A stretch of 64,000 nt of DNA from Aliikangiella marina. GTDB taxonomy: Bacteria; Pseudomonadota; Gammaproteobacteria; Enterobacterales; Kangiellaceae. Shown piece by piece: positions 1-64,000 of the stretch. The notes beneath the pieces were generated by a model that worked only from the letters and a program-made list of their open reading frames with translations, had not been told where the DNA came from and did no database searches. Position numbers and translations under genes: made by a program. The stretch lies in NCBI RefSeq assembly GCF_007004765.1, contig NZ_VIKR01000006.1:1-64000 (forward strand), read 5' to 3'. Each line of letters opens with the position of its first letter. Position 1 is the first letter of the stretch.

Positions 1-61
1 GTGTGTAAGTGCTGTGAGGCATTGAGCTAACTGGTACTAATGATCCGTGTGGCTTGACCAT
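1..61 (+). rRNA. 23S ribosomal RNA, 3' end only
   Basis: The first ~60 bases match the conserved 3' terminus of bacterial 23S rRNA: the stretch around GAGCTAACTGGTACTAATGA followed by the closing GGCTTGACC. The rest of the gene lies left of the window. A 5S gene follows after ~145 bp with no tRNA between them, so this is the distal end of an rRNA operon read on the plus strand. The exact 3' base is estimated. Confidence 0.93.
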
Positions 62-204
62 ATAACACCCAAGCGGTTTTATAGCTGTTAGAGTGATTAT
101 GTGAAGCGACTAGAATTGATAAGAAGATAAGATTATCTTTGCAAGCTTGACTCGTTAATCTTAATTGTGAACGTAAAGAATTAGGCAACCTGCCTTACAG
201 GTTT

Positions 205-323
205 TGCCTGGTGATATTAGCGAACGGGAACCACCTGACTCCATCTCGAACTCAGAAGTGAAAACGTTCAGCGCCGATGATAGTGTGGGGCTTCCCCATG
301 TGAAAGTAGGTCAACGCCAGGCA
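205..323 (+). rRNA. rrf: 5S ribosomal RNA
   Basis: The ~119-nt stretch starts TGCCTGG and ends CGCCAGGCA, which pair as helix I. Inside are the invariant 5S blocks CCACCTGACTCCAT, CGAACTCAGAAGTGAAA and GCGCCGATGATAGTGTGGGG. Its position downstream of the 23S tail and just before a terminator fits the last gene of an rRNA operon. Ends are set from the helix I pairing. Confidence 0.95.
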
Positions 324-336
324 TTTAATTTAAGAT

Positions 337-365
337 AAAGCCCAGCCGAAAGGTTGGGCTTTTTC
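337..365 (+). terminator. rRNA operon terminator
   Basis: AGCCCAGCC and GGTTGGGCT form a 9-bp stem (one G-U pair) with a GAAA-like loop and a T-run, 14 bp after the 5S gene. Confidence 0.9.
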
Positions 366-600
366 GTTTAGGAAGCCCCGTTTTTTTATTGTGTGGGACT
401 TGCGAGGCGTCGCACCGCCCATGTGATAAATCTGCCGGGAGCAGATTTAAACAGCGGAGGAACGACGCTGGCCCGAAGGGTGGAGGGCAGGAAGCCCGGA
501 ATAAAGTAGGTCACAATCTGTTGCTCCTTCACAGACTGCATTCCGTCCATCCATGGACATAAACGCCAGGCCGAAACGTCGGACCGATTTAATTAAAGAC
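366..600. repeat. Intergenic element with interrupted 5S-tail copy
   Basis: This 235-bp stretch has no credible gene. It holds hairpins, the clearest being AAATCTGC/GCAGATTT at 428-448 and GTCCAT/ATGGAC near 545-558. Two pieces of the 5S 3' end recur in order: AAAGTAGGTCA at 503-513 (303-313 in the real gene) and AACGCCAGGC at 562-571 (313-322). About 48 unrelated bases separate them. A second copy of the rRNA terminator follows, preceded by a TTTAATT-like leader as in the first copy. I read it as a vestigial second 5S end invaded by a small structured element. Confidence 0.55.
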
Positions 601-630
601 AAAGCCCAGCCAAAAGGTTGGGCTTTTTTT
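601..630 (+). terminator. Second copy of the rRNA terminator
   Basis: AGCCCAGCC/GGTTGGGCT hairpin plus T7, almost identical to the terminator at 337-365 and preceded by a similar TTTAATT leader. A duplicated end of the rRNA operon. Confidence 0.85.
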
Positions 631-739
631 ATGCCTGGAAGGTTTAGGTATTGAGGATTAACCATTAACTTTTAGTATTATGGTTGAGTAGATTACTTAT
701 TGAGTAGCACTGAAAGAAGATAAAGAATATTGATAGAAA

Positions 740-763
740 CAAAAAAGCTCCATATAGGAGCTT
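740..763 (-). terminator. Terminator of the 792-1154 gene
   Basis: AAGCTCC (745-751) pairs with GGAGCTT (757-763). Read on the minus strand the hairpin is followed by a T-run, 29 bp after the stop codon of the hypothetical gene. Confidence 0.75.
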
Positions 764-791
764 AGTTCGAACCGGCAAATCCTTCAAAAGC

Positions 792-1154
792 TTACGGCAT
801 TTGAATTTGCGAGCCTCCACCTTGGCCTGGAACAACTATTTTGGATGCTTGCTCTCTTTGATATTCCTGAATTTCTTTCATGGTTTTTTCCATACTTTCT
901 TGCGCTGCATCGCCAAACATTTCGATAGCGCCGGCCAAGCTTTCAGCTTCTAATTCAAAGTTTAGAGGAAGTGGGCCCGCTGGTGTCATCACTTGAGTTT
1001 GTCCAAAATAGGCGACTTTACGACTTGTATCTTGATTTCCTTCTGCGTCAACTGGCGTTAGTATTCTAATACTTCCTATTTTCTGATCGGTGATAACTTC
1101 TTCTTTGACTAAAGAGTCGATGTCTAACTTAATCTCTGGGAGTTCTTGACTCAT
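792..1154 (-). CDS. Small acidic hypothetical protein, 120 aa
   Basis: I do not recognise the family. The 120-residue product is acidic in its first two thirds. Residues 25-80 look beta-rich (RILTPVDAEG, KVAYFGQTQVMTPAGPLPLNF), followed by a helix (residues ~70-105) rich in E, K and Q and a Gly-rich tail ending IQMP. There is no signal peptide or membrane segment, so it should be cytoplasmic. It is a monocistronic minus-strand gene with its own terminator, divergent from the GIY-YIG gene. Codon use is like the neighbours and the start ATG is the only sensible one. Confidence 0.75.
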   Translation of the reverse strand: MSQELPEIKLDIDSLVKEEVITDQKIGSIRILTPVDAEGNQDTSRKVAYFGQTQVMTPAGPLPLNFELEAESLAGAIEMFGDAAQESMEKTMKEIQEYQREQASKIVVPGQGGGSQIQMP

Positions 1155-1278
1155 ACTTGGTTACTCTTAAAACAATAAAAATATCATTATAAATTACCCG
1201 AAGTTTAAATACTATGAAAGCGCTTGTCGGTATTAGAGGTGTGTGAGAGTATTTGTGTCAGTCTTTTATACATGAGTA

Positions 1279-1578
1279 ATGGTTATTAGCTGGTTCATAT
1301 ATATCATCGAGGCACAAAATGGCAGTTTGTACACGGGAATCACAACTGACGTACAAAGAAGATGGCGAGAGCACCAAGGTATGGGAGCAAAGTCTGCTAA
1401 AGCTGCTAAGTTTTTTCGAACAAGTAAGCCGAAATCGATATTATATATAGAGCTGGCAAAAGATCGCTCTGAAGCAAGCAAGAAAGAAGCTCAGATCAAG
1501 AAGCTTACAAAGCAAAAGAAACTCGCATTAGTCAAATCGTCTGGAAATAAAATAAATGAATTCAAATTCAATCAATGA
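1279..1578 (+). CDS. GIY-YIG domain protein, 99 aa (YhbQ-like)
   Basis: A short single-domain GIY-YIG nuclease-fold protein. The signature is split across residues 6-20: WFIYIIEAQNGSLYTGIT, where YII and YTG correspond to GIY and YIG. It continues with R27 and the helix WREHQ. The lysine-rich C terminus (AQIKKLTKQKKLALV) is typical of the YhbQ/UPF0213 group, which is ~95-100 aa. The group is proposed to act on DNA, but a cellular role is not established for most members. The last 23 bp overlap the start of the SprT-like gene, suggesting translational coupling. Another ATG five bases upstream is out of frame. Confidence 0.88.
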   Translation: MVISWFIYIIEAQNGSLYTGITTDVQRRWREHQGMGAKSAKAAKFFRTSKPKSILYIELAKDRSEASKKEAQIKKLTKQKKLALVKSSGNKINEFKFNQ

Positions 1579-2119
1579 GTTGCTCGCACAGACTAAAGTT
1601 GAATTGCTCATTGATTCCATAAAAGCTCGTCTAATATCAGAATATCCATTCTTGAGGAACTGGTCAGTAGGGTTTGATAAAGCAAAACGTCGTGCTGGTG
1701 TTTGTAGGATTCATGAGAAACGAATCTCGATTAGTTTGTGGCACATTAAGCATAACTCTGAAGCGGTTTATACCGACACTATCTTACATGAATTCGCCCA
1801 TGCGATTGCTTATGAGCTATATCAAGAGATTGGTCATGGTCCATTATGGAAATCTATCGCCAAAGATATTGGCGCCTTACCTAAATCAGTTGGTCGTTTC
1901 TCACTGCCGGGTGCACCATGGCAATTAGTTTGTTGTGACTTTATCAATGAATCAGTCGAACGAGTTGCTCCGAGGTTTCGGCGTAACAGCAAGATAAAAA
2001 ACTATTATTTAAAAGGGAGACCAGAAACAGAAGGAAACTTATATTTTGTCTGTTCTGAAGAGTTAGCGCTGTTTGAAGAACGGCTAATGGAATTTCGAGA
2101 GATTTCGTTTTATCAGTAG
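1556..2119 (+). CDS. SprT-like zinc metalloprotease-fold protein
   Basis: A 187-residue SprT-like domain protein. The zinc motif HEFAH is at residues 78-82, and a third likely ligand is H94 in GHGPLWK, the usual SprT arrangement HExxH-x(n)-HG..W. Eukaryotic relatives (Spartan) digest DNA-protein crosslinks; bacterial members are uncharacterised. The C-terminal half has only scattered Cys (CC at 126-127, C166), so a canonical zinc ribbon is not evident. It overlaps the GIY-YIG gene by 23 bp, so the two are probably co-transcribed. No clear terminator follows. Confidence 0.82.
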   Translation: MNSNSINELLAQTKVELLIDSIKARLISEYPFLRNWSVGFDKAKRRAGVCRIHEKRISISLWHIKHNSEAVYTDTILHEFAHAIAYELYQEIGHGPLWKSIAKDIGALPKSVGRFSLPGAPWQLVCCDFINESVERVAPRFRRNSKIKNYYLKGRPETEGNLYFVCSEELALFEERLMEFREISFYQ

Positions 2120-2248
2120 ATGACAACAAAGTGTTTTGGAAAGACAAAAACACAGCCGCGATTAATAATTCGAGATTTATTACCGGTTGAATAGAGTATT
2201 AATCATTCAAAAAGGTAATAAATCTCTTACTTTGTCACTAATCATATA

Positions 2249-2560
2249 TTATGCTGCCGCGGAAAATTTCTGAATCGTAAGTGGTCTACGCTCAGGATTG
2301 ACCGCATTTGAAAATTCTTTAATTTCATTGATTTGACTCATGATAGAAAAGGCTTTTTCAAGCACAACTCGACCTTCTTCAGTAATACCAATCAAATTTT
2401 TTCCATTTCTGGCAAATATCTGGATACCTAATTCATCTTCTAGCAAACGTAGCTGCTTGCTTACACCTGGCTGGGATGTGTAAAGCCGCTCGGATGCTTG
2501 AGTGATATTTAGTCCACTCTCCGCGATTGCTAAAATAAACCTGAGTTGTTGTAGTTTCAT
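2249..2560 (-). CDS. LysR-type DNA-binding domain only (truncated CysB-like)
   Basis: 103 residues containing a complete LysR winged-helix domain. It matches the N terminus of CysB/Cbl regulators: MKLQQLRFILAIAESGLNIT, then LYTSQPGVSKQLRLLEDELG, then the wing IFARNGK. CysB-family proteins are ~320 aa with a C-terminal inducer-binding domain. Here the frame stops after residue 103 in QKFSAAA, and I see no continuation in the next 130 bp. Either a 3' truncation left a pseudogene, or it is a stand-alone DNA-binding protein that could compete with a full-length CysB elsewhere. The start is firm from the family N terminus. Confidence 0.75.
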   Translation of the reverse strand: MKLQQLRFILAIAESGLNITQASERLYTSQPGVSKQLRLLEDELGIQIFARNGKNLIGITEEGRVVLEKAFSIMSQINEIKEFSNAVNPERRPLTIQKFSAAA

Positions 2561-2624
2561 TTTTTTGGTTCCTTCTGTCGTTAGTATCTAAAGTTAAGGT
2601 TAGTTTTTTGGTAAATATTCAGAG

Positions 2625-2664
2625 CAAAAAAAAACGCCACTTAGTTGACTGAGTGGCGTTTTTC
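2625..2664. terminator. Strong bidirectional terminator
   Basis: AACGCCACT (2633-2641) pairs with AGTGGCGTT (2652-2660), with a long A-run on the left and a T-run on the right. On the minus strand it ends the transcript of the 49-codon ORF at 2688-2837. Confidence 0.85.
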
Positions 2665-2687
2665 GAGAATTCTCTTTTAAACTTGCG

Positions 2688-2837
2688 TCAAGTGGACGCC
2701 ACCCAGTCTCTATGTTTTTTGGTAAAGAGCATGTGCTTAAACATAGAGATTAACCACGCACATGCACCCGAGTTCACAGGCTTAATAATGCTTGCGACTG
2801 CTGTCATGTATTGATATGTGGTCGGTTGAGTGTTCAT
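2688..2837 (-). CDS. Possible 49-aa small protein
   Basis: An ATG-initiated minus-strand frame of 49 codons reads MNTQPTTYQYMTAVASIIKP, continues with ACAWLISMFKHMLF, and ends KKHRDWVAST. It has a short hydrophobic/amphipathic middle and a basic C-terminal part. A strong T-tailed terminator lies 24 bp after its stop and no longer ORF competes, so the stretch is organised like a real small gene. The ribosome site is weak (only AAGACG before the ATG). I do not recognise the family; the compact W/R-rich end recalls short DUF1127-like proteins but the match is not convincing. Confidence 0.45.
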   Translation of the reverse strand: MNTQPTTYQYMTAVASIIKPVNSGACAWLISMFKHMLFTKKHRDWVAST

Positions 2838-2985
2838 CGTCTTAATTCGTGTTTGTCTTAAATAATTTTTTTAATCGCTATATAAATTAAAGATTGCTTC
2901 TAATAAAGTTATACAATTGTTGGCCCAATGCCTTAGTTACCGCAAGTTATATCACTGCCGGTTTTAGGACGTCAAGCACAGTTAA

Positions 2986-3042
2986 ATAACGAAAAGTTAT
3001 ATTGTTAATGTTTTGTTTGTTCGGCATAACGAAAAATTATGC
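2986..3042. promoter_or_regulatory. Two tandem palindromes upstream of asd
   Basis: The 370 bp before asd contain no gene. Two related inverted repeats stand out: ATAAC-GAAAA-GTTAT (2986-3000) and GCATAA-CGAAAAA-TTATGC (3024-3042). They share TAACGAAAA and their centres are 40 bp apart, about four helical turns. They look like paired operator sites for the asd-lysC-lysA operon. The binding protein is unknown. Confidence 0.4.
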
Positions 3043-3208
3043 GTTTTATCGCTATCTTTGCTATATCCTAGCGCGCGGATTTTAAGCATTTTGATACAAT
3101 CGAGCAGGTGTAAGCGAGTTCAAAAAATGTTCTCCAGCGAAACACAATGCTATAATCCACACGTTTTTATATACTTAAACTCAATACAAATCAAAGGCTT
3201 ATTTAGAA

Positions 3209-4219
3209 ATGACTCGTTATAACGTTACCATTGTTGGTGCAACTGGTGCTGTTGGCCAGGAGCTGATTCGAATTCTTGCGCTTCGCGAGTTTCCAATTAA
3301 AAAGATAACGTTACTCGCTTCTAAACGCTCTGCAGGTAAAAAAGTTGAATCAGCGTTAGGTGAGCTGACGATCGAAGCATTTTCGATTGATAAGTTTGAG
3401 AATCAGGACTTCGTGTTTTTTGCGACAAATGGCGATCATGCAAAAGAGTTTGCTCCTCACGCCGCGGCAAAAGGTGCCGTTGTAATCGACAACTCGAGTG
3501 CCTTTAGACTAGATGAGGACGTACCGCTCGTCGTCCCAGAGGTAAATCCCAAGGCCGCTTTCCAACACCAAGGGATCATTGCTAATCCAAATTGTTCCAC
3601 TATCCAGATGGTTGTTGCGCTCAATCCGATACATCAATATTCAAGGATTAAGCGAATTGTTGTATCAACCTATCAAGCTGTTTCAGGGGCTGGTCAAGAA
3701 GCAATTACCGAATTGATGACGCAATTGAAAGCAGTCATCAACAACGAGCCTGCTCAGGTTGAACAATTTACCAAACAAATAGCGTTAAACGTAATCCCGC
3801 ATATCGATGTGTTCCAGGAAAACGGCTACACCAAAGAAGAAATGAAGATGGTTAAAGAGTCGTGGAAAATTTTTGATGATCCCGATATCAAGATAAGCGC
3901 TAATTGTGTTCGAGTTCCCGTTATTAGAGCCCATTCTGAGGCGATTAACATTGAGACGGATTCCTATGTTGGCGAGGCCAAGGCAAGAGCGCTTTTAGAA
4001 GCGGCTCAAGACATTACTGTCATCGATGAACGTGAGAACGGTGGCTATCCAACTCCATTAGAAGTCTCCGAGAAAATGGATACCTATGTCGGACGAATTC
4101 GCGAGGATATTTCCTGTGAAAATGGGCTTGCTCTTTGGTGCGTTGCCGATCAACTATGGAAAGGCGCTGCGCTCAACGCGGTTCAAATAGCTGAATTGTT
4201 AGTTAGGGGCGAGCAATGA
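3209..4219 (+). CDS. asd: Aspartate-semialdehyde dehydrogenase
   Basis: Reduces aspartyl phosphate to aspartate semialdehyde with NADPH, the branch-point step toward lysine/diaminopimelate, threonine and methionine. At 336 aa it is the shorter Asd type. The Rossmann motif GATGAVGQE is at residues 10-18; the catalytic Cys is C129 in NPNCST; a conserved His follows in RVPVIRAHSE (~H242). The ATG start directly precedes the nucleotide-binding strand. The stop overlaps the aspartokinase start in ATGA, so it is translationally coupled to lysC. It is first in an asd-lysC-lysA operon controlled from the palindrome-rich region upstream. Confidence 0.96.
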   Translation: MTRYNVTIVGATGAVGQELIRILALREFPIKKITLLASKRSAGKKVESALGELTIEAFSIDKFENQDFVFFATNGDHAKEFAPHAAAKGAVVIDNSSAFRLDEDVPLVVPEVNPKAAFQHQGIIANPNCSTIQMVVALNPIHQYSRIKRIVVSTYQAVSGAGQEAITELMTQLKAVINNEPAQVEQFTKQIALNVIPHIDVFQENGYTKEEMKMVKESWKIFDDPDIKISANCVRVPVIRAHSEAINIETDSYVGEAKARALLEAAQDITVIDERENGGYPTPLEVSEKMDTYVGRIREDISCENGLALWCVADQLWKGAALNAVQIAELLVRGEQ

Positions 4220-5532
4220 AAGTTTTAAAGTTTGGAGGGACTTCGCTTGGTGATGCCGGGCGGATGAAAAATGTTGCCGAAATCGTAAGTCGACAAGGCC
4301 GTGTTGTCGTCGTTCTGTCGGCGATTGCCGGCACAACGGATTCTTTGGTAAAGATAGCGGAAGCCTACAAACACGGTGAGCTGAATCAAGTCAAATCGAT
4401 AGTTGAAGTTTTGTTAAAACATTATCAAAGGTATGTCGATAACCTATTTGAGCAAGAGAGCAACAAGCAAACAGCAATGACTTTTGTTGAGTCTCAATTT
4501 GCCGAGCTAGTCGAGGCAAACATCGAAACAGCGACTAGTGCGATAGAGTTTCATATTCTAGCTAAAGGTGAAGTCATTTCAACTGAGCTTTTTGCACTTT
4601 ATTGCGAAGAAAATGGTTTGAATGCCAAACTACTTTATTCGTTAGACTTTCTTCGTTTGACTCAAGAGAACTCTCCTGATGAAGCGTATTTGTCCGAGCA
4701 CCTTAATCGGATCTTAACTGGTCATGAAAACACGGATATTTTTGTCGCTCAAGGGTTTATTTGCCGTAACGCATTTGGTGAAGTTTCGAACTTAAAACGC
4801 GGTGGAAGTGATTATTCCGCTTCTCTTTTTGGCGCTGCGATTAATGCCCAAGAAGTGCAGATTTGGACCGACATTGATGGAATGCATAACAATGACCCTC
4901 GATTCGTTAAAAATACCACACCAATTCGAGAGCTTTCTTTTGATGAAGCTGCGGAGCTAGCATATTTTGGTGCGAAGATTCTTCACCCAAGTTCGATTAA
5001 GCCCGCTCGACGAAAAAATATTCCAGTGAGGCTATTAAATACTTTACAGCCGGATGCAACTGGTACGTTGATTTCTAGCGAATCTAATAATGCGAATATA
5101 AAAGCGGTTGCCGCAAAAAGTGGGATAACGGCGATTAAAATTCGTTCCAGTGAGATGTTGCAAGCGCCGGGTTTTTTGCGTCGAGTATTTGAAGTATTTG
5201 AACTGTATCATACTTCTATTGATGTCATTACCACTTCAGAAGTTGCCGTTTCAGTGACCATTGATGATACTACTTATCTCGAATCTATCGTTAAGACGCT
5301 TAACGAGTTTGGCAATGTGGACGTGGATGAGAATTTAAGTATTATTTGTGTTGTTGGCGATTTTGTCGCAGAGAGTACGGGGATTGCGTCAAGAGTTATT
5401 CGAGCGCTTGAAGCATTTCCAATTCGAATGATCTCATATGGTGGTAGTGCCCATAACATTACATTATTGATTTCTGAAGATGTCAGAGTAAAAGCCTTAC
5501 AAGCTTTACATGAGGGGTTGTTCGATGTTTAG
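4216..5532 (+). CDS. lysC: Monofunctional aspartate kinase
   Basis: Phosphorylates aspartate with ATP, the first step of the aspartate amino-acid family. The 438-residue protein starts MKVLKFGGTSLGDAGRMKNV, with the kinase motif KFGGTS at 5-10. Later come FICRNAFGE, LKRGGSDYSA and WTDIDGMHNNDPR for the aspartate/ATP site. Two ACT regulatory domains fill residues ~295-438, so end-product inhibition is likely. The N-terminal sequence and the insert VKIAEAYKHGELNQV resemble, from memory, Bacteroidota-type kinases more than E. coli LysC. It starts inside the asd stop and its last codons overlap the lysA start. Confidence 0.94.
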   Translation: MKVLKFGGTSLGDAGRMKNVAEIVSRQGRVVVVLSAIAGTTDSLVKIAEAYKHGELNQVKSIVEVLLKHYQRYVDNLFEQESNKQTAMTFVESQFAELVEANIETATSAIEFHILAKGEVISTELFALYCEENGLNAKLLYSLDFLRLTQENSPDEAYLSEHLNRILTGHENTDIFVAQGFICRNAFGEVSNLKRGGSDYSASLFGAAINAQEVQIWTDIDGMHNNDPRFVKNTTPIRELSFDEAAELAYFGAKILHPSSIKPARRKNIPVRLLNTLQPDATGTLISSESNNANIKAVAAKSGITAIKIRSSEMLQAPGFLRRVFEVFELYHTSIDVITTSEVAVSVTIDDTTYLESIVKTLNEFGNVDVDENLSIICVVGDFVAESTGIASRVIRALEAFPIRMISYGGSAHNITLLISEDVRVKALQALHEGLFDV

Positions 5533-6676
5533 TCAAGATTTAGTTGAACAATTTAAATTGCGAGAAACCCCATTCTATCACTACGATTTAACTCGACTAC
5601 GCGAGACGATTAAAGTGGTAAAAAGTTTTGCTCAAGAATATGACTTTGATATTCACTATGCAGTTAAAGCGAATAGCAATGAGCCGATTTTACAAGAAAT
5701 TAATCAAGCTGGCTTTGGCGCTGATTGTGTCAGTGGCAACGAAGTAAAACTTGCCGCTAAAGTTGGTTTTGCACCCCAAAGCATATTATTTGCAGGTGTT
5801 GGTAAAACGGATAAAGAAATTAACGAAGCATTAGCAATTGGGATTAAGGCATTTAATTGCGAATCAGTCCAAGAAATTGAAGTAATCAACGAGTTGGCTG
5901 AAAAGGCTAATCAGATTGCCGAAATTTCGCTGCGGATCAATCCAAATGTGGATGCCAAGACTCATAAATATATTACCACGGGCTTAGACGAAAATAAGTT
6001 CGGGATCAACCAGATCGACTTACCTGAGCTAGTGACACGAATCAAAGACTTTAAGCATATTTCGCTAACCGGCTTACATTTTCATATCGGCTCGCAAATT
6101 ACGGATATGAAAGTTTTTCAAGGTCTGTGCTTACGCGTCAATGAAATTCAGAACTGGTTTACCGATCATGGCATTCATATCGAGCATTTAAATCTCGGAG
6201 GAGGGCTTGGTATCGATTATTTGCAGCCTGACGAAAAAGCTATTCCAGATTTCGAAACCTACTTTAATATTTTTCATCAGTTTCTTGAGCGGAAACCGGA
6301 TCAAAAAGTTCATTTTGAGTTAGGGCGCTCAATCGTCGCACAGTGTGGTAATTTGATCTCTCGAGTTGTTTATGTCAAGACAGGTATCAATACTAATTTT
6401 GCAATAGTAGATGCGGGCATGACTGAGTTGATGAGACCGGCCTTGTATCAAAGTTATCATCAAATCGATAACTTGACCTCGCATAGTGATCTCAGGGACT
6501 ACGATGTCGTTGGACCCATTTGTGAATCAACCGATTGTTTTGGAAAATCGGTGGCACTACCGGAAACATCACGTGGCGATATCATTGCTATTCGTAGTGC
6601 TGGAGCTTATGGTGAAGTAATGCGATCACAGTATAATTTGAGAGATCATCATGAAGCTTTTTATAGTCAACTATAA
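5525..6676 (+). CDS. lysA: Diaminopimelate decarboxylase
   Basis: Converts meso-diaminopimelate to L-lysine with PLP. Fold-III decarboxylase motifs are all present: PLP lysine K48 in HYAVKANSN; GADCVSGNE; HFHIGSQ; the glycine loop LGGGLGID; and CESTDC near residue 326, which supplies the active-site Cys of the partner subunit. I chose the ATG at 5525 (MFSQDL) because GAGGGG sits 8 bp upstream and the family begins there; an in-frame ATG at 5510 lacks a site. It overlaps lysC by 8 bp. At 383 aa it is shorter than E. coli LysA (~420) and close to the Bacteroidota type. Confidence 0.95.
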   Translation: MFSQDLVEQFKLRETPFYHYDLTRLRETIKVVKSFAQEYDFDIHYAVKANSNEPILQEINQAGFGADCVSGNEVKLAAKVGFAPQSILFAGVGKTDKEINEALAIGIKAFNCESVQEIEVINELAEKANQIAEISLRINPNVDAKTHKYITTGLDENKFGINQIDLPELVTRIKDFKHISLTGLHFHIGSQITDMKVFQGLCLRVNEIQNWFTDHGIHIEHLNLGGGLGIDYLQPDEKAIPDFETYFNIFHQFLERKPDQKVHFELGRSIVAQCGNLISRVVYVKTGINTNFAIVDAGMTELMRPALYQSYHQIDNLTSHSDLRDYDVVGPICESTDCFGKSVALPETSRGDIIAIRSAGAYGEVMRSQYNLRDHHEAFYSQL

Positions 6677-6691
6677 TAAGCAGAAAAATAA

Positions 6692-6714
6692 AAAGGGCCG
6701 AGAGGCCCTTTTTG
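6692..6714. terminator. Terminator between convergent lysA and hutU
   Basis: AAAGGGCC-GAGA-GGCCCTTT with A and T runs on both sides, so it can serve both operons. Confidence 0.88.
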
Positions 6715-6735
6715 CTGTTACATTAATAGTAAGCG

Positions 6736-8757
6736 TTAATTATTAAACAATTCGTCGAGAAGCTCGTTATCGACTTGATTAGCGAGTGTCACTTTGAGTT
6801 TTGGGGTTCTTTCCATTTCTCGCTTAATAGCAAAATTGGCTTCTTTGTTTCTAGCCCAGCTTCGTCTCGCGATCCCGTTATTAACATCAAAAAACAACAT
6901 TGTCTTAAGTCGGCGCTCAGCATCAGGACTACCATCCAGCAGCATGCCAAATCCACCATTGGTGACCTCTCCCCAACCGACACCACCACCGTTGTGAATT
7001 GAAACCCAGGTTGCACCTCGAAAACTATCCCCAATTACGTTGTGAATAGCCATGTCAGCTGTAAAACGACTTCCATCATAAATATTCGAAGTTTCACGAA
7101 ATGGTGAGTCCGTTCCACTCACATCATGGTGATCGCGGCCGAGAACAACCGGACCAATTTCTCCCCGATTGATAGCATCATTGAACGCTTGGGCTATTTC
7201 CATTCGGCCTTGCGCATCGGCATACAATATTCTCGCTTGTGAACCAACAACTAATTGGTTTTGTTTCGCGTCGTTGATCCAAGTAATGTTATCTTGCATT
7301 TGTTGTTGAATTTCTTCGGGGGATTCTTGCATGATCTTGTTTAAAACTTTCGCCGCAATGAGATCGGTTTTATCCAAATCTGCAGAGTTTCCTGATGCAC
7401 AAACCCAACGGAAAGGGCCGAAACCATAATCGAAGCACATTGGTCCGAGAATGTCTTGCACATATGAAGGATATTTGAAATCGATTCCATTTTCAGCCAT
7501 AACATCAGCGCCTGCACGTGATGCTTCGAGCAGAAATGCATTACCATAATCGAAAAAATAAGTCCCTTTTGCGGTATGGTTATTTACGGCTGCAGCATGA
7601 CGTCTCAGAGATTCTTGTACCTTGACTTTAAAGGCGTCCGGCTCTTCTCGAATCAATCGGTTTGATTCTTCATAGCTTACATCGACCGGGTAATAGCCTC
7701 CAGACCATGGGTTGTGTAATGAAGTTTGATCAGAGCCGAGGTGGACAAAGATATCTTGTTCGTAAAAATTTTCCCAAACATCCACTACGTTACCAATATA
7801 GGCAATAGAAACTACTTGGCTTTTTGCTTGCGCTTCTTTTACTCGTTCGATGAGCGAGTCCATATCATCAATTAACTCATCAACCCACCCTTGTTGATGA
7901 CGCTTAATCGCCGCTTTAGGATTCACCTCTGCACAGACCGTAATGCAATTGGCAATATTGCCAGCTTTGGGTTGTGCGCCACTCATACCGCCCAAGCCGG
8001 CGGTTAGAAATATTTTTCCAGCAGGACTTTCGCCTTTGTTTAATACTTTACGAAATGCATTCATCACGGTGATTGTTGTGCCATGAACAATCCCTTGAGG
8101 GCCGATATACATAAATGAACCGGCGGTCATTTGGCCATATTGAGTAACGCCAAGCGCATTAAATTTTTCCCAATCGTCAGGTTTGGAGTAGTTTGGAATC
8201 ATCATGCCATTGGTAACCACAACTCGAGGGGCTTCCTCAGAAGAGGGGAACAGTCCCATTGGGTGGCCTGAATACAAATGCAATGTTTGATCTTTTTCCA
8301 TTTCGCTCAAGTATTTCATGGTTAATAGATACTGAGCCCAGTTCTGAAAAACAGCGCCGTTACCGCCATAAGTAATCAGCTCTTCGGGATGTTGTGCTAC
8401 CGCCGGATCAAGATTATTGTCTATCATTAACATAATCGCTGCCGCTTGTTGACATTTGGTGGGGTAATCCGATAAAGCGCGCGCTTTCATTAGATAGTTC
8501 GGCTTAAAACGGTACATATAAATCCGACCGAACTCATTCAGTTCGTGTGCAAATTCATGAGCTAATTCCTTGTGCCATTCTTTTGGAAAGTAGCGAAGCG
8601 CATTTCTTACAGCCAATTGTTTTTCTGCAGACGAAAGAATATCTTTACGCTTAGGCGCTCTATTAGCATCCGCAGGATAAGGTTTAGCTTGCGGAAGTTG
8701 TTTCGGGATACCTTGCTGGATTTGCGCTTGGAAAGTTATGTTAGACTCCATGGTCAT
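6736..8757 (-). CDS. hutU: Urocanate hydratase, long (eukaryote-like) form
   Basis: Adds water to urocanate to give imidazolone propionate, step two of histidine breakdown, using tightly bound NAD. The 673-aa product is about 115 residues longer than the usual bacterial HutU (~555) and close to the animal enzyme (~676). Shared blocks include RNALRYFPKEWHK, FGRIYMYRF, LDPAVAQ, YGGNGAVFQNWAQ, YSGHPMGLFPSS, GQMTAGSF, GLGGMSGAQ, GSDQTSLHNP, DHHDVSGTDSPFRETSN and HNGGGVGWGEV. It starts 13 bp after hutH ends. GAGGGAGAG precedes two candidate ATGs at 8757 and 8751. Confidence 0.96.
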   Translation of the reverse strand: MTMESNITFQAQIQQGIPKQLPQAKPYPADANRAPKRKDILSSAEKQLAVRNALRYFPKEWHKELAHEFAHELNEFGRIYMYRFKPNYLMKARALSDYPTKCQQAAAIMLMIDNNLDPAVAQHPEELITYGGNGAVFQNWAQYLLTMKYLSEMEKDQTLHLYSGHPMGLFPSSEEAPRVVVTNGMMIPNYSKPDDWEKFNALGVTQYGQMTAGSFMYIGPQGIVHGTTITVMNAFRKVLNKGESPAGKIFLTAGLGGMSGAQPKAGNIANCITVCAEVNPKAAIKRHQQGWVDELIDDMDSLIERVKEAQAKSQVVSIAYIGNVVDVWENFYEQDIFVHLGSDQTSLHNPWSGGYYPVDVSYEESNRLIREEPDAFKVKVQESLRRHAAAVNNHTAKGTYFFDYGNAFLLEASRAGADVMAENGIDFKYPSYVQDILGPMCFDYGFGPFRWVCASGNSADLDKTDLIAAKVLNKIMQESPEEIQQQMQDNITWINDAKQNQLVVGSQARILYADAQGRMEIAQAFNDAINRGEIGPVVLGRDHHDVSGTDSPFRETSNIYDGSRFTADMAIHNVIGDSFRGATWVSIHNGGGVGWGEVTNGGFGMLLDGSPDAERRLKTMLFFDVNNGIARRSWARNKEANFAIKREMERTPKLKVTLANQVDNELLDELFNN

Positions 8758-8770
8758 TCTCTCCCTCTAT

Positions 8771-10273
8771 TTATTGGCTAATGTTTACTTTAAATGCTTG
8801 CGATTTAACTAACTGAATCATAATGTCGATATCAGGCTTTAATAAGCGATCTTCTTCTAATTTAGCTACATGACGCCTAATTAATGAGAAGTTTTCTTCA
8901 ACGATTTCTGAGCAAGTATTAGGACGTCTAAACTCGATGGCTTGAGCTGCATACATGAGTTCTATCGCGAGAATTTTTTCTAAATTTCCTAAAATTTGAT
9001 TGAGCTTTCGACCAGAAATACTTCCCATAGAAACATGGTCTTCTTGACCCATTGAAGTCGGCACGCTGTCGGCAGAAGGCGGGAAGCACAAGGATTTGTT
9101 TTCCGTTACCAGCGCTGCTGTTGCGTATTGCGGAATCATCATGCCTGAATTGAGTCCGCCTGAAGTGGTTAAAAGACGCGGCAGGCCATGTAAGCCTTCC
9201 AACATCAAATAGCAGCGCCTGTCAGCAATGTTACCAAGCTCAGCGGCGGCAATCGATGCGTAGTCTAGAACCATTGCTAGCGGTTGGCCATGAAAACTAC
9301 CACCCGAGATTGCTTCTTCACTACTAATCACAATCGGATTGTCGGTGACTGAATTCATTTCTATTTCGGCTAACTCTAAGAGGTGAGCGTAGGCGTTTCG
9401 AGATGCCCCATGCACTTGCGGAATACAGCGCAGCGAATAAGGGTCTTGTACCCGATCGCAATCAGTATGCGCTGACATATTTTGCGAGCCATCGAAGAAT
9501 GTCCACAGCCGACTAGCAACCTCCACATTGCCTCTAAATGGACGAGTCGCGTGTAACTCCGCTCTAAAAGGTTGCTTGCTGCCTTGCATACCTTCGATAC
9601 TCATAGCACCTGCCATGTCGGCAAGGTCTAATAAATAACGCATTTTTGTGAGGGCAGTGATTGCGTGTGCGAGGATAAATTGGGTACCGTTGATAAGTGC
9701 TAGACCTTCTTTCGCGTGAAGCTCAAGCGGCGCTAATTGATATGCTTTCAATAGTTGGCTGGCAGGAACGCGTTGCTCGTTGTGCCAAAACTCGCCTTCT
9801 CCGATAAGTGGCAAAAATAAGTGTGATAAAGGCGCTAAATCACCTGAAGCGCCGACCGAGCCTTGTTCCGGGACAACTGGGATAATATCGTGCTCAATAA
9901 ACGTGAGCATTCTTTCTACAACTTCCAAACGGATCCCAGAAAATCCCTGACTCAATGCATGAACTTTGGTTATTAGCATGAGTTTGGAAATCGCTTTGTC
10001 GATCGGTTCACCGACGCCAACGGCGTGAGTGATGAGTAGATTTTTTTGTAATATATGAGTCTCTTCGGGGGAAATTTGAGTATCACACAAAGGCCCAAAC
10101 CCCGTATTAATTCCATAAACGGCTTTATCTGAATTAGCCATTGCTTCAACATTTTGGCGACTCTCGTTAATTTTATTTTTCGCCTGATCGCAAAGTTCTG
10201 CTTTGATACTTCCGTTTGCAATTTGGTTAACAATATCAAGACTGAGATGGTCAACACCGTATCTAAATATCAT
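8771..10273 (-). CDS. hutH: Histidine ammonia-lyase
   Basis: Deaminates L-histidine to urocanate, step one of histidine use. The 500-aa protein has the Ala-Ser-Gly triad at 142-144 (GSVGASGDLAPL), which cyclises to the MIO electrophile. The catalytic tyrosine region YGINTGFG (53-60), QGSKQPFR, QDPYSLRC and SADSVPTSMGQEDHVSMG also match the family. The start ATG has GAGGAAC ~6 bp upstream. It sits between hutC and hutU, all on the minus strand, so transcription probably runs hutC-hutH-hutU or from a promoter in the 65-bp gap before hutH. Confidence 0.97.
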   Translation of the reverse strand: MIFRYGVDHLSLDIVNQIANGSIKAELCDQAKNKINESRQNVEAMANSDKAVYGINTGFGPLCDTQISPEETHILQKNLLITHAVGVGEPIDKAISKLMLITKVHALSQGFSGIRLEVVERMLTFIEHDIIPVVPEQGSVGASGDLAPLSHLFLPLIGEGEFWHNEQRVPASQLLKAYQLAPLELHAKEGLALINGTQFILAHAITALTKMRYLLDLADMAGAMSIEGMQGSKQPFRAELHATRPFRGNVEVASRLWTFFDGSQNMSAHTDCDRVQDPYSLRCIPQVHGASRNAYAHLLELAEIEMNSVTDNPIVISSEEAISGGSFHGQPLAMVLDYASIAAAELGNIADRRCYLMLEGLHGLPRLLTTSGGLNSGMMIPQYATAALVTENKSLCFPPSADSVPTSMGQEDHVSMGSISGRKLNQILGNLEKILAIELMYAAQAIEFRRPNTCSEIVEENFSLIRRHVAKLEEDRLLKPDIDIMIQLVKSQAFKVNISQ

Positions 10274-10301
10274 TTTAAGTTCCTCATTTGAAATGTTTTA
10301 T

Positions 10302-10335
10302 ACTCTTCAAAAGCGCTTATCATGAAGAGTTTTTA
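10302..10335. promoter_or_regulatory. Hairpin between hutC and hutH
   Basis: ACTCTTCA (10302-10309) and TGAAGAGT (10323-10330) form an 8-bp stem around a loop holding the palindrome AAGCGCTT. The flanking T-run (10331-10335) lies on the plus strand, so on the minus strand this is not a classical terminator. It may be an mRNA processing or attenuation element that sets hutC and hutHU levels apart. Confidence 0.35.
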
Positions 10336-10338
10336 TAG

Positions 10339-11049
10339 CTAGACGGTCTTAAATTTAGTACCTAGGCGATATCGCTTTCCAGGGTGATAGAGCCTTGCGA
10401 AACTAACAAGCTGGTTATGGCACCAAGTTTTACGTTCTACAAATAACACCGCTTCATCAAAATCTAATTTAAGTAGGTGACGAATGTCTTTGTCACCGAT
10501 AATGGCTTCTACTTGATGTTCTGCTTCTGTGACCGGTGCGATGGATGATAAATATTCACTCGGGGTTATTTCGGCAAAGCTTTGCTGGTGATAATCAGGC
10601 GCAATTTCACTATTAACCCATCGGTACTCTAATTGAATGGGATGATCGTCTTGAAAGTGCAAAAGCTGAGAATGTTCACACTTATCGCCGTGATTTAAAC
10701 CCAGTTTTTTTTCAATTTCCGCCGATACAGCTCTTCTTTCGCAGAGGAGCAATTGAGCGTGATGCTCATGACCTTGTTCGCGAATTTCTGAGGCGATACT
10801 GCGAATTTGGATTAAAGATGACTGCTGTTTTTCTTCTGCGACAAAGCTGCCTTTGCCTTTGACTCGCACCAAGGTACCTTCATGATAAAGCTCTTGTAAT
10901 GCGCGTCTAGCAGTCATTCGACTTACTTTGCAAAGGTCGACGAGTTCGTTTTCGGAGGGAACACGCTCTCCCGCAGACCAAAGCTGCTGACTGATGCCAT
11001 CTAAAATGTAAGACTTAACTTGGCGATATCGCGGGTCATTTTTCTTCAT
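10339..11049 (-). CDS. hutC: Histidine utilisation repressor, GntR/HutC family
   Basis: A 236-residue GntR-type regulator. The N-terminal winged helix is at ~7-75, with PSENELVDLCKVSRMTARRA and LVRVKGKGSFV. The UTRA effector domain (~95-236) ends in the typical KRYRLGTKF. HutC repressors bind TTGTATATACAA-like palindromes and release them when urocanate is bound. Such a palindrome lies 24 bp upstream of this start, so the gene is probably autoregulated. A TTG one codon upstream is possible, but ATG at 11049 is preferred. The leader is very short and lacks a clear ribosome site. Confidence 0.93.
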   Translation of the reverse strand: MKKNDPRYRQVKSYILDGISQQLWSAGERVPSENELVDLCKVSRMTARRALQELYHEGTLVRVKGKGSFVAEEKQQSSLIQIRSIASEIREQGHEHHAQLLLCERRAVSAEIEKKLGLNHGDKCEHSQLLHFQDDHPIQLEYRWVNSEIAPDYHQQSFAEITPSEYLSSIAPVTEAEHQVEAIIGDKDIRHLLKLDFDEAVLFVERKTWCHNQLVSFARLYHPGKRYRLGTKFKTV

Positions 11050-11072
11050 CAAGATATTATGCTATCTTTAAG

Positions 11073-11084
11073 TTGTATATACAA
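11073..11084. promoter_or_regulatory. HutC operator
   Basis: The perfect 12-bp palindrome TTGTATATACAA lies between divergent hutC and hutG and matches the known HutC site in pseudomonads. On the minus strand its TTGTAT can act as a -35 box with CATAAT 17 bp downstream as -10, so repressor and polymerase would compete. Confidence 0.8.
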
Positions 11085-11224
11085 GTCGAATTTGGCAAAG
11101 TTTGATTGAATGAAGCTCTCGCATAACTCATAGCGAAGTCTTGGATTAATTGCTGGGCCTGCCTTAACCTGCGCTACTTTTTTGGGTTAAGTGTCAGATT
11201 AGAAATAAGTTTGGACGGTCATAA

Positions 11225-12022
11225 ATGAAGATCTTTAATTATATCGAGGGGGAGCTACCCATTCTTATCTCGATCCCTCACAACGGCGCACGCATACCAC
11301 CGCAAGTGGCTGCCAAAATGCGGCCAGCCGCCTTAACGTCGGTAGATAGCGATTGGCATTTGGACAGGCTTTATCAATTTGCGGGTGATATGGGATGTCA
11401 CTTTTTGATACCAGAGTTTTCGCGCTATGTTATTGATTTAAATCGGTCTAGTCATGATGACTCATTGTATCCCGGTGCGGATGTTCCAGGATTATGCCCC
11501 ATCAATCAATTTGATTATCAGCCAATTTATCGTGATGGAGGTGAGCCTAATGTCGATGAAATTGCACGAAGAGTGGAGACTTATTGGCGACCTTATCATG
11601 ATAAATTAAGCGAAACGCTCCAATCGTTAAGTTCTCGTTTTGGTTACGTCTTGTTGTTTGAAGCGCACTCGATTCAGTCTCAAGTACCGAGATTTTTCGA
11701 AGGAGTATTACCGGATTTTAATTTTGGCAATTTTGATGAGAAAAGCAGCTCTGAGGGATTGACGCAATTAGTTAAGGATTGGCGACCGGAGGGGTATAGT
11801 AAAGTTTTTAACCAGCGATTCAAAGGGGGGTACATCACTCGCCACTATGGAGAGCCTTTAAAAAACATTGATAGCTTGCAGTTAGAACTTTCACAAGCCA
11901 CTTATATGAATGAGAGTACATTGGAGTACGATAATGTCAAAGCCGGTAAAGTACAGTTGCAATTAGGAAGTTTGTTCCAGTCATTAGCACAATTTGTCCG
12001 CGAAAAAACTAAAAACGACTAA
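11225..12022 (+). CDS. hutG: N-formylglutamate deformylase
   Basis: Hydrolyses N-formyl-L-glutamate to glutamate and formate, the last step of the five-step histidine pathway (the HutF/HutG route). The 265-aa protein has the family start ISIPHNGARIPPQV, the segment DSDWHLDRLY, SRYVIDLNRS, LFEAHSIQ and GGYITRHYG, which include probable metal ligands. It is divergent from hutC and shares its operator region. Using this enzyme predicts a formimidoylglutamate deiminase (HutF) elsewhere; neither hutF nor hutI is in the window. The next gene starts only ~11 bp downstream. Confidence 0.92.
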   Translation: MKIFNYIEGELPILISIPHNGARIPPQVAAKMRPAALTSVDSDWHLDRLYQFAGDMGCHFLIPEFSRYVIDLNRSSHDDSLYPGADVPGLCPINQFDYQPIYRDGGEPNVDEIARRVETYWRPYHDKLSETLQSLSSRFGYVLLFEAHSIQSQVPRFFEGVLPDFNFGNFDEKSSSEGLTQLVKDWRPEGYSKVFNQRFKGGYITRHYGEPLKNIDSLQLELSQATYMNESTLEYDNVKAGKVQLQLGSLFQSLAQFVREKTKND

Positions 12023-12033
12023 ACTTAAAAGTG

Positions 12034-13269
12034 ATGAAGCATTTAAAAAGAGTCAAAGTGTTTAGCGAGGATCTACAATCAGGGATGTTTGTGGCTGAAC
12101 TCGATCGTGACTGGAGTGAAAGTAGCTTTTTACTCCAAGGTTTTGTTATTGAAGGACCTGAGGATGTCGAGGAAGTCAAAAAACAATGCGAGTTTGTTTA
12201 TGTTGATTTTCGCAGCGATGAAGAGTTTAAACACTACAAATTAAAAACGACTCGGTCGACCAGCTATAAGCAATCACTCGAAGGGCAAAGCTTTGATGCG
12301 GGTTATAACTTACGAGCCAAACTGAAACCTGCTTTATCGCGAAGGCGCAAATCTAGCCGCCTTATGAAAGGTGTTTTAGATAAAATAATGTTGGGTGAAG
12401 ACTTTGACATTCAAGGAGTTAAAGACTCTGTAAAGGACAACGTCAAACAAGTGCTTGAGAACGAAGAGGCCATGCTGATGATGACGATGCTCAAAAGCGC
12501 TAATGAAGACATAGCAGAGCATGCACTTAATGTCAGTATCTTAGCTATTGGATTTGCCCAAGCTTTAGGACTCAGTCAGACACAATTAGAAGATGTTGGC
12601 ATGTCGGCTTTATTGCATGATATTGGTCAAATGAGAGTTGACCAAAAAGTGATCAGAAAGCAAGGAAAGCTAAATCAAAATGAAAGGATGGAGGTTGTTA
12701 AACATACTCAATTTGGTTTCGATCTATTATCGGCCAAACGCGATTTGACTCCCTCTTGCATTGACGTCGCTTTATCGCATCATGAGCGTCTGAGTGGACA
12801 GGGATATCCTCGGGGCTTAAAGGGTGATCAAATATCCAAAATAGTTCGTCTGGTTAGCATCATAGATGTATTTGATTCCTTGACCAGTCATCAATCATAT
12901 CGAAAAGGGTTAAGCGTGATGGAAGCCTACAAGGTCCTAATGGCTGGAAAGGGCACGCACTTTGATGAGAATATGGTACTTAAGTTTATAGAGTGGCGTA
13001 GTATCTATCCGCCAGGTTCGATTGTCGAAATGGAAAGTGGTGAAGTGGGGATTGTTGTCAAAACCAATCAACAACATAAACTTAAGCCGAGAGTTTTATT
13101 GGTTCTTGATGAATACAAACAGCCACGTCGAGAACGCATGGTCGATTTAGCTAAATTCGATCTTGATCCTGAGTCTAAACCTTATAAAATAATCAAAGCC
13201 TTCGAAAATTCAGCATTTGGTATAGATTTACAAGACTATGCTGAGAAAGGCTTGAAAATTCATACCTAG
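12034..13269 (+). CDS. DUF3391/HD-GYP domain protein, likely c-di-GMP phosphodiesterase
   Basis: A 411-aa cytoplasmic protein with an N-terminal DUF3391 region (~1-130: LQSGMFVAELDRDW, FVYVDF) and a central HD-GYP domain (~150-320). Metal ligands are visible in EHALNVS, LLHDIGQ, VVKHTQFGF and SHHERLSGQGYP. HD-GYP proteins split cyclic di-GMP. Two signature positions deviate: HDIGK is HDIGQ, and the D of HHE..DG.GYP is replaced by S. The GYP itself is intact, so activity is plausible but not certain. It starts 11 bp after hutG (a GTG at 12031 is possible) and may be co-transcribed with it. Confidence 0.88.
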   Translation: MKHLKRVKVFSEDLQSGMFVAELDRDWSESSFLLQGFVIEGPEDVEEVKKQCEFVYVDFRSDEEFKHYKLKTTRSTSYKQSLEGQSFDAGYNLRAKLKPALSRRRKSSRLMKGVLDKIMLGEDFDIQGVKDSVKDNVKQVLENEEAMLMMTMLKSANEDIAEHALNVSILAIGFAQALGLSQTQLEDVGMSALLHDIGQMRVDQKVIRKQGKLNQNERMEVVKHTQFGFDLLSAKRDLTPSCIDVALSHHERLSGQGYPRGLKGDQISKIVRLVSIIDVFDSLTSHQSYRKGLSVMEAYKVLMAGKGTHFDENMVLKFIEWRSIYPPGSIVEMESGEVGIVVKTNQQHKLKPRVLLVLDEYKQPRRERMVDLAKFDLDPESKPYKIIKAFENSAFGIDLQDYAEKGLKIHT

Positions 13270-13303
13270 TCATTTTACCCCTTATTTCCCGGAATTAATA
13301 ATT

Positions 13304-13807
13304 ATGAGTGGTGTTTTACAAGAAATGCTTGTATTGCTATCTGAAGAAGATAGAGCGGCCTTTGAGCAACTCGCTCAAAAAATGAAGCAAGTCAATGGTG
13401 ATGTTTCATTGTTGTCTGTGGAAGACAGACAAATGATCCAATTAATGGAGGCAAAATACGGCGAGCAGATTAATCAAACTCATAACAAGGCTAACCAGTT
13501 TGAGAACTTTGATATTTTAGAGTTACCGTTTGCGCAACATGTTAGGCAGTTATTAGCACGTGATTTAGGAGAGAAATATCCTACCGAAGAGGATGCTGTT
13601 CGGTTTGCTTTCGAAAACAAATGGTTACCGGTCGATTGCCAAGATCAAAATCTTGTCGCTGAGTTGTATGAACGCTTTGGTGAAGATATCAAAGAGATGA
13701 ATCAGTGGCGAAATGAGATGGTTGAAACACAATCAGATCCAAAAATGGCTTTGGGATTGGCGTGGTTTATGATTATTTTTAAATTAAATGAAAGGCTCAA
13801 TGGCTAA
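13304..13807 (+). CDS. Hypothetical helical protein, 167 aa
   Basis: I do not recognise the family. The protein is acidic and predicted largely helical: LLSEEDRAAFEQLAQKMKQV, a repeat-like LLSVEDRQMIQLMEAKYGEQ, then the core DILELPFAQHVRQLLARDLG and WLPVDCQDQNLVAELYERFG. The two LLS.EDR segments (residues ~11 and ~36) look like a short internal duplication. It has no signal or clear membrane segment, although the last 20 residues are hydrophobic (LGLAWFMIIFKL). GGAATT precedes the ATG. It lies 34 bp after the HD-GYP gene, probably in the same transcript. Confidence 0.75.
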   Translation: MSGVLQEMLVLLSEEDRAAFEQLAQKMKQVNGDVSLLSVEDRQMIQLMEAKYGEQINQTHNKANQFENFDILELPFAQHVRQLLARDLGEKYPTEEDAVRFAFENKWLPVDCQDQNLVAELYERFGEDIKEMNQWRNEMVETQSDPKMALGLAWFMIIFKLNERLNG

Positions 13808-13919
13808 AGCATTAACAACCTTAACGTTATAATTATATGTGCCAATGAGCTTGTTCTCTCATTAATTGACTATGCCAGCCAGCACTGGTTTTAGTGTTAG
13901 AACTTCGAGGCTACTTTTA

Positions 13920-13954
13920 CAATAAAAATGCCGATAATATTGATACTCGGCATT
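13920..13954 (-). terminator. Minus-strand terminator
   Basis: AATGCCGA (13927-13934)/TCGGCATT (13947-13954). Read on the minus strand the hairpin is followed by T-rich sequence. It lies just after the small minus-strand frame at 13970 and implies that something is, or was, transcribed there. Confidence 0.6.
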
Positions 13955-13969
13955 ATCAATACTTATTAT

Positions 13970-14104
13970 TTAATCCGGCTTTCCATTTTGACTCTCCAAA
14001 ACAGCTCGCCTTATCGTTTCAATCGTTTTGGCCTTAGCTGACGCTGCCATTTTAACTGTTGTTACTCGATAACCAGTGCAAGCCGAGACACCCGAGCAAT
14101 ATTG
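13970..14104 (-). pseudogene. Possible decayed coding remnant
   Basis: The 450-bp gap 13808-14256 holds no full gene. On the minus strand, 44 open codons end with MAASAKAKTIETIRRAVLES and QNGKPD before a stop, 16 bp ahead of a terminator. In another minus frame just upstream (14065-14200), a protein-like stretch reads RYQLMVPLQLKVVCDNIARV then SRLALVIE. Together they look like one small gene broken by frameshifts, or a 26-codon ORF (13970-14050) with its own terminator. No family recognised. Confidence 0.3.
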
Positions 14105-14256
14105 TCACAAACCACCTTAAGCTGCAGAGGCACCATCAATTGATATCTTTCTGTGTTTGAAGCGTATCTGCTTTAACGTTAACGATAGAGCGATTCAGTT
14201 TTGATTCATTTACAACATGGTTTAATAGGCTCAACGTCAATAAACGGATACTGATT

Positions 14257-15420
14257 ATGAAAATTGTTATTGCTTTGATAGCTTTGTTTGCGAGTTTTTC
14301 TATTTTCGCCGCGAGTGACGCTCAGTCAAAAAGAGTTGAATCGTTACCCAAAGCGAGTGTTTCAAGCGCTAAGATTGATGAGACCAAGATTATCAAAAAA
14401 TCGTCAGAGGGCGTTAAATTGACGCGCCGAACTCAGGAAAAAGTAAAACGGCCAGAAAGTCTAAAAACGCAAGTTAAAACATCAAAGAAGCAACGTCCTT
14501 TGGCGCTAGAACAATCAAAAAATGCCTATGCCTATAGTATTTATGATGCCTGGACAACGCTAGAGTTCGATTATGATGGCGACGGTTATTTTAGTGAGTT
14601 TACCGTAACATTTGATGTCGATAATTCCGGCGGTTACTCGGATATCTATGCCGAAATGTATTTAAGTCGCGATGGTGGTCCCTGGATCCATTTAAATACT
14701 ACCGAAGTGTTTACAATTTACGGTAACGATAGTGATGCTTACAGTGTGACTACCTTGCTTAATTATGATTTTCCAACAGGCTATTACGACCTTGTTATCG
14801 ATGTTTATGAGGCGGGTTACACCGGTATTGTAGCCACCGCAGGGCCCGCTGACTTTTATGGACTACAAAGTTTGCCTTTAGAAGATGATGAGCATGAGCT
14901 GAGTAGTAACGATACCCAAATTAGCTATGTTGCTTCAACCATTGCTGACGACTTTGATAGAGATGGTTTTTTTACAGCACTCACGCTTGAGTATGATATT
15001 GATACTTTAGATGCTGGGAGACTAGTATACAGTGAGGTCGACCTGACGAATGTTGATACTTTTGAGCGAGTCACGCTTGCGACAGAAGATTATTTTGTCG
15101 GTAATCAAACAGAATTCTTAGATTTAATTTTGGAGACTGGTTATCAGGCTGGGTGGTACGACATTGAAATTAGAGTCGTTGACAGTGTTACCGGTGAAGT
15201 TATTGCCAATGCCGCACAAGAGTTCGCTGGACTGATTCAATTGCCTTTGGAGTCGATTAACTATGATAACTTCGTCGATAACCCAGTCGTTAATCAAGGT
15301 GATGTCTATGTTGGAGATGCGGTTATCGTTCATGAAAGCGGAGGTGGTTCTTTTGGCTGGATGCTGCTTGCATTATTTGGATTGATACCGGTTAGAAGAA
15401 AGTTAGTGAATAAACATTAA
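14257..15420 (+). CDS. Choice-of-anchor H-type surface protein with GlyGly-CTERM
   Basis: A 387-aa exported protein. Residues 1-18 (MKIVIALIALFASFSIFAAS) are a signal peptide, then a Lys/Ser-rich linker (~20-90). Two homologous beta domains follow, opening with DYDGDGYFSEFTVTFDVD (~107) and DFDRDGFFTALTLEYDID (~233); their Asp-rich loops suggest calcium binding. The C terminus is GGGSFGWMLLALFGLIPVRRK: a Gly-Gly motif, a membrane segment and a basic tail. This is the GlyGly-CTERM signal cleaved by rhombosortase. The layout matches the choice-of-anchor H family. Function unknown; location is the cell surface or secreted. No rhombosortase is in the window. Confidence 0.85.
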   Translation: MKIVIALIALFASFSIFAASDAQSKRVESLPKASVSSAKIDETKIIKKSSEGVKLTRRTQEKVKRPESLKTQVKTSKKQRPLALEQSKNAYAYSIYDAWTTLEFDYDGDGYFSEFTVTFDVDNSGGYSDIYAEMYLSRDGGPWIHLNTTEVFTIYGNDSDAYSVTTLLNYDFPTGYYDLVIDVYEAGYTGIVATAGPADFYGLQSLPLEDDEHELSSNDTQISYVASTIADDFDRDGFFTALTLEYDIDTLDAGRLVYSEVDLTNVDTFERVTLATEDYFVGNQTEFLDLILETGYQAGWYDIEIRVVDSVTGEVIANAAQEFAGLIQLPLESINYDNFVDNPVVNQGDVYVGDAVIVHESGGGSFGWMLLALFGLIPVRRKLVNKH

Positions 15421-15439
15421 CCCCGTAGAGTACACCAAT

Positions 15440-15468
15440 AAAAAAAGGCGCTTGTAGCGCCTTTTTTA
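15440..15468. terminator. Bidirectional terminator
   Basis: AAGGCGCT-TGTA-GCGCCTT with A and T runs, between the convergent surface-protein gene and zapD. Confidence 0.9.
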
Positions 15469-15470
15469 TG

Positions 15471-16256
15471 TTATTGGCAACAAGCCAGTTGAAAAGCAAT
15501 TGGTCTTTGAATGGGGGTTTTACGATGTTGTTCATTAAAAACCATAAAGTGAATATTGCTGCGATGTCGGCCGCAACTAAAATCGGGAAAAATTTTTGAC
15601 TGGGCATCAAGTTTAAGTCTAAGCAACTGTAATGGTGTCTCAGTCGTTTCAATCATAAAAGAACCCAGCGGTGCAGATTCATTGGTCCAGTGACCAGACT
15701 CTCGGATTATTCTTAGAATAACGTCAATACTGGTCTTGACGCCTTTTATTTCCTCTAACCAGGAATTAAATTGAGTGACCCTCTCTTCTAGTGGAGCATT
15801 GAGAAATAAAAATAAATCAGGACAATCAAATGAACAGGCACCCCCTGGAATACTAGAACGATATTTGACCGCTTCAATAAATGGGTCCTTGCGAATTTTA
15901 TCGCCAAATTTACCTTCATAGTTAAGAACCCATGCGTGAAGCTGCTTAATCTGTTTGAGGAAGTTTTCCAACTTACTTAAATCCACATCAGGGCTTTTGC
16001 TTAAAATTGAAAACTGATCTTGGAGTCGTGCGAGCTCTTTGATAAGTTCTGAGCGAGTATCACCACGCTCTAAGATTTCTAGAATTTCAAAGAAGATTTT
16101 AAGCGCATGCAAATGGCTTTCGCCATTTGAGGCTTTAACATTGCGAGAATAATGCTTAAAAAGCGTTTCCAACCTTAAAAAGCCGCGAACGTTTTCTTTT
16201 AAGGGATATTCATATAGGAGAAATTCAGATTTGCTTGTCAGATTATTGTCCGTCAC
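15471..16256 (-). CDS. zapD: Cell division protein ZapD
   Basis: ZapD binds the FtsZ C terminus and bundles FtsZ filaments at the Z ring. The 261-aa product follows the family from the N terminus (YEYPLKENVRGFLRLETLF, a helical domain) to the C-terminal beta domain (SIPGGACSFDCPDLFLFL, GSFMIETTETPLQLLRLKL, FPDFSCGRHRSNIHFMVF). E. coli ZapD is ~247 aa. It lies directly after coaE (12 bp), the usual coaE-zapD order in gammaproteobacteria, and probably shares the pilin-biogenesis transcript. Confidence 0.95.
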   Translation of the reverse strand: MTDNNLTSKSEFLLYEYPLKENVRGFLRLETLFKHYSRNVKASNGESHLHALKIFFEILEILERGDTRSELIKELARLQDQFSILSKSPDVDLSKLENFLKQIKQLHAWVLNYEGKFGDKIRKDPFIEAVKYRSSIPGGACSFDCPDLFLFLNAPLEERVTQFNSWLEEIKGVKTSIDVILRIIRESGHWTNESAPLGSFMIETTETPLQLLRLKLDAQSKIFPDFSCGRHRSNIHFMVFNEQHRKTPIQRPIAFQLACCQ

Positions 16257-16268
16257 TGGCGCTCCATG

Positions 16269-16883
16269 CTAGCTCTTGGCCAAACCTAAGTAATGATTAT
16301 GAAGCAGCTTTACTTGAGATTCAAGATGGCTTAAGTCGAGGTTATTATCGATAACATCGTCAGCTAATTTCAATTTTTGCTCGCGAGTCGATTGGCTATT
16401 AATGATTCTCAAAGCATGTGCTCGGTCAACTTTGTCTCTGCTTATGATTCGACTGATTTGGGTCGCTTCGCTCACATCAACAACTAAAACTCTGTCGATA
16501 ACTTGTTTCAGATGAAGAGGAATTGTACCGTCTTCTTTGATCAGCAATGGAATATCGAGAATCACATAAGGCGAGCGCGCTTGAGAAAGCTGTTTTTTTA
16601 TTTCAGCTGCTACTTTGGGATGCGTAAAATCATTTAGCCATTTCAGTGCTTCAGGAGAGCTAAACACAATACTTCCGAGCGCTTTTCGGTCGAGTTCACC
16701 AGTTGCAATGAATATCGAGTCTCCAAACCGTTCTCTGAGGTCTTTGAGAAGCGGTGAGTCTGCTTTGAACAAATCTCTAGCGATTTTGTCAGCATCTATG
16801 ATGGTTATTTGGCGTGATGCAAACAGACCACTGACAGTGGATTTGCCAGAAGCGATTCCTCCTGTTAACCCTATTTTAAGCAA
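16269..16883 (-). CDS. coaE: Dephospho-CoA kinase
   Basis: Phosphorylates the 3'-OH of dephospho-CoA, the last step of coenzyme A synthesis. P-loop GGIASGKS is at residues ~8-15 of MLKIGLTGG..., followed by DADKIARDLF, a LID-like region and RDKVDRAHALRIINSQ. The open frame extends further upstream, but this would overlap pilD. I prefer the TTG at 16883, two bases after the pilD stop, giving 204 aa against ~206 in E. coli. AGGA lies 11 bp before it. The TTG start and tight spacing suggest coupling to pilD. Confidence 0.93.
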   Translation of the reverse strand: MLKIGLTGGIASGKSTVSGLFASRQITIIDADKIARDLFKADSPLLKDLRERFGDSIFIATGELDRKALGSIVFSSPEALKWLNDFTHPKVAAEIKKQLSQARSPYVILDIPLLIKEDGTIPLHLKQVIDRVLVVDVSEATQISRIISRDKVDRAHALRIINSQSTREQKLKLADDVIDNNLDLSHLESQVKLLHNHYLGLAKS

Positions 16884-16885
16884 GG

Positions 16886-17791
16886 TTACTTCAATCCTGC
16901 GAGAGAAAGGTAGTTTTGTAGAATGACATCGCCCCACAAAAAGGTAATCCATCCCGCTGCCGCTAGATAGGGGCCGAAAGGAATTTTAGTTTGTGAGTCT
17001 TTATGTTGAAAAGCAATCATTGCTCCGCCAATTATTGCTCCAACACCTGCCGATAAAATAATGACTACGCCAAGCTGTTGCCAGCCTACCAAAGCGCCAA
17101 TCGCAGCGAGCAGTTTAAAATCGCCGTAACCCATTCCTTCTTTGCCGGTTAGTAGTTTAAATAACCAGTAAATACTCCATAGACATAGGTATCCAGCGGC
17201 CGCACCGATGAGTGCGTCAGTTAGAGGTATATAGACTTCAAATATTGCGATAACCAGTGCTAGCCACAATAACGGTAAGGTCATGGTATCTGGCAGTATC
17301 TGATGGTCTATATCGATAAAGCTCATTGAAATAAAGTAGGCGGTTACCAATAGGGCGACTAAAAGAGGGTAGCCGAAGCCAAAATGATAAGCACACAAGC
17401 CGAATGTTAATCCCGTGATAACTTCAATTACAGGATATCGAATTGAAATCGGTGTTTTACAGTTTCGACATTTTCCTTTCAAGAACAAATAACTAATAAT
17501 TGGAATATTTTCAATTGCGGTAATTTTATGACCGCATTTAGGGCATGCAGATCGCGGAACAACAAGATTAAACTTTTCCGGTTGTTTATCGATTGGCTCT
17601 TTGGGCGGAATAAGAGAAAAACCCCTTTCTTGGAGAACGTCCTTCGCCATCGATTCCCATTCCCGAAATAGCATAATTGGGTAGCGAAAAATCACGACGT
17701 TTAAGAAACTTCCCAGCAGCAAACCAAATACAATACAGGTTCCGGTCAATACCACTGGAAAGGCCTGAAAAACGGCAACAATATCATTCAT
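16886..17791 (-). CDS. pilD: Type IV prepilin peptidase/N-methylase PilD
   Basis: An inner-membrane aspartic protease that removes the leader of type IV prepilins and methylates the new N terminus. The 301-aa protein has the N-terminal segment GSFLNVVIFRYP, the four-cysteine motif CPKCGH..CRNCKTPISIRYP, and about seven membrane helices. The two catalytic aspartates are in FIDIDHQILPD and GMGYGDFKLLAAIGA. It serves PilA and minor pilins encoded nearby. Placed between pilC and coaE, in the standard pilABCD order. Confidence 0.96.
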   Translation of the reverse strand: MNDIVAVFQAFPVVLTGTCIVFGLLLGSFLNVVIFRYPIMLFREWESMAKDVLQERGFSLIPPKEPIDKQPEKFNLVVPRSACPKCGHKITAIENIPIISYLFLKGKCRNCKTPISIRYPVIEVITGLTFGLCAYHFGFGYPLLVALLVTAYFISMSFIDIDHQILPDTMTLPLLWLALVIAIFEVYIPLTDALIGAAAGYLCLWSIYWLFKLLTGKEGMGYGDFKLLAAIGALVGWQQLGVVIILSAGVGAIIGGAMIAFQHKDSQTKIPFGPYLAAAGWITFLWGDVILQNYLSLAGLK

Positions 17792-17812
17792 AAATTGGAA
17801 TTATTATTAATT

Positions 17813-19087
17813 TTATACCACTTGACCTAGTTGGAAAATTGGTAAATACATCGCAACAATTAATCCACCAACAAGGACGCCCAGAACGGCCATGATCATT
17901 GGTTCCATTAGTGCACTGAGCCCGTCTACAGCATCGTCGACTTCTTGCTCGTAAATATCAGCGATTTTTGTCAGCATAGCATCAATAGAGCCTGACTCTT
18001 CACCAATGGCTACCATTTGTACTACCATATTTGGGAAAATCCCGGTTGATTGCATCGCGAGGTTCATTTGCATACCGGTTGTAACATCATCTCTGATTTT
18101 AAAAATTGCGTCTCGATACAATGCGTTCCCAGAGGCCCCTGCGGCAGAATCTAATGCCTCTACCAGTGGTACACCAGCAGCGAAGGTCGTTGATAAGGTT
18201 CTTGCAAAACGAGCGACGGCGGCTTTATGTAAAATTATGCCAATAACTGGGAATTTGAGTAACGCTTTATCTTGACCGTCTCTAAGGCCTTTAGAAGCTT
18301 GGTAGGCTTTTTTGTAGGCGAAAATCGCGGCAATAATCCCGATTAAGAACATCCACCATTTAGCCTGCATAAACTCGGAAATTCCGATAACAAATAACGT
18401 AAATGCTGGTAAGTCCGCACCAAACCCGGCAAAAATGTCTTGAAATTGAGGAACAACTTTAACGAGTAGTATCGAAGTTACGATGACGGCGATTACGATA
18501 ACGGCAATAGGGTAGGTTAATGCTTTTTTGATTTTCGATTTTAAGGCTTCGGTTTTCTCTTTGTATGTTGCAATTCTGTCTAACATGCCTTCGAGGGCAC
18601 CGGATTGCTCGCCCGCGTCTACTAAGTCGCAGAACAAATCATCAAAATATTTGGGCTGTTTTCTAAGAGAGTCAGCCATCGTATTACCAGCCTCGATGTC
18701 AGCCTTAATACCCAAGAGTAAGTCCTGTACGGAAGGTTTTTCGTGACCACGACCAATTATGTCGAAAGATTGAACCAGGGGTACACCGGCTTTCATCATG
18801 GTGGCGATCTGTCGGGAGAACATCGCGATATCTTTAGAATCGATTGGTTTCCCTTTGCTTCCACCAAATAGTGGCTGAGACTGTTTGTTGACTTTTATAG
18901 GACTGATGCCTTGTTTGCGCAACTGCGCTTTAACAATGGCTGGCGTCTCGGCAAGCATTTCGCCTTTAACTTTTTGCCCTTTTTTATCGGCACCTTCCCA
19001 AGAGTAACTAAACTGCTTGGGGGCTTTCGCGGCTTTTCCCCGCTTGCGGCCCGTTGCTCGATCTTTTTTTAAAGCTTCTACTGCCAT
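17813..19087 (-). CDS. pilC: Type IV pilus inner-membrane platform PilC
   Basis: The platform protein that couples the PilB/PilT motors to pilin polymerisation. The 424-aa product has two T2SF-type cytoplasmic domains (IAMFSRQIATMMKAGVPLVQ and VARFARTLSTTFAAGVPLVE), each followed by a membrane helix (~195-215; C-terminal ~400-418), with another hydrophobic region near 245-262. The basic Lys/Arg-rich N terminus (~1-40) is a little extended. Start ATG at 19087. Upstream is pilB (34-bp gap). Confidence 0.96.
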   Translation of the reverse strand: MAVEALKKDRATGRKRGKAAKAPKQFSYSWEGADKKGQKVKGEMLAETPAIVKAQLRKQGISPIKVNKQSQPLFGGSKGKPIDSKDIAMFSRQIATMMKAGVPLVQSFDIIGRGHEKPSVQDLLLGIKADIEAGNTMADSLRKQPKYFDDLFCDLVDAGEQSGALEGMLDRIATYKEKTEALKSKIKKALTYPIAVIVIAVIVTSILLVKVVPQFQDIFAGFGADLPAFTLFVIGISEFMQAKWWMFLIGIIAAIFAYKKAYQASKGLRDGQDKALLKFPVIGIILHKAAVARFARTLSTTFAAGVPLVEALDSAAGASGNALYRDAIFKIRDDVTTGMQMNLAMQSTGIFPNMVVQMVAIGEESGSIDAMLTKIADIYEQEVDDAVDGLSALMEPMIMAVLGVLVGGLIVAMYLPIFQLGQVV

Positions 19088-19121
19088 AACTAAATCCTTT
19101 CCAACTTTTGCCTTTTAGCTA

Positions 19122-20834
19122 TTAGTGTTGTGTGACACGACTGACTTCTTCGAGGGACGTTACTCCTTGCATAACTTTTAATAGGGCTGACCGGTGAAGG
19201 TCATTTACACCTTCTTTCTTGGCCTGATCACCAATATCGATGGCATTTCCGCCTTCCATAATAATGCGACCCATTTCCTCAGAAATTTTCATTACCTGGT
19301 ATACACCAACTCGGCCTTTATACCCATTAGTACAGCTGTCACAACCAACTGGTTCGAAAACCTCAAATGTACCAAGTTCTTCCTTTTTAAAACCTGCTTC
19401 AATTAACACTTCTTCAGGTAAGTTGACAGGTTCTTTGCATTTTTCACATAATCGCCTTGCAAGACGCTGTGCAATGACCAAATTAACGCTAGTGGCGATG
19501 TTAAACGGAGCAACGCCCATATTGACCATACGTGTTAATGTTTCTGGTGCGCTGTTTGTGTGAAGTGTTGATAATACTAAGTGACCTGTTTGCGCCGCCT
19601 TTATCGCGATTTCCGCTGTTTCAAGGTCACGAATCTCGCCCACGAGAACGATATCAGGATCTTGACGAAGGAATGCTCTCAATGCTGACGCGAAAGTTAA
19701 GCCCGCTTTAGGGTTAACATTGACCTGGTTAACACCGGCTAAATTAATCTCTACGGGATCCTCTGCGGTAGAAATATTCCGTTCAGGCGTGTTGATGATA
19801 TTAACCCCGGTATAAAGCGATACGGTTTTACCACTACCTGTTGGTCCTGTCACTAACACCATGCCTTGCGGTTTATGGATAGCCTCCATAAACAGATCTT
19901 TTTGCTCTGGTTCATAACCTAAAACGTCGATCCCAAGTTGGGCACTAGTGGGATCTAATATACGCATTACAATTTTTTCGCCGAAAAGAGTCGGTAGCGT
20001 ACTAACACGAAAGTCGATAGCTTTGTTTTTGGATAACTTAAGTTTGATACGTCCATCTTGAGGTTGCCTTTTTTCGGAAATATCGAGTTTTGACATAACC
20101 TTCAGTCTCGCTGCAATCCGAGTTGACAGCGACGTTGGGGGAGCGGCAACCTCTGATAGAATTCCGTCGATTCTAAATCTTACTCGATAATTCTTCTCAT
20201 AAGGCTCAAAATGTAAGTCCGAGGCGCCTTTTTTTATTGCATCAAGCAGTATTTTATTCACAAAACGAACAATCGGCGCATCATCTGCACCTGTTTCTCC
20301 GTCATCTTCTTCGGCATCATCATCAATGGTTTCGAGATCTAAATCATCAAACCCATCTTCGAGATCGCCCAATTCCTCGCTTTCTTTTTCTTCTATAATC
20401 GCGTCGATAAATCTAGTCAGCTTGGATTCTTCTACGATGATCGCTTCTGTTGTCAAGCCCGAATTAAACTTAAACTCGTCTAGGGCAGTCAGGTTAGTTG
20501 GATCTGAAACAGCGACGTAAAGACGCTTTCCTCTCTTGAACAGTGGAATGGCGTGATGTTTCGAAATAAGTTTTTCATTGATTAAGGCTGAAGCGAGTTG
20601 CTCTTTATCCATCGAGTCTAAATCGAATAAAGGCACCCCAAATTCAGAGGAGGCTGCTTTTGCGACTGAAAGTGAATCGACGATATTTTGGCCAACCACG
20701 TAGGCGACAAAATTTTGTTTAGCACTTTGCGCTTGACTAACTGCGTCTAAAGCGTCTGCTTCATTCATTAATCCGTCTTGAATTAACCTGCGAGCTAATC
20801 CACTTAAAACGATATTAGATTGCGGAGCCGACAT
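19122..20834 (-). CDS. pilB: Type IV pilus assembly ATPase PilB
   Basis: The hexameric ATPase that powers pilus extension. The N1 domain (~1-140) carries the MshEN fold, which in many relatives binds c-di-GMP. Then comes an unusually acidic linker (~148-185, almost all E and D). The ATPase core has Walker A GPTGSGKT (330-337), the Asp box, Walker B DPDIVLVGEIRD and the His box TGHLVLSTLHTN. The zinc tetracysteine is CEKCKEP..CDSC. Length 570 aa is normal. The acidic linker may explain a slightly longer N-terminal region. Confidence 0.96.
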   Translation of the reverse strand: MSAPQSNIVLSGLARRLIQDGLMNEADALDAVSQAQSAKQNFVAYVVGQNIVDSLSVAKAASSEFGVPLFDLDSMDKEQLASALINEKLISKHHAIPLFKRGKRLYVAVSDPTNLTALDEFKFNSGLTTEAIIVEESKLTRFIDAIIEEKESEELGDLEDGFDDLDLETIDDDAEEDDGETGADDAPIVRFVNKILLDAIKKGASDLHFEPYEKNYRVRFRIDGILSEVAAPPTSLSTRIAARLKVMSKLDISEKRQPQDGRIKLKLSKNKAIDFRVSTLPTLFGEKIVMRILDPTSAQLGIDVLGYEPEQKDLFMEAIHKPQGMVLVTGPTGSGKTVSLYTGVNIINTPERNISTAEDPVEINLAGVNQVNVNPKAGLTFASALRAFLRQDPDIVLVGEIRDLETAEIAIKAAQTGHLVLSTLHTNSAPETLTRMVNMGVAPFNIATSVNLVIAQRLARRLCEKCKEPVNLPEEVLIEAGFKKEELGTFEVFEPVGCDSCTNGYKGRVGVYQVMKISEEMGRIIMEGGNAIDIGDQAKKEGVNDLHRSALLKVMQGVTSLEEVSRVTQH

Positions 20835-21042
20835 AAAATGTATCTAACGTTTTATAGGTTGAAATTTATTGTATTGAGTATAATTGGAAAACGAAGAAAA
20901 GCCAATTTTGTTTTTTAAAAACAATAGGATATCTGGTAAATTTGAGAAGTCACTTGCAATCACTCAAATAACTACACGTTGCAGAACGATTAGATTAATG
21001 GTTAGGAACCCGGTAATTGATTGTTAAATTATAAAAAAGCAC

Positions 21043-21073
21043 AAAAAAGCCGAGCTAAGCTCGGCTTTTTTTT
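21043..21073 (-). terminator. pilA terminator
   Basis: GCCGAGCT/AGCTCGGC hairpin with long A and T runs, 17-47 bp after the pilA stop. It separates the abundant pilA message from pilBCD. Confidence 0.92.
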
Positions 21074-21089
21074 ATATCGCATATTAACA

Positions 21090-21533
21090 CTAGTTACGGC
21101 AGTTCGCAGGAACATACTTGTAACGAGTAGTATCACCACCGATAGCACACTGCCAAGAAACAGAACCTGTGTTAACGGTTGGCGTTAAAGTGATTGATTG
21201 GTTGTCCATTGAAGGGTTACCACCGAGAGTAGCGTTGTACAATACAGTGATTACACCGCCAGCGCCAACAGTAACAGAAGTGACAGAAGCACCGCTGATG
21301 TTAGCTGGAGCTTCAAGACCAGCACCTGCGTTGTCAGTTGGAAGAGAGCCTGTAGAAGCATTAGTTTCAGTAACAGCTACTTTTGCGCCAGCCGCTAGTG
21401 ATAGACCTTCAGTTACTTTGGAACGAATTGTGTAGTCTTGGTAAGCTGGAAGTGCGATTGCTGCCAAAATACCGATGATTGCAACAACAATCATTAATTC
21501 AATCAAAGTAAAACCAGATTGTACTTTCTTCAT
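21090..21533 (-). CDS. pilA: Type IV major pilin PilA
   Basis: The structural subunit of the type IV pilus. The short leader MKKVQSG is followed by the cleavage site [21 protein letters not shown], with F1 to be methylated and the conserved E5. The globular domain (~55-147) closes with a disulfide loop between C129 (WQCAIGG) and C145 (ANCRN). 147 aa before processing. AGAGG is 9 bp upstream. Transcription probably starts at a sigma-54 promoter ~110 bp upstream and stops at the strong hairpin downstream, as in Pseudomonas pilA. Confidence 0.96.
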
Positions 21534-21638
21534 TTGAAATACCTCTATATAAGTTAGGAGTAGTTATAAATTTTCGCTTCTCTAGATAAAGTAGTCAGTT
21601 TACTAGAAAACGCAAGAAATCATTCTTGATGAGGTATC

Positions 21639-21655
21639 TGCAATAGCGGTGCCAA
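21639..21655 (-). promoter_or_regulatory. Sigma-54 promoter of pilA
   Basis: On the minus strand TTGGCACCGCTATTGCA matches the RpoN consensus (TGGCAC-N5-TTGCA) exactly in the GG and GC elements. It is 106 bp upstream of the pilA start. It predicts control by a PilS/PilR-type two-component system encoded elsewhere. Confidence 0.88.
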
Positions 21656-21926
21656 CTTTATACATTCAGTGAGATAAAGACGTTGAGTCAAGCCTAATGG
21701 TATTGAGTTTTAAGTCACTTTACCTATACTAAACAACAAGTTAGCTGTTTCTTGTCGGCAGGAATTTGTTTAAGTTTTTTCTCAAATAATGTATCGATTT
21801 GTGCTCTGGTCGTCATCGACGGCTTTAACGTTAGGTAAAACTGACAATTTACGTCACCATTGAGCGTAATCTTTGACACAAATTGTTACTTGGTGACAAA
21901 AGTTGTAACTGTATACCGATTTTTGC

Positions 21927-22799
21927 TCAGTCGATGTTAATTCTGAGCGACAAGTCTAGTGCTTGGATATGTTTCGTCAATGCTCCGACTGAAATAAAAT
22001 CGACGCCCGTTTCAGCGATAGTCCTAATGTTATCAAGCGATAAATTACCAGAGGCTTCTAACTTTGAGCGGCTAGGATGGTCGTTTCTTATTGCTACTGC
22101 TTCTCTTAGCGCATTTAAATCGAAATTATCCAGCATGATAACTTGTGCTTTGCCGTCGAGCGCTTGTTTAAGTTCGTCGAGGTTCTCAACTTCAATCTCT
22201 AAAAGCTTATCCGGTGCTTGTTTAATCGCGGTAGCGAGTGCTTGCTTGATTCCACCGCAGGCCATAATGTGATTTTCTTTGATTAAAAAGGCATCGAATA
22301 GACCAATCCGATGGTTTTCACCACCACCACATCTTACCGCATATTTCTGACCAAAACGCATCCCTGGCAGCGTTTTGCGAGTATCAAGTAATTTACAGTT
22401 AGTAGTTGCGATTTGTGCCGAGTACTGTTGGGTCACGGTTGCGGTCGCAGACAAAGTCTGCAGAAAATTCATTGCGCTTCTTTCTCCAGTGAGGATAGCG
22501 CGAGCGTTACCGTTTAGAGTGCAAAGCGTGGACCCTGCTTTAAACGCTTGTCCATCTTCAAACGCCCACTTGACTTCGATGTCGTTATCGAGAACTTCAA
22601 AGACCTTGTTAAACCAAGCTTTGCCACATAAAACACCATCATCTCGACTAATTAGTGTTGCGTGGGCCCGGTTTTTCTCGGGTATTAAGCTAGCGGTCAA
22701 ATCAATGCCATGTTTACCGCCTAAGTCTTCATGAATTGCATTAATACAGCTTTGGTTTATTTCTCGGTCTAAATAGGCTTGATAGGGTAGATTGTTCAA
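21927..22799 (-). CDS. nadC: Nicotinate-nucleotide pyrophosphorylase (quinolinate PRTase)
   Basis: Converts quinolinate and PRPP to nicotinate mononucleotide in de novo NAD synthesis. The 290-aa protein has EDLGGKHGIDLTASLIP near the N terminus, GERSAMNFLQTLSATATVT, LDTRKTLPGMR, KYAVRCGGGENHRIGL and the C-terminal barrel end IMLDNFDLNALREAV, LEASGNLSLDNI, GVDFISVGALTKH. All substrate-binding Arg/Lys/His blocks are intact. It neighbours pilA, the normal gammaproteobacterial context. Confidence 0.96.
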   Translation of the reverse strand: MNNLPYQAYLDREINQSCINAIHEDLGGKHGIDLTASLIPEKNRAHATLISRDDGVLCGKAWFNKVFEVLDNDIEVKWAFEDGQAFKAGSTLCTLNGNARAILTGERSAMNFLQTLSATATVTQQYSAQIATTNCKLLDTRKTLPGMRFGQKYAVRCGGGENHRIGLFDAFLIKENHIMACGGIKQALATAIKQAPDKLLEIEVENLDELKQALDGKAQVIMLDNFDLNALREAVAIRNDHPSRSKLEASGNLSLDNIRTIAETGVDFISVGALTKHIQALDLSLRINID

Positions 22800-22848
22800 G
22801 TGATATCGTCATACTGATTGAAAGAGGCGCCCATTTTAGCAGTTAAAA

Positions 22849-23454
22849 TTATTGCTTCAAGATTAGCTGGTTACCTTTTTGGCTGAACTCTAAGTGTTTA
22901 AGCACACTCATTCCGAGCAAAATTTCATTGCCTTCCATATTCGGAACAATCGAGGCCTTAACATTATTCATTCGTATATTTCCGATTGCCAAGCTGTCCA
23001 ATTCGGTCGAATAGGCGCGGGTGGTTCCATTTGCTGTTTGTACGAGCTTTGAACGTCCAGAGATTAACCCGAGTTGTTTTTGCATAGCGCCAGGTACCGC
23101 AACTTCGGTTGCTCCCGTATCCACCAAGAATGTCACTTCCTGGTTATTAATTTTTCCGTTGAAGATATAATGTCCCCAACGATTTCTGGTTAAAGAGACG
23201 GTTGAATTTCCGTCTTGGTAGCTATTCGAGATATCTTGATTTGGATTGTATTGCGCTTCTTCCCAATCTGCGAAAATCCAAGTCAATAAGCCGAGCCCCA
23301 GCACCCAGGCAATAATAATCATCTTAGTGCCAATAGTATCGGTGCCAGGAGGCTCAGACTCAGGAGGCTCAGACTCAGGAGGCCTTTCCTCAGGTAATTG
23401 ATCGTTTTGCATATCGGTTGTGATATTAGTCTTTGATAACTTAGTTATTACCAT
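22849..23454 (-). CDS. Membrane-anchored retropepsin-like aspartic protease
   Basis: A 201-aa clan AA protein. One membrane helix (~45-62, MIIIAWVLGLGLLTWIFADW) is followed by a periplasmic retropepsin domain with active-site VDTGATEVAVP (D112-T-G) and the second half LLGMSVLKHLEF. One DTG per chain means it must dimerise. The N terminus is a Pro/Glu-rich linker made by a 15-bp DNA repeat (2.5 copies at 23347-23383), giving PPESEPPESEPP. An internal start at M15 is possible. Bacterial relatives are uncharacterised proteases. The 350 bp upstream, shared with the divergent DUF1631 gene, show no other feature. Confidence 0.82.
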   Translation of the reverse strand: MVITKLSKTNITTDMQNDQLPEERPPESEPPESEPPGTDTIGTKMIIIAWVLGLGLLTWIFADWEEAQYNPNQDISNSYQDGNSTVSLTRNRWGHYIFNGKINNQEVTFLVDTGATEVAVPGAMQKQLGLISGRSKLVQTANGTTRAYSTELDSLAIGNIRMNNVKASIVPNMEGNEILLGMSVLKHLEFSQKGNQLILKQ

Positions 23455-23805
23455 AACTCTTAATTTTATGACAAGTGAATGTTGGTATTAGTTTTTGAGA
23501 TACATATATTTTTATTATTATCTCGATTTTGAAATTGAGAATAGATAATTTATTTGGTTTCATTGCGTCGATAAATCCTTGATTTGCGCATATACTTAGT
23601 AAGATTTAATTCGCTTTTGAGATACTTGATGACCCCGCATGAAATCAGGTCAAGCGAATTCGTTTTTATTGCGTACTGGTTCACGAATTAGGTGCGACGT
23701 CATATTACCACCGGCAATATTGCACTATATTGAAAGTCCCAGTAGTCAGTTTTGAGTCATCGTGTGCTCAAATCTTATCTTTTGTGATTCAAAGAGGTAA
23801 GCGTT

Positions 23806-26136
23806 GTGGGTAAGAAAAGCCACATTTTAGATTTTTCATCTAAAGCAAATGGTGATCAGCAAAAAGGTAGTCAACCTTTGCCCGTTTTAGTGCAAGAGGC
23901 GCGAGATGTATGCCTCAAAGATCTCGATAAAAATCTTCGAAAAATGTTTGAGCAAGCTGATGATTACTTGTTCGATATGTCTGATAGCGGTTATAACAAT
24001 ACGCATTTTGATGCGATGAGATTGTTGCGCCTAAAGAAAGACAGTTTAATCCGAAACTTCCAAGCGGAGTTAAAGAATAGTTTTGCTGAAAACTTAGGCT
24101 CGGATATTCATCAACAAGAAGCCTCGCTGGGTGATATGTCGTTTGAAAATATCGCGCTAGTCGAAGAAAGCGATCTTGAAGAAGGAATTGCCATTGATGG
24201 CATGATTAAAAAAGCGCGAGGCGTCAATGTTGATGCGCTCGAAAAAATTCGAACACGATTGGACACATTGATTGCCAGTCAAACGGTGACTAAAGAAAAT
24301 AATCCGTTTGAACCAGCATTTGTCTGCTCAAGTTTTAAAAAGGCCTCACTCTCACTTGATATCGACATTGAATCATTATTAGTAATCTACAAGCTATTTG
24401 AGAGAGTCGTTCTGTCAGAGCTGACCCTCACCTATCAAAATGTTAACCAATTTTTTATTGATAAAGGTGTGTTACCTGAACTTAAGATTAAAAGTCATCA
24501 ATCGGCCTATAAAAATACCAACTCAACGGCTTATCAACCTGAGCAAACGTTATCACCAATCGATGAAATCTTAGAGTCGAATGCGGTCAATTCACAACCC
24601 CAAGGTGCTGTGAACGCGGAAGGGGATAAAGTTATCGGATTGATGCAAAGTTTGCTTGCGCAGAGTCGAGTAGGCGGAGCTGGAAATACTGCTCAACTTT
24701 CTTCTGGTGTTGTCCAACAAATTGAGACGCCGCAATTGATGTCAGCATTGACCGATATTCAAAGTTCAGCAGCTTCTGCAGGTAATAGCAATGCCAACAT
24801 TGTTATGGATGTGCGGAGTCTGATTGGTGACCAACTTGGAACTGAACGTGCAAAGATTCAAAACGGTGCGCTAGGCCAGTTTAATGAGGACATGATCGAT
24901 ATTGTATCGATGTTGTTCGATTTTATACTTGACGATAAAAATGTTCACTCGGAAATTAAATCGATAATCGCTCGGCTTCAGATACCCATGTTGAAAGTTG
25001 GTTTAGTGGACCGCAGCTTTTTTTCCAACAAAAAACATTCAGCAAGAATCTTACTGAATGAAATAGCACGCGCCGGTATTTCGTGGGATCCGAGTGATAA
25101 AAACGCTCAGCAGATGTTGGAGAAAATCGAGTCGATTTGCGATGAAATCACTGAAAACTTCAAGGACGACGTTTCGATTTTTAATCTCCTGCTCAATGAT
25201 TTTGAGGCATTTAGAGCGACAATACAGCGGCGTGCCGATATTTTTGAACGGAGAACGAAAGAGGCCGAAGAAGGAAAAGCCAAAGCTGAGAGTGCTAGGG
25301 CAGTTGTTAACAGAACGCTAGAAAAAATTTGCATAGATAGGCATGTTCCCGAAGCCGCAAGAGACATTCTTAAGAACGTTTGGGTGAACGTGCTTTTCCT
25401 AGAACGACTAAAGGATACCAAAGATGGCTGGGAGAAAGCATGTCAAGTCGCTAAGCTTTTAATTTGGACGGTTCAGCCAGTAGCAAGTGCTCAAGGACTT
25501 GAAAAGTTAGTTAGCAGAATCCCTGTATTGGTTAAAAATTTGCGAAAAGGATTTGATGTTATTTCTCTCTCTCCAATTGATGGCACTAGAATGCTTGAAG
25601 AATTAGAGACGACACATCGAGAGATCATCAAAAAAGCGCAAGAGAAAATTGAGAACGAGAAACAAGAAGATATTCTTCGGTTACAACCTGCACCAATGAT
25701 TCCCGATAGTCATCCCGCTGAAATTTCAGGTGATGAAAAGGATAGTGAAGCGGATGCTGAAAAAATTGAAATGATTGAAATCCATGACATTGGATTTGCT
25801 CCTGAACTGACCGGCCAAGTTGAAGTCAATAAATTACCAGTTGCTGAGCTGACGCCGGAGAGTCTGCAAGCTGTTGAACGCCTCAGCGCAGGCCAATGGG
25901 TAGAACTAGAAATTGATTCTGAGTTTCATCGATGTAAACTTGCAGCGAAGATTTCTTCTTCGAATAAATTTATCTTTGTAAATCGAAGTGGTATCAAAAT
26001 GGCTGAGTTTCAAGCTGAAGCGCTAGCTGGCGAGTATCAGGTCGGTAGACTTAAAATTTTAGATGAAGAAGCTTTGTTTGACCGAGCGCTTGAGTCGGTA
26101 ATTTCTAATCTAAGGGCGATGAAGTCAGAAGTATAA
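23806..26136 (+). CDS. DUF1631 family protein
   Basis: A 776-aa cytoplasmic protein of the DUF1631 family, common in gammaproteobacteria and of unknown function (sometimes mislabelled thymidine phosphorylase). The N-terminal half is helical (ARDVCLKDLDKNLRKMFEQA, DAMRLLRLKKDSLI), followed by a low-complexity region (~225-320) and a conserved core (~360-600: DIVSMLFDFILDD, LKVGLVDRSFF, HSARILLNEIARAGI). The last ~90 residues (GQWVELEIDSEFHRCKLAAK) look like a PilZ-type beta barrel without an evident RxxxR motif. Start is GTG with AGAGG 8 bp upstream. Its position near pil genes is suggestive only. Confidence 0.85.
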   Translation: MGKKSHILDFSSKANGDQQKGSQPLPVLVQEARDVCLKDLDKNLRKMFEQADDYLFDMSDSGYNNTHFDAMRLLRLKKDSLIRNFQAELKNSFAENLGSDIHQQEASLGDMSFENIALVEESDLEEGIAIDGMIKKARGVNVDALEKIRTRLDTLIASQTVTKENNPFEPAFVCSSFKKASLSLDIDIESLLVIYKLFERVVLSELTLTYQNVNQFFIDKGVLPELKIKSHQSAYKNTNSTAYQPEQTLSPIDEILESNAVNSQPQGAVNAEGDKVIGLMQSLLAQSRVGGAGNTAQLSSGVVQQIETPQLMSALTDIQSSAASAGNSNANIVMDVRSLIGDQLGTERAKIQNGALGQFNEDMIDIVSMLFDFILDDKNVHSEIKSIIARLQIPMLKVGLVDRSFFSNKKHSARILLNEIARAGISWDPSDKNAQQMLEKIESICDEITENFKDDVSIFNLLLNDFEAFRATIQRRADIFERRTKEAEEGKAKAESARAVVNRTLEKICIDRHVPEAARDILKNVWVNVLFLERLKDTKDGWEKACQVAKLLIWTVQPVASAQGLEKLVSRIPVLVKNLRKGFDVISLSPIDGTRMLEELETTHREIIKKAQEKIENEKQEDILRLQPAPMIPDSHPAEISGDEKDSEADAEKIEMIEIHDIGFAPELTGQVEVNKLPVAELTPESLQAVERLSAGQWVELEIDSEFHRCKLAAKISSSNKFIFVNRSGIKMAEFQAEALAGEYQVGRLKILDEEALFDRALESVISNLRAMKSEV

Positions 26137-26265
26137 CTCACCGTTCACTTTAGTTTCTCGACTAACGATACTCAGCCACTTATTTGAAACGATAACAACT
26201 AGTTTTGAGTCGATCTTGCTGTTAATCTATCGATATTATTCTCTTATAAATATGTTAGTGCTTCG

Positions 26266-26814
26266 ATGATCAAAGACGGTTGGATTACTTCCGCTAAAAA
26301 ACAACTGAGTCAACATTTTAATGAGCGGCCAGCGAACAAAGCAGTTTCGCTGTTGGTGATCCATAATATTAGCTTGCCGCCTGGCGAATTTGGAAACCAA
26401 TATGTCGAAGATTTCTTTTGCGATAAGTTAGACTGCGACTTACATCCCTATTTTGAATCCATAAAAGAACTGCGAGTTTCATCTCACCTGTTTATTAAGC
26501 GCGATGGTCAACTTATCCAGTTTGTCGATCTCAATAAAAGGGCTTGGCATGCAGGGGAATCGAGTTTTAACGGTCAAATCAACTGCAATGACTTTTCTGT
26601 CGGTATAGAGCTTGAAGGCACTGATGATTTAGCTTACACCGATGCACAATATGAGGCCTTAACTCAAGTTACCAAGGAATTGATGGACTATTTTCCATAC
26701 TTGACCCTCGATAATATTGTAGGTCACTGTCATATAGCCCCCGAACGGAAATCCGATCCCGGTGAGAGCTTCGATTGGCAGCGCTTTCGAGATGATTTGT
26801 TAAACTTGAGTTAA
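26266..26814 (+). CDS. ampD: 1,6-anhydro-N-acetylmuramyl-L-alanine amidase AmpD
   Basis: A cytoplasmic zinc amidase that cuts the stem peptide from anhydro-muropeptides during cell-wall recycling. It also keeps AmpC-type beta-lactamase inducers low. The 182-aa protein has ligands H33 (VIHNIS), H154 and D164 (GHCHIAPERKSDPG) and the catalytic E116 (GIELEG). SHLFIKRDGQLIQFV and RAWHAGESSF are family blocks. It is followed by ampE ~95 bp downstream, as in E. coli. Confidence 0.96.
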   Translation: MIKDGWITSAKKQLSQHFNERPANKAVSLLVIHNISLPPGEFGNQYVEDFFCDKLDCDLHPYFESIKELRVSSHLFIKRDGQLIQFVDLNKRAWHAGESSFNGQINCNDFSVGIELEGTDDLAYTDAQYEALTQVTKELMDYFPYLTLDNIVGHCHIAPERKSDPGESFDWQRFRDDLLNLS

Positions 26815-26909
26815 ATCACTTCCGACCAGGCTCCAAGAGTCTGTTTTTTCTATGAAAATCGGGTATTATCGAATTTTAGAATAAGAACATTGCCTGAAAG
26901 GATTGAACA

Positions 26910-27767
26910 ATGACCCTGATAACTGTCTTGTTGGTCATCGCTGCAGAATTCTACTTTAAGTGGGGCGCTGAATATCGTCGTTTCGATTGGTTTGATTCAC
27001 TCCATGTAAAACTTGCCGACAGCTTGGGTGACAAACCCCTTTATCAAGACTGGGGCGGTGTCATGCTGATTTTGTTATTGCCGCTAATAATACTCTCAGT
27101 TGCGCTGTCTTTAGTCCCGGATTTTGTCTATGGACTGGTTTTCTTTTTCGTGAGCTGTGCTGTGTTGTTTCTATGTATGGGGCCCAAACCACTATCCGAG
27201 ACGTTTGCTGAATATTTTATCGCAATGGAACGTGGAGACGCTGAAGCCGCATTCCTAAATTTACAATCTGAGAAAGTGATTGATGATATTCCCGAAGGCG
27301 ACGATGTCGTTCGCAACGCGACGAGAGCGATACTCATTGAAAGTCAAACACGATATTTTGGGGTAATTTTTTGGTTTATTTTTCTTGGTCCTTACGGTGC
27401 TTTATTTTATCGGTTGTCTCATTATTATCGGCAAGTTTGTCGTCATGAGCAAAATGAAGATCATATCGAATTAGTCGAACGGTTACTCCATATTTTGGAT
27501 TGGGCGCCTTCGAGGATAACCAGCATGTTGTTCTTATTGACCGGAGATTTTGTCAGTGGATTCTATCGGGTGAAAGATTATCTCGTTGATTTCACCGCAG
27601 ACAATCGCCATTTAATTACGGAAACAGGAATCGCTGCTTTGGGCGTTGATATGCACAGTACCAATGATGACTTTAAAGAAAATAGAGACGCCATTGCGAT
27701 GGTTAACAGGACCGTGATTATGTATTTGGTGGTTGTGGCCGCTTTGAGCCCGCTCGCGTTCTGGTAG
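26910..27767 (+). CDS. ampE: AmpE-like inner-membrane protein
   Basis: A 285-aa membrane protein of the AmpE/CobD-like family, classically paired with ampD. Features: N-terminal segment TLITVLLVIAAEFYFKWGAE, helices around 50-70 and 72-92, then the cytoplasmic stretch YFIAMERGDAEAAF, RNATRAILIESQTRYFGVIFWF, GPYGALFYRLSHYYRQV and a last helix at the C terminus. Its role beyond beta-lactamase signalling is poorly defined. GAAAGGA lies before the ATG. No terminator is seen after it. Confidence 0.92.
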   Translation: MTLITVLLVIAAEFYFKWGAEYRRFDWFDSLHVKLADSLGDKPLYQDWGGVMLILLLPLIILSVALSLVPDFVYGLVFFFVSCAVLFLCMGPKPLSETFAEYFIAMERGDAEAAFLNLQSEKVIDDIPEGDDVVRNATRAILIESQTRYFGVIFWFIFLGPYGALFYRLSHYYRQVCRHEQNEDHIELVERLLHILDWAPSRITSMLFLLTGDFVSGFYRVKDYLVDFTADNRHLITETGIAALGVDMHSTNDDFKENRDAIAMVNRTVIMYLVVVAALSPLAFW

Positions 27768-27847
27768 TTTCTATCTGCTTCAAACTCCCCTCAAACTTGA
27801 TATTGGATGTTTTCAGTCAATCGAAGACAGATCGAGTGATTTTTATG

Positions 27848-27967
27848 TTTAGGCTACCTAAGTAAAATTCAAGAGAAATATCTCGCGATATCGCTTAAGC
27901 CATTCTGGTCAGATGAGTGCCTAGTTCAGAATTGTCGGGGAATTGCATAATGGTTAGGTAGCCTAAA
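27848..27967. promoter_or_regulatory. Paired 14-bp inverted sites upstream of aceE
   Basis: The 444 bp between ampE and aceE hold no gene. TTTAGGCTACCTAA (27848-27861) and its exact reverse complement TTAGGTAGCCTAAA (27954-27967) occur with centres ~105 bp apart, ten helical turns. Each contains the near-palindrome TTAGG-N3-CCTAA, so they look like two operators of one regulator placed for DNA looping. They do not resemble the E. coli PdhR site. No pdhR gene is adjacent. Confidence 0.5.
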
Positions 27968-28211
27968 TATTGAAAAGTGTTTTGTTTAGTGATAGTTTGC
28001 CTCTCGATTTACCCAATTCAATAACCAAAAACGACACTTAACCGTGATGAACAGATTATTTAGCTAGGCAAATATTATTGATTTGACTAGAAACGAATTT
28101 GAATGACCGGTCGAATCCCCGGCAATCTGTCATCCAGCTGCTATACTTTTAGCGCTTGCATCAGCGCGTTAAAGCAATTAAACGTCAAAACAAATTCCAA
28201 AGAGGAATCTT

Positions 28212-30887
28212 ATGGTTGATAAACAACAAGATATCGATCCAATCGAAACTCAAGAATGGCTAGACGCGTTAGACGCGGTTCTTGAAGAAGAAGGAACCGA
28301 AAGAGCACATTTTTTACTTGAACGACTGATAGATATGGCGCGTCGTTCGGGTGCCCACTTACCTTATAGCGCAACAACGGCCTATTTGAATACCATACCG
28401 ACCGCAAAAGAAGCGCGCATTCCTGGCGACCAAGAGATGGAGCAGCGGTTGCGCTCGATAATCCGTTGGAATGCCATTGCATTGGTGTTGCAGGCGAGTA
28501 AAAAGAATCAAGAGTTAGGCGGGCATTTATCGAGCTTTGCATCGTCGGCGACACTTTATGATGTTGGCTTCAACCATTTTTTCCACGGTGCTAATGAGCA
28601 AAGAGAAGGCGATCTTATCTACTACCAAGGTCACTCGTCGCCTGGAATCTACGCAAGGGCTTACCTGGAAGGGCGGTTAACTGAAGAACAGTTATCGAAT
28701 TTTAGACAAGAAGTTGACGGTAAAGGGCTATCTTCTTATCCGCATCCTTGGTTGATGCCTGATTTCTGGCAATTTCCTACTGTATCAATGGGGCTTGGAC
28801 CAATTCAAGCAATTTACCAAGCTCGTTTTTTAAAATACTTAAAAGACCGCGAGCTGTCTGACACGACTGGCCGTAAAGTATGGGCGTTTATGGGCGACGG
28901 TGAAATGGATGAACCCGAATCGCTTGGAGCAATATCCCTTGCAGGAAGAGAGAAACTAGATAACTTAATTTTCGTCATCAACTGTAATCTCCAGCGTCTC
29001 GATGGCCCAGTTCGGGGTAATGGAAAAATTATTCAAGAACTTGAAGGGGATTTCCGCGGATCGGGTTGGAATGTGATCAAAGTCATTTGGGGACGCTACT
29101 GGGATCCACTGATTGCTCGCGATGTCGACGGTAAACTACTCAAAGTGATGGAGGAAACCGTCGATGGCGAATATCAGAACTACAAATCCAAAGGTGGTAA
29201 ATTTACCCGAGATTATTTCTTTGGCAAAGATCCCGATTTGTTGGAAATGGTTGCCAATATGTCAGACTCAGATATCTGGCGACTCAATCGCGGCGGTCAT
29301 GATCCAACCAAAGTTTACGCAGCTTATCACGCAGCTGTTCACCACAAAGATCAGCCAACGGTTATTTTGGCTAAGACCGTAAAAGGTTATGGTATGGGGG
29401 AAAGTGGTGAAGGGAAGAATATTTCACACCAAGTGAAAAAAATGAACTTGGAAGCGTTAAAGCAGTTCCGCGATCGTTTTAACATGCCGATTAGTGATGA
29501 CAAACTTGAAGAAACACCATTTTATCACCCAGGAGAAGACAGCCCAGAAATTAAATACCTCAAAGAGAGACGTGCGGCACTTGGTGGCTATTTACCTGCT
29601 CGTCGCACGCAGTCTGAAAGTTTGACAGTTCCTCCCTTAAAAGCCTTCAGTGCAATTACTGGCGGCTCAAACGGACGTGAAATTTCGACAACCATGGCAT
29701 TCGTCAGAATACTCAATGTCCTCATTAAAGATAAAGAAATAGGTCAGCGGATCGTGCCAATCATTCCGGATGAAGCGCGCACTTTTGGCATGGAAGGGAT
29801 GTTCCGTCAGGTTGGCATTTACTCGTCTGTAGGCCAACTTTATGAACCGGTCGACTCTGATCAGGTAATGTATTATCGGGAAGATAAGAAAGGCCAAATT
29901 TTAGAAGAAGGGATCAACGAAGCAGGCGCTATGTCATCATGGATCGCGGCTGCAACGAGCTATTCGAGTAATAACTTACCGATGATACCTTTTTATATTT
30001 ATTACTCTATGTTCGGCTTTCAACGTATCGGCGATTTAGCTTGGGCCGCCGGTGATATGCAAGCGCGAGGATTTTTGATCGGTGCCACTTTTGGACGGAC
30101 TACGCTCAATGGTGAAGGTCTGCAACATCAAGACGGTCATTCGCACATTTTAGCGGGAACTATACCTAACTGTGTGAGTTATGAGCCGACATTTAGTTAC
30201 GAACTTGCTCTCATCGTACGAGACGGAATGCGTCGTATGTACGAAGACCAAGAGAATGTTTTTTACTACATCACCACGCTCAACGAAAACTATGTTCACG
30301 AAGAAATGCCCAAAGATTGCGAAGAGGGCATTATCAAGGGCATGTATTTGCTAAAAGAAAGTAAGAAGTCAAAAGCAAAAAAACAGCCACCGAGAGTACA
30401 ATTACTGGGTAGTGGTGCCATTTTGCATGAGGTGATTGCCGCGGCCGAATTGCTTGAAAAAGACTTTAAGGTGAATGCAGATATCTGGAGTGTGACAAGT
30501 TTCAATGAACTGGCTAGAGACGGACAAGCGGCCACTCGTGAGAATCTACTCAATCCAGAAGCGAAAAAGCCCGCGATCAGTTATGTTGAACAGTGTTTAA
30601 CTGGACATGACGGACCGGTAATTGCGTCCACAGATTCTATGAAGTCGTATGCGGACCAAATACGAGCATTTATTCCTGGAAATTATAGCGTACTCGGGAC
30701 CGACGGTTTTGGACGAAGCGATAGTCGTGAGAACTTGCGAAGATTCTTTGAGGTTGACCGTCATTTTGTCGCCATCGCTGCGTTGAAAGCGCTTGCTGAC
30801 GAAGGAGCAATCAGCACGAAAGAAGTCAGTAAAGCCATTAAGCTTTACAACATTGACATTAACAAACCTAACCCACTATTCAGTTAA
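28212..30887 (+). CDS. aceE: Pyruvate dehydrogenase E1 component
   Basis: The homodimeric thiamine-diphosphate E1 enzyme that decarboxylates pyruvate and acetylates the lipoyl arm of AceF. 891 aa, close to E. coli (887). Conserved blocks: HLSSFASSATLYDVGFNHFF, YYQGHSSPGIYARA, the ThDP/Mg motif GDGEMDEPES...NCNLQRLDG, KTVKGYGMG, and the C-terminal half DEARTFGMEGMFRQVGIYS and TFGRTTLNGEGLQHQDGHS. AAAGAGGA precedes the ATG. First gene of aceE-aceF-lpd; no pdhR upstream, unlike E. coli. Confidence 0.97.
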   Translation: MVDKQQDIDPIETQEWLDALDAVLEEEGTERAHFLLERLIDMARRSGAHLPYSATTAYLNTIPTAKEARIPGDQEMEQRLRSIIRWNAIALVLQASKKNQELGGHLSSFASSATLYDVGFNHFFHGANEQREGDLIYYQGHSSPGIYARAYLEGRLTEEQLSNFRQEVDGKGLSSYPHPWLMPDFWQFPTVSMGLGPIQAIYQARFLKYLKDRELSDTTGRKVWAFMGDGEMDEPESLGAISLAGREKLDNLIFVINCNLQRLDGPVRGNGKIIQELEGDFRGSGWNVIKVIWGRYWDPLIARDVDGKLLKVMEETVDGEYQNYKSKGGKFTRDYFFGKDPDLLEMVANMSDSDIWRLNRGGHDPTKVYAAYHAAVHHKDQPTVILAKTVKGYGMGESGEGKNISHQVKKMNLEALKQFRDRFNMPISDDKLEETPFYHPGEDSPEIKYLKERRAALGGYLPARRTQSESLTVPPLKAFSAITGGSNGREISTTMAFVRILNVLIKDKEIGQRIVPIIPDEARTFGMEGMFRQVGIYSSVGQLYEPVDSDQVMYYREDKKGQILEEGINEAGAMSSWIAAATSYSSNNLPMIPFYIYYSMFGFQRIGDLAWAAGDMQARGFLIGATFGRTTLNGEGLQHQDGHSHILAGTIPNCVSYEPTFSYELALIVRDGMRRMYEDQENVFYYITTLNENYVHEEMPKDCEEGIIKGMYLLKESKKSKAKKQPPRVQLLGSGAILHEVIAAAELLEKDFKVNADIWSVTSFNELARDGQAATRENLLNPEAKKPAISYVEQCLTGHDGPVIASTDSMKSYADQIRAFIPGNYSVLGTDGFGRSDSRENLRRFFEVDRHFVAIAALKALADEGAISTKEVSKAIKLYNIDINKPNPLFS

Positions 30888-30901
30888 CCGGGAGATTGAA
30901 C

Positions 30902-32560
30902 ATGAGTAATTTAACTCCAGTCAATGTCCCTGATATCGGGGATGTTAGTGATGTCGATATCATCGAAGTTTTAGTGTCGGTAGGCGACACCATTGAAAAA
31001 GAAGACTCGCTTATCACTTTAGAGACTGATAAAGCGACAATGGATGTACCGTCGAGTGAAGCCGGTATTGTGAAAGCCGTTCATGTGAATGTCGGTGATA
31101 AAGTATCGCAAGGGGATTTAATTCTAGAAATTGAAGCGAGTAATTCTGCCGCAGATTCTGCGCCCACGACACCTGCAGCAGAGCCTGAACCAAAAGCAGA
31201 ACCGGCTCCTGCGGCGAGTGCCTCACCTGAACCTTCTGCTGAGACTGCGGAGCCACAACCCAATGAATCATCTGAACAGGATTTAACGGTTCCCGACATT
31301 GGTGATGCGTCCGACGTAGACGTTATTGAAGTATTAATCAGTGAAGGCGATCAAGTCGAAAAAGACCAAGGGTTGATTGTACTTGAAACTGATAAAGCAA
31401 CCATGGAAGTTCCCGCGTCAGAGGCCGGTTCAATCATATCGGTATCGGTGAAAGTTGGTGATAAAGTTTCACAAGGGGATGTCATCGGGCGGATTAAGTC
31501 GCAAGGAGCGCAAACGACTGTACTGCAGGCTGCGGCCTCTCAGGCTAAGAGTAGCACCCCGGCGCCATCAGCACCCGCACAAACCTCAAGTGCGCAGACT
31601 AGAAAGGCGCCGGTACCCGATCATCCGCAGATGAAAAAGAAAGCTTCTGGCGGTGTTGTTCATGCTAGCCCAGCAGTGAGGCGATTTGCGCGCGAATTAG
31701 GGGCGGATCTCACTAAGGTTAATGGTTCGGGACCGAAAGGAAGAATTCTCAAAGATGATGTTCAGAATTTTATAAAGTTTGAACTATCACGTCCAAAAGC
31801 AACGGCTTCCACCGGCGCTTTTGCGATGCCTGAAATGCCAGCAGTTGATCACGAAAAATGGGGGAGTATAACGAGTGAGCCCTTGTCGCGAATCCAAAAA
31901 ATCAGCAGCGTCAACTTGCATCGAAATTGGATCACAATTCCGCATGTAACTCAACATGAAGATGCCGATATTACAGAACTCGATGCATTCAGGAAATCTT
32001 TGAAAGAAGAAGCGATGAAAGATGGTGTCAGATTGACCCCGCTTGCTTTTATCATGAAGGGTTTAGTCCACACGCTGAAAGCATTTCCGAAGTTTAATGC
32101 TTCATTGGCCAACGATGGGGAAAATTTGATTGTTAAGGATTATTACCATATCGGGGTGGCGGTTGAAACCCCTAATGGGCTTACCGTTCCAGTCATTCGT
32201 GACGTTGACAAAAAAGGGATTTATGAGATTGCAACCGACCTTGCCGAGACTAGCGCTAAGGCCAGAGAAATGAAATTATCGGCAGATGATATGCAGGGAA
32301 GCAGTTTTACGATATCTTCTTTGGGTGGAATAGGTGGTACTGCCTTCACGCCTATTGTAAAATGGCCGGATGTTGCCATTCTTGGTTTGTCACGTAACAA
32401 GATGCAACCCGTTTGGAATGGCAAAGAATTTGTTCCTCGACTAATGTTACCTATGTCTTTGTCCTATGATCACCGTGTTATCGATGGTGCTGACGCGGCT
32501 CGATTTGTAGTGCATCTAGGTCAAACTTTAGCGGACATTAGACGAGTTTTATTGAAATAA
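30902..32560 (+). CDS. aceF: Pyruvate dehydrogenase E2, dihydrolipoamide acetyltransferase
   Basis: The core of the complex, moving acetyl groups to CoA. The 552-aa protein has two lipoyl domains (lipoyl Lys in DKATMDVPS ~43 and DKATMEVPA ~165), against three in E. coli. They are joined by Ala/Pro-rich swinging linkers (~85-120 and ~205-245). Then come the E1/E3-binding domain (HASPAVRRFARELGADL, GSGPKGRILKDDV) and the catalytic domain with SYDHRVIDGADAARF. I chose ATG 30902 with GGGAGA 6 bp upstream over an upstream TTG. It starts 15 bp after aceE. Confidence 0.97.
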   Translation: MSNLTPVNVPDIGDVSDVDIIEVLVSVGDTIEKEDSLITLETDKATMDVPSSEAGIVKAVHVNVGDKVSQGDLILEIEASNSAADSAPTTPAAEPEPKAEPAPAASASPEPSAETAEPQPNESSEQDLTVPDIGDASDVDVIEVLISEGDQVEKDQGLIVLETDKATMEVPASEAGSIISVSVKVGDKVSQGDVIGRIKSQGAQTTVLQAAASQAKSSTPAPSAPAQTSSAQTRKAPVPDHPQMKKKASGGVVHASPAVRRFARELGADLTKVNGSGPKGRILKDDVQNFIKFELSRPKATASTGAFAMPEMPAVDHEKWGSITSEPLSRIQKISSVNLHRNWITIPHVTQHEDADITELDAFRKSLKEEAMKDGVRLTPLAFIMKGLVHTLKAFPKFNASLANDGENLIVKDYYHIGVAVETPNGLTVPVIRDVDKKGIYEIATDLAETSAKAREMKLSADDMQGSSFTISSLGGIGGTAFTPIVKWPDVAILGLSRNKMQPVWNGKEFVPRLMLPMSLSYDHRVIDGADAARFVVHLGQTLADIRRVLLK

Positions 32561-32602
32561 TTGTTGGTCGAAAATTGACCAAAAACGACACTAGTAAATT
32601 AG

Positions 32603-32628
32603 CTGGCCTCTTTTGCGAGGCCAGTTTT
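32603..32628 (+). terminator. Terminator/attenuator between aceF and lpd
   Basis: CTGGCCTC (32603-32610)/GAGGCCAG (32617-32624) followed by TTTT. It would reduce read-through from aceEF and suggests lpd has separate or attenuated expression, sensible because Lpd also serves other complexes. Confidence 0.72.
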
Positions 32629-32650
32629 AAATCAAAAAGGTGAAATCATT

Positions 32651-34072
32651 ATGAGTAATGACATCCAAGCACAAGTAGTAGTCATCGGTGCTGGTCCCGG
32701 CGGATATACAGCTGCTTTTCGCGCTGCTGATCTCGGTTTAAACGTTGTATTGGTTGAGAAGTACTCAACCCTGGGTGGTGTATGTTTGAATGTTGGTTGT
32801 ATTCCATCAAAAGCATTGTTGCATGCCGCTAAGGTCATTGATGAAGCAAGTAGCATGTCTGCTCATGGGGTTTCATTTGGCAAGCCAGAAATTGATATTG
32901 ATAAAATTCGCGACTACAAAGATGGCGTAGTTGGCCAACTCACTAAGGGCCTTGCCGGTATGGCAAAAATGCGCAAAGTGAAGGTTGTCCAAGGCGTTGC
33001 AAAATTCACCGGTCCAAACTCACTCGCTATTGAAGGGAACGACTCAGTTAAATCAATCAACTTTGAAAACTGTATTATTGCGGCCGGTTCGCGAGTTGTT
33101 CAGTTACCATTCTTGCCTGAAGATGATCGAATTGTTGATTCAACCGGCGCTCTTGAGCTGAAAGGTATTCCAGAAAAAATGCTGGTCATTGGTGGCGGAA
33201 TCATCGGTCTCGAAATGGCCACGGTTTATCGCGCGTTAGGCGCTCAAATCGATATCGTTGAAATGTTTGACCAACTTATTCCTGCTGCCGATGCAGATGT
33301 AATCAAGCCATTCCATCGATTTATTAGTAAGCAATACAACTCAATTATGCTTGAAACCAGTGTGACTAAGGTTGAAGCAAAGGATGATGGCTTATATGTG
33401 ACTTTTGAAGGTAAAAATGCCCCTAAAGAGCCACAAAAATACGACCGCATTCTTTCAGCGGTCGGTCGTCGTCCAAATGGAGATTTAGTTGACGCACAAA
33501 AAGCCGGTGTAAATGTCGACGAGCGAGGCTTTATCGCTGTGGATAAACATCTTCGAACGAATGTACCACACATCTACGCCATCGGTGATTTAGTCGGGCA
33601 GCCGATGTTAGCGCATAAAGCGACTCATGAAGCACATGTTGCTGCAGAAGTAATCGCCGGTAAGAAACATGCTTTCGAACCACAATGTATCCCGAGTGTC
33701 GCCTACACAGACCCTGAAATTGCTTGGGTTGGAGTAACAGAAAAAGAAGCGAAACAAAAAGGAATTGACTACGGTGTTGGTACTTTCCCTTGGGCAGCAA
33801 GTGGTCGAGCAATTGGTGCTGGTCGCACTGAAGGGTTTGCAAAAACCATCTATGACAAGTCAAATAACCGCATCATCGGTGCAGCGGTAATCGGTGTTAA
33901 TGCTGGTGAATTAATTGGCGAAGCTGGGTTAGCGATTGAAATGGGTTGCGACGCGGAAGATATCGCATTGACAGTCCATGCCCATCCGACATTGTCTGAG
34001 TCGCTAGCATTTTCTGCTGAGGCTTATGAAGGAACTTGTACTGACCTACCACCAGCGAGAAAGAAAAAGTAA
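32651..34072 (+). CDS. lpd: Dihydrolipoamide dehydrogenase (E3)
   Basis: A FAD enzyme that reoxidises the lipoyl arms of pyruvate and 2-oxoglutarate dehydrogenases and the glycine cleavage system with NAD. 473 aa. FAD motif VIGAGPGGYTAAFRAADLG is at 11-29, and the redox disulfide is C45/C50 in GGVCLNVGCIPSKAL. The NAD domain has VIGGGIIGLEMATVYRALG, then YAIGDLVGQPMLAHKA. The catalytic His-Glu pair is in VHAHPTLSE near residue 450. AAAAGGTG precedes the ATG. A strong hairpin ends the transcript. Confidence 0.97.
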   Translation: MSNDIQAQVVVIGAGPGGYTAAFRAADLGLNVVLVEKYSTLGGVCLNVGCIPSKALLHAAKVIDEASSMSAHGVSFGKPEIDIDKIRDYKDGVVGQLTKGLAGMAKMRKVKVVQGVAKFTGPNSLAIEGNDSVKSINFENCIIAAGSRVVQLPFLPEDDRIVDSTGALELKGIPEKMLVIGGGIIGLEMATVYRALGAQIDIVEMFDQLIPAADADVIKPFHRFISKQYNSIMLETSVTKVEAKDDGLYVTFEGKNAPKEPQKYDRILSAVGRRPNGDLVDAQKAGVNVDERGFIAVDKHLRTNVPHIYAIGDLVGQPMLAHKATHEAHVAAEVIAGKKHAFEPQCIPSVAYTDPEIAWVGVTEKEAKQKGIDYGVGTFPWAASGRAIGAGRTEGFAKTIYDKSNNRIIGAAVIGVNAGELIGEAGLAIEMGCDAEDIALTVHAHPTLSESLAFSAEAYEGTCTDLPPARKKK

Positions 34073-34093
34073 AATTATTCTTTGGTAGCAACG

Positions 34094-34122
34094 AAAAACG
34101 GCGCTCAATTAGCGCCGTTTTT
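34094..34122. terminator. Bidirectional terminator after lpd
   Basis: AAACGGCGCT-CAATT-AGCGCCGTTT with T-run, shared with the convergent pilin accessory gene. Confidence 0.92.
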
Positions 34123-34142
34123 TATATTTGATATTTAGCTAA

Positions 34143-34895
34143 CTACCTTGAGCTGTACTCTTCCCAAGGATCAATATCAAGATAGTTGATTATTTGCGAT
34201 GTGTTTTTGTTAATAGCGACCACAATCGTTTCACCTGTGCTGGCCTGCAGCTTTAGTAGTAAAGTATTTTCTGCATCATACGTTTTTCGAAACTCTTCTA
34301 AAATGGGATGATTAGCGTCCTTCGGATTAAAGCGTTCAAGTTCAAGCGATTTAGCCGCTATTTGGTCCATATAGTCTTTCAATGGATAATGTCGTTCAGG
34401 TAGTTTTTTAAATTGTACTCCGTTAAACAAAAAATCTTGTCTTTCTTGATCATTTTGTGCTGGCAGGGCGTAGGTTAGATAGATTGGCCCAGCTTTTTGT
34501 TTAATCAGTCTATCTTGATTAATATTTTCTAAAACACCATCCGAAGCGAGCACTGTTTCAAACCTGTCGACAACAAAGGTAAAAAGAACTGGACGTTGTT
34601 GATAAATAATAAGCCCACCATATAAGAGCGCAGCCAGTTGCAACCCGCCGATGATGCTCAAGTCTAACTTTAAGCTCTTTTTGCCCGGTTTAAAAATGAT
34701 AAAGGTAAGAATTGGACCGAGAACTGCATCAACGGGAATAAGTATTTGTAATCCCTGCCAGACGTTCTCAATCTTAAAAAGCGGCCCTGGATACCAGAGA
34801 TTTTTAAGTAACAATAGGAAGACTAATATAACCGCGACGCTAATTAAAAGGTGAATTGTTGTCGCTTTGGTTTTAGCAATAAGTAAACGCTTCAT
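34143..34895 (-). CDS. TfpX/TfpZ-type pilin accessory protein
   Basis: A 250-aa inner-membrane protein of the TfpX/TfpZ group, which in Pseudomonas is needed for correct pilin assembly. Hydrophobic segments are at ~15-34, ~48-68 and ~80-97 (LLISVAVILVFLLLLKNLWY, LQILIPVDAVLGPILTFIIF, SIIGGLQLAALLYGGLIIY), with the family motif WYPGPLF and KPGKKSLKLDL. A large periplasmic domain follows, with FVVDRFETVL. In Pseudomonas these genes adjoin pilA; here the gene is ~13 kb away and alone, convergent with lpd. Confidence 0.82.
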   Translation of the reverse strand: MKRLLIAKTKATTIHLLISVAVILVFLLLLKNLWYPGPLFKIENVWQGLQILIPVDAVLGPILTFIIFKPGKKSLKLDLSIIGGLQLAALLYGGLIIYQQRPVLFTFVVDRFETVLASDGVLENINQDRLIKQKAGPIYLTYALPAQNDQERQDFLFNGVQFKKLPERHYPLKDYMDQIAAKSLELERFNPKDANHPILEEFRKTYDAENTLLLKLQASTGETIVVAINKNTSQIINYLDIDPWEEYSSR

Positions 34896-35097
34896 TGTGA
34901 ATCAAGTTTTGATTTATATATTGAGTGACGTCGATATTTTTTGATTTTAGCTGGCGAATAATATTTAATCAAATGTGTGACGCTTGAATCAAATATATGA
35001 AAATAGCAATCTAAAAAGCTACGAAAGGACGAGTTAGAGGCTGGATGATTATTCGAAATAATCAGTGACTAAGTTTAAGGAAGTTAAGGCGCTATTT

Positions 35098-36207
35098 ATG
35101 AATCTATTAAAGGCAGAAAAAGTAAATGTGAGTAAAATTATGGGCATTAAGATTATACTATTGATCCTTTTTAGCTTTATTATTACTTGCCATATGCCTG
35201 TAAAGGCGGCAGTGATTTTACAGTACCACCATATCGATTTAACAACGCCCCGATCAACGAGCACATCTCCTGAGCGGTTTTCTCAGCACATGAATTACTT
35301 AGCGGAAAACCAGTTCAATGTCGTTTCATTGGAAACCTTTCTTTCAGCACTTACTACGCAAGAGTCATTACCGCCAAAGTCTGTGGTAATAACCTTTGAT
35401 GATGGTTACAAATCAATTTATGAAAACGCCTACCCGGTGCTGAAGGAAAAAGGGTTCCCTTTTACTGTATTTATTAATACTCAACCGTTAGCTGATAATT
35501 TGAGTCAGTTTATGAGTTGGGAGGAAATAATTGAGTTAACTCAAAATAAGGGGTTAATTGCTAATCATTCAGTGACACATCCTCATTTGATTAGACGGTT
35601 GCAAGATGAATCTTTTTCTGCTTGGCGCGAAAGAGTGACAAATGAGGTACTTAAAAGTCAGAAACTGATTGAATCAAAGGTAATAAAAACTGTAAGGGCG
35701 TTTGCGTATCCCTATGGGGAATTTAATCTGGAAGTAAAGAAAATATTGAAAGGGGTGGGCTTCTGGGCATTTGGTCAACAATCTGGCGCAGCCTCAATGA
35801 ATGTTGATCCACAAGCAATCCCTCGCTTCCCATTTGGCGGAAACTACGGTGCAATGAACGACTTTATTCTTAAGGTGAATAGCTTACCCATGCCTGTCAC
35901 TCGAGTCGAGCTAGTAGACGAGAAAGGTAATCAACTCAACGACCACCAGTTGCCACCGGACGTTGACAGGCCTAAGATGCGGCTCGAATTATCGGATGAC
36001 GCTTTAAATGTAAGTTGCTTTGGTCCCGGAGGTGCACTTGAAATACAAAGCTCGCCCAAAGGCAACTGGTTTGTTTTAAAACAAGATTTAAAACCGGGAA
36101 GGAGCCGATTTAACTGCACTGCACCTTCATCTAAAAAAGGCCAATTTTACTGGTTTTCTCAACCCTTCATTAAACCTAACCCTGATGGCAGTTGGTATAG
36201 CGAATAA
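35098..36207 (+). CDS. Exported polysaccharide deacetylase
   Basis: A NodB-fold (CE4) deacetylase. Motif 1 TFDDGY gives the catalytic base and a metal Asp; motif 2 NHSVTHPH gives the two metal His; RAFAYPYGEFN is motif 3. The ~369-aa product has an N-terminal hydrophobic segment (MGIKIILLILFSFIITCHMPVKAA) acting as signal or anchor. The C-terminal ~110 residues form a separate beta-rich region ending YWFSQPFIKPNPDGSWY. It likely deacetylates a cell-envelope or exopolysaccharide N-acetylhexosamine. Start is uncertain: GTG 35065, ATG 35098 (AAGG upstream, preferred) or ATG 35140 at the signal peptide. Confidence 0.85.
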   Translation: MNLLKAEKVNVSKIMGIKIILLILFSFIITCHMPVKAAVILQYHHIDLTTPRSTSTSPERFSQHMNYLAENQFNVVSLETFLSALTTQESLPPKSVVITFDDGYKSIYENAYPVLKEKGFPFTVFINTQPLADNLSQFMSWEEIIELTQNKGLIANHSVTHPHLIRRLQDESFSAWRERVTNEVLKSQKLIESKVIKTVRAFAYPYGEFNLEVKKILKGVGFWAFGQQSGAASMNVDPQAIPRFPFGGNYGAMNDFILKVNSLPMPVTRVELVDEKGNQLNDHQLPPDVDRPKMRLELSDDALNVSCFGPGGALEIQSSPKGNWFVLKQDLKPGRSRFNCTAPSSKKGQFYWFSQPFIKPNPDGSWYSE

Positions 36208-36334
36208 ATATAAAAATTGTTACATCTCAAACGAAATACAATATTGGATTTAAACGTATTTACCACAATCTAGTCTGCTGGTGTATTGCATTTAGGCCTT
36301 AGTCATTCGACGAAAGTGTAGAGGTTAAATTTAA

Positions 36335-37210
36335 ATGAAAAGAGTTGCTTTATTCATTGCTACCAATTTGGCTATTGTCGTAGTTCTTGGATTGGTTTTA
36401 AGCTTTCTTGGTCCCGCATTGGGTTTAGATCGAGGAAGTTACGGCGGCTTGTTACTGTTTGCTGCGGTTTTTGGGTTCGGTGGCGCGTTTATATCCTTAT
36501 GGATGTCTAAGTTTATCGCGAAGCGCTCGGTTGGTGCTCAAGTGATTCAAGCACCGCAAAGTCATACCGAAAAGTGGTTAGTCGACACTGTTGCCAGACA
36601 AGCCAAAGCGGCTGGTATCGGCATGCCTGAAGTTGCGGTTTATCAGTCTCTTGAAATGAATGCGTTTGCAACCGGAGCAAGTAAAAATAATTCATTGGTA
36701 GCGGTGAGTACGGGTCTTCTGCAACAAATGGATAAACGCGAAGTCGAAGCCGTTTTGGCACATGAAGTTTCGCACATAGCGAATGGGGATATGGTGACGC
36801 TGACCTTAATTCAAGGCGTCGTCAATACCTTTGTAATCTTCTTGGCGCGGGCTATCGCCGGGATTATCAATAATGCGTTGAGAGGCAACAGTAACCAAGG
36901 TAGTGGGGCAGGCGGATTTGCTTACTATGGTATCGTGATTGTTTTAGAAATCATCTTTGGTATTTTAGCGAGCGTTATCGTGATGTGGTTCTCTCGCCAA
37001 AGAGAATACCGTGCCGACGCTGGCGCTGCTTATCTTGAGGGAAAAGACGCGATGATTGCTGCATTAAACCGGTTGAGAAATAATCATGAATCACAACTGG
37101 AAGGTTCAATGGTCGCGTTTGGAATATCTGGCAAGAAAGCGATGAGCGAACTCTTTTTGAGCCATCCGCCGCTAGAGAAAAGGATTTCTGCACTGCAAAA
37201 AAGTGCTTAG
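36335..37210 (+). CDS. htpX: Membrane protease HtpX
   Basis: An inner-membrane zinc protease for quality control of membrane proteins. The 291-aa product has two N-terminal helices (~5-30, ~37-58), the metal motif HEVSH at 143-147, a conserved [15 protein letters not shown] before it, two further helices (~155-180, ~198-220) and the third ligand Glu in [29 protein letters not shown] closes it. AGAGG is upstream. A monocistronic gene. Confidence 0.96.
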
Positions 37211-37233
37211 GTAATGTCTGTCAGTTTAGCGGA

Positions 37234-37264
37234 GCAATAGGCAACTTTTTAAGTTGCCTATTGC
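37234..37264. terminator. Perfect 14-bp hairpin between htpX and DUF3149 gene
   Basis: GCAATAGGCAACTT and AAGTTGCCTATTGC pair without mismatch around TTT, between two convergent genes. A U-run is missing on both sides, so it may be a transcript-end stabiliser rather than an intrinsic terminator. Confidence 0.6.
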
Positions 37265-37289
37265 ATCGTTTCGATCCTAAACCTGTTGG

Positions 37290-37415
37290 TTATTCAGTGT
37301 GAGTCTTTTTGAAAAATAATCTGATAAAATAACCAGCCATTGCAATCACTAAAAATATCACTGCAAAGCTTAAGATACCTTCTGGGCTTGTGAATAATTG
37401 TCGCATTAATTCCAT
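37290..37415 (-). CDS. DUF3149 small membrane protein, 41 aa
   Basis: A 41-residue single-pass protein: MELMRQLFTSPEGILSFAVI, then FLVIAMAGYFIRLFFKK. The short amphipathic lead, helix and FxRLFFKK end match the DUF3149 family of small inner-membrane proteins of unknown function. The frame is open upstream, but ATG 37415 has an excellent AGAGGAA site 7 bp before it and the upstream residues lack family character. Confidence 0.78.
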   Translation of the reverse strand: MELMRQLFTSPEGILSFAVIFLVIAMAGYFIRLFFKKTHTE

Positions 37416-37612
37416 CTGTAGTTCCTCTCTTAGTTGAGATAATGCCAGTCTAAAGGTAAATCTTTTGAACACGGTGATCTGAATCAATTTAGTGCTGACT
37501 AATATAAGCAGGTGCTTTTGAATATATTTGCTCACATCTTTTGCTTGTGCATCGAACTAAGAATGTTTAGAGTTTTGGCATAACTCAACTGGCCAAAATG
37601 GAGTAAGTAAAA

Positions 37613-38101
37613 GTGAAATTAACAATCAGAAAGACAATGGCTTCACTAGCTGTCGCTGCAACGGTTTTAGTAAGCGGAGGATTGCAAGCAGAGGAAAAGT
37701 ACCCATTTAAGAATGAAATAGAAGCGAGAAAGCACTTTATGCAGGTAACTCGATTTAACCTTTCGGTCTTAGGGGCGATGGTCAAGGGAAACCGAGAGTA
37801 CAATGCTGAGCTAGCTGCGGCGGCTGCCAACAATATGCATGCTTTAGCGAAGATGGATAATTCATTGATGTGGCCTAAAGGATCGGATAATGCTGTTGAT
37901 GGCTTGAAAGCTCACACCGATGCTTTACCTGACGCTTGGTCTGATTTTGACGGTTATATGGAAAAGCACAAAGCTTGGTTAGACGCGACTAAAAACCTAG
38001 CTGCCAGCGCAGGTAAAAGTAAAGATGATTTAAGAAAAACGCTCGGTGCCGTTGGTAAATCATGCAAAGGCTGCCACGATGACTTTAAACAACAAAAATA
38101 A
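37613..38101 (+). CDS. Periplasmic cytochrome c'
   Basis: A 162-aa exported four-helix cytochrome. The signal peptide is 1-26 (MKLTIRKTMASLAVAATVLV, cut near LQA|EE). The single heme site CKGCH is close to the C terminus, the hallmark of cytochrome c' and c-556, with KSCKGCHDDFK. These proteins bind NO or act as electron carriers. It begins with GTG, with GGAG ~8 bp upstream. The cytochrome b561 gene follows after 19 bp, a recurrent pairing that suggests electron transfer between the two. Confidence 0.93.
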   Translation: MKLTIRKTMASLAVAATVLVSGGLQAEEKYPFKNEIEARKHFMQVTRFNLSVLGAMVKGNREYNAELAAAAANNMHALAKMDNSLMWPKGSDNAVDGLKAHTDALPDAWSDFDGYMEKHKAWLDATKNLAASAGKSKDDLRKTLGAVGKSCKGCHDDFKQQK

Positions 38102-38120
38102 CCATTTGATGTAAATTGAT

Positions 38121-38804
38121 ATGAAACAAAGCTCGCCAGAGACCTTGCAAATGGTGCTAGTATGGGATTGGCCCATTCGATTGTTCCATTGGTTGCTTGT
38201 CGCAAATTTAGTATTTCTTATCACGACGGGCAATGTTGGCGGCGACTGGATTATTTGGCATATTCGGTCCGCTTATATATTAAGTGGACTGATTTTGTTT
38301 CGAATTTTATGGGGCGTTTTCGGTAGCTATTATGCTCGATTTCATCAATTTGTTGTTTCTCCTTTTAAGTCGTTTAGTCATTTAATGAGCTTAATCAAAG
38401 GTAATCCTTCTAAACATTACGGTCACAATCCCGCCGGTGCAGTAATGGTTATCGTTTTATTGGTTGCCTTGCTTAGTCAGTTTCTGGCGGGTACGGTTAT
38501 TTCAGATGACATCATGTGGTACGGGCCGTTTTACAGTTGGGTATCAGAGTCTCTTTCATCGTTGGGTACCCGAATTCATTATCAAATGGAAATCGTACTA
38601 ATCGTATTAGCCGCGGTTCATATCCTCGCAGTGATGTATCACCAATTTGTTTTAAAGGAAAAGCTTGTCCAAGCCATGCTGCATGGTAAGAAAGAGAAAG
38701 AAGCGAATGAACCTAGAACGGTTTCATTTAATCCGATCGTCCTGATAGTCATTGTCTTATTCTGTGTTGCTTGGGTCGTTTGGCTTTGGTCCTTACCTGT
38801 TTGA
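38121..38804 (+). CDS. Cytochrome b561-type membrane protein
   Basis: A 227-aa four-helix di-heme b-type cytochrome. VWDWPIRLFHWLLVANLVFL carries the first heme His; HIRSAYILSGLILFRILWGV, AVMVIVLLVALLSQFLAGTV and IHYQMEIVLIVLAAVHILAV carry the others. A loop and a last helix (PIVLIVIVLFCVAWVVWLW) follow. It probably takes electrons from the quinone pool for the adjacent cytochrome c'. Operon with the upstream gene. Confidence 0.9.
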   Translation: MKQSSPETLQMVLVWDWPIRLFHWLLVANLVFLITTGNVGGDWIIWHIRSAYILSGLILFRILWGVFGSYYARFHQFVVSPFKSFSHLMSLIKGNPSKHYGHNPAGAVMVIVLLVALLSQFLAGTVISDDIMWYGPFYSWVSESLSSLGTRIHYQMEIVLIVLAAVHILAVMYHQFVLKEKLVQAMLHGKKEKEANEPRTVSFNPIVLIVIVLFCVAWVVWLWSLPV

Positions 38805-38913
38805 TCAATAAACCCATAGATTCGGTTTATATTCATTCTAGTGATTCAATATAAGCTGAAAATGGGCGAGGGTGGTATACTCTGTAAACTCACTCAAGCT
38901 CATTCGATTTCAA

Positions 38914-39717
38914 ATGATTCCTCGTCACTGGAAAACTAAACAAGCTTTCCTAATCGTTACAACAATACTTATGGCGCTAACCTTTTCCGGTTGGATGGCT
39001 ATGCTCAATAATTTTGTGGTTGAAGAAGCTGCGTTTACGGGGCGCGAAATCGGGATTCTTCAGAGCTTGCGAGAGGTTCCTGGTTTTCTCGCGTTTACAG
39101 CTGTGTTTATATTGCTGGTAATGAAAGAGCAAACGCTTGCATTAGTGTCACTGTGCCTCGTATCTATCGGCGTTGCAATTACCGGACTGTTCCCTTTTGA
39201 ATACGGTTTGTATGCGACAACCGTTTTGATGTCGATTGGGTTTCACTATTTTGAGACGGTAAACACCTCGTTGACGCTGCAATGGGTCGAAAAAAGTGAA
39301 ACCCCTACGTTTATGGGGAAAATTATCTCCGTCAAGTCAATGGTTTCCTTAGTAGCCTACGGAATGATTTGGTTGTTCTTTAGCATTTTTTTGCTCGACT
39401 TTTCCACCGCTTACCTGGTCATAGGTGGGTTGGGGTTCGTTCTCTTTCTGTGGTTATGGTTAGCTTTTCCACAGTTTGAGTCGCCAGTCGAGCAACATCG
39501 GAAATTAATACTACGAAAACGCTACTGGCTTTATTATCTGCTCACTTTTTTTAGTGGGGCAAGGCACCAGATATTTATGGTTTTTGTCTTCTATTCAAAA
39601 ATTTCCAACTACTCCAAGGTTTGGAGTATTCAAAATCGTTTAAAATACTTTATAAATCAGTTAGATAACTATACTAAGCCTTCTTCACACTCTTTACAAC
39701 AAGTAGCTTTTTTGTAA
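38914..39717 (+). pseudogene. MFS transporter, N-terminal half, cut by the island
   Basis: Codes for the first ~224 residues (helices 1 to ~7) of a ~376-aa major facilitator protein. True sequence ends at MVF, position ~39586. The last 43 codons to the stop at 39717 (starting VFYSKISNYSKVW) are island DNA read by accident. Start ATG 38914 (MIPRHWKTKQ) is chosen by alignment with the intact homologue at 39783; a GTG at 38872 is less likely. LNNFVVE, GREIGILQSLREVPGFLAF and SIGFHYFETVN are shared with the homologue. The missing half is at 62099-62560. Presumably non-functional unless the island excises. Confidence 0.9.
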
Positions 39718-39782
39718 AGGATAAGGTTTCATACTCAATTCCATGCCTAATAGAGACCACCTAAACTTTAAAATACCAAGCT

Positions 39783-40973
39783 ATGATCACTTTCGAACGT
39801 AACAAAGAAACCTTTTTATTAATCTCGGCATTTATCATGCCGCTGATTTTTTCTGTTTGGATGGTTTTATTAAACAATTTCGTTGTCGAAAAAGCAAACT
39901 TCACAGGCAAAGAAATTGGCTTTTTACAGAGCATACGGGAAATACCAGGTTTCCTAGCTTTCACTGCAATCTATTTACTTCTATTTATCAAAGAGCAAAG
40001 TTTAGCGATTTTATCTTTGTTGATAACATGCATTGGCGTTGCGTTAACGGGCATGTTTCCAACTGAGTACGGTCTGTATTTGACGACTTTGGTTATGTCT
40101 ATAGGATTTCATTATTTCGAAACGGTTAATCAATCATTAACACTTCAGTGGATAGATAAAGGAAAAACCGCTCATTTCTTAGGACAGCTTTTATCTGTTA
40201 GATCAGTAGCCTCATTATTAGCTTATAGCGCTATTTGGTGGATGATGTCGGTTGATAATTGGGAGTTTAAAGATGTGTATTTATTTTGGGGAATTGTTGC
40301 TGCTATTTTTACATTGTTTTTGTTTTTAGCATTCCCTGAATTTGAACAACCTCATGAACAGAAAAAATCACTGATTCTTCGCAAAAGATATTGGCTTTTT
40401 TATGCGTTGACATTTTTTAGTGGTGCTCGACGGCAAATATTTATTGTTTTCGCCGGTTTCTTAATGGTTCAAAAATTTGGTTATTCTGTTGCTGACGTAA
40501 GCACCTTGTTTATTATTAATTACGTATTCAATTGGGCCTTTGCCGCAAAAATAGGTAAGTGGGTTGGTCGAGTAGGAGAGCGTAAAGCACTTACTTTTGA
40601 ATATGTTGGATTGATAATTTTGTTTATTGCTTATGGACTAGTTGAAAATTCTACTGTTGCGGCAGCGCTTTATGTGATCGATCACCTTTTGTTTTCGCTT
40701 GCGATTGCGATCAAAACTTATTTTCAGAAGATTGCTGACGAGAAAGATATAGCTTCTACCGCGGGAGTGAGTTTTACAATCAACCATGTTGCAGCCGTTG
40801 TTATTCCCGCGGCGTTAGGTTTTATCTGGCTTATCTCTCATAGTGTCGTTTTTTTTATTGGTGCTAGCTTTGCGTTGTGTTCACTTTTATTAGCTTTTTT
40901 GATTCCGGCTAAACCTGATGTTGGCAATGAAGTTGATTTTGCAATAGCCAAAATTCTTCCGCGCACCAAATAA
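39783..40973 (+). CDS. MFS transporter, intact homologue of the interrupted gene
   Basis: A 396-aa, 12-helix major facilitator protein of unknown substrate. It aligns along its whole length with the two halves of the interrupted gene at roughly 60% identity: LNNFVVEKANFTGKEIG, IREIPGFLAFTA, MSIGFHYFETVNQSLTLQW, LILRKRYWLFYALTFFSGAR and AGVSFTINHVAAVVIPA. It has ~20 extra C-terminal residues. It lies inside the island ~200 bp from the left junction and has the AT-rich codon use of the island. It may replace the function lost at the insertion site. Confidence 0.92.
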   Translation: MITFERNKETFLLISAFIMPLIFSVWMVLLNNFVVEKANFTGKEIGFLQSIREIPGFLAFTAIYLLLFIKEQSLAILSLLITCIGVALTGMFPTEYGLYLTTLVMSIGFHYFETVNQSLTLQWIDKGKTAHFLGQLLSVRSVASLLAYSAIWWMMSVDNWEFKDVYLFWGIVAAIFTLFLFLAFPEFEQPHEQKKSLILRKRYWLFYALTFFSGARRQIFIVFAGFLMVQKFGYSVADVSTLFIINYVFNWAFAAKIGKWVGRVGERKALTFEYVGLIILFIAYGLVENSTVAAALYVIDHLLFSLAIAIKTYFQKIADEKDIASTAGVSFTINHVAAVVIPAALGFIWLISHSVVFFIGASFALCSLLLAFLIPAKPDVGNEVDFAIAKILPRTK

Positions 40974-41593
40974 GAATTAAATTAAAAGAAAAAGACTCAA
41001 ATAATTTATTTTGATTTAATTTTATTTGCTTAACGCTATAGTTTTTTGAGATATTATCGCAGGTTTCTAAAATTTTATTAGATTTGCTAAAAAATAAATG
41101 GTAAAAAAATAGCAAAAATCAAACAAGTAATACTGAAAAGAATCATTCTTTAAAAAGCCTTTCTAACAACTAATTAATTCCTTTGCGTCATATTAGGATT
41201 AATTGATGTTTTGCTTTAATGGAGTTCAAGTGGAACTTAAATCATTTAGATTGTATGAATCGAATGTGACATAAGTCGTAAATTTGAATCAATTTAGCAG
41301 TTAATCAAAACAGTAGTCTCTATCAATAATATATGAATCTAATAGTTAGGGTGATTTGTGTATTGTATTGCTAATACGAGATAAATTTTTACACATACTT
41401 GGATTAAAGGCCGAATGAAATTGTGGTCAGTCTACACCGGATAAACAAAAGCTTGTGAAGAGAAAGGTAGGACGTTCGAGAATCAAAATTAGAAAATAAA
41501 TTGTCAGGCCCTGCAAAAATAGTCAAACGCTAACTGAAGCTGAACCCAGTCGAAGTTGTAATTTGGGATTCGTTTACTCAACATGGAGGATGA
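40974..41593. other. 620-bp AT-rich intergenic region
   Basis: No credible ORF on either strand. The sequence is very AT-rich near the left end and less so after ~41400. It presumably holds the promoter of the two-gene cluster that follows. I see no strong repeat or RNA structure. Confidence 0.5.
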
Positions 41594-43129
41594 ATGAAAA
41601 CACTCGTTTTTACAACAAGAAAAATGGAGCAAACAAAGTTCAGTGATGCTACCTTTTGCAATAATATTGATGAACTCCCGTTGCTTTATGATTATGACCT
41701 GTTTTTATTCGAAGTAGGGTCGCATAAAGCTCCTAGCTCGGAAGTCATACAGGAGCTAGATTCCGCCGTTTCAGCAGGGTTAAAGGTTGTGTTGTTTTTG
41801 TCACGAGAATCAAATGCTAATGAATTAATAAATTTGCTTGGGTTAAAGTTTGAAATGACTAGAATTAGTGGAGAAGAATTTAGTTATTCACAAGGTGTCG
41901 ATGCGTCTCCATTTCTGGAATATTTTAAACAATACGATTACATATTTAGAAAAACTCCTGGTTGGCAGTCTATAGCTTACTCAAAGAAAGCTGAAAAAAT
42001 GATATCAGGAATCAAAAAAGTTAAAGCAGGTTCATACTCTGTTTTCCCTTTAGCAATTGAATTGAATAGTGGCTTGTTAGAGCTGATTAAAAAAAGCCTT
42101 AAAATAGATGGCGATAAAAGTACCTATTCGTTTAAATCTGCTGTTATGGCGTTAGTTATACCTATTGTTTTTGTGTTTTTCGCTAGCTTTGTTGTTAAAG
42201 TTCTTCGGTTAGATCAAATTAAAAAGAATAATCAAATATCAAATGGTGATTGGCTAAATGCGCGAGAAGTAGGAGTACGTTTTTATGACGTTAAAAGCCA
42301 TACTGTAGCTGGATTACTTAGAGGACGTTTAAGTGTAGATGAGTCTAATAAGTTATCTTTGAATTACTCAGCAGGTACGCGAAAACTCAATATATTACAA
42401 GAGCTAGGGAATAGGGAGGAGTTTAAGACTACTATTTATGAAAGTGCTCGATACAGCCCTGAAGAAACCGCTGAGTGGCTTTATTTTTATTCGTTTCGAC
42501 TTTTAAATGAAGGGCGAGTACATCTAGCTAGAGATGCTGCGATTAAAGCGTACGCTATTCATCTAAAACACCAGCTGTCTGATCAACTTGGACAAAAAGT
42601 AATTCACTTGTATGAGTTGTTAAAATATAACTTTCTTGCTTCGAAAGAAAATATTAATTGGTCTTTCATGATTGAACGAAAAAGCTTTAGGTTTTTTAGA
42701 TTAAATTTCGATTCTAGTCTCAGAGATAATGCTTCATATCATATGACGGCATTAATGTTTCCTTTGTGCCGCGAACCTTGTTCTAAGAATGAAACCAAAT
42801 CACGATGGTTGAGTTTTATCGATAATTTTGAGAATAGTGAAAAAATAGATGAAGCCCATTACAATGTAATCATTCAGGAAATATTTACTGGCAAACTAGA
42901 AGAGGCATTCAATCGTATTATTAAGTTTAAGGCGGCTTATCCTGACTCTTATTTAGTAGATGACTCTCTTCAGATTCTGAAACGATTGTCTATTGAAGTG
43001 GCACCAGATATATGTATTAAGGCGGATAAGATGCTTTATGACGTGGTGAATAAAAATGACAAATCTTTTGTTAGAAGTGAAGCTGAAATAATAGAGGAGC
43101 AAAAGTTTTGTAAAGAGGGGTGGTCTTAA
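41594..43129 (+). CDS. Unknown membrane protein with C-terminal helical repeats, 511 aa
   Basis: Family not recognised. Residues 1-170 look like an alpha/beta domain: MKTLVFTTRK, DYDLFLFEVGSHKAPSSEVI, then AGLKVVLFLSRES. This resembles a Rossmann or glutamine-amidotransferase-like sensor fold. One membrane helix is at ~183-204 (AVMALVIPIVFVFFASFVVK). The remaining ~300 residues are mostly helical and TPR-like (EETAEWLYFYSFRLLNEGRV, LARDAAIKAYAIHLK, EEAFNRIIKFKAAYPDSYLV). GGAGGATGA precedes the ATG. The next gene starts one base after the stop, so the two form a unit. Anti-phage defence is a guess from context. Confidence 0.78.
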   Translation: MKTLVFTTRKMEQTKFSDATFCNNIDELPLLYDYDLFLFEVGSHKAPSSEVIQELDSAVSAGLKVVLFLSRESNANELINLLGLKFEMTRISGEEFSYSQGVDASPFLEYFKQYDYIFRKTPGWQSIAYSKKAEKMISGIKKVKAGSYSVFPLAIELNSGLLELIKKSLKIDGDKSTYSFKSAVMALVIPIVFVFFASFVVKVLRLDQIKKNNQISNGDWLNAREVGVRFYDVKSHTVAGLLRGRLSVDESNKLSLNYSAGTRKLNILQELGNREEFKTTIYESARYSPEETAEWLYFYSFRLLNEGRVHLARDAAIKAYAIHLKHQLSDQLGQKVIHLYELLKYNFLASKENINWSFMIERKSFRFFRLNFDSSLRDNASYHMTALMFPLCREPCSKNETKSRWLSFIDNFENSEKIDEAHYNVIIQEIFTGKLEEAFNRIIKFKAAYPDSYLVDDSLQILKRLSIEVAPDICIKADKMLYDVVNKNDKSFVRSEAEIIEEQKFCKEGWS

Positions 43130-43130
43130 A

Positions 43131-44105
43131 ATGGCTAATCAAAATAAAGAATCTAGCATTTTTTGGTCTTGGAAAGCACTTGTGTTTCTATTAACCGTAG
43201 TTTTAGTGGTGGTTTCTCAGATATCTTCGTTAGTTAGTAACATAAACATTCTTGCAGTTGGTTTAGAAATTTTGGGTGATGAATTGGTTTATTTAGGAAT
43301 AGTGTTTCTTTTACTTGTTTTAACGCTAGCAATTTTAAAATCAAATTACCTAAATTTAAAAAGCGTGGTCTTGGCGGGAGCCAAGGTAGAAAGGTTAGTT
43401 GTAGGGATGTTAATTATATCTTTTGTAGTTGTTCTGGCATACTTTGGGGGAAGTTTGGCAACAAACCTTAAGTATCTAGCATTAGGAAACTACATAGAGT
43501 TCAATAGAATACATGGTAGCTATCTTATAAAAGCACAGGCACATTTTGATGATTATGAATTGGACGAAGCACTAAAGGAGGTAGAAAGTTGTTTCAGTGT
43601 CACTAAATCTTATAGTTGCAAAGTGGTTGCGGATGAAATAAAGGCTAGGAAGGAGTTGTCAGATAAAGTATATAGATTGGCGCAAAACAAAGTTCTAAGT
43701 TTAAGGGGAAGAATTAAAGTACTTCGTGATTATGATCTAATTAGTATGCAAGGTGAAGAAGCGGATGAATTTTTAAAGCAGCTTAGAGTTAAAGGTACTG
43801 ATTTAAAAAAGAAGTATAAGCAAAGTATTGAGTATTTGACAAATGGGAGGATTAAAGAAGGCTTACTCTTTATAGATGAACTGGATTCGGAATGGAGTGA
43901 TTATGGTAACAATCGGGCACTGGCATCTGAAGTATTGAAGCTAAAATCTACCTTCGGAGAAAAGTTTTATAGTGATGAGTTTTGGGAAAGAGTAGAAAAT
44001 AAGAATGAATATCCATATTGGGATGCTCTTAAACGACATGGAGCAAGTGATTACATTGACATAACTGTTGCCAATACAATGAAAGGTTTAGATTTGATCG
44101 ACTGA
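43131..44105 (+). CDS. Unknown 3-TM protein with helical repeat domain, 324 aa
   Basis: Family not recognised. Three membrane helices are predicted at ~15-36, ~52-70 and ~88-108, then a long helical soluble domain with TPR-like pattern (YLIKAQAHFDDYELDEALKE, SIEYLTNGRIKEGLLFIDEL). It starts one base after the stop of the 511-aa gene, so it is translationally coupled. Both proteins are membrane-anchored and end in a helical-repeat region, suggesting they work as a complex at the membrane. AT-rich codon use matches the island. Confidence 0.78.
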   Translation: MANQNKESSIFWSWKALVFLLTVVLVVVSQISSLVSNINILAVGLEILGDELVYLGIVFLLLVLTLAILKSNYLNLKSVVLAGAKVERLVVGMLIISFVVVLAYFGGSLATNLKYLALGNYIEFNRIHGSYLIKAQAHFDDYELDEALKEVESCFSVTKSYSCKVVADEIKARKELSDKVYRLAQNKVLSLRGRIKVLRDYDLISMQGEEADEFLKQLRVKGTDLKKKYKQSIEYLTNGRIKEGLLFIDELDSEWSDYGNNRALASEVLKLKSTFGEKFYSDEFWERVENKNEYPYWDALKRHGASDYIDITVANTMKGLDLID

Positions 44106-44283
44106 TTAAAAATAAAATATTAGCATAGCTAAAGTAAAGAAAATAAGTTATGAAGGAGTGCCGCTGAATTAGTCTGTAGGACATCAGAGCATTATATAGC
44201 CCTCAAAAGCTCTCCTAATCTATACTATTCGAAAGTGCTGCTATATCGCAGTTTCAGTTCTCATCGCGTCTGTTTTTGGCTAC

Positions 44284-44673
44284 TCACAATGGCTCAATAG
44301 GCCAATTCAATTTTCTAGGACCAACCTTTAAAGCTTGTCTTGCTGCCGCCAACGCATCCATGTAGGTAGGTGTCGTCATCCACTTTATCCACAAGTGCTT
44401 AACTTCCATGAACATTGCTGTGCTATTGGAAATTTTGCCAACGTGTTTGTATCGCCAAATCATGTCATGGGTGACAATTATTCTGACATCGTTTTCATAC
44501 GGGTCTGAAATGCTTCTGACTAATGAAGTGGTAAGCGGATAATTGATGCTAAACCTTCCCTTATGATCCATGAATACACGAGCCTGTAATACATGACCAA
44601 TTACTAGAAATTTGTCATCTACTTTTTCGTACACGGTCAACATACATCCATTGTTTAATTCCATATCCCACAT
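44284..44673 (-). CDS. Hypothetical protein, 129 aa
   Basis: Family not recognised. The small soluble protein begins MWDMELNNGCMLTVYEKVDD, has a beta-rich first half (KFLVIGHVLQARVFMDHKGR, DVRIIVTHDMIWRY) and a helical end (TYMDALAAARQALKVGPRKL). I prefer ATG 44673, with AGGA 9 bp upstream, over a TTG two codons earlier. It follows the 209-aa gene by 17 bp, so the two form a minus-strand pair. Probable island cargo of unknown role. Confidence 0.65.
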   Translation of the reverse strand: MWDMELNNGCMLTVYEKVDDKFLVIGHVLQARVFMDHKGRFSINYPLTTSLVRSISDPYENDVRIIVTHDMIWRYKHVGKISNSTAMFMEVKHLWIKWMTTPTYMDALAAARQALKVGPRKLNWPIEPL

Positions 44674-44690
44674 TGGCAATTCCTAAATCA

Positions 44691-45320
44691 TTACTTGATG
44701 GTCTTGTTTAAATCGAGCCAGCACGAAAGTAGAGAACTAACCTTGGCTAGTTTTTCCTCAACATATGCAATTCCACCCCAGCCGTCGAGCCACAAATCTA
44801 AATGAAGCTGTTTATTTAGAATGTAGATTTCGCGCTGACCCGCCATTCTCAGAGAGTTTAATGATTCTGCTGGAGAGTCTACTGGGCTTGCTTGTGGCAA
44901 AGTTTCAGGGTAGAGGCTTTTGTCTAGTGGCCAGCACTTCCCATCCAAATAAACTCCGTGAACAATTGCATGTGAGTTCAATATATCCTCTTTATCAATT
45001 AATAGTTCTAAATGACCTTTCATTAGGAAGTATTTTGAGCCTGGCAGAAATTGCTCACAAAACAGAGCGCTCGCTCTATGCTCGTTCTGGCTGTTACTTA
45101 CAGATTGCGCAGACAACGCTTCAAGTGCCTTGTTGAATTCATGTTGACTTGCAAATCCTTTATCAACACACACTGATTCCTTGCATTTAGTATATTGTTT
45201 ACCGGTTAGATACTGTCGGAATCTTGCCTTTTCTTTAACATTACGTTTAAAAGATGAAATAAATTTGTCCAAGTGAATAGACGGGAAAGGGCGTTGTTTC
45301 GGTTTTATATTATTCTTCAT
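44691..45320 (-). CDS. Hypothetical protein, 209 aa
   Basis: Family not recognised. A basic N-terminal third (MKNNIKPKQRPFPSIHLDKF, then KRNVKEKARFRQYL) precedes a mixed region with HLELLIDKEDILNSHAIVHG and WPLDKSLYPETLPQA, and a C-terminal part with IYILNKQLHLDLWLDGWGG. The basic start could contact nucleic acid. AGGTGA lies just before the ATG. The 210-bp upstream region has TTTAACC/GGTTAAA (45361-45382) and AGGCAT/ATGCCT (45444-45460) inverted repeats and separates it from the divergent HTH gene. Confidence 0.68.
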   Translation of the reverse strand: MKNNIKPKQRPFPSIHLDKFISSFKRNVKEKARFRQYLTGKQYTKCKESVCVDKGFASQHEFNKALEALSAQSVSNSQNEHRASALFCEQFLPGSKYFLMKGHLELLIDKEDILNSHAIVHGVYLDGKCWPLDKSLYPETLPQASPVDSPAESLNSLRMAGQREIYILNKQLHLDLWLDGWGGIAYVEEKLAKVSSLLSCWLDLNKTIK

Positions 45321-45534
45321 TCTTCACCTAGCGATAAATCCGTTTTGGCTAAGCCCGCTTTTTAACCAACCGGAAGGTTAAAGAATGTTTTAAATCAGAT
45401 GCATCAGCTTTTGATTTTAAGCAGCTTCGCCTATGCGGGCGGCAGGCATTCTGTATGCCTTTTCGACACATAAATAATTATTAATAAATTATGTGTAGAT
45501 AAATCACAGCAAAACTGTTAGTTTGGCCCTGATT

Positions 45535-45559
45535 TGGTGCCAACTATACCATGGCACCA
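45535..45559. promoter_or_regulatory. Palindrome in front of the HTH gene
   Basis: TGGTGCC (45535-45541) and GGCACCA (45553-45559) form a perfect 7-bp inverted repeat with an 11-bp spacer, 13 bp before the start of the HTH gene. A half-site GGTGCC recurs at ~45838 after the gene. A probable operator for autoregulation, possibly also controlling the divergent pair 44284-45320. Confidence 0.5.
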
Positions 45560-45572
45560 TAATGGGGACAAG

Positions 45573-45806
45573 ATGAAAAAAGGTGTCCATGATAATAAAT
45601 ACGAAGACCTAATCACTTGGCTAAAATCAGTAAGGGAAGCCAAGGGGTTAACTATACGTGACGTAGGGCGATTAATTGATGAACCCCATCAGTTAGTGAG
45701 TAAAGTGGAGAAGTTTCAGCGTAAATTAAACGTTTATGAGTTTGTGCAATATTGTGTCGCTTTGGAAGTAGACCCCTATGAAGGGATAGATATTCTTTTG
45801 AATTAG
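45573..45806 (+). CDS. Small Xre-type HTH regulator, 77 aa
   Basis: A 77-aa single-domain helix-turn-helix protein. The pattern is WLKSVREAKGLTIRDVGRLI, then DEPHQLVSKVEKFQRKLNVY and ALEVDP: the five-helix lambda-repressor/Xre fold with the recognition helix near HQLVSKVE. I chose ATG 45573 (GGGGACAAG upstream) over an upstream GTG that would overlap the palindrome. Probably a DNA-binding repressor of its own promoter or of island genes. Confidence 0.8.
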   Translation: MKKGVHDNKYEDLITWLKSVREAKGLTIRDVGRLIDEPHQLVSKVEKFQRKLNVYEFVQYCVALEVDPYEGIDILLN

Positions 45807-45913
45807 TACCGCCACTAGAGGAGTGTGTTTTCTAAGGGTGCCATAGGAGCTTATCGCGTTTTAATAATTCGGGATCGGCTTGTTAATTTAATACTAAAAA
45901 CTGAGTTAAGTTT

Positions 45914-46330
45914 ATGACTGAACCTTCAGGCTGGGAAATACTCGCGTCACTATCAACTTTTGGTCAGTTTCTAATTGCTTGCTGGGTTGGTTGGTATGGA
46001 TATCGAAAGTACTTATCAGACGAGCATATAGAACCATCGGAAGACCGAATTGAGATATTCTCCACAGCCAAACAAACTACGGAATTGAGAATCTCGGAAA
46101 ACGGGCTTGAATGCATTATTCACGATATTCGAGAAGGACGAGGCGGTCTCCAATGGACATTGGCAAAAGCTGACGCCACACCCATAGAAATTACAGCAGT
46201 TGCTTCTTCGTCGAAAGCAGGGCGAATTCGAATAGGGCCGCGTAAAGGTTGGCTTTATTCTTACAAGCTTTGGCCTGAAAAGGAAAAACTAATTGAAAGA
46301 TTAGAAAATTTAGTTCGCCAAATGGACTAA
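45914..46330 (+). CDS. Hypothetical single-TM protein, 138 aa
   Basis: Family not recognised. One membrane helix near the N terminus (~8-30, ILASLSTFGQFLIACWVGWY) is followed by a ~100-residue cytoplasmic domain that looks beta-rich (IEIFSTAKQTTELRISENGL, GGLQWTLAKADATPIEITAV) and ends in a basic helix (EKEKLIERLENLVRQ). It lies 91 bp upstream of the retron effector gene on the same strand, so it could belong to that unit, but nothing shows this. Confidence 0.62.
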   Translation: MTEPSGWEILASLSTFGQFLIACWVGWYGYRKYLSDEHIEPSEDRIEIFSTAKQTTELRISENGLECIIHDIREGRGGLQWTLAKADATPIEITAVASSSKAGRIRIGPRKGWLYSYKLWPEKEKLIERLENLVRQMD

Positions 46331-46421
46331 GATATTTTAAATATTGAATGAAAGTGAGTTAAATCGATATAACTGCTAAATGAGAATATGAGTAATCAAT
46401 CGAGTAATTTAAAGGAATCGA

Positions 46422-47681
46422 ATGTCGAGATTATCAAAAACGGAAGTGGGAATTGAGTGGGTCAAACAGTTTAGTGTTGATGAGCAAAGTCTTGCGGTAA
46501 AATTACTAGATGAATTGACTCTAGTTGGACATGATGAATTTATTGATGGGCTTAGACAGCGAATAATAGATAAGACAAACAAAGTACCTGGAATGGTCGC
46601 ACTATATGCTGAACGTGAAATAAGAAGAGGCAAAAATAGAGTCCCGAATCGATTATATAAAGAACCTTATAGAAAGAAAAATCGTAGAGCTTATGGTGGT
46701 GGACCACAGCCCGTGCTACCTACCAAGAATTATGATTTAAAAGTTGGCAGTGAAGGTATTATTTCATGGCTTATTTCAGAGCTTTGTACAGAATTTCCTA
46801 AGAAATTTATTTGCCATCCAAGTCCAAAACAAATAAGAACTAAAAAAGTTCGGAAATTTATTTTAGTTACTGATCTTATCGGAACTGGAAATCGAGCATT
46901 TGAATATTTTGAGTCAGCCTGGCGAGTTGCAAGTGTTAAAAGCTGGAAGTCGCTTAAATTGTGGTCGTTTGGAGTTATTGCATACTCTGGTAGTGATTTA
47001 GGAATAAAAAGGGTAATGTCACATAAGTGCAAACCTACCGTTGATCTCGTTAAGCCCTGTCCTACCATAACTTCTGAATTCGATTTACCACTTTCGATAA
47101 GTATTAAAAATCTTTGTATAAATTATGACCCTATTGATCATGACTCTAAGGAATCGCTTGGTTACAAAGGAAGTGGAGCACTTATTGTTTTCTCCCATGG
47201 CTGCCCTAACAATTGTCCTCGGATTTTACACAAGTCAGTTAAAAACAAATGGATAGCATTATTCCCTAAAAGGAAAACATCCAAATTAAGGCGTATATTT
47301 AGTCAAGAAAACAGCAAGATCACTTTGGAAAAAAAGCTTAAAAAGCTGCATGAAACTAGATTAGCTAAAGGGTATTGGATTCCTAAAACGAGTGTAGAAG
47401 GAAGGAAAATCCTAATGATACTTGCAGCACTAAGAAGAGGCCCTCGTTTTAGTGAGGCGATAGCTAGGAAAACAGGTCTTACTATACCTGAAATAGAAAT
47501 CATAATAGAAAAAGCGAAAGAATGGTCTTGGATTAGTGAAAAGCTGTATTTAACAGCAGCAGGTAAAGGGCAGTTGTCGCATGCAAGAAAAATAAAATCT
47601 AGTATTGTACAATGCCAGAAAAATAGCGAGAAAATATACTTTCCTAAATTGCTGAGGGCACCGCAAATTGCTTCTAGTTAA
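46422..47681 (+). CDS. Retron effector: phosphoribosyltransferase-like with winged helix
   Basis: A 419-aa cytoplasmic protein. The middle (~105-285) has PRTase features: KFILVTDLIGTGNRAFEYFE (147-166) is the PRPP-binding strand-loop (hydrophobic strand, DxxGTG), and SGALIVFSHGCPNNCP (251-266) carries a PNN motif seen in PRTase-like effectors. The C terminus (~325-390: ILAALRRGPRFSEAIARKTG, LTIPEIEIIIEKA, KLYLTAAGKGQL) is a winged helix. In published retron schemes a PRTase/wHTH protein accompanies one class (type III, from memory). AGGA precedes the ATG. Its 3' end contains the left arm of the retron RNA repeat. Confidence 0.8.
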   Translation: MSRLSKTEVGIEWVKQFSVDEQSLAVKLLDELTLVGHDEFIDGLRQRIIDKTNKVPGMVALYAEREIRRGKNRVPNRLYKEPYRKKNRRAYGGGPQPVLPTKNYDLKVGSEGIISWLISELCTEFPKKFICHPSPKQIRTKKVRKFILVTDLIGTGNRAFEYFESAWRVASVKSWKSLKLWSFGVIAYSGSDLGIKRVMSHKCKPTVDLVKPCPTITSEFDLPLSISIKNLCINYDPIDHDSKESLGYKGSGALIVFSHGCPNNCPRILHKSVKNKWIALFPKRKTSKLRRIFSQENSKITLEKKLKKLHETRLAKGYWIPKTSVEGRKILMILAALRRGPRFSEAIARKTGLTIPEIEIIIEKAKEWSWISEKLYLTAAGKGQLSHARKIKSSIVQCQKNSEKIYFPKLLRAPQIASS

Positions 47682-47890
47682 TGTTGGCCTAACTAGTCAA
47701 CTACAACGTGCTTTTATCTTTATTGCACGATTGAGGGGTGCAGAATACTGCTACTCTTTGTTTGAGCGAGCGCTTGCGCTAAGGTCTATCGCGCTTTGCG
47801 CGTGGCGAAGACTTGCGGCAAACCGCGATAGAACTCACCTGACGGTGTCAAAGTAGATGCATATTTGGTGCCCTCAGCAATTTAGGAAAG
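47639..47890 (+). ncRNA. Retron msr-msd RNA
   Basis: A perfect 24-bp inverted repeat (47639-47662 with 47867-47890, GGTGCCCTCAGCAA in its core) is the expected a1/a2 pair. It encloses CGTGC/GCACG (47707-47729), a GC-rich AGCGC/GCGCT hairpin (47769-47780), and a long stem TCTATCGCG (47785-47793)/CGCGATAGA (47824-47832) extended by TTTGC/GCAAA. That stem is the likely msd template. CACC/GGTG follows (47836-47847). Arm a1 lies in the last codons of the effector gene and a2 inside the RT gene. The branching G and exact msd ends cannot be fixed by eye. Confidence 0.82.
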
Positions 47891-49020
47891 CCGGGGAGGC
47901 AAATAATGTTGACCCGAAAGTTATTGAGAATGCCATTCAGGTAGCAAGTGCGGTTCAGGCTGTAGATAAAAGGTTACCCCCTATCTTTTCCTTGCGACAT
48001 ATCTCCCATTTAACGGGAGTTGATTATTTTGTATTACGTTCATTAGTTGAAAGGAATTACATAGAACCGTACAAGGTTTTTAAATTAGATAAGAAAAACA
48101 AACGCTCGGGAAACAGAGGATACAGAATTATTAGTATTCCTTCCCCTCAATTGATGATAGTGCAAAAATGGATAGCGAAGAATATTCTCAAGTTTGGTGA
48201 GGTTCATACAGCAAGTTTCGCGTATGCAGAAAATAGTAAGATTATACAAGCTGCGACACTGCACTGTAATTGTACTTGGATGATTAAACTAGATGTAAGT
48301 AATTTCTTTGAATCGTTTTCCGAGATCGCTGCATATCGCGTGTTTAGAACTTTGGGTTACCAACCACTCATCTCTTTCGAGATGTCTCGGCTTTGCACCA
48401 AATTGGGAACTGAGACAAGACTGCGACGTCATCCCGCATGGCAGAGTAGCTCCTTCAGTAAGTATCACAAAATATCGAGATATAGAAATAGAGCAATTGG
48501 GCATCTTCCGCAAGGGGCACCAACTAGTCCAATGCTATCAAATTTAGCAATGAAAAATTTTGATAGTGCAGTATCAAAAATAGCCTTAGATAACAATCTT
48601 GTTTATTCGCGCTATGCAGACGATTTGTGCTTGTCTACTAATGATAAAAGCTTTGATCGAACTATAGCAAGAAAAGTAATAATTTCTATATATGAGAAAA
48701 TGAATGCAATTGGGTTGAAACCTAATTTAACGAAAACTCAAATCGTCCCTCCTGGAGCTAGGAAAATTGTCCTTGGATTGCTTGTTGATGGTAATTCTCC
48801 AAAGCTGTCTCGCGAATTTCGTGCAAAACTGAGAATGCACTTTCATTTCCTATGCCGTTCCGATATAGGTCCAGCCAAACACGCTGAACGCCGAGGATTT
48901 GAGTCTGTAATGGGGCTAAAAAATCATATCCAGGGCTTAATTGCTTACGCAAGGCAGATCGATCCTACCTATGCTTCCTCATGCGACGAGCATATGGATA
49001 ACATAAATTGGCCGTTTTAA
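47857..49020 (+). CDS. Retron-type reverse transcriptase
   Basis: A 387-aa RT that would prime from a 2'-OH in the msr and copy the msd to make RNA-linked DNA. RT motifs: SIPSPQLMIVQKWI (RT1 region), the retron-type NAxxH analogue IIQAATLHC (129-137), catalytic D146 in KLDVSNFFESF, GHLPQGAPTSPMLSNLAM (215-232), YSRYADDLCLS with YADD 253-256, and VLGLLVDG in place of the usual VTGL. ATG 47857 lies 10 bp before arm a2, so N-terminal codons overlap the RNA; no good ribosome site is visible and a later start cannot be excluded. Confidence 0.9.
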   Translation: MHIWCPQQFRKAGEANNVDPKVIENAIQVASAVQAVDKRLPPIFSLRHISHLTGVDYFVLRSLVERNYIEPYKVFKLDKKNKRSGNRGYRIISIPSPQLMIVQKWIAKNILKFGEVHTASFAYAENSKIIQAATLHCNCTWMIKLDVSNFFESFSEIAAYRVFRTLGYQPLISFEMSRLCTKLGTETRLRRHPAWQSSSFSKYHKISRYRNRAIGHLPQGAPTSPMLSNLAMKNFDSAVSKIALDNNLVYSRYADDLCLSTNDKSFDRTIARKVIISIYEKMNAIGLKPNLTKTQIVPPGARKIVLGLLVDGNSPKLSREFRAKLRMHFHFLCRSDIGPAKHAERRGFESVMGLKNHIQGLIAYARQIDPTYASSCDEHMDNINWPF

Positions 49021-49457
49021 GAATATAAGCAAGAAAAGGCACATCCTTGTAGTCATCATTTGGATTAGGCCAAACCCGGTTTGGACTAGTAAAATAGTTT
49101 GTTAGCAGTCTCAACGTTTAGTCACTGCTAAAATGGACTAAAAGAACTTATCTCAGTCAAAATCAATCTAAAACCTAAAAAAGCATAGTTTTTGATTAGA
49201 ATTACAAGTCTTTAATAGAATTAATCAATATTGATTTTAGAGATTAGGTGCCTTTGTAATTGAATATTCGCTTTCAATTTTTGAGATATCACAATTAACA
49301 TTGACTGAATAGTTGCAATTCGATACTTTCTTTATCTAAGTTGTTGGTGTAAAAAGAAAAAATAAGCCAGCGCTGTTCAATTTATAATCTATGACAACTC
49401 ACAAAAGTTGTTTATAAAATAATCAATTCAAACAAAGTAAGTTAGGAACTAAGCAAT
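49021..49457. other. 437-bp intergenic region before hsdM
   Basis: AT-rich with no ORF. It contains the palindrome CCAAACCCGGTTTGG (49070-49084) and the inverted repeat TTAGCAGT/ACTGCTAA (49102-49131), flanked by direct GGACTA copies. These may be operator sites for the RM operon or the 3' end of the retron transcript. No U-run, so not clear terminators. Confidence 0.45.
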
Positions 49458-51038
49458 ATGGCGACAGCCGCTAAAAGTAAGAAAAATAACAAGAATGATA
49501 AAGGGTTTGAGGAATCTCTTTGGGATACAGCAAACAAACTCCGAGGTAGTGTTGAGTCTTCGGAATACAAGCATATCGTATTAAGCCTTATCTTCTTAAA
49601 ATTCATCAGCGATAAATTTGAAAAGCAAAGAGCAAAATTAAAAGAAGAAGGCATGGGTGACTATGTCGACATGGTTGAGTTTTACGCTAAGGACAATGTG
49701 TTTTATTTACCAGAAGAGGCTCGTTGGTCGTTTGTGCAGATTAATGCCAAACAAGATGATATTGCTGTCAAAATTGATACGGCATTACACACAGTTGAAA
49801 AAAACAACGCTTCACTTAAAGGCGCACTACCAGACAATTACTTCTCTCGTCTTGGGCTTGACTCCAGCAAACTGGCGGCCCTAATCGATACCATCAATAA
49901 CATTGATACTATGGCAAATGAATGCCATATGACCGAAGAAGATTTGGTTGGTCGTGTTTACGAATATTTCCTGGGTAAATTTGCCGCCAGTGAAGGTAAA
50001 GGCGGTGGAGAGTTCTATACGCCAAAAGCTGTAGTTAGTCTTATTGCTGAAATGATCGAACCTTTCAAAGGCACTATCTATGATCCGTGTTGTGGGAGCG
50101 GTGGAATGTTTGTGCAATCGCTTAAGTTTATTGAAAGCCACAAAGGCAATAAGAAAGACATTTCTATTTATGGTCAGGAGTACACCAATACGACTTACAA
50201 GCTAGCGAAAATGAATCTGGCTGTTCGCGGTATTTCTGGCAATTTAGGTGAGGTCGCGGGCGATAGTTTCTTTAAAGATCAGCATCCTGATTTAAAAGCT
50301 GATTACATTATGGCGAACCCGCCATTTAATCAAAAGCAATGGCGAGCAGATTCTGAGTTGATGGATGATCCACGTTGGGCTGGTTATGAAGTTCCACCGA
50401 CAGGGAATGCTAACTATGCCTGGATCATGCATATGATTTCCAAGTTGAGTGAAAATGGCACAGCTGGTTTTGTTTTGGCTAATGGGTCTATGTCATCAAA
50501 TACTGGAGGTGAAGGAAAGATTCGTCAAAAAATTATTGAGAATGATTTAGTCGACTGCATGATAGCCTTGCCTGGTCAGTTGTTTTACACAACGCCAATT
50601 CCGGTTTGTTTGTGGTTTATAACCAAAAACAAAAAAGAAGACAAAGAACATGGTTATCGTGATCGACAAGGAGAGACTTTATTCATAGATGCTCGTGAAA
50701 TGGGCACTATGGTTAGTCGCGTTCATAAGGAACTTACCGCTGATGATATTGCTGAGATTGCTCGAACCTATCATGCTTGGCGTGGTGAGACAAAAGATGG
50801 TAATTATGAAGATAAAGCAGGCTATTCGAAATCAGCGACTTTGCAAGAAATTAAAGCCAATGATTTTGTGCTGACGCCTGGGCGTTATGTAGGCGCAGCT
50901 GAATTAGAAGATGATGGTATTCCGTTTGAAGTCAAAATGAAGGAATTAAGCCAAATTTTATACGAGCAAATGGAGCAGGCAGAAGCTCTAGATAAAGTGA
51001 TTCGACATAACTTAGGAGTGTTAGGTTATGATGAGTAA
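49458..51038 (+). CDS. hsdM: Type I restriction-modification methyltransferase subunit
   Basis: The N6-adenine methyltransferase subunit of a type I RM system. 526 aa: an N-terminal helical domain (FEESLWDTANKLRGSVESSE, HIVLSLIFLKFISDKFE), SAM motif YDPCCGSGGMFVQS (~207) and catalytic NPPF at 287-290. EFYTPKAVVSLIAEM is the usual lead to motif I. It needs HsdS for specificity. AGGA lies 10 bp before the ATG. Its last 11 bp overlap hsdS. Confidence 0.97.
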   Translation: MATAAKSKKNNKNDKGFEESLWDTANKLRGSVESSEYKHIVLSLIFLKFISDKFEKQRAKLKEEGMGDYVDMVEFYAKDNVFYLPEEARWSFVQINAKQDDIAVKIDTALHTVEKNNASLKGALPDNYFSRLGLDSSKLAALIDTINNIDTMANECHMTEEDLVGRVYEYFLGKFAASEGKGGGEFYTPKAVVSLIAEMIEPFKGTIYDPCCGSGGMFVQSLKFIESHKGNKKDISIYGQEYTNTTYKLAKMNLAVRGISGNLGEVAGDSFFKDQHPDLKADYIMANPPFNQKQWRADSELMDDPRWAGYEVPPTGNANYAWIMHMISKLSENGTAGFVLANGSMSSNTGGEGKIRQKIIENDLVDCMIALPGQLFYTTPIPVCLWFITKNKKEDKEHGYRDRQGETLFIDAREMGTMVSRVHKELTADDIAEIARTYHAWRGETKDGNYEDKAGYSKSATLQEIKANDFVLTPGRYVGAAELEDDGIPFEVKMKELSQILYEQMEQAEALDKVIRHNLGVLGYDE

Positions 51039-52398
51039 CTGGCAGACTCTAAAGTTAGGAGATGTGACCAAATGGTCTTCAGGCGGAACTCCCAAGAAGA
51101 CTGAAGCATCTTACTGGAATGGTGACATTCCGTGGATTAGCGCTTCATCCATGGATGGACACTTATATACAGATTCAAAATTAAAGATAACCGAAGAAGG
51201 TCTCGCAAATGGTTCTCGCTTGGCTCCTAAAAATAGTATATTGGTTTTGGTGCGAGGAAGCATTCTTCATCAAAAAATGCAAGTTGGTATAACGACAAGG
51301 CCAGTAGCATTTAATCAAGATGTGAAATGTCTCGTTGCAGATGAGGAATACCTAGATCCTTGGTATTTGCTTTTGTGGTTCAAAGCTAAAGAACGAGAAT
51401 TATTGACAATTGTTGAAAGTACAGGGATTGGGGCTGGTAAGTTTGATACCAAATTACTATCGGAGTACCCGATCAAAGTTCCTCCTAAAGAAGAAAGGGA
51501 GAAAATAAAAAAGCTTGGTAAAGCATTATTTGATAAATCAATAAACCTTTTCCAAACCAACCAAACTTTAGAACAAATGGCGCAAGCTTTATTCAAAAGC
51601 TGGTTCGTAGATTTTGATCCAGTTATTGATAATGCATTAGATGCTGGTAATTCAATTCCTGAAGAACTCCAAGCGAAAGCAGAACAACGCAAAGCAGTGA
51701 TAGCTGATGGTAACTTTAAGTCGGTGCCAGATGATATTCGACAGCTTTTTCCGAGTGAGTTTGAAGAGAGTGAATTGGGGTGGGTGCCTAAGGGATGGTT
51801 GGCAGTAAGTATTCATGATTTAGTTGATTCAATTTCTGACACTTATAAGTTGAAAGACGTTAATGAAGTTATATTTTTAAATACTGGTGATATAGAAAAC
51901 GGCAAGTTTCTTCACAATAACTATTCAGCTACTGACGGTTTGCCTGGTCAGGCTAAAAAGTCTATTTCTAACGGCGATATTCTATATAGTGAGATCCGTC
52001 CAAAAAATAAACGGTTCGCTTTCGTAAACTTTGATGCTCAGGATTATGTGGTATCTACTAAGCTAATGGTGTTAAGAGCGCGTAAAGGTGTGAATCCTAT
52101 ATTACCTTATTTTATTTTGACTCAAGAAAAAACTGTGAATGAACTTCAGCATGTAGCCGAACATCGCTCAGGTACTTTTCCACAAATAACGTTTAAAGAA
52201 CTTAAAAAAGTCATATCAATTTTACCTCAAGAACAAGAGCTTTTAGATTACTTTGTAAATCATTATTTGACTCCATTTTTTGCAAAAGCGCTTGATTCTA
52301 TGGAGCAAAGTGAACAACTTGGAAAGATTAGGGATACTCTATTGCCTAAATTAATATCTGGTGAGTTTTCTATTCCGGAATTGAAAATAGAGGTGTAA
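51028..52398 (+). CDS. hsdS: Type I restriction-modification specificity subunit
   Basis: Recognises the bipartite DNA target for HsdM and HsdR. 456 aa with two target-recognition domains: TRD1 ~1-170 (LKLGDVTKWSSGGTPKKTEA, IPWISASSMDG) and TRD2 ~245-440 (ELGWVPKGWLAVSIHDLVD, SNGDILYSEIRPKN). Each is followed by a conserved helix (QTLEQMAQALFKSWFVDFDP and EQLGKIRDTLLPKLISGEF). The two TRDs differ, so the target should be asymmetric. It overlaps hsdM. Confidence 0.95.
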   Translation: MMSNWQTLKLGDVTKWSSGGTPKKTEASYWNGDIPWISASSMDGHLYTDSKLKITEEGLANGSRLAPKNSILVLVRGSILHQKMQVGITTRPVAFNQDVKCLVADEEYLDPWYLLLWFKAKERELLTIVESTGIGAGKFDTKLLSEYPIKVPPKEEREKIKKLGKALFDKSINLFQTNQTLEQMAQALFKSWFVDFDPVIDNALDAGNSIPEELQAKAEQRKAVIADGNFKSVPDDIRQLFPSEFEESELGWVPKGWLAVSIHDLVDSISDTYKLKDVNEVIFLNTGDIENGKFLHNNYSATDGLPGQAKKSISNGDILYSEIRPKNKRFAFVNFDAQDYVVSTKLMVLRARKGVNPILPYFILTQEKTVNELQHVAEHRSGTFPQITFKELKKVISILPQEQELLDYFVNHYLTPFFAKALDSMEQSEQLGKIRDTLLPKLISGEFSIPELKIEV

Positions 52399-52400
52399 AT

Positions 52401-55400
52401 TTGTTTTTTTGGATAAGGAGAATATTTAATTCACTTCAGTATCATGTAGATAAAAATATAAATGAAACGCTCTATCAAAATGAAGCGTTTCAATCTAGCA
52501 AATGGAATTTGATGGAGCACAATATTCTACGCTGGTCTCAAAGGCACACTTACTACATTTTTCTCGCCTTAGTTCTAGCAAGTCTTTTTATTGCAAATTT
52601 ATTAATCTGGAAAGAAAAATTGAGTCCGGTTGCGATGGAGTTATTTCCTCATTGGACAAAGCTAATTGACTGGCAAGGAGGATTTCTAGCTGGTCAATTA
52701 ACCATCGTTGGTGTTGTTTACCCACTTGTTATCGGTTTGATTGGCGTACTTTTTCAAGCTAAATCCGCCAAGAAGACATTGTTTCCTATCTATCAAATGT
52801 ATTCCGGATTCATGTTCGCCGGATTAAGCGGTCTATTATTATCAATGTTTATAATAGCCAGTTACTTTCTAAGCGCATCAATGGATGAGTCAACATATCT
52901 AGCAATTTGCATAACAACCGCATTGTGGTTGTTCTTTAACGTTTTGTTAACAAGTTGGTTTTTTACTGTAACTTTCCTGATGTTAGATGAATCAAAGAGA
53001 GACAGGCTTATTGTTCGTTACACTATTCACGAATTGTGTGAAATCGACATTCGGCATCGAATTAGACAATTATTATTGCAAAACGCTGTACATCAGAAGC
53101 TTTTGGTTAGTCCTGATGAAAACGTATTAAAAGTTAGGACATATAAGTTTTCTGACGACAAGTATAGTGAAATTAAGTTAAGGTCAACGGATAAAGTATG
53201 TGTTAACAACGTATATTTTTCCATCATAAATATTGTGATTCGATACCATGTTTATCGACTAAAAGTTCTTCATTGGATAAATAGAATTAAATTAGGAAAG
53301 CGTCTAACTTCATTAAAAGGATTTGGTTGGTTGCTTTTTGATACAGGTGCTGAACCAGAAGTAGTTGTACAACCGATTTGGACGACAGAAAAAGAAAAGG
53401 GCCTTGTAGTCGTAAGGTATATTGGAATTGATATTGGGTGGGTTTCTAAAGCAGTTATAAAAGCTAGCATTAAAACTGATAAAGATGAGGAAGACTCTGA
53501 CAAAAGTTTAACCTCAATGATGCTCGGTTTTGTTGGTACCGCAAATGATTCAATTCGAGATCAGAATATTGGTGAATTCAAGTATGCAATCGGCAATATC
53601 GTAAGGTGGCACATAGAGATCGCTTCTGCGTTAAGTTTTTTAAATGATAATAAAGAAGAAGATAATTGGTTGTTACTACCGACAGCTACATTCTTCAGTC
53701 GTAGCTATCTAGACGAAATTTTGTCTGAGTATTATAGACTTTCTAAGGCTTCAGTAGAATTGATTTCAGAAAACATTGAGTTTTTTGATGAAATGCTCTA
53801 TCTGCACAAGCGAATCTTCTTACGACGAGAAAAACTAGTAAATAAAGAAGGTTTCTCCTTGATTCAGGGAAGTTATTTTATTTGGTCACTGTTGATGGAG
53901 TGGCGCTCATATAGTTCAACGTCAACTGATATGCGTATAGCTAGTAAATATGAAGATGTGCTTTTAGACTTCGTTGGAGCATGGGAAGCTTGGTTGGATT
54001 ATATAGAGCCTAGAAGTAAACGCTCGAAAAATATACAGCAATCATTACCTCTGTTTTTAACACATCTTGAATTTACAGCTCATACGACAATTTCTGCACT
54101 AAGGCATAACAATATGGAAGCAGCAGGTTGGGGTGTCGATATGTTAAATAACTGGATTGAGAAACTTGCTATAAGAACTCAAGGCCTCGAAGAATATTGG
54201 TGGCGTTCTGAATTAGTTACTCACGATATCTTGCTTGAAGGTCCAGATACAGAACTTTGGCAAATAATTTTAAATGGTAATGATTTTAATCTTAAGCCTG
54301 CATTTAATTTAGCACTTACTAATGCGGTTTTTGACTTAAGAATAATATCTGCGTGCTACATATTATTGAAGCCTGCTTCCGGTGACAACGACAAAATTGG
54401 GGAATATGTTAAAGCTTTACTAGCAGGTAAAGCAATTCACCCAACTGGTGGGGTTGGTAGAAGACGAAAGTCTGTTAATAAAGCGAGTGATATATTAGGT
54501 GCGTTTATCAGACACAGAGATTATTCTAATTATGGCGAGGGAAGTTATGGCTCTTGGTTGTCAAAAGTACTTGATTCATTTGGTCGACTAAACGAGAAGC
54601 GACGAGTATCTGGCCGCATTTATACCGGCTGGGGGTCGAATGATGTTAAAAGTATGAATAGAGCCTATGTGGAAATCGCGTTATATCATTCTGCTAGCTT
54701 ATGGAAGCTAGAACAAAAGTGGTTTGACATTATATTTTCTAACGCATTTCGACATGTGGATCAAGAGTCGTTGGTAAGAGATCTAACAGACTGGATTAAA
54801 TTATCCGATGAAATCGAAAATCCAGTGCTTTTAACTCAAGATGAATTTAATCAAAATATCGACAATTTTAAATATTCAATACAGAAAACAATTGATGCAA
54901 TAAACCAACGGCAAAATGAAGTGGTTGCGCAGGCAGAAGTTGATGAAGAATTGTTGACTCAATTTGGTGTTGTCTGTTCAGAGATTTTTAACAGTAGAGA
55001 ACAGCAACTTGTAAATTTCCCAATAAACTTGTTTAAGATTGTAAGTTTAGATGGAGGAATGAGTGATGAAAATTCGTTTAAGATTAATATTCAGGATTAT
55101 TTGAAGCAAAATATTGCTTCAAACGTTGATGCCAATCGAGCAATCAATGAAGAAGAGTGGTTGAAGTCTGCAACTAATAACAATGTTGAAATTAATATTT
55201 TAAGGGCGCTTTTAAAGTACCAGGCTTCGGATGTCAGAGAATACTCTGATGCAGAAAGCAACGTACTTGAACTTATAGGTTTAGCCATTTCAATAGAACG
55301 CCCAATATTGTTTGTCGGTGATGATGAGTTGAGTGATGTTTTTTATGATGCTCGACATAATAAAGAATTAGCTGATAAATATAAAATAACATTCGCCGAC

Positions 55401-55676
55401 GGCTTTGGTAATAACTATATTTGTCATCTAGGAGAAATATTAGTTTATAGCATTTCTTTCTCCGATGTTAACTTCTCTCTGTTAACAACTAAAGAGCTAT
55501 TTGAATCTATTCAGTTTTCTCCGATAACCGAGGAGCAGTTCGTTCAAGTAATGTATGATGCTAGTGAGGAGAATGAGAATATAGGTGTTTTGTCACTAAA
55601 ATATTGGATGAATATTAATCTGAAGGAAGATCAGGTTTGTATAAAAACTTCTATAAAGGTCAAGGAAGAGCAATGA
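52401..55676 (+). CDS. Large membrane protein inside the RM operon, 1091 aa
   Basis: Family not recognised. Four membrane helices are predicted in the first 200 residues (~51-70, ~96-118, ~134-158, ~166-193). Then ~890 mostly cytoplasmic residues follow, predicted helical and without nuclease, ATPase or protease motifs I can name. Start is TTG 52401 with AGAGGTG ~8 bp upstream and only two bases after hsdS; the next good ATG (52512) has no site. Its stop overlaps the hsdR start (ATGA). The tight fit between hsdS and hsdR argues for a working link to the RM system, perhaps as a backup membrane effector. Confidence 0.85.
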   Translation: MFFWIRRIFNSLQYHVDKNINETLYQNEAFQSSKWNLMEHNILRWSQRHTYYIFLALVLASLFIANLLIWKEKLSPVAMELFPHWTKLIDWQGGFLAGQLTIVGVVYPLVIGLIGVLFQAKSAKKTLFPIYQMYSGFMFAGLSGLLLSMFIIASYFLSASMDESTYLAICITTALWLFFNVLLTSWFFTVTFLMLDESKRDRLIVRYTIHELCEIDIRHRIRQLLLQNAVHQKLLVSPDENVLKVRTYKFSDDKYSEIKLRSTDKVCVNNVYFSIINIVIRYHVYRLKVLHWINRIKLGKRLTSLKGFGWLLFDTGAEPEVVVQPIWTTEKEKGLVVVRYIGIDIGWVSKAVIKASIKTDKDEEDSDKSLTSMMLGFVGTANDSIRDQNIGEFKYAIGNIVRWHIEIASALSFLNDNKEEDNWLLLPTATFFSRSYLDEILSEYYRLSKASVELISENIEFFDEMLYLHKRIFLRREKLVNKEGFSLIQGSYFIWSLLMEWRSYSSTSTDMRIASKYEDVLLDFVGAWEAWLDYIEPRSKRSKNIQQSLPLFLTHLEFTAHTTISALRHNNMEAAGWGVDMLNNWIEKLAIRTQGLEEYWWRSELVTHDILLEGPDTELWQIILNGNDFNLKPAFNLALTNAVFDLRIISACYILLKPASGDNDKIGEYVKALLAGKAIHPTGGVGRRRKSVNKASDILGAFIRHRDYSNYGEGSYGSWLSKVLDSFGRLNEKRRVSGRIYTGWGSNDVKSMNRAYVEIALYHSASLWKLEQKWFDIIFSNAFRHVDQESLVRDLTDWIKLSDEIENPVLLTQDEFNQNIDNFKYSIQKTIDAINQRQNEVVAQAEVDEELLTQFGVVCSEIFNSREQQLVNFPINLFKIVSLDGGMSDENSFKINIQDYLKQNIASNVDANRAINEEEWLKSATNNNVEINILRALLKYQASDVREYSDAESNVLELIGLAISIERPILFVGDDELSDVFYDARHNKELADKYKITFADGFGNNYICHLGEILVYSISFSDVNFSLLTTKELFESIQFSPITEEQFVQVMYDASEENENIGVLSLKYWMNINLKEDQVCIKTSIKVKEEQ

Positions 55677-58600
55677 AGTTTACAGAAGAAAAGTTAGAAA
55701 AAGCGATAATTGAATTGTTCGAGAGGCAAGGCTTTCTTTATGTCGCTGGGAACGATATTCAACGCATAAATGCAGATGTGCTGATAGAATCAGATTTACA
55801 CAAATTTTTATTGGATAAGTATGCTGAAGATAATATAACTTCCAATGAAATCGATACTATCGTTAAACAAATTGAATCACTTTCATCTGGTGATTTATAT
55901 GAAAGTAACAAAACCTTCTGTAAATGGTTAAGTGACGGTTTTTTACTAAAACGAGAAGATCACACCCAAAAAGACTTATACATTCAGCTGATCGACTATA
56001 ACGACCTTACTCAACTCAAACAACCTAATGCACAAGATCTCGATGTTATGGGAGATCAAACAAATGAACCTCAAAAGGTTTATCAAACCAAGAATATTTA
56101 CAAAATAGTTAATCAACTAGAAATTGAAGGCCCAAGTGGAATTAAGCGTATTCCTGACGGCATTTTATATATTAACGGTATCCCGGTTGTTGTCTTTGAA
56201 TTCAAGAGCGCAATTCGAGAAGAAGAAGCTACTATCCATGATGCCTATGTTCAGCTTACCACTCGATATCGGAGAGACATTCCAAAGCTGTTTGTTTACA
56301 ACGCATTATGTGTGATAAGTGATGGCGTAAACAACAAGATGGGCAGTTTCTTTGCTCCTTATGAATTCTTCTATGCTTGGCGAAAAGTGACCGGTGACGA
56401 ATCGATTGAAAAGGAGGGCATTAACTCTTTGCACACCATGTTGCAGGGATTGTTCGACAAAAGACGATTGCGTGACGTTATCCGTAATTTCATTTATTTT
56501 CCTGATACATCCAACCAAGAAGTAAAAATTGTCTGTCGCTATCCTCAATACTATGCCGCTAACAAGCTCTATGACAATATTAAAGAACACCGAAAGCCTG
56601 AAGGCGATGGTAAGGGCGGAACATATTTCGGTGCAACTGGATGCGGTAAAAGTTTTACCATGCAATTCTTATCACGCTTATTAATGAAGAGCGTTGAATT
56701 TGGAAGTCCAACCATTATCTTGATTACAGATAGAACTGATTTAGATGATCAATTATCACAACAATTTACTAACGCCAAGAAATACATAGGCGATGACACC
56801 ATTCTAGCCGTTGAAAGCCGAGACCATCTGCGAGAATTACTTAAAGGCCGAAACAGTGGCGGCGTTTTTCTGACAACAATTCACAAATTTACTGAAGATA
56901 CCGAATTACTCACTGAGCGAAGTAATGTGATTTGTATATCAGATGAAGCACATCGTTCTCAAACTAATCTAGACCAAAAAGTTAAAATTACAGAGCAGGG
57001 CGTAAAGCGCACCTACGGTTTTGCAAAGTACTTACATGACTCATTACCCAATGCAACCTATGTCGGCTTCACTGGCACTCCTGTAGACGCGACGCTCGAT
57101 GTGTTTGGTGAAGTTGTAGATGCCTACACAATGACCGAATCGGTTAAGGACGAAATAACTGTTCGTATTGTCTATGAAGGCCGTGCGGCCAAGGTACTTT
57201 TAAACAATGCAAAATTAAAAGAAATAGAAGAGTACTATAAGCAATGTGCCGAAGAAGGCAGCAATGAACACCAGATTGAAGAGAGTAAAAAAGCTTCCAC
57301 AAATATGACATTGATCCTAGGCGATCCTGACCGTATAGAAGCATTAGCGAAAGACTTTGTTACCCATTATGAAACACGGGTTAGCGAAGGCTCTACGCTT
57401 AAAGGTAAAGCCATGTTTGTCAGTAGTGCTCGCAATGTGGCTTATCGCTTTTACAAAGAACTAAAAGAGCTACGCCCAGAGTGGTTTGAAATATTAGAGT
57501 GTGAGGAAGGCGTTACACTCACTGATGAAGAACGCAAAAAGATTAAACCCATGGAGCGGGTTAAAATGGTAATGACCCGTGGCAAGGATGATCCTAAAGA
57601 GCTATGGGACTTGCTTGGCACTAAAGAGTATCGAAAAGAGCTAGATCGTCAATTTAAGAACGAAAAGTCGAATTTTAAAATAGCCATTGTCGTTGATATG
57701 TGGCTCACCGGTTTCGATGTGCCATTCTTGGATACCATTTATATCGATAAACCAATACAGCGTCATAATCTTATCCAAACCATATCACGAGTTAATCGTA
57801 AATTTGAAGGCAAAGACAAAGGCCTGGTTGTTGATTACATCGGCATTAAAACGCAGATGAACAAAGCGTTAGCCCAATACTCAAAAACCGATGAGACAAA
57901 CTTTGAGGATATTGCCCAGTCAGTAATAGTTGTTAAAGATCACCTGGATCTCCTCAATAAAATGTTCCATAAATTTGACGACTCGCCATATTTCACTGGC
58001 GAGCCAGTGGCCCAGCTCAACTGCCTCAATAATGCCGCAGAGTTTGTTCTGAGAAGCCAGAAGTTAGAGCATCGTTTTATGGCCCTGGTGAAACGACTAA
58101 AGACCGCTTACGATATCTGCTGCGGCAGCGAAAAACTCAACCAGGAAGAAAAGGACTATATTCATTTCTATATTGCAGTTCGCTCCATTGTCTACAAACT
58201 AACCAAAGGTAATGCGCCAGACACGGCACAAATGAATGCCAAAGTCCGCCAAATGATCGCAGAAGCACTCAAGAGCGATGGGGTAGAAGAAATCTTTAAA
58301 CTTGGTACTGCCGAAAGTGAAGTCGATATCTTTGACGATGATTACCTGGCCAAAATAGATAAGATTAAATTACCCAATACCAAGATAATTCTGCTTCAAC
58401 AAATGTTAGCCAAAGCTATCGATGAATTTAAAAAGGTCAACCGTGCGAAAGGCATAGACTTCACCAAGAAGTTTAAAGCGCTAGTCGAAAAATACAATGA
58501 ACGTAAAGAAGACGATGTCCTGGTTAGTGAGGTGCTAGAAGAGTTTTCAGAAGAAATAATCGGCATGTTCGGCGAACTAAAAACTGAAATGGGTTCATTT

Positions 58601-58906
58601 GAAGAGCTTGGGATCGATTTCGAAGAAAAAGCCTTCTACGATATTCTTTTAGCCTTAGCTCATAAATACGATTTCGAATATCCTGAAGATAAGTTAATTG
58701 AATTATCAAAAGCCGTAAAAGAAGTTGTTGACGATATCGCCAAATATACTGACTGGAGTCAGCGGGATGATATTAAAGCTGAGCTTAAAGTTGACTTAAT
58801 AATGCTTCTGGCGAAGTTTAAATATCCGCCTGTTGATAGGGATGAAGTGTACAAAGAGATATTTGAGCAAGCCGAGAACTTTAAAAAGAATAGGGCTGTA
58901 GTTTAA
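55673..58906 (+). CDS. hsdR: Type I restriction endonuclease subunit
   Basis: The motor and nuclease subunit, cutting DNA far from the site after translocation. 1077 aa: nuclease PD-(D/E)xK motif in RIPDGILYINGIPVVVFEFK (~158-177), Walker A GATGCGKS (320-327), DEAH at 424-427 in CISDEAHRSQT, VGFTGTPVDA, and the late helicase motifs VVDMWLTGFDVPFLD and QTISRVNRKFEGKDKG. The frame is open upstream, but ATG 55673 overlaps the previous stop and follows GGAAGAG, so it is the start. The family is usually ~1000-1100 aa. Confidence 0.96.
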   Translation: MKFTEEKLEKAIIELFERQGFLYVAGNDIQRINADVLIESDLHKFLLDKYAEDNITSNEIDTIVKQIESLSSGDLYESNKTFCKWLSDGFLLKREDHTQKDLYIQLIDYNDLTQLKQPNAQDLDVMGDQTNEPQKVYQTKNIYKIVNQLEIEGPSGIKRIPDGILYINGIPVVVFEFKSAIREEEATIHDAYVQLTTRYRRDIPKLFVYNALCVISDGVNNKMGSFFAPYEFFYAWRKVTGDESIEKEGINSLHTMLQGLFDKRRLRDVIRNFIYFPDTSNQEVKIVCRYPQYYAANKLYDNIKEHRKPEGDGKGGTYFGATGCGKSFTMQFLSRLLMKSVEFGSPTIILITDRTDLDDQLSQQFTNAKKYIGDDTILAVESRDHLRELLKGRNSGGVFLTTIHKFTEDTELLTERSNVICISDEAHRSQTNLDQKVKITEQGVKRTYGFAKYLHDSLPNATYVGFTGTPVDATLDVFGEVVDAYTMTESVKDEITVRIVYEGRAAKVLLNNAKLKEIEEYYKQCAEEGSNEHQIEESKKASTNMTLILGDPDRIEALAKDFVTHYETRVSEGSTLKGKAMFVSSARNVAYRFYKELKELRPEWFEILECEEGVTLTDEERKKIKPMERVKMVMTRGKDDPKELWDLLGTKEYRKELDRQFKNEKSNFKIAIVVDMWLTGFDVPFLDTIYIDKPIQRHNLIQTISRVNRKFEGKDKGLVVDYIGIKTQMNKALAQYSKTDETNFEDIAQSVIVVKDHLDLLNKMFHKFDDSPYFTGEPVAQLNCLNNAAEFVLRSQKLEHRFMALVKRLKTAYDICCGSEKLNQEEKDYIHFYIAVRSIVYKLTKGNAPDTAQMNAKVRQMIAEALKSDGVEEIFKLGTAESEVDIFDDDYLAKIDKIKLPNTKIILLQQMLAKAIDEFKKVNRAKGIDFTKKFKALVEKYNERKEDDVLVSEVLEEFSEEIIGMFGELKTEMGSFEELGIDFEEKAFYDILLALAHKYDFEYPEDKLIELSKAVKEVVDDIAKYTDWSQRDDIKAELKVDLIMLLAKFKYPPVDRDEVYKEIFEQAENFKKNRAVV

Positions 58907-58917
58907 GGGCTGAATAT

Positions 58918-59982
58918 ATGGCAATTTATAAAATAGCAGATGAACAATTAATTCCTGTTGAGCGCACTTCGTTTAATAAGGAAGGAGTGCTTGAACGCCA
59001 GCACCTTCAGCAAATGCTTAAGTCGCAAATTGATATTATTTCTCCTGATACACTACTCGTTGCGGAAGAATTTGGGGATTGGGAAGATAGCCGTCGCCGT
59101 ATAGATCTACTGGGTATTGATAAGAATGCCAATCTGGTAGTGATTGAGCTCAAGCGCACGGAAGATGGAGGCCACATGGAGCTTCAGGCAATTCGTTATG
59201 GCGCGATGATATCCACTCTAACTTTTGATAAATTGGTTCAAATATATACAAAGTACCTATCAGATAATAATGCTGATTTAGATGCTAAGGCTAGTCTTTT
59301 AAAATTCCTGGAATGGGATGAGCCAGATGAAGATAATTTTGCTCAAGAAGTAAAAGTTTTACTTGCTTCAGCGGAATTTTCTAAGGAGCTCACTACCTCT
59401 GTTATCTGGCTGAACGATTTCGGTCTAGATATACGCTGTGTTCGCATGCATCCGTATATAAATGATGGTCAGTTACTACTTGATATACAAACTGTGATAC
59501 CTGTTCCTGAGACGGCTGATTATCAAGTGAAAATTAGAGAAAAGAAGCAACGCGAAAGGGCGTCTCGCAACCAACATCGTGATACAACAAAGTTTGACCT
59601 TACTATTAATAGTAAAGAACATCGCTCATTGAGTAAGCGGTGGCTGGTATTTCAAGTAATTAAACCGATCATCGACTCTGGGGTTTCTCCAACTGAGGTT
59701 CAAAGTGTCATCGATGACGTGCCTGAACGAAGATCAAAACTATTTGAAGTATTTGAAGGTGAGCTAGATGAAAAAGATCTCTATGAAGTCATCATGGCCG
59801 GTGATTCTGGCGGTGCTGTCCCTCGAATCAAGCGTTTTTTTGCTAAAAAAGGAGAGTTCTTCCACCATAATGGAAATACATTTGTTCTGAGTAATCAATG
59901 GGGGGTAGGTGCATTGGAAACGATTGATGCTTTAGCGAGAAACTTTTCAAATTTTTCGATTGATTATTCCGCAAGAGATTAA
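58918..59982 (+). CDS. NucS/DUF91-like PD-(D/E)xK nuclease
   Basis: A 354-aa protein whose first ~150 residues carry the NucS C-terminal-type (DUF91) nuclease fold: SRRRIDLLGIDKNANLVVIE then LKRTEDGGHMELQAIRYGA. This gives D62, E79 and K81 as the PD-(D/E)xK triad, with Q93 as the extra residue. The rest has VIWLNDFGLDIRCVRMHPY and a C-terminal part (~220-354) without recognised fold. It starts 11 bp after hsdR, so it is likely the last gene of the RM operon, an accessory nuclease. Confidence 0.85.
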   Translation: MAIYKIADEQLIPVERTSFNKEGVLERQHLQQMLKSQIDIISPDTLLVAEEFGDWEDSRRRIDLLGIDKNANLVVIELKRTEDGGHMELQAIRYGAMISTLTFDKLVQIYTKYLSDNNADLDAKASLLKFLEWDEPDEDNFAQEVKVLLASAEFSKELTTSVIWLNDFGLDIRCVRMHPYINDGQLLLDIQTVIPVPETADYQVKIREKKQRERASRNQHRDTTKFDLTINSKEHRSLSKRWLVFQVIKPIIDSGVSPTEVQSVIDDVPERRSKLFEVFEGELDEKDLYEVIMAGDSGGAVPRIKRFFAKKGEFFHHNGNTFVLSNQWGVGALETIDALARNFSNFSIDYSARD

Positions 59983-60101
59983 GCGTTTGCATATTGAACG
60001 TACATTTTACTGAACAAAGTTTGTTGCTGTCCATTAAAAGGTTCTGTTTGGAGTGAAAGCAAAGCTGGGTACTATCATTCAACAAAAAGGATGTGTTTAA
60101 G

Positions 60102-60707
60102 ATGAAAACATTTTGGAATTACTTGAAGAGCTTCAAAAATTTGCATGTGGATTTATCTACAATATTGATCCTATTGTTAATTGTGGTGCTTATCTGGCCG
60201 ACACTTCTTAATGGAATTCTGGGTGGCTTTGAATACCTTAATTCGGACTACATTCTACCCGAATCATTGAAAAATACATTCTTAGGCGTAATTGCTAATT
60301 TAATTACGGCTGCCATTGTCGTTCCCACAATCTTTTATTTTTTTAATTTAAAAAGGAAGACTCATTTGTGCGGCGAGTTTAAAGCATTTGATATAGAAGA
60401 TGGAAACGAAAAATATTGAGGTGATGTAAAGTTGACCTTTAATCTGTTTTCTAATGGTGCTCGCGGAATATTAACCTCAAAAGACTCTGATGCTAGCATC
60501 ATTATAGAGGCTGTATTTGAAAATGGACGATATTTACGAGGCCATTATATAGAAGAGAAGAGGCCCACGAGACGAAGAATGGGCGCTTTTTTATTTATGC
60601 TAAATGGTGAAGGAGATAGTTACGAAGGTCAGTATGTATTTGTAGATCCAAATGATAACAACTACCTTCCTAAGACTGGTCGCGCAAAGTGGGTAAAGCT
60701 GGCGTAG
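60102..60707 (+). pseudogene. 2TM/beta-rich protein gene split by in-frame TGA
   Basis: Two open frames (to 60419, and from 60420 to 60707) lie in the same phase with a single TGA between them. Across the TGA the sequence reads NEKY-stop-GDVKLTFNLFSNG, so a TGG (Trp) to TGA change restores a ~201-aa protein. It has two N-terminal membrane helices (~16-37, ~60-83) and a ~115-residue beta-rich C-terminal domain (TSKDSDASIIIEAVFENGRY, GEGDSYEGQYVFVDPND, TGRAKWVKL). The layout recalls 2TM-beta effectors of CBASS (Cap15-like), but no cyclase gene is nearby. It may instead be read through. Confidence 0.7.
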
Positions 60708-61156
60708 TGGAGGTTTTTCACCGATTTGATTTTCGTAGTGATATTGTAGTAGACATATATGAACCTATAATAGGTGAATACGTATGGCTGTCTATGTACT
60801 TGGGTGCTCCTTTTAGAAATGGGGCGTTGTCAAAAGATTTGGTCAAATATTTATTGTTCGAATTAAAAGGAAAACATCACATTCATTGGTTCAAATGTTT
60901 GAACTCGTTTAAGGAGCTTTCAAAAGAGTTGGAATGGAAAACTAAAGGATCTTCTCCATTTTTTGAAGAGTGTATGGCTTCTGTAGCGCCTAATTTAAAT
61001 ACTAAGACACATTACCATCAAATATTTAAGGAAATCTTAAAATACAAGAAACTAACTTCATGTCCGGAGCTTTTGACTTATTCTGATCGCTCGAATCAAT
61101 TGAAAGCGGTGAAATTAATAAACAATCACTTCAATGTAGAGCTCGCTCAAAAATAA
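60707..61156 (+). CDS. Hypothetical protein, ~149 aa
   Basis: Family not recognised. A small soluble protein with an aromatic N-terminal part (HRFDFRSDIVVDIYEPIIGE, YVWLSMYLGAPFRNGALSKD) and a helical lysine-rich C-terminal half (LNSFKELSKELEWKTKG, YHQIFKEILKYKKLTS). GTG 60707 overlaps the previous TAG in TAGTG; GTG 60689 would add six residues. It appears coupled to the broken 2TM gene. Island cargo of unknown role. Confidence 0.6.
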   Translation: MEVFHRFDFRSDIVVDIYEPIIGEYVWLSMYLGAPFRNGALSKDLVKYLLFELKGKHHIHWFKCLNSFKELSKELEWKTKGSSPFFEECMASVAPNLNTKTHYHQIFKEILKYKKLTSCPELLTYSDRSNQLKAVKLINNHFNVELAQK

Positions 61157-61234
61157 AACTTTTAATTTTATTAAGTTGATTAGTAGAATCAATGAAAAGA
61201 TATTAAAAGCGATATGTAAGTATAGAAAGTGGTT

Positions 61235-61945
61235 CTAGATTAAATTACTCCTATGATAGGTACATAACGAAAGGCAGTTTCTGGTTTTACCATGCGTAAA
61301 GGGATTGTTTGGCGAGTCTGGTTGAATAACTTCCAGTAATTGTAGATATTTCTTTGGTGGAATTTTTGACTCAGGCTCTTGTACAGTATTATTGAAAGAC
61401 TTTAATTTTTGTTTTTCTTCAGACAAAACAGCAATGACTTAGTGAAAGTTCGCGTTTGTTTCTTTTGATGAATTGACCTTTCCATGCATTCCTTCAAAAA
61501 GATACGTGATGAACTTTATAGCTACTCTGAGACGAGCAGATGTTGTGTCAGTCGAAACTTGATCTTTTCCTTTCTGGGATGAATGAATAGCATTTTGTAA
61601 CGACTTGTTGGTGAAAGTCTTCTTTTGAACGGTCTTGCCAATACAAGATTTAAGTTTTTTAGCTGCCTCAACAAATCTATTAACTTCCTTTTTGGATAAA
61701 AATTCACCAGATTCGGCACGAGATATAATATCTATGCCAATTCCTTTATTCTGGGCACTAAGAAATGTCAGTAAGAAATGAAGATCTTCAACATGCTTAG
61801 CTATAGTATTAGGTTGTCCACTAGAACAAGCTCTTAGATAATTCGATATATAAGGGGATACAGGAATCCAGTAATCATCAACAATAGAAACATGAGTACT
61901 ATTAGTACCATTTCCTTTATTAACCAGATACCTTTTTACCTTCAT
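61235..61945 (-). pseudogene. Decayed tyrosine recombinase/integrase
   Basis: The first frame (168 aa, 61945 to 61439) has the N-terminal layout of large tyrosine recombinases: VSIVDDYWIPVSPYISNYLR, then QPNTIAKHVEDLHFLLTFLS, the core-binding domain, then ARLRVAIKFITYLFEG. It stops. A second frame just downstream continues with SEEKQKLKSFNNTVQEPESK, PPKKYLQLLEVIQPDSPNNP and FTHGKTRN, where the family enters its catalytic domain, then ends. The catalytic Arg/His/Tyr region is missing. So the gene has a stop or frameshift and a 3' loss. Near the right junction, it is the likely former integrase of the island. Confidence 0.78.
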
Positions 61946-62098
61946 ATATCAACCATCAGTAACATCTCTTCATGAGAATATAGTGAGTATTCTTAAAAAC
62001 CGGTACAAATTTTTTTAACTATTTTTAATCAACTACTTAATTTACTTTTCTTCTTGTCTTCCTATACAGAAGCTTTACAAATAAAAGATAAGATATAA

Positions 62099-62560
62099 TT
62101 TGCTGGCTTTATGATGGTGGAAAAATTTGGTTATTCAGCTTCTGATATTGTTCTGCTGTATATCGCCAACCATGTATTAAACTGGTACTTAGCGCCAAAA
62201 ATTGGCCATTGGATAGGCAGAATTGGAGAGAGAAAAGCTTTAACAATCGAGTATATTGGACTGGTTGGTGTTTTTGTAAGTTATGGCCTCGTTGACGATG
62301 CCAACATCGCGGCAGGGCTGTATATAATCGACCACATTTTTTTTGCGATGGCTATTGCTATAAAAACTTTCTTTCAGAAGATAGCGGATCCGGCTGATAT
62401 TGCTTCATCCGCCGGGGTGAGTTTCACCATCAATCATATCGCCGCGGTGATAATTCCCGCGGCATTCGGTTTGATCTGGCTGGTGAACCCGTCGTTAGTC
62501 TTTTTTGCCGGTGCGGCAATGGCAGTTTGTTCTTTGATACTGGCGCAGTTTATTGATTAA
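62099..62560 (+). pseudogene. MFS transporter, C-terminal half, cut by the island
   Basis: Encodes the last ~153 residues (helices ~7-12) of the transporter whose N-terminal half is at 38914. It resumes with AGFMMVEKFGYSASDIVLLY and contains LNWYLAPKIGHWIGRIGERK, AIAIKTFFQKIADP and AGVSFTINHIAAVIIPAAFG, aligning with the intact homologue. No ribosome site precedes the first in-frame ATG (62111). GC content and codon use return to those of the chromosome. Confidence 0.9.
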
Positions 62561-62592
62561 CAGTTACTTGTTAATGCCGCGGCAAGACCGGT

Positions 62593-62967
62593 TTAGTCCT
62601 CTAAGTAATACATGCCAGGGATCCAGCTTTTCTTGAATGCTTTGGTTTGGGCGAGCTTCTCATTTTCTTCATCAATAAATTTAAAGGACTGAGTACCGAT
62701 ATTGATGAGATCTTGATCATTCAGTGGAAGCGTATCGACCGGATTATTATTGACATAAGTCTTGTTGGTGCTTTCAAGGTCATGAATAAAACAAATATAC
62801 GCGCCATCTTTTAGTTCTTTCACTTCTATTTTGGCGTGTTTAGTGCTAACTGACGGGTCATCAAGAAATATGTCGTTCTTTATTGAGCGACCGATAGTCA
62901 GCCCGTTACTCGGTACTTCAAATTTGTTTAAGACGTTTCCATCGACTAATTGTACTAGTACTGCCAT
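62593..62967 (-). CDS. FHA domain protein, 124 aa
   Basis: A small forkhead-associated domain protein, binding phosphothreonine peptides. Motifs: NGLTIGRSIKNDIFLDDPSV (the GR and N), STKHAKIEV (S..H), DLESTNKTYVNN (the N-x-T) and the closing DLINIGTQSFKF. About 25 extra residues follow (KAFKKSWIPGMYYLED). It is convergent with the MFS fragment. No kinase or phosphatase is nearby, so the partner is unknown. Confidence 0.92.
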   Translation of the reverse strand: MAVLVQLVDGNVLNKFEVPSNGLTIGRSIKNDIFLDDPSVSTKHAKIEVKELKDGAYICFIHDLESTNKTYVNNNPVDTLPLNDQDLINIGTQSFKFIDEENEKLAQTKAFKKSWIPGMYYLED

Positions 62968-63205
62968 TTTTATTACCAGACGCTGAGAAATTCCATTGCT
63001 AGCTTATTCAGTAATGCTAGTTAAAAATTAGCAAAGTTGGTAGTGATTTGTTGAAAAAATGAGATTCGGTACTAAAAAATATCTCAAATACAAAAAACGA
63101 TGGTTTGCGATTGATTTTCACAAAATAAACGTTAAATAAGTATTGGCTTGCGCAAAATGGTTATACTATGCAGGTGAGAAAAACGAACTAATTGGATGTG
63201 TTTGA

Positions 63206-63688
63206 ATGATTATTGAAAACGATAAAGTTGTGCAATTTAAGTACAAACTGAGTGACACTCAGGAAAATGTTCTGGAAACTTCAGACGACAAGGTCCCAAT
63301 GGCCTATTTACATGGCCATAATAACATTCTAAGTGGGTTAGAAAAAGCCATGGAGGGCAAACAAGTCGGTGACAATTTTTCAGTCACCTTGAGTCCGCAA
63401 GATGCTTATGGAGAGATACAACCTAATGCCGAACAGCGGGTTCCAGTAAAACATTTACAAGGGGCTAAAAAGTGGAAAAAGGGTATGATCGCCGTTGTCA
63501 ATACGGAGCAGGGAAGGCGACAAGTTACCGTCACAAAGGTCGGAAAATTTATGGTGACTGTTGATTTCAACCATCCTTTTGCCGGTAAAGAACTCACATT
63601 TGACGTTGATATTGTGGATGTCCGCGATGCGACAAATGAGGAAATCGCTCATGGACACGCGCATGGTGTTGGTGGACATCAGCATTAA
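63206..63688 (+). CDS. slyD: SlyD-type FKBP peptidyl-prolyl isomerase
   Basis: A cytoplasmic prolyl isomerase and chaperone, with metal binding in SlyD. 160 aa: FKBP lobe 1 (VVQFKYKLSDTQENVLETSD, PMAYLHGHNNILSGLEKAME), the insert-in-flap domain (~75-125: LSPQDAYGEIQPNAEQRVPV, KKGMIAVVNTEQG), lobe 2 (VDFNHPFAGKELTFDVDIVD) and a short His-rich tail HGHAHGVGGHQH that can bind Ni or Zn. Shorter than E. coli SlyD (196) mainly in the tail. Probably followed in operon by the SDR gene (28 bp). Confidence 0.92.
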   Translation: MIIENDKVVQFKYKLSDTQENVLETSDDKVPMAYLHGHNNILSGLEKAMEGKQVGDNFSVTLSPQDAYGEIQPNAEQRVPVKHLQGAKKWKKGMIAVVNTEQGRRQVTVTKVGKFMVTVDFNHPFAGKELTFDVDIVDVRDATNEEIAHGHAHGVGGHQH

Positions 63689-63716
63689 TGGCAATCTCAA
63701 AGTTGGAGAATAAACA

Positions 63717-64000
63717 ATGACAAAAACCATTTTAATTACCGGCGCAAATCGAGGAATAGGATTGGCGATGACAAAACTTTATCTAGACAGAGGAGATGAT
63801 GTTGTTGCAGTTTGTCGAAAGTCCTCCCCTGATTTAGATTCGACGGAAGCTTTAGTGATCACTGGAATCGATGTAGCTGAGGCTGTTGATGTTCAAACAC
63901 TCCGCGAAAAACTGAGTGATAAGCATATTGATGTTTTGATTAACAATGCCGGTATTCTGCGCTCTACTTCCTTGAGTGACTTAGATTTTGATGCAATTTT
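63717..64000 (+). CDS. Short-chain dehydrogenase/reductase, 5' part
   Basis: Starts MTKTILITGANRGIGLAMTK (Rossmann TGxxxGIG), then VDVQTLREKLSDKHIDVLIN with NNAG at the end of strand 4. A classical SDR oxidoreductase with unknown substrate; the catalytic YxxxK lies beyond the window. GGAGA is 8 bp before the ATG. The gene runs off the right edge. Confidence 0.93.
   Translation, partial: MTKTILITGANRGIGLAMTKLYLDRGDDVVAVCRKSSPDLDSTEALVITGIDVAEAVDVQTLREKLSDKHIDVLINNAGILRSTSLSDLDFDAI

Follow-up and report, generated by a model that had tools for sequence, protein, structure and literature searches.

A Probable Decayed GInt-Like Island within an MFS Gene of Aliikangiella marina and a Candidate Replacement for Its Target

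In the 64,000-nucleotide stretch of Aliikangiella marina DNA analyzed here (the window), a host MFS gene is cut in two by an island of 22,516 bp (39587–62102, plus strand), and the break can be mapped to a single base. The island ends on one side with the remnant of a recombinase, and on the other side, just inside the left end, it has a complete MFS gene that belongs to the target's subfamily, runs in the direction of the target, and is of different ancestry. We think, with a probability of roughly 0.7, that a decayed element of the GInt type (genomic islands with three integrases; Bardaji et al. 2017, PMC5385486) split the gene and brought a foreign replacement copy with it.

The Broken Gene and Its Relatives

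The N-terminal half of the host gene lies at 38914–39586 on the plus strand (codons 1–224 at 38914–39585, plus the junction), and its frame continues into the island up to a stop at 39717. The C-terminal half, also on the plus strand, lies at 62099–62560, with 152 codons at 62102–62557 and the stop at 62558–62560. An earlier note on this DNA, made from the sequence alone, had placed the end of one half near 39586 and the start of the other at 62099, and had asked for an alignment to uninterrupted homologues. This alignment bears out both positions: in 32 of 32 homologues (L004–L035), all of them continuous across the break, the residues matching the two halves are neighbors. Two loci were set aside, L036, starting at residue 235, and L037, a relative at 27%. 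TTTG is found at both junctions (39583–39586 and 62099–62102, plus strand), as the note had said, and constitutes a 4-bp identity at the crossover. When the flanks are placed side by side by script, they yield the in-frame VFAGF codons that had been written there. Among 366 stretches of 11 residues ranked by conservation, the one centred on the break is 32nd, so VFAGF was dropped as top conserved motif and is called strongly conserved instead. The broken gene has H in GARRQIF where the 32 others have R.

The gene is whole in five genus mates, which have uninterrupted orthologues. In G472, a genome of another family, the break in this MFS gene falls at the same codons, and a recombinase of the same type lies beside the C-terminal half, in divergent orientation to it. 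The note had named two circumstances that would undo its reading, an ancestral gene in two separate pieces and an assembly error at the junctions. Either is highly improbable, and nothing in favor of them was found: the genus mates speak against the first, and the recurrence of the insertion point in an independent genome makes the second unlikely. No tRNA was found in the window. Together, the intact orthologues, the shared insertion point and recombinase kind of G472, and this lack of a tRNA support the proposal of the note that a site-specific element, ending in a decayed recombinase, used a protein-coding gene as its target.

The same MFS gene is hit a second time in G542, a congener of G472. 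There the first site is uncut, and the two halves of the G472 gene can be aligned to it at 93%; the element of G542 lies instead at the FHYFET codons, a second conserved motif of the gene (rank 49 of 366 windows), where G472 is uncut. This element has a whole gin-like gene set, with genes of 426, 570, 776, and 136 aa followed by a VPA1267-family gene. The first passes a Pfam integrase model and the fifth an NCBIfam cut-off, and no others pass: the second is far below the cut-off of its model, and no model is informative for the third or the fourth (the fourth among Pfam models only). In G572, ATAA is added exactly at the first site, these being the bases that precede TTTG at the ends of the window and G472 elements; no close gin relative was found in this genome (two matches near 1e-4, one weak match in L113). 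How such elements select and vacate their sites could be studied on the natural series made up of G472 and G542, with two elements at two sites of one gene in one genus and reciprocal empty sites, and of the 4-nt footprint.

Several other interrupted copies of the gene were rejected as breaks of this type. In G513 the insertion is near residue 200, and its ORF begins like an IS110-type transposase. The break of G908 falls at an N gap and the pieces of G153 are at contig ends. The broken copies of G792, G1008, and G859 are accompanied by no gin match at E 1e-4, and there is likewise no gin match for the degraded copy of G544 or for that of G048, which starts 941 bases into its contig. Further broken or partial copies are present in G797, G810, G815, G890, G917, G942, and G967.

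The FHA, FKBP, and upstream cytochrome genes of the window were unmatched in nine other loci compared, several of which have short flanks only, so that these loci give no support for upstream synteny. In L025, the MFS gene is followed by those for FHA and FKBP, as it is in the window.

The Island Ends and the Recombinase Remnant

The island is AT-rich, as previously remarked, with 36.9% GC vs 41.8% outside. Its left terminus (39587–39782, plus strand; the 3′ end in GInt terms) has 31% GC and contains the inverted pair CTTTACAACAA/TTTTTGTAAAG at 39692–39719 and a perfect 8-bp inverted repeat at 39610–39628. The right terminus (62073–62102) reads on the minus strand as the 30-nt pattern CAAATTATA...TTTGTAAAG. 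Its pattern and length are common to three elements, those of the window, of G472, and of a P. aeruginosa plasmid, and are absent from the other loci compared, including the nth elements and G542. Of the two end repeats put forward in the note, CTTTACAA is confirmed at 39692 and 62073, with an inverted copy at 39711–39719. The window has five occurrences of CTTTACAA/TTGTAAAG, one of the others being inside the island (43108) and one outside (30843). The 400 terminal bases contain three copies of the shorter CTTTACA/TGTAAAG, where 0.17 are expected and 2 of 2000 simulated sequences have at least that many; the 22.1-kb interior contains two. The other repeat, TTGTCTTC, is present at 39584 and 62054, but at chance level, since an 8-mer is shared by two 60-base ends in 14% of shuffles; it is not in the G472 ends. 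Long att direct repeats beyond TTTG did not exceed random controls. For the flanking imperfect direct repeats of 10–17 nt typical of GInts, only TTTG is exact, and the best 11-, 14-, and 17-nt matches are at control level in the window, G472, and G542. Rfam gave no match at gathering score in 39500–62700.

The decayed recombinase noticed earlier at the island end is a fragment of the tyrosine recombinase type on the minus strand (61241–61945, the 61241 end being approximate), with about 155 bp between it and the right junction. It corresponds to the N-terminal part of a first, GinA-like recombinase, has an in-frame TAA at 61439–61441, and loses similarity before the catalytic domain. It is 24–31% identical to its relatives; with the G472 protein, the identity is about 31% across 238 aligned positions. 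The label GinA-like is taken from related loci, to which the comparison was confined. We read the island as a probable decayed relative of GInts, an assignment that rests on one remnant.

The island resembles GInts, as described in PMC5385486, in having the start of the recombinase operon (here the ginA-like remnant) at one end and a short AT-rich 3′ end at the other, high insertion specificity (window and G472, of different families, at the same codons), a protein-coding target, and 22,516 bp of cargo within the described range of 2.5 to at least 70 kb, including restriction-modification among its defence genes. It is unlike them in retaining, of a complete ginABCD operon, a ginA-like remnant alone, and in carrying a complete foreign homologue of its target. 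GInts are further characterized by excision as a circle that depends on ginABCD, and other targets of such elements include nth and ssb. Queries with ginB-like and ginC-like proteins had no match in the genome, an empty answer that shows little as there was no positive control genome, and a search for ginD had none in the window. A single-protein scan of viral contigs found no relative of the remnant.

The fragment could instead come from another multi-recombinase element, such as a Tn554-like or recombinase-in-trio one, and NCBIfam, which has no useful family for it and weak ones for its Photobacterium relative, leaves room for this, as does a comparison confined to related loci. Such an origin is quite improbable: ginABCD order and sizes are found in 9 of the 11 fetched loci with related recombinases, and also in the G542 element, which lies in the same MFS gene. 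Tn554 is alike in having several recombinases and a small protein. It inserts inside the conserved gene radC and is not known to carry a homologue of its target. A link between GinD and TnpC is stated in PMC5385486; for the TnpA group see PMC8138268. Concerning Gamma-mobile-trio and VPA1267-family elements (NCBIfam NF040693, NF040697), the tested relatives L071 and L115 carry a VPA1267-family gene above cut-off, but the GmtY score stays below cut-off for every recombinase tested among the relatives: the fragment has no match and the Photobacterium relative scores 24.6 bits vs 340. In the window, tblastn gave no significant VPA1267-like match.

The Intact MFS Copy

The complete MFS gene of the island (39783–40973, plus strand) starts 65 nt past the end of the N-half frame, in the same direction as the target. 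In the tree it groups with that of Pseudoalteromonas L004 (100/98), an Alteromonadales-type ancestry, and the broken gene forms a clade (98/90) with those of the five genus mates and of one further family member. The earlier note had used this gene as a homologue for comparison; it is indeed a relative, but it lies inside the island, as cargo of different ancestry. Compared with L004, the proportion of differing sites is 0.157 for non-synonymous and 0.841 for synonymous positions, indicating that the copy is mostly under purifying selection. L004 is itself not another element-borne copy, as its 21-kb locus has one uninterrupted MFS match and no gin-like match (E 0.01). The copy has TTCG at the break site, but protection by loss of TTTG was rejected because TTC is too common (9 of 32 homologues).

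These data suggest the following course of events. A circular form would have been integrated by a GinA-led recombinase module at TTTG in the conserved VFAGF codons, splitting the MFS gene, and the decay of this module to a ginA fragment would then have fixed the island in place. The MFS gene from an Alteromonadales-like source would have arrived with the element, and the promoter of the target could read into it because of its start 65 nt past the N-half frame stop (promoter-like sites were at chance level). The copy would be a borrowed stand-in that replaces the function lost by insertion. A second copy beside the broken gene is found in this one genome; none was found in G472 (80 contigs) or G542, whose MFS genes are also broken.

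That the intact gene was added later, selection after loss of the native gene favoring the entry of a foreign copy by recombination at the left end of an island already fixed, is rather unlikely, though it fits the same sequence data, and the two other broken genes without a copy indicate that such a gene does not belong to the standard equipment of these elements. It requires a separate acquisition within 200 bp of the break that left the terminal CTTTACAA inverted pair (39692–39719) intact upstream. It is also improbable that the copy is random cargo, with an accidental likeness to the target, and replaces nothing. Great diversity is reported for the cargo of GInts (PMC5385486), but the subfamily is usually single-copy where present (26 of the 27 relatives having it, the exception being the Aliikangiella marina genome), and a match in subfamily, strand, and place is a poor bet when presence alone has a chance of about 1 in 1000 by a rough, uncomputed estimate. 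No relative of the island MFS protein was found in a single-protein scan of viral contigs.

The arrangement suggests another route to bearable mobile-element damage and host gene swapping. Many integrating elements limit harm via gene ends or junction rebuilding; here, in two families, the cut is mid-gene and hits conserved codons, and one of the hosts has a complete foreign version of the gene directly behind the break. The target-rebuilding islands described in Islander (PMC4383910) and Integrase-On-Demand (PMC12884075) are alike in that island sequence offsets the damage to the target. As described there, they restore the disrupted gene itself, whereas the gene studied here remains in two parts, and the complete homologue is a separate gene. 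It is possible, and we propose it tentatively as something short of an even bet, that some GInt-type elements are self-compensating, attacking strongly conserved codons and carrying a complete foreign version of the same gene. If so, such a target would secure a wide host range, and as the differently spelled copy lands behind the promoter of the target, each insertion would swap the host gene for that of the element. Were this general, host genes would be replaced by foreign ones without homologous recombination.

Cargo Genes

The island is mobile defence DNA, with all of the following genes on the plus strand. Two genes of 511 and 324 aa without informative family match (41594–44105) precede a type III-A retron identified by PADLOC models (46422–49020), made of a PRTase effector (46422–47681) and a reverse transcriptase (47857–49020). 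A type I restriction-modification system follows (49458–58906; hsdM 49458–51038, hsdS 51028–52398, hsdR 55637–58906), with a 1091-aa gene without assignment between hsdS and hsdR (52401–55676). A candidate defence protein, PADLOC PDC-S11, is encoded at 58918–59982.

The split MFS gene

The 22,516-bp insert at 39587-62102 is read here, with a probability of about 0.7, as a decayed GInt-type island (GInts being genomic islands with three integrases and the operon ginABCD; PMC5385486) that splits an MFS gene and carries a replacement copy of it. Codon 224 (39585) of the MFS gene is the last before the break, and the coding sequence continues from 62102; TTTG stands at each junction, as the earlier note had claimed. 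Alignment to uninterrupted homologues, which it had suggested as a check, shows continuity across the break: residues 224 and 225 are adjacent in 32/32 (tblastn of both halves; loci L004-L035, with L036 and L037 left out as partial or distant). The note had also considered that relatives might ancestrally carry two partial genes; instead, five of six genus mates have a single uninterrupted copy, and none is found in the sixth (82% complete). The insertion point lies inside the motif GARRQIF-x-VFA[GS][FY], of which GARRQIF is present in all 32 homologues, against GARHQIF in the interrupted gene. Across the 32 homologue rows, the 11-residue window centered on the break comes 32nd among 366 in conservation. 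Both halves (38914-39586 and 62099-62560) lack stops and frameshifts; hence, the insertion is probably recent, and it is given no date because synonymous sites are saturated between species.

The recombinase remnant and its relatives

Pfam and NCBIfam yield nothing informative for the minus-strand ORF at 61439-61945. It resembles the gene for the first recombinase in a set found on a Photobacterium plasmid and a P. aeruginosa plasmid (two records). For most queries the similarity continues beyond a TAA and ends between 61277 and 61241, short of the catalytic domain, so that a decayed recombinase does stand at the island end, as previously supposed. Searched with an alignment of four such recombinases, 28 of the 394 genomes of the order sample give a match at E 1e-25, the window genome included, and 11 loci of these genomes were inspected besides three in MFS genes. 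Nine of the 11 show the ginABCD gene order and sizes (about 430-447, 546-570, 745-792, and 131-177 aa); in one of the others the first two genes alone are recognizable, and the last is a remnant. This arrangement is that of GInts (PMC5385486), and the putative GInt assignment is based on the order and sizes of the genes and on their similarity to the Photobacterium set. Proteins two and three of G542 (with G472, one of two congeners from another family) have 23% identity with that set (E 2e-15 and 6e-34), and only the first of its gin-like proteins passes a Pfam integrase model.

Eight of the 11 loci, from five families, lie directly behind an nth-like (endonuclease III) ORF: G639, G542 contig 7, G612, G480, G636, G749, and G484, with a remnant in G454 (loci L112, L114-L119, and L123). 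The nth label passes NCBIfam cut-offs in both of the two checked. The nth-like gene is a recurrent target of gin-like elements, one not named in the GInt text consulted (PMC5385486). G542 has its nth-side element in addition to one in the MFS gene.

The ends of these elements share short motifs, which we propose as putative recombinase binding sites. CTTTACA/TGTAAAG has three copies in the 400 terminal bases of the island (0.17 expected) and two in the 22.1-kb interior, and it is present at both ends of the G472 element and of the G542 element. Each of 16 upstream regions of ginA-like genes (330 bp apiece) has at least one copy, a count made without shuffled control and including some copies within the flanking gene. 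A 30-nt pattern, CAA[AG]TTATA...TTTGTAAAG, marks the ginA side of three elements, those of the window, G472, and the P. aeruginosa plasmid, and was found in no other locus searched. Beyond TTTG, no direct repeats exceed random controls. Some 24 bp into the island from its left junction, two perfectly matching 8-bp arms form an inverted repeat around a 3-nt loop (39610-39628), not followed by a T run.

The same gene in other genomes

With the island MFS protein as query, matches were found in 121 of 394 genomes of the order sample, 141 of 295 of one family, 19 of 369 of the class sample (best few candidates per genome scored in these three), and 27 of 61 relatives. By our own tally, 268 different genomes have at least part of the gene, and a GInt-type element splits it in three (the window genome, G472, and G542), a count that excludes seven other broken or partial copies. 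The earlier note's suggestion that the same position be sought elsewhere is answered by G472, whose N-terminal half, on contig 32, breaks off at the same codon; beside its C-terminal half (contig 36) stands a truncated ginA-like gene oriented divergently from that half, as in the window. Both halves align at 93% with the G542 gene, uncut at this site, and meet with a 2-base overlap (blastn). Behind the G472 N-terminal half come about 300 bp of element end and, next, the native downstream gene, the other half being on a different contig; by this layout, G472 was rearranged after insertion. In G542, a 15,140-bp element with a gin-like gene set occupies a second site, the codons of the conserved motif FHYFET in the same gene (L071:7139 to L072:2278), which is uncut in G472.

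In a further genome, G572, the MFS gene is broken by an extra ATAA at precisely the first site, which yields ATAATTTGC, as found at the element ends (L067:8165-8215). We take this as what looks like an excision footprint. The parallel with GInts is loose, since restored GInt sites are reported with altered bases or with 2- or 6-nt deletions, and not with insertions (PMC5385486).

The proposed stand-in gene and the cargo

The gene at 39783, used for comparison in the earlier note, is indeed a homologue of the broken one, but its place is within the island: this intact copy (39783-40973), the proposed stand-in, starts 196 bp from the left junction and has the direction of the broken gene. The N-terminal frame stops at 39717, 65 nt ahead of it, with no terminator-like site between, and promoter-like sites around the stand-in are at chance level. 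A maximum-likelihood tree (86 proteins) groups the broken gene with five genus mates and a further member of the family (98/90), whereas the island copy adjoins a Pseudoalteromonas gene, L004 (100/98), within a clade of the order's other families (100/99); its differences from L004 are chiefly at synonymous sites. One match to this MFS subfamily per genome is the norm (26/27 relatives, and, with the best few candidates scored, 113/121 in the order and 133/141 in the family). Two full-length genes occur in G509, G649, and G741, the second only 40-42% identical, and G792 has one intact and one decayed copy, with no gin match near either.

A GinABCD-like module, since lost, would have integrated at TTTG, as the relatives suggest, and the promoter of the broken gene would be expected to read through the short N-terminal tail into the stand-in. 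We favor joint arrival of stand-in and element over later gain, because the end motifs upstream of the stand-in are intact. That some GInt-type elements are self-compensating, swapping the host gene for a foreign homologue, is a tentative generalization that we consider rather doubtful. Neither G472 nor G542, each with a broken gene, has a second copy (all candidates scored), which speaks against a stand-in as a general rule. Confidence in this generalization and in the whole reading was set slightly lower because integrase models leave most of the G542 genes unrecognized and other stretches of the protein are more conserved than the insertion motif. Target restoration by integrating elements is well known (PMC4383910; PMC12884075); an integrating element that brings a full and separate homologue of its interrupted target gene was not found in the literature searched, mostly outside subscription journals.

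Two adjoining cargo genes at 41594-44105 (511 and 324 aa) have no informative family match. The cargo includes a type III-A retron, a type I restriction system, and a PDC-S11 candidate defense gene, which makes this a defense island. Inside the restriction system, between hsdS and hsdR, a 1091-aa gene (52401-55676), for which Pfam, NCBIfam, and PADLOC gave no match within the limits applied, is a possible additional defense component.
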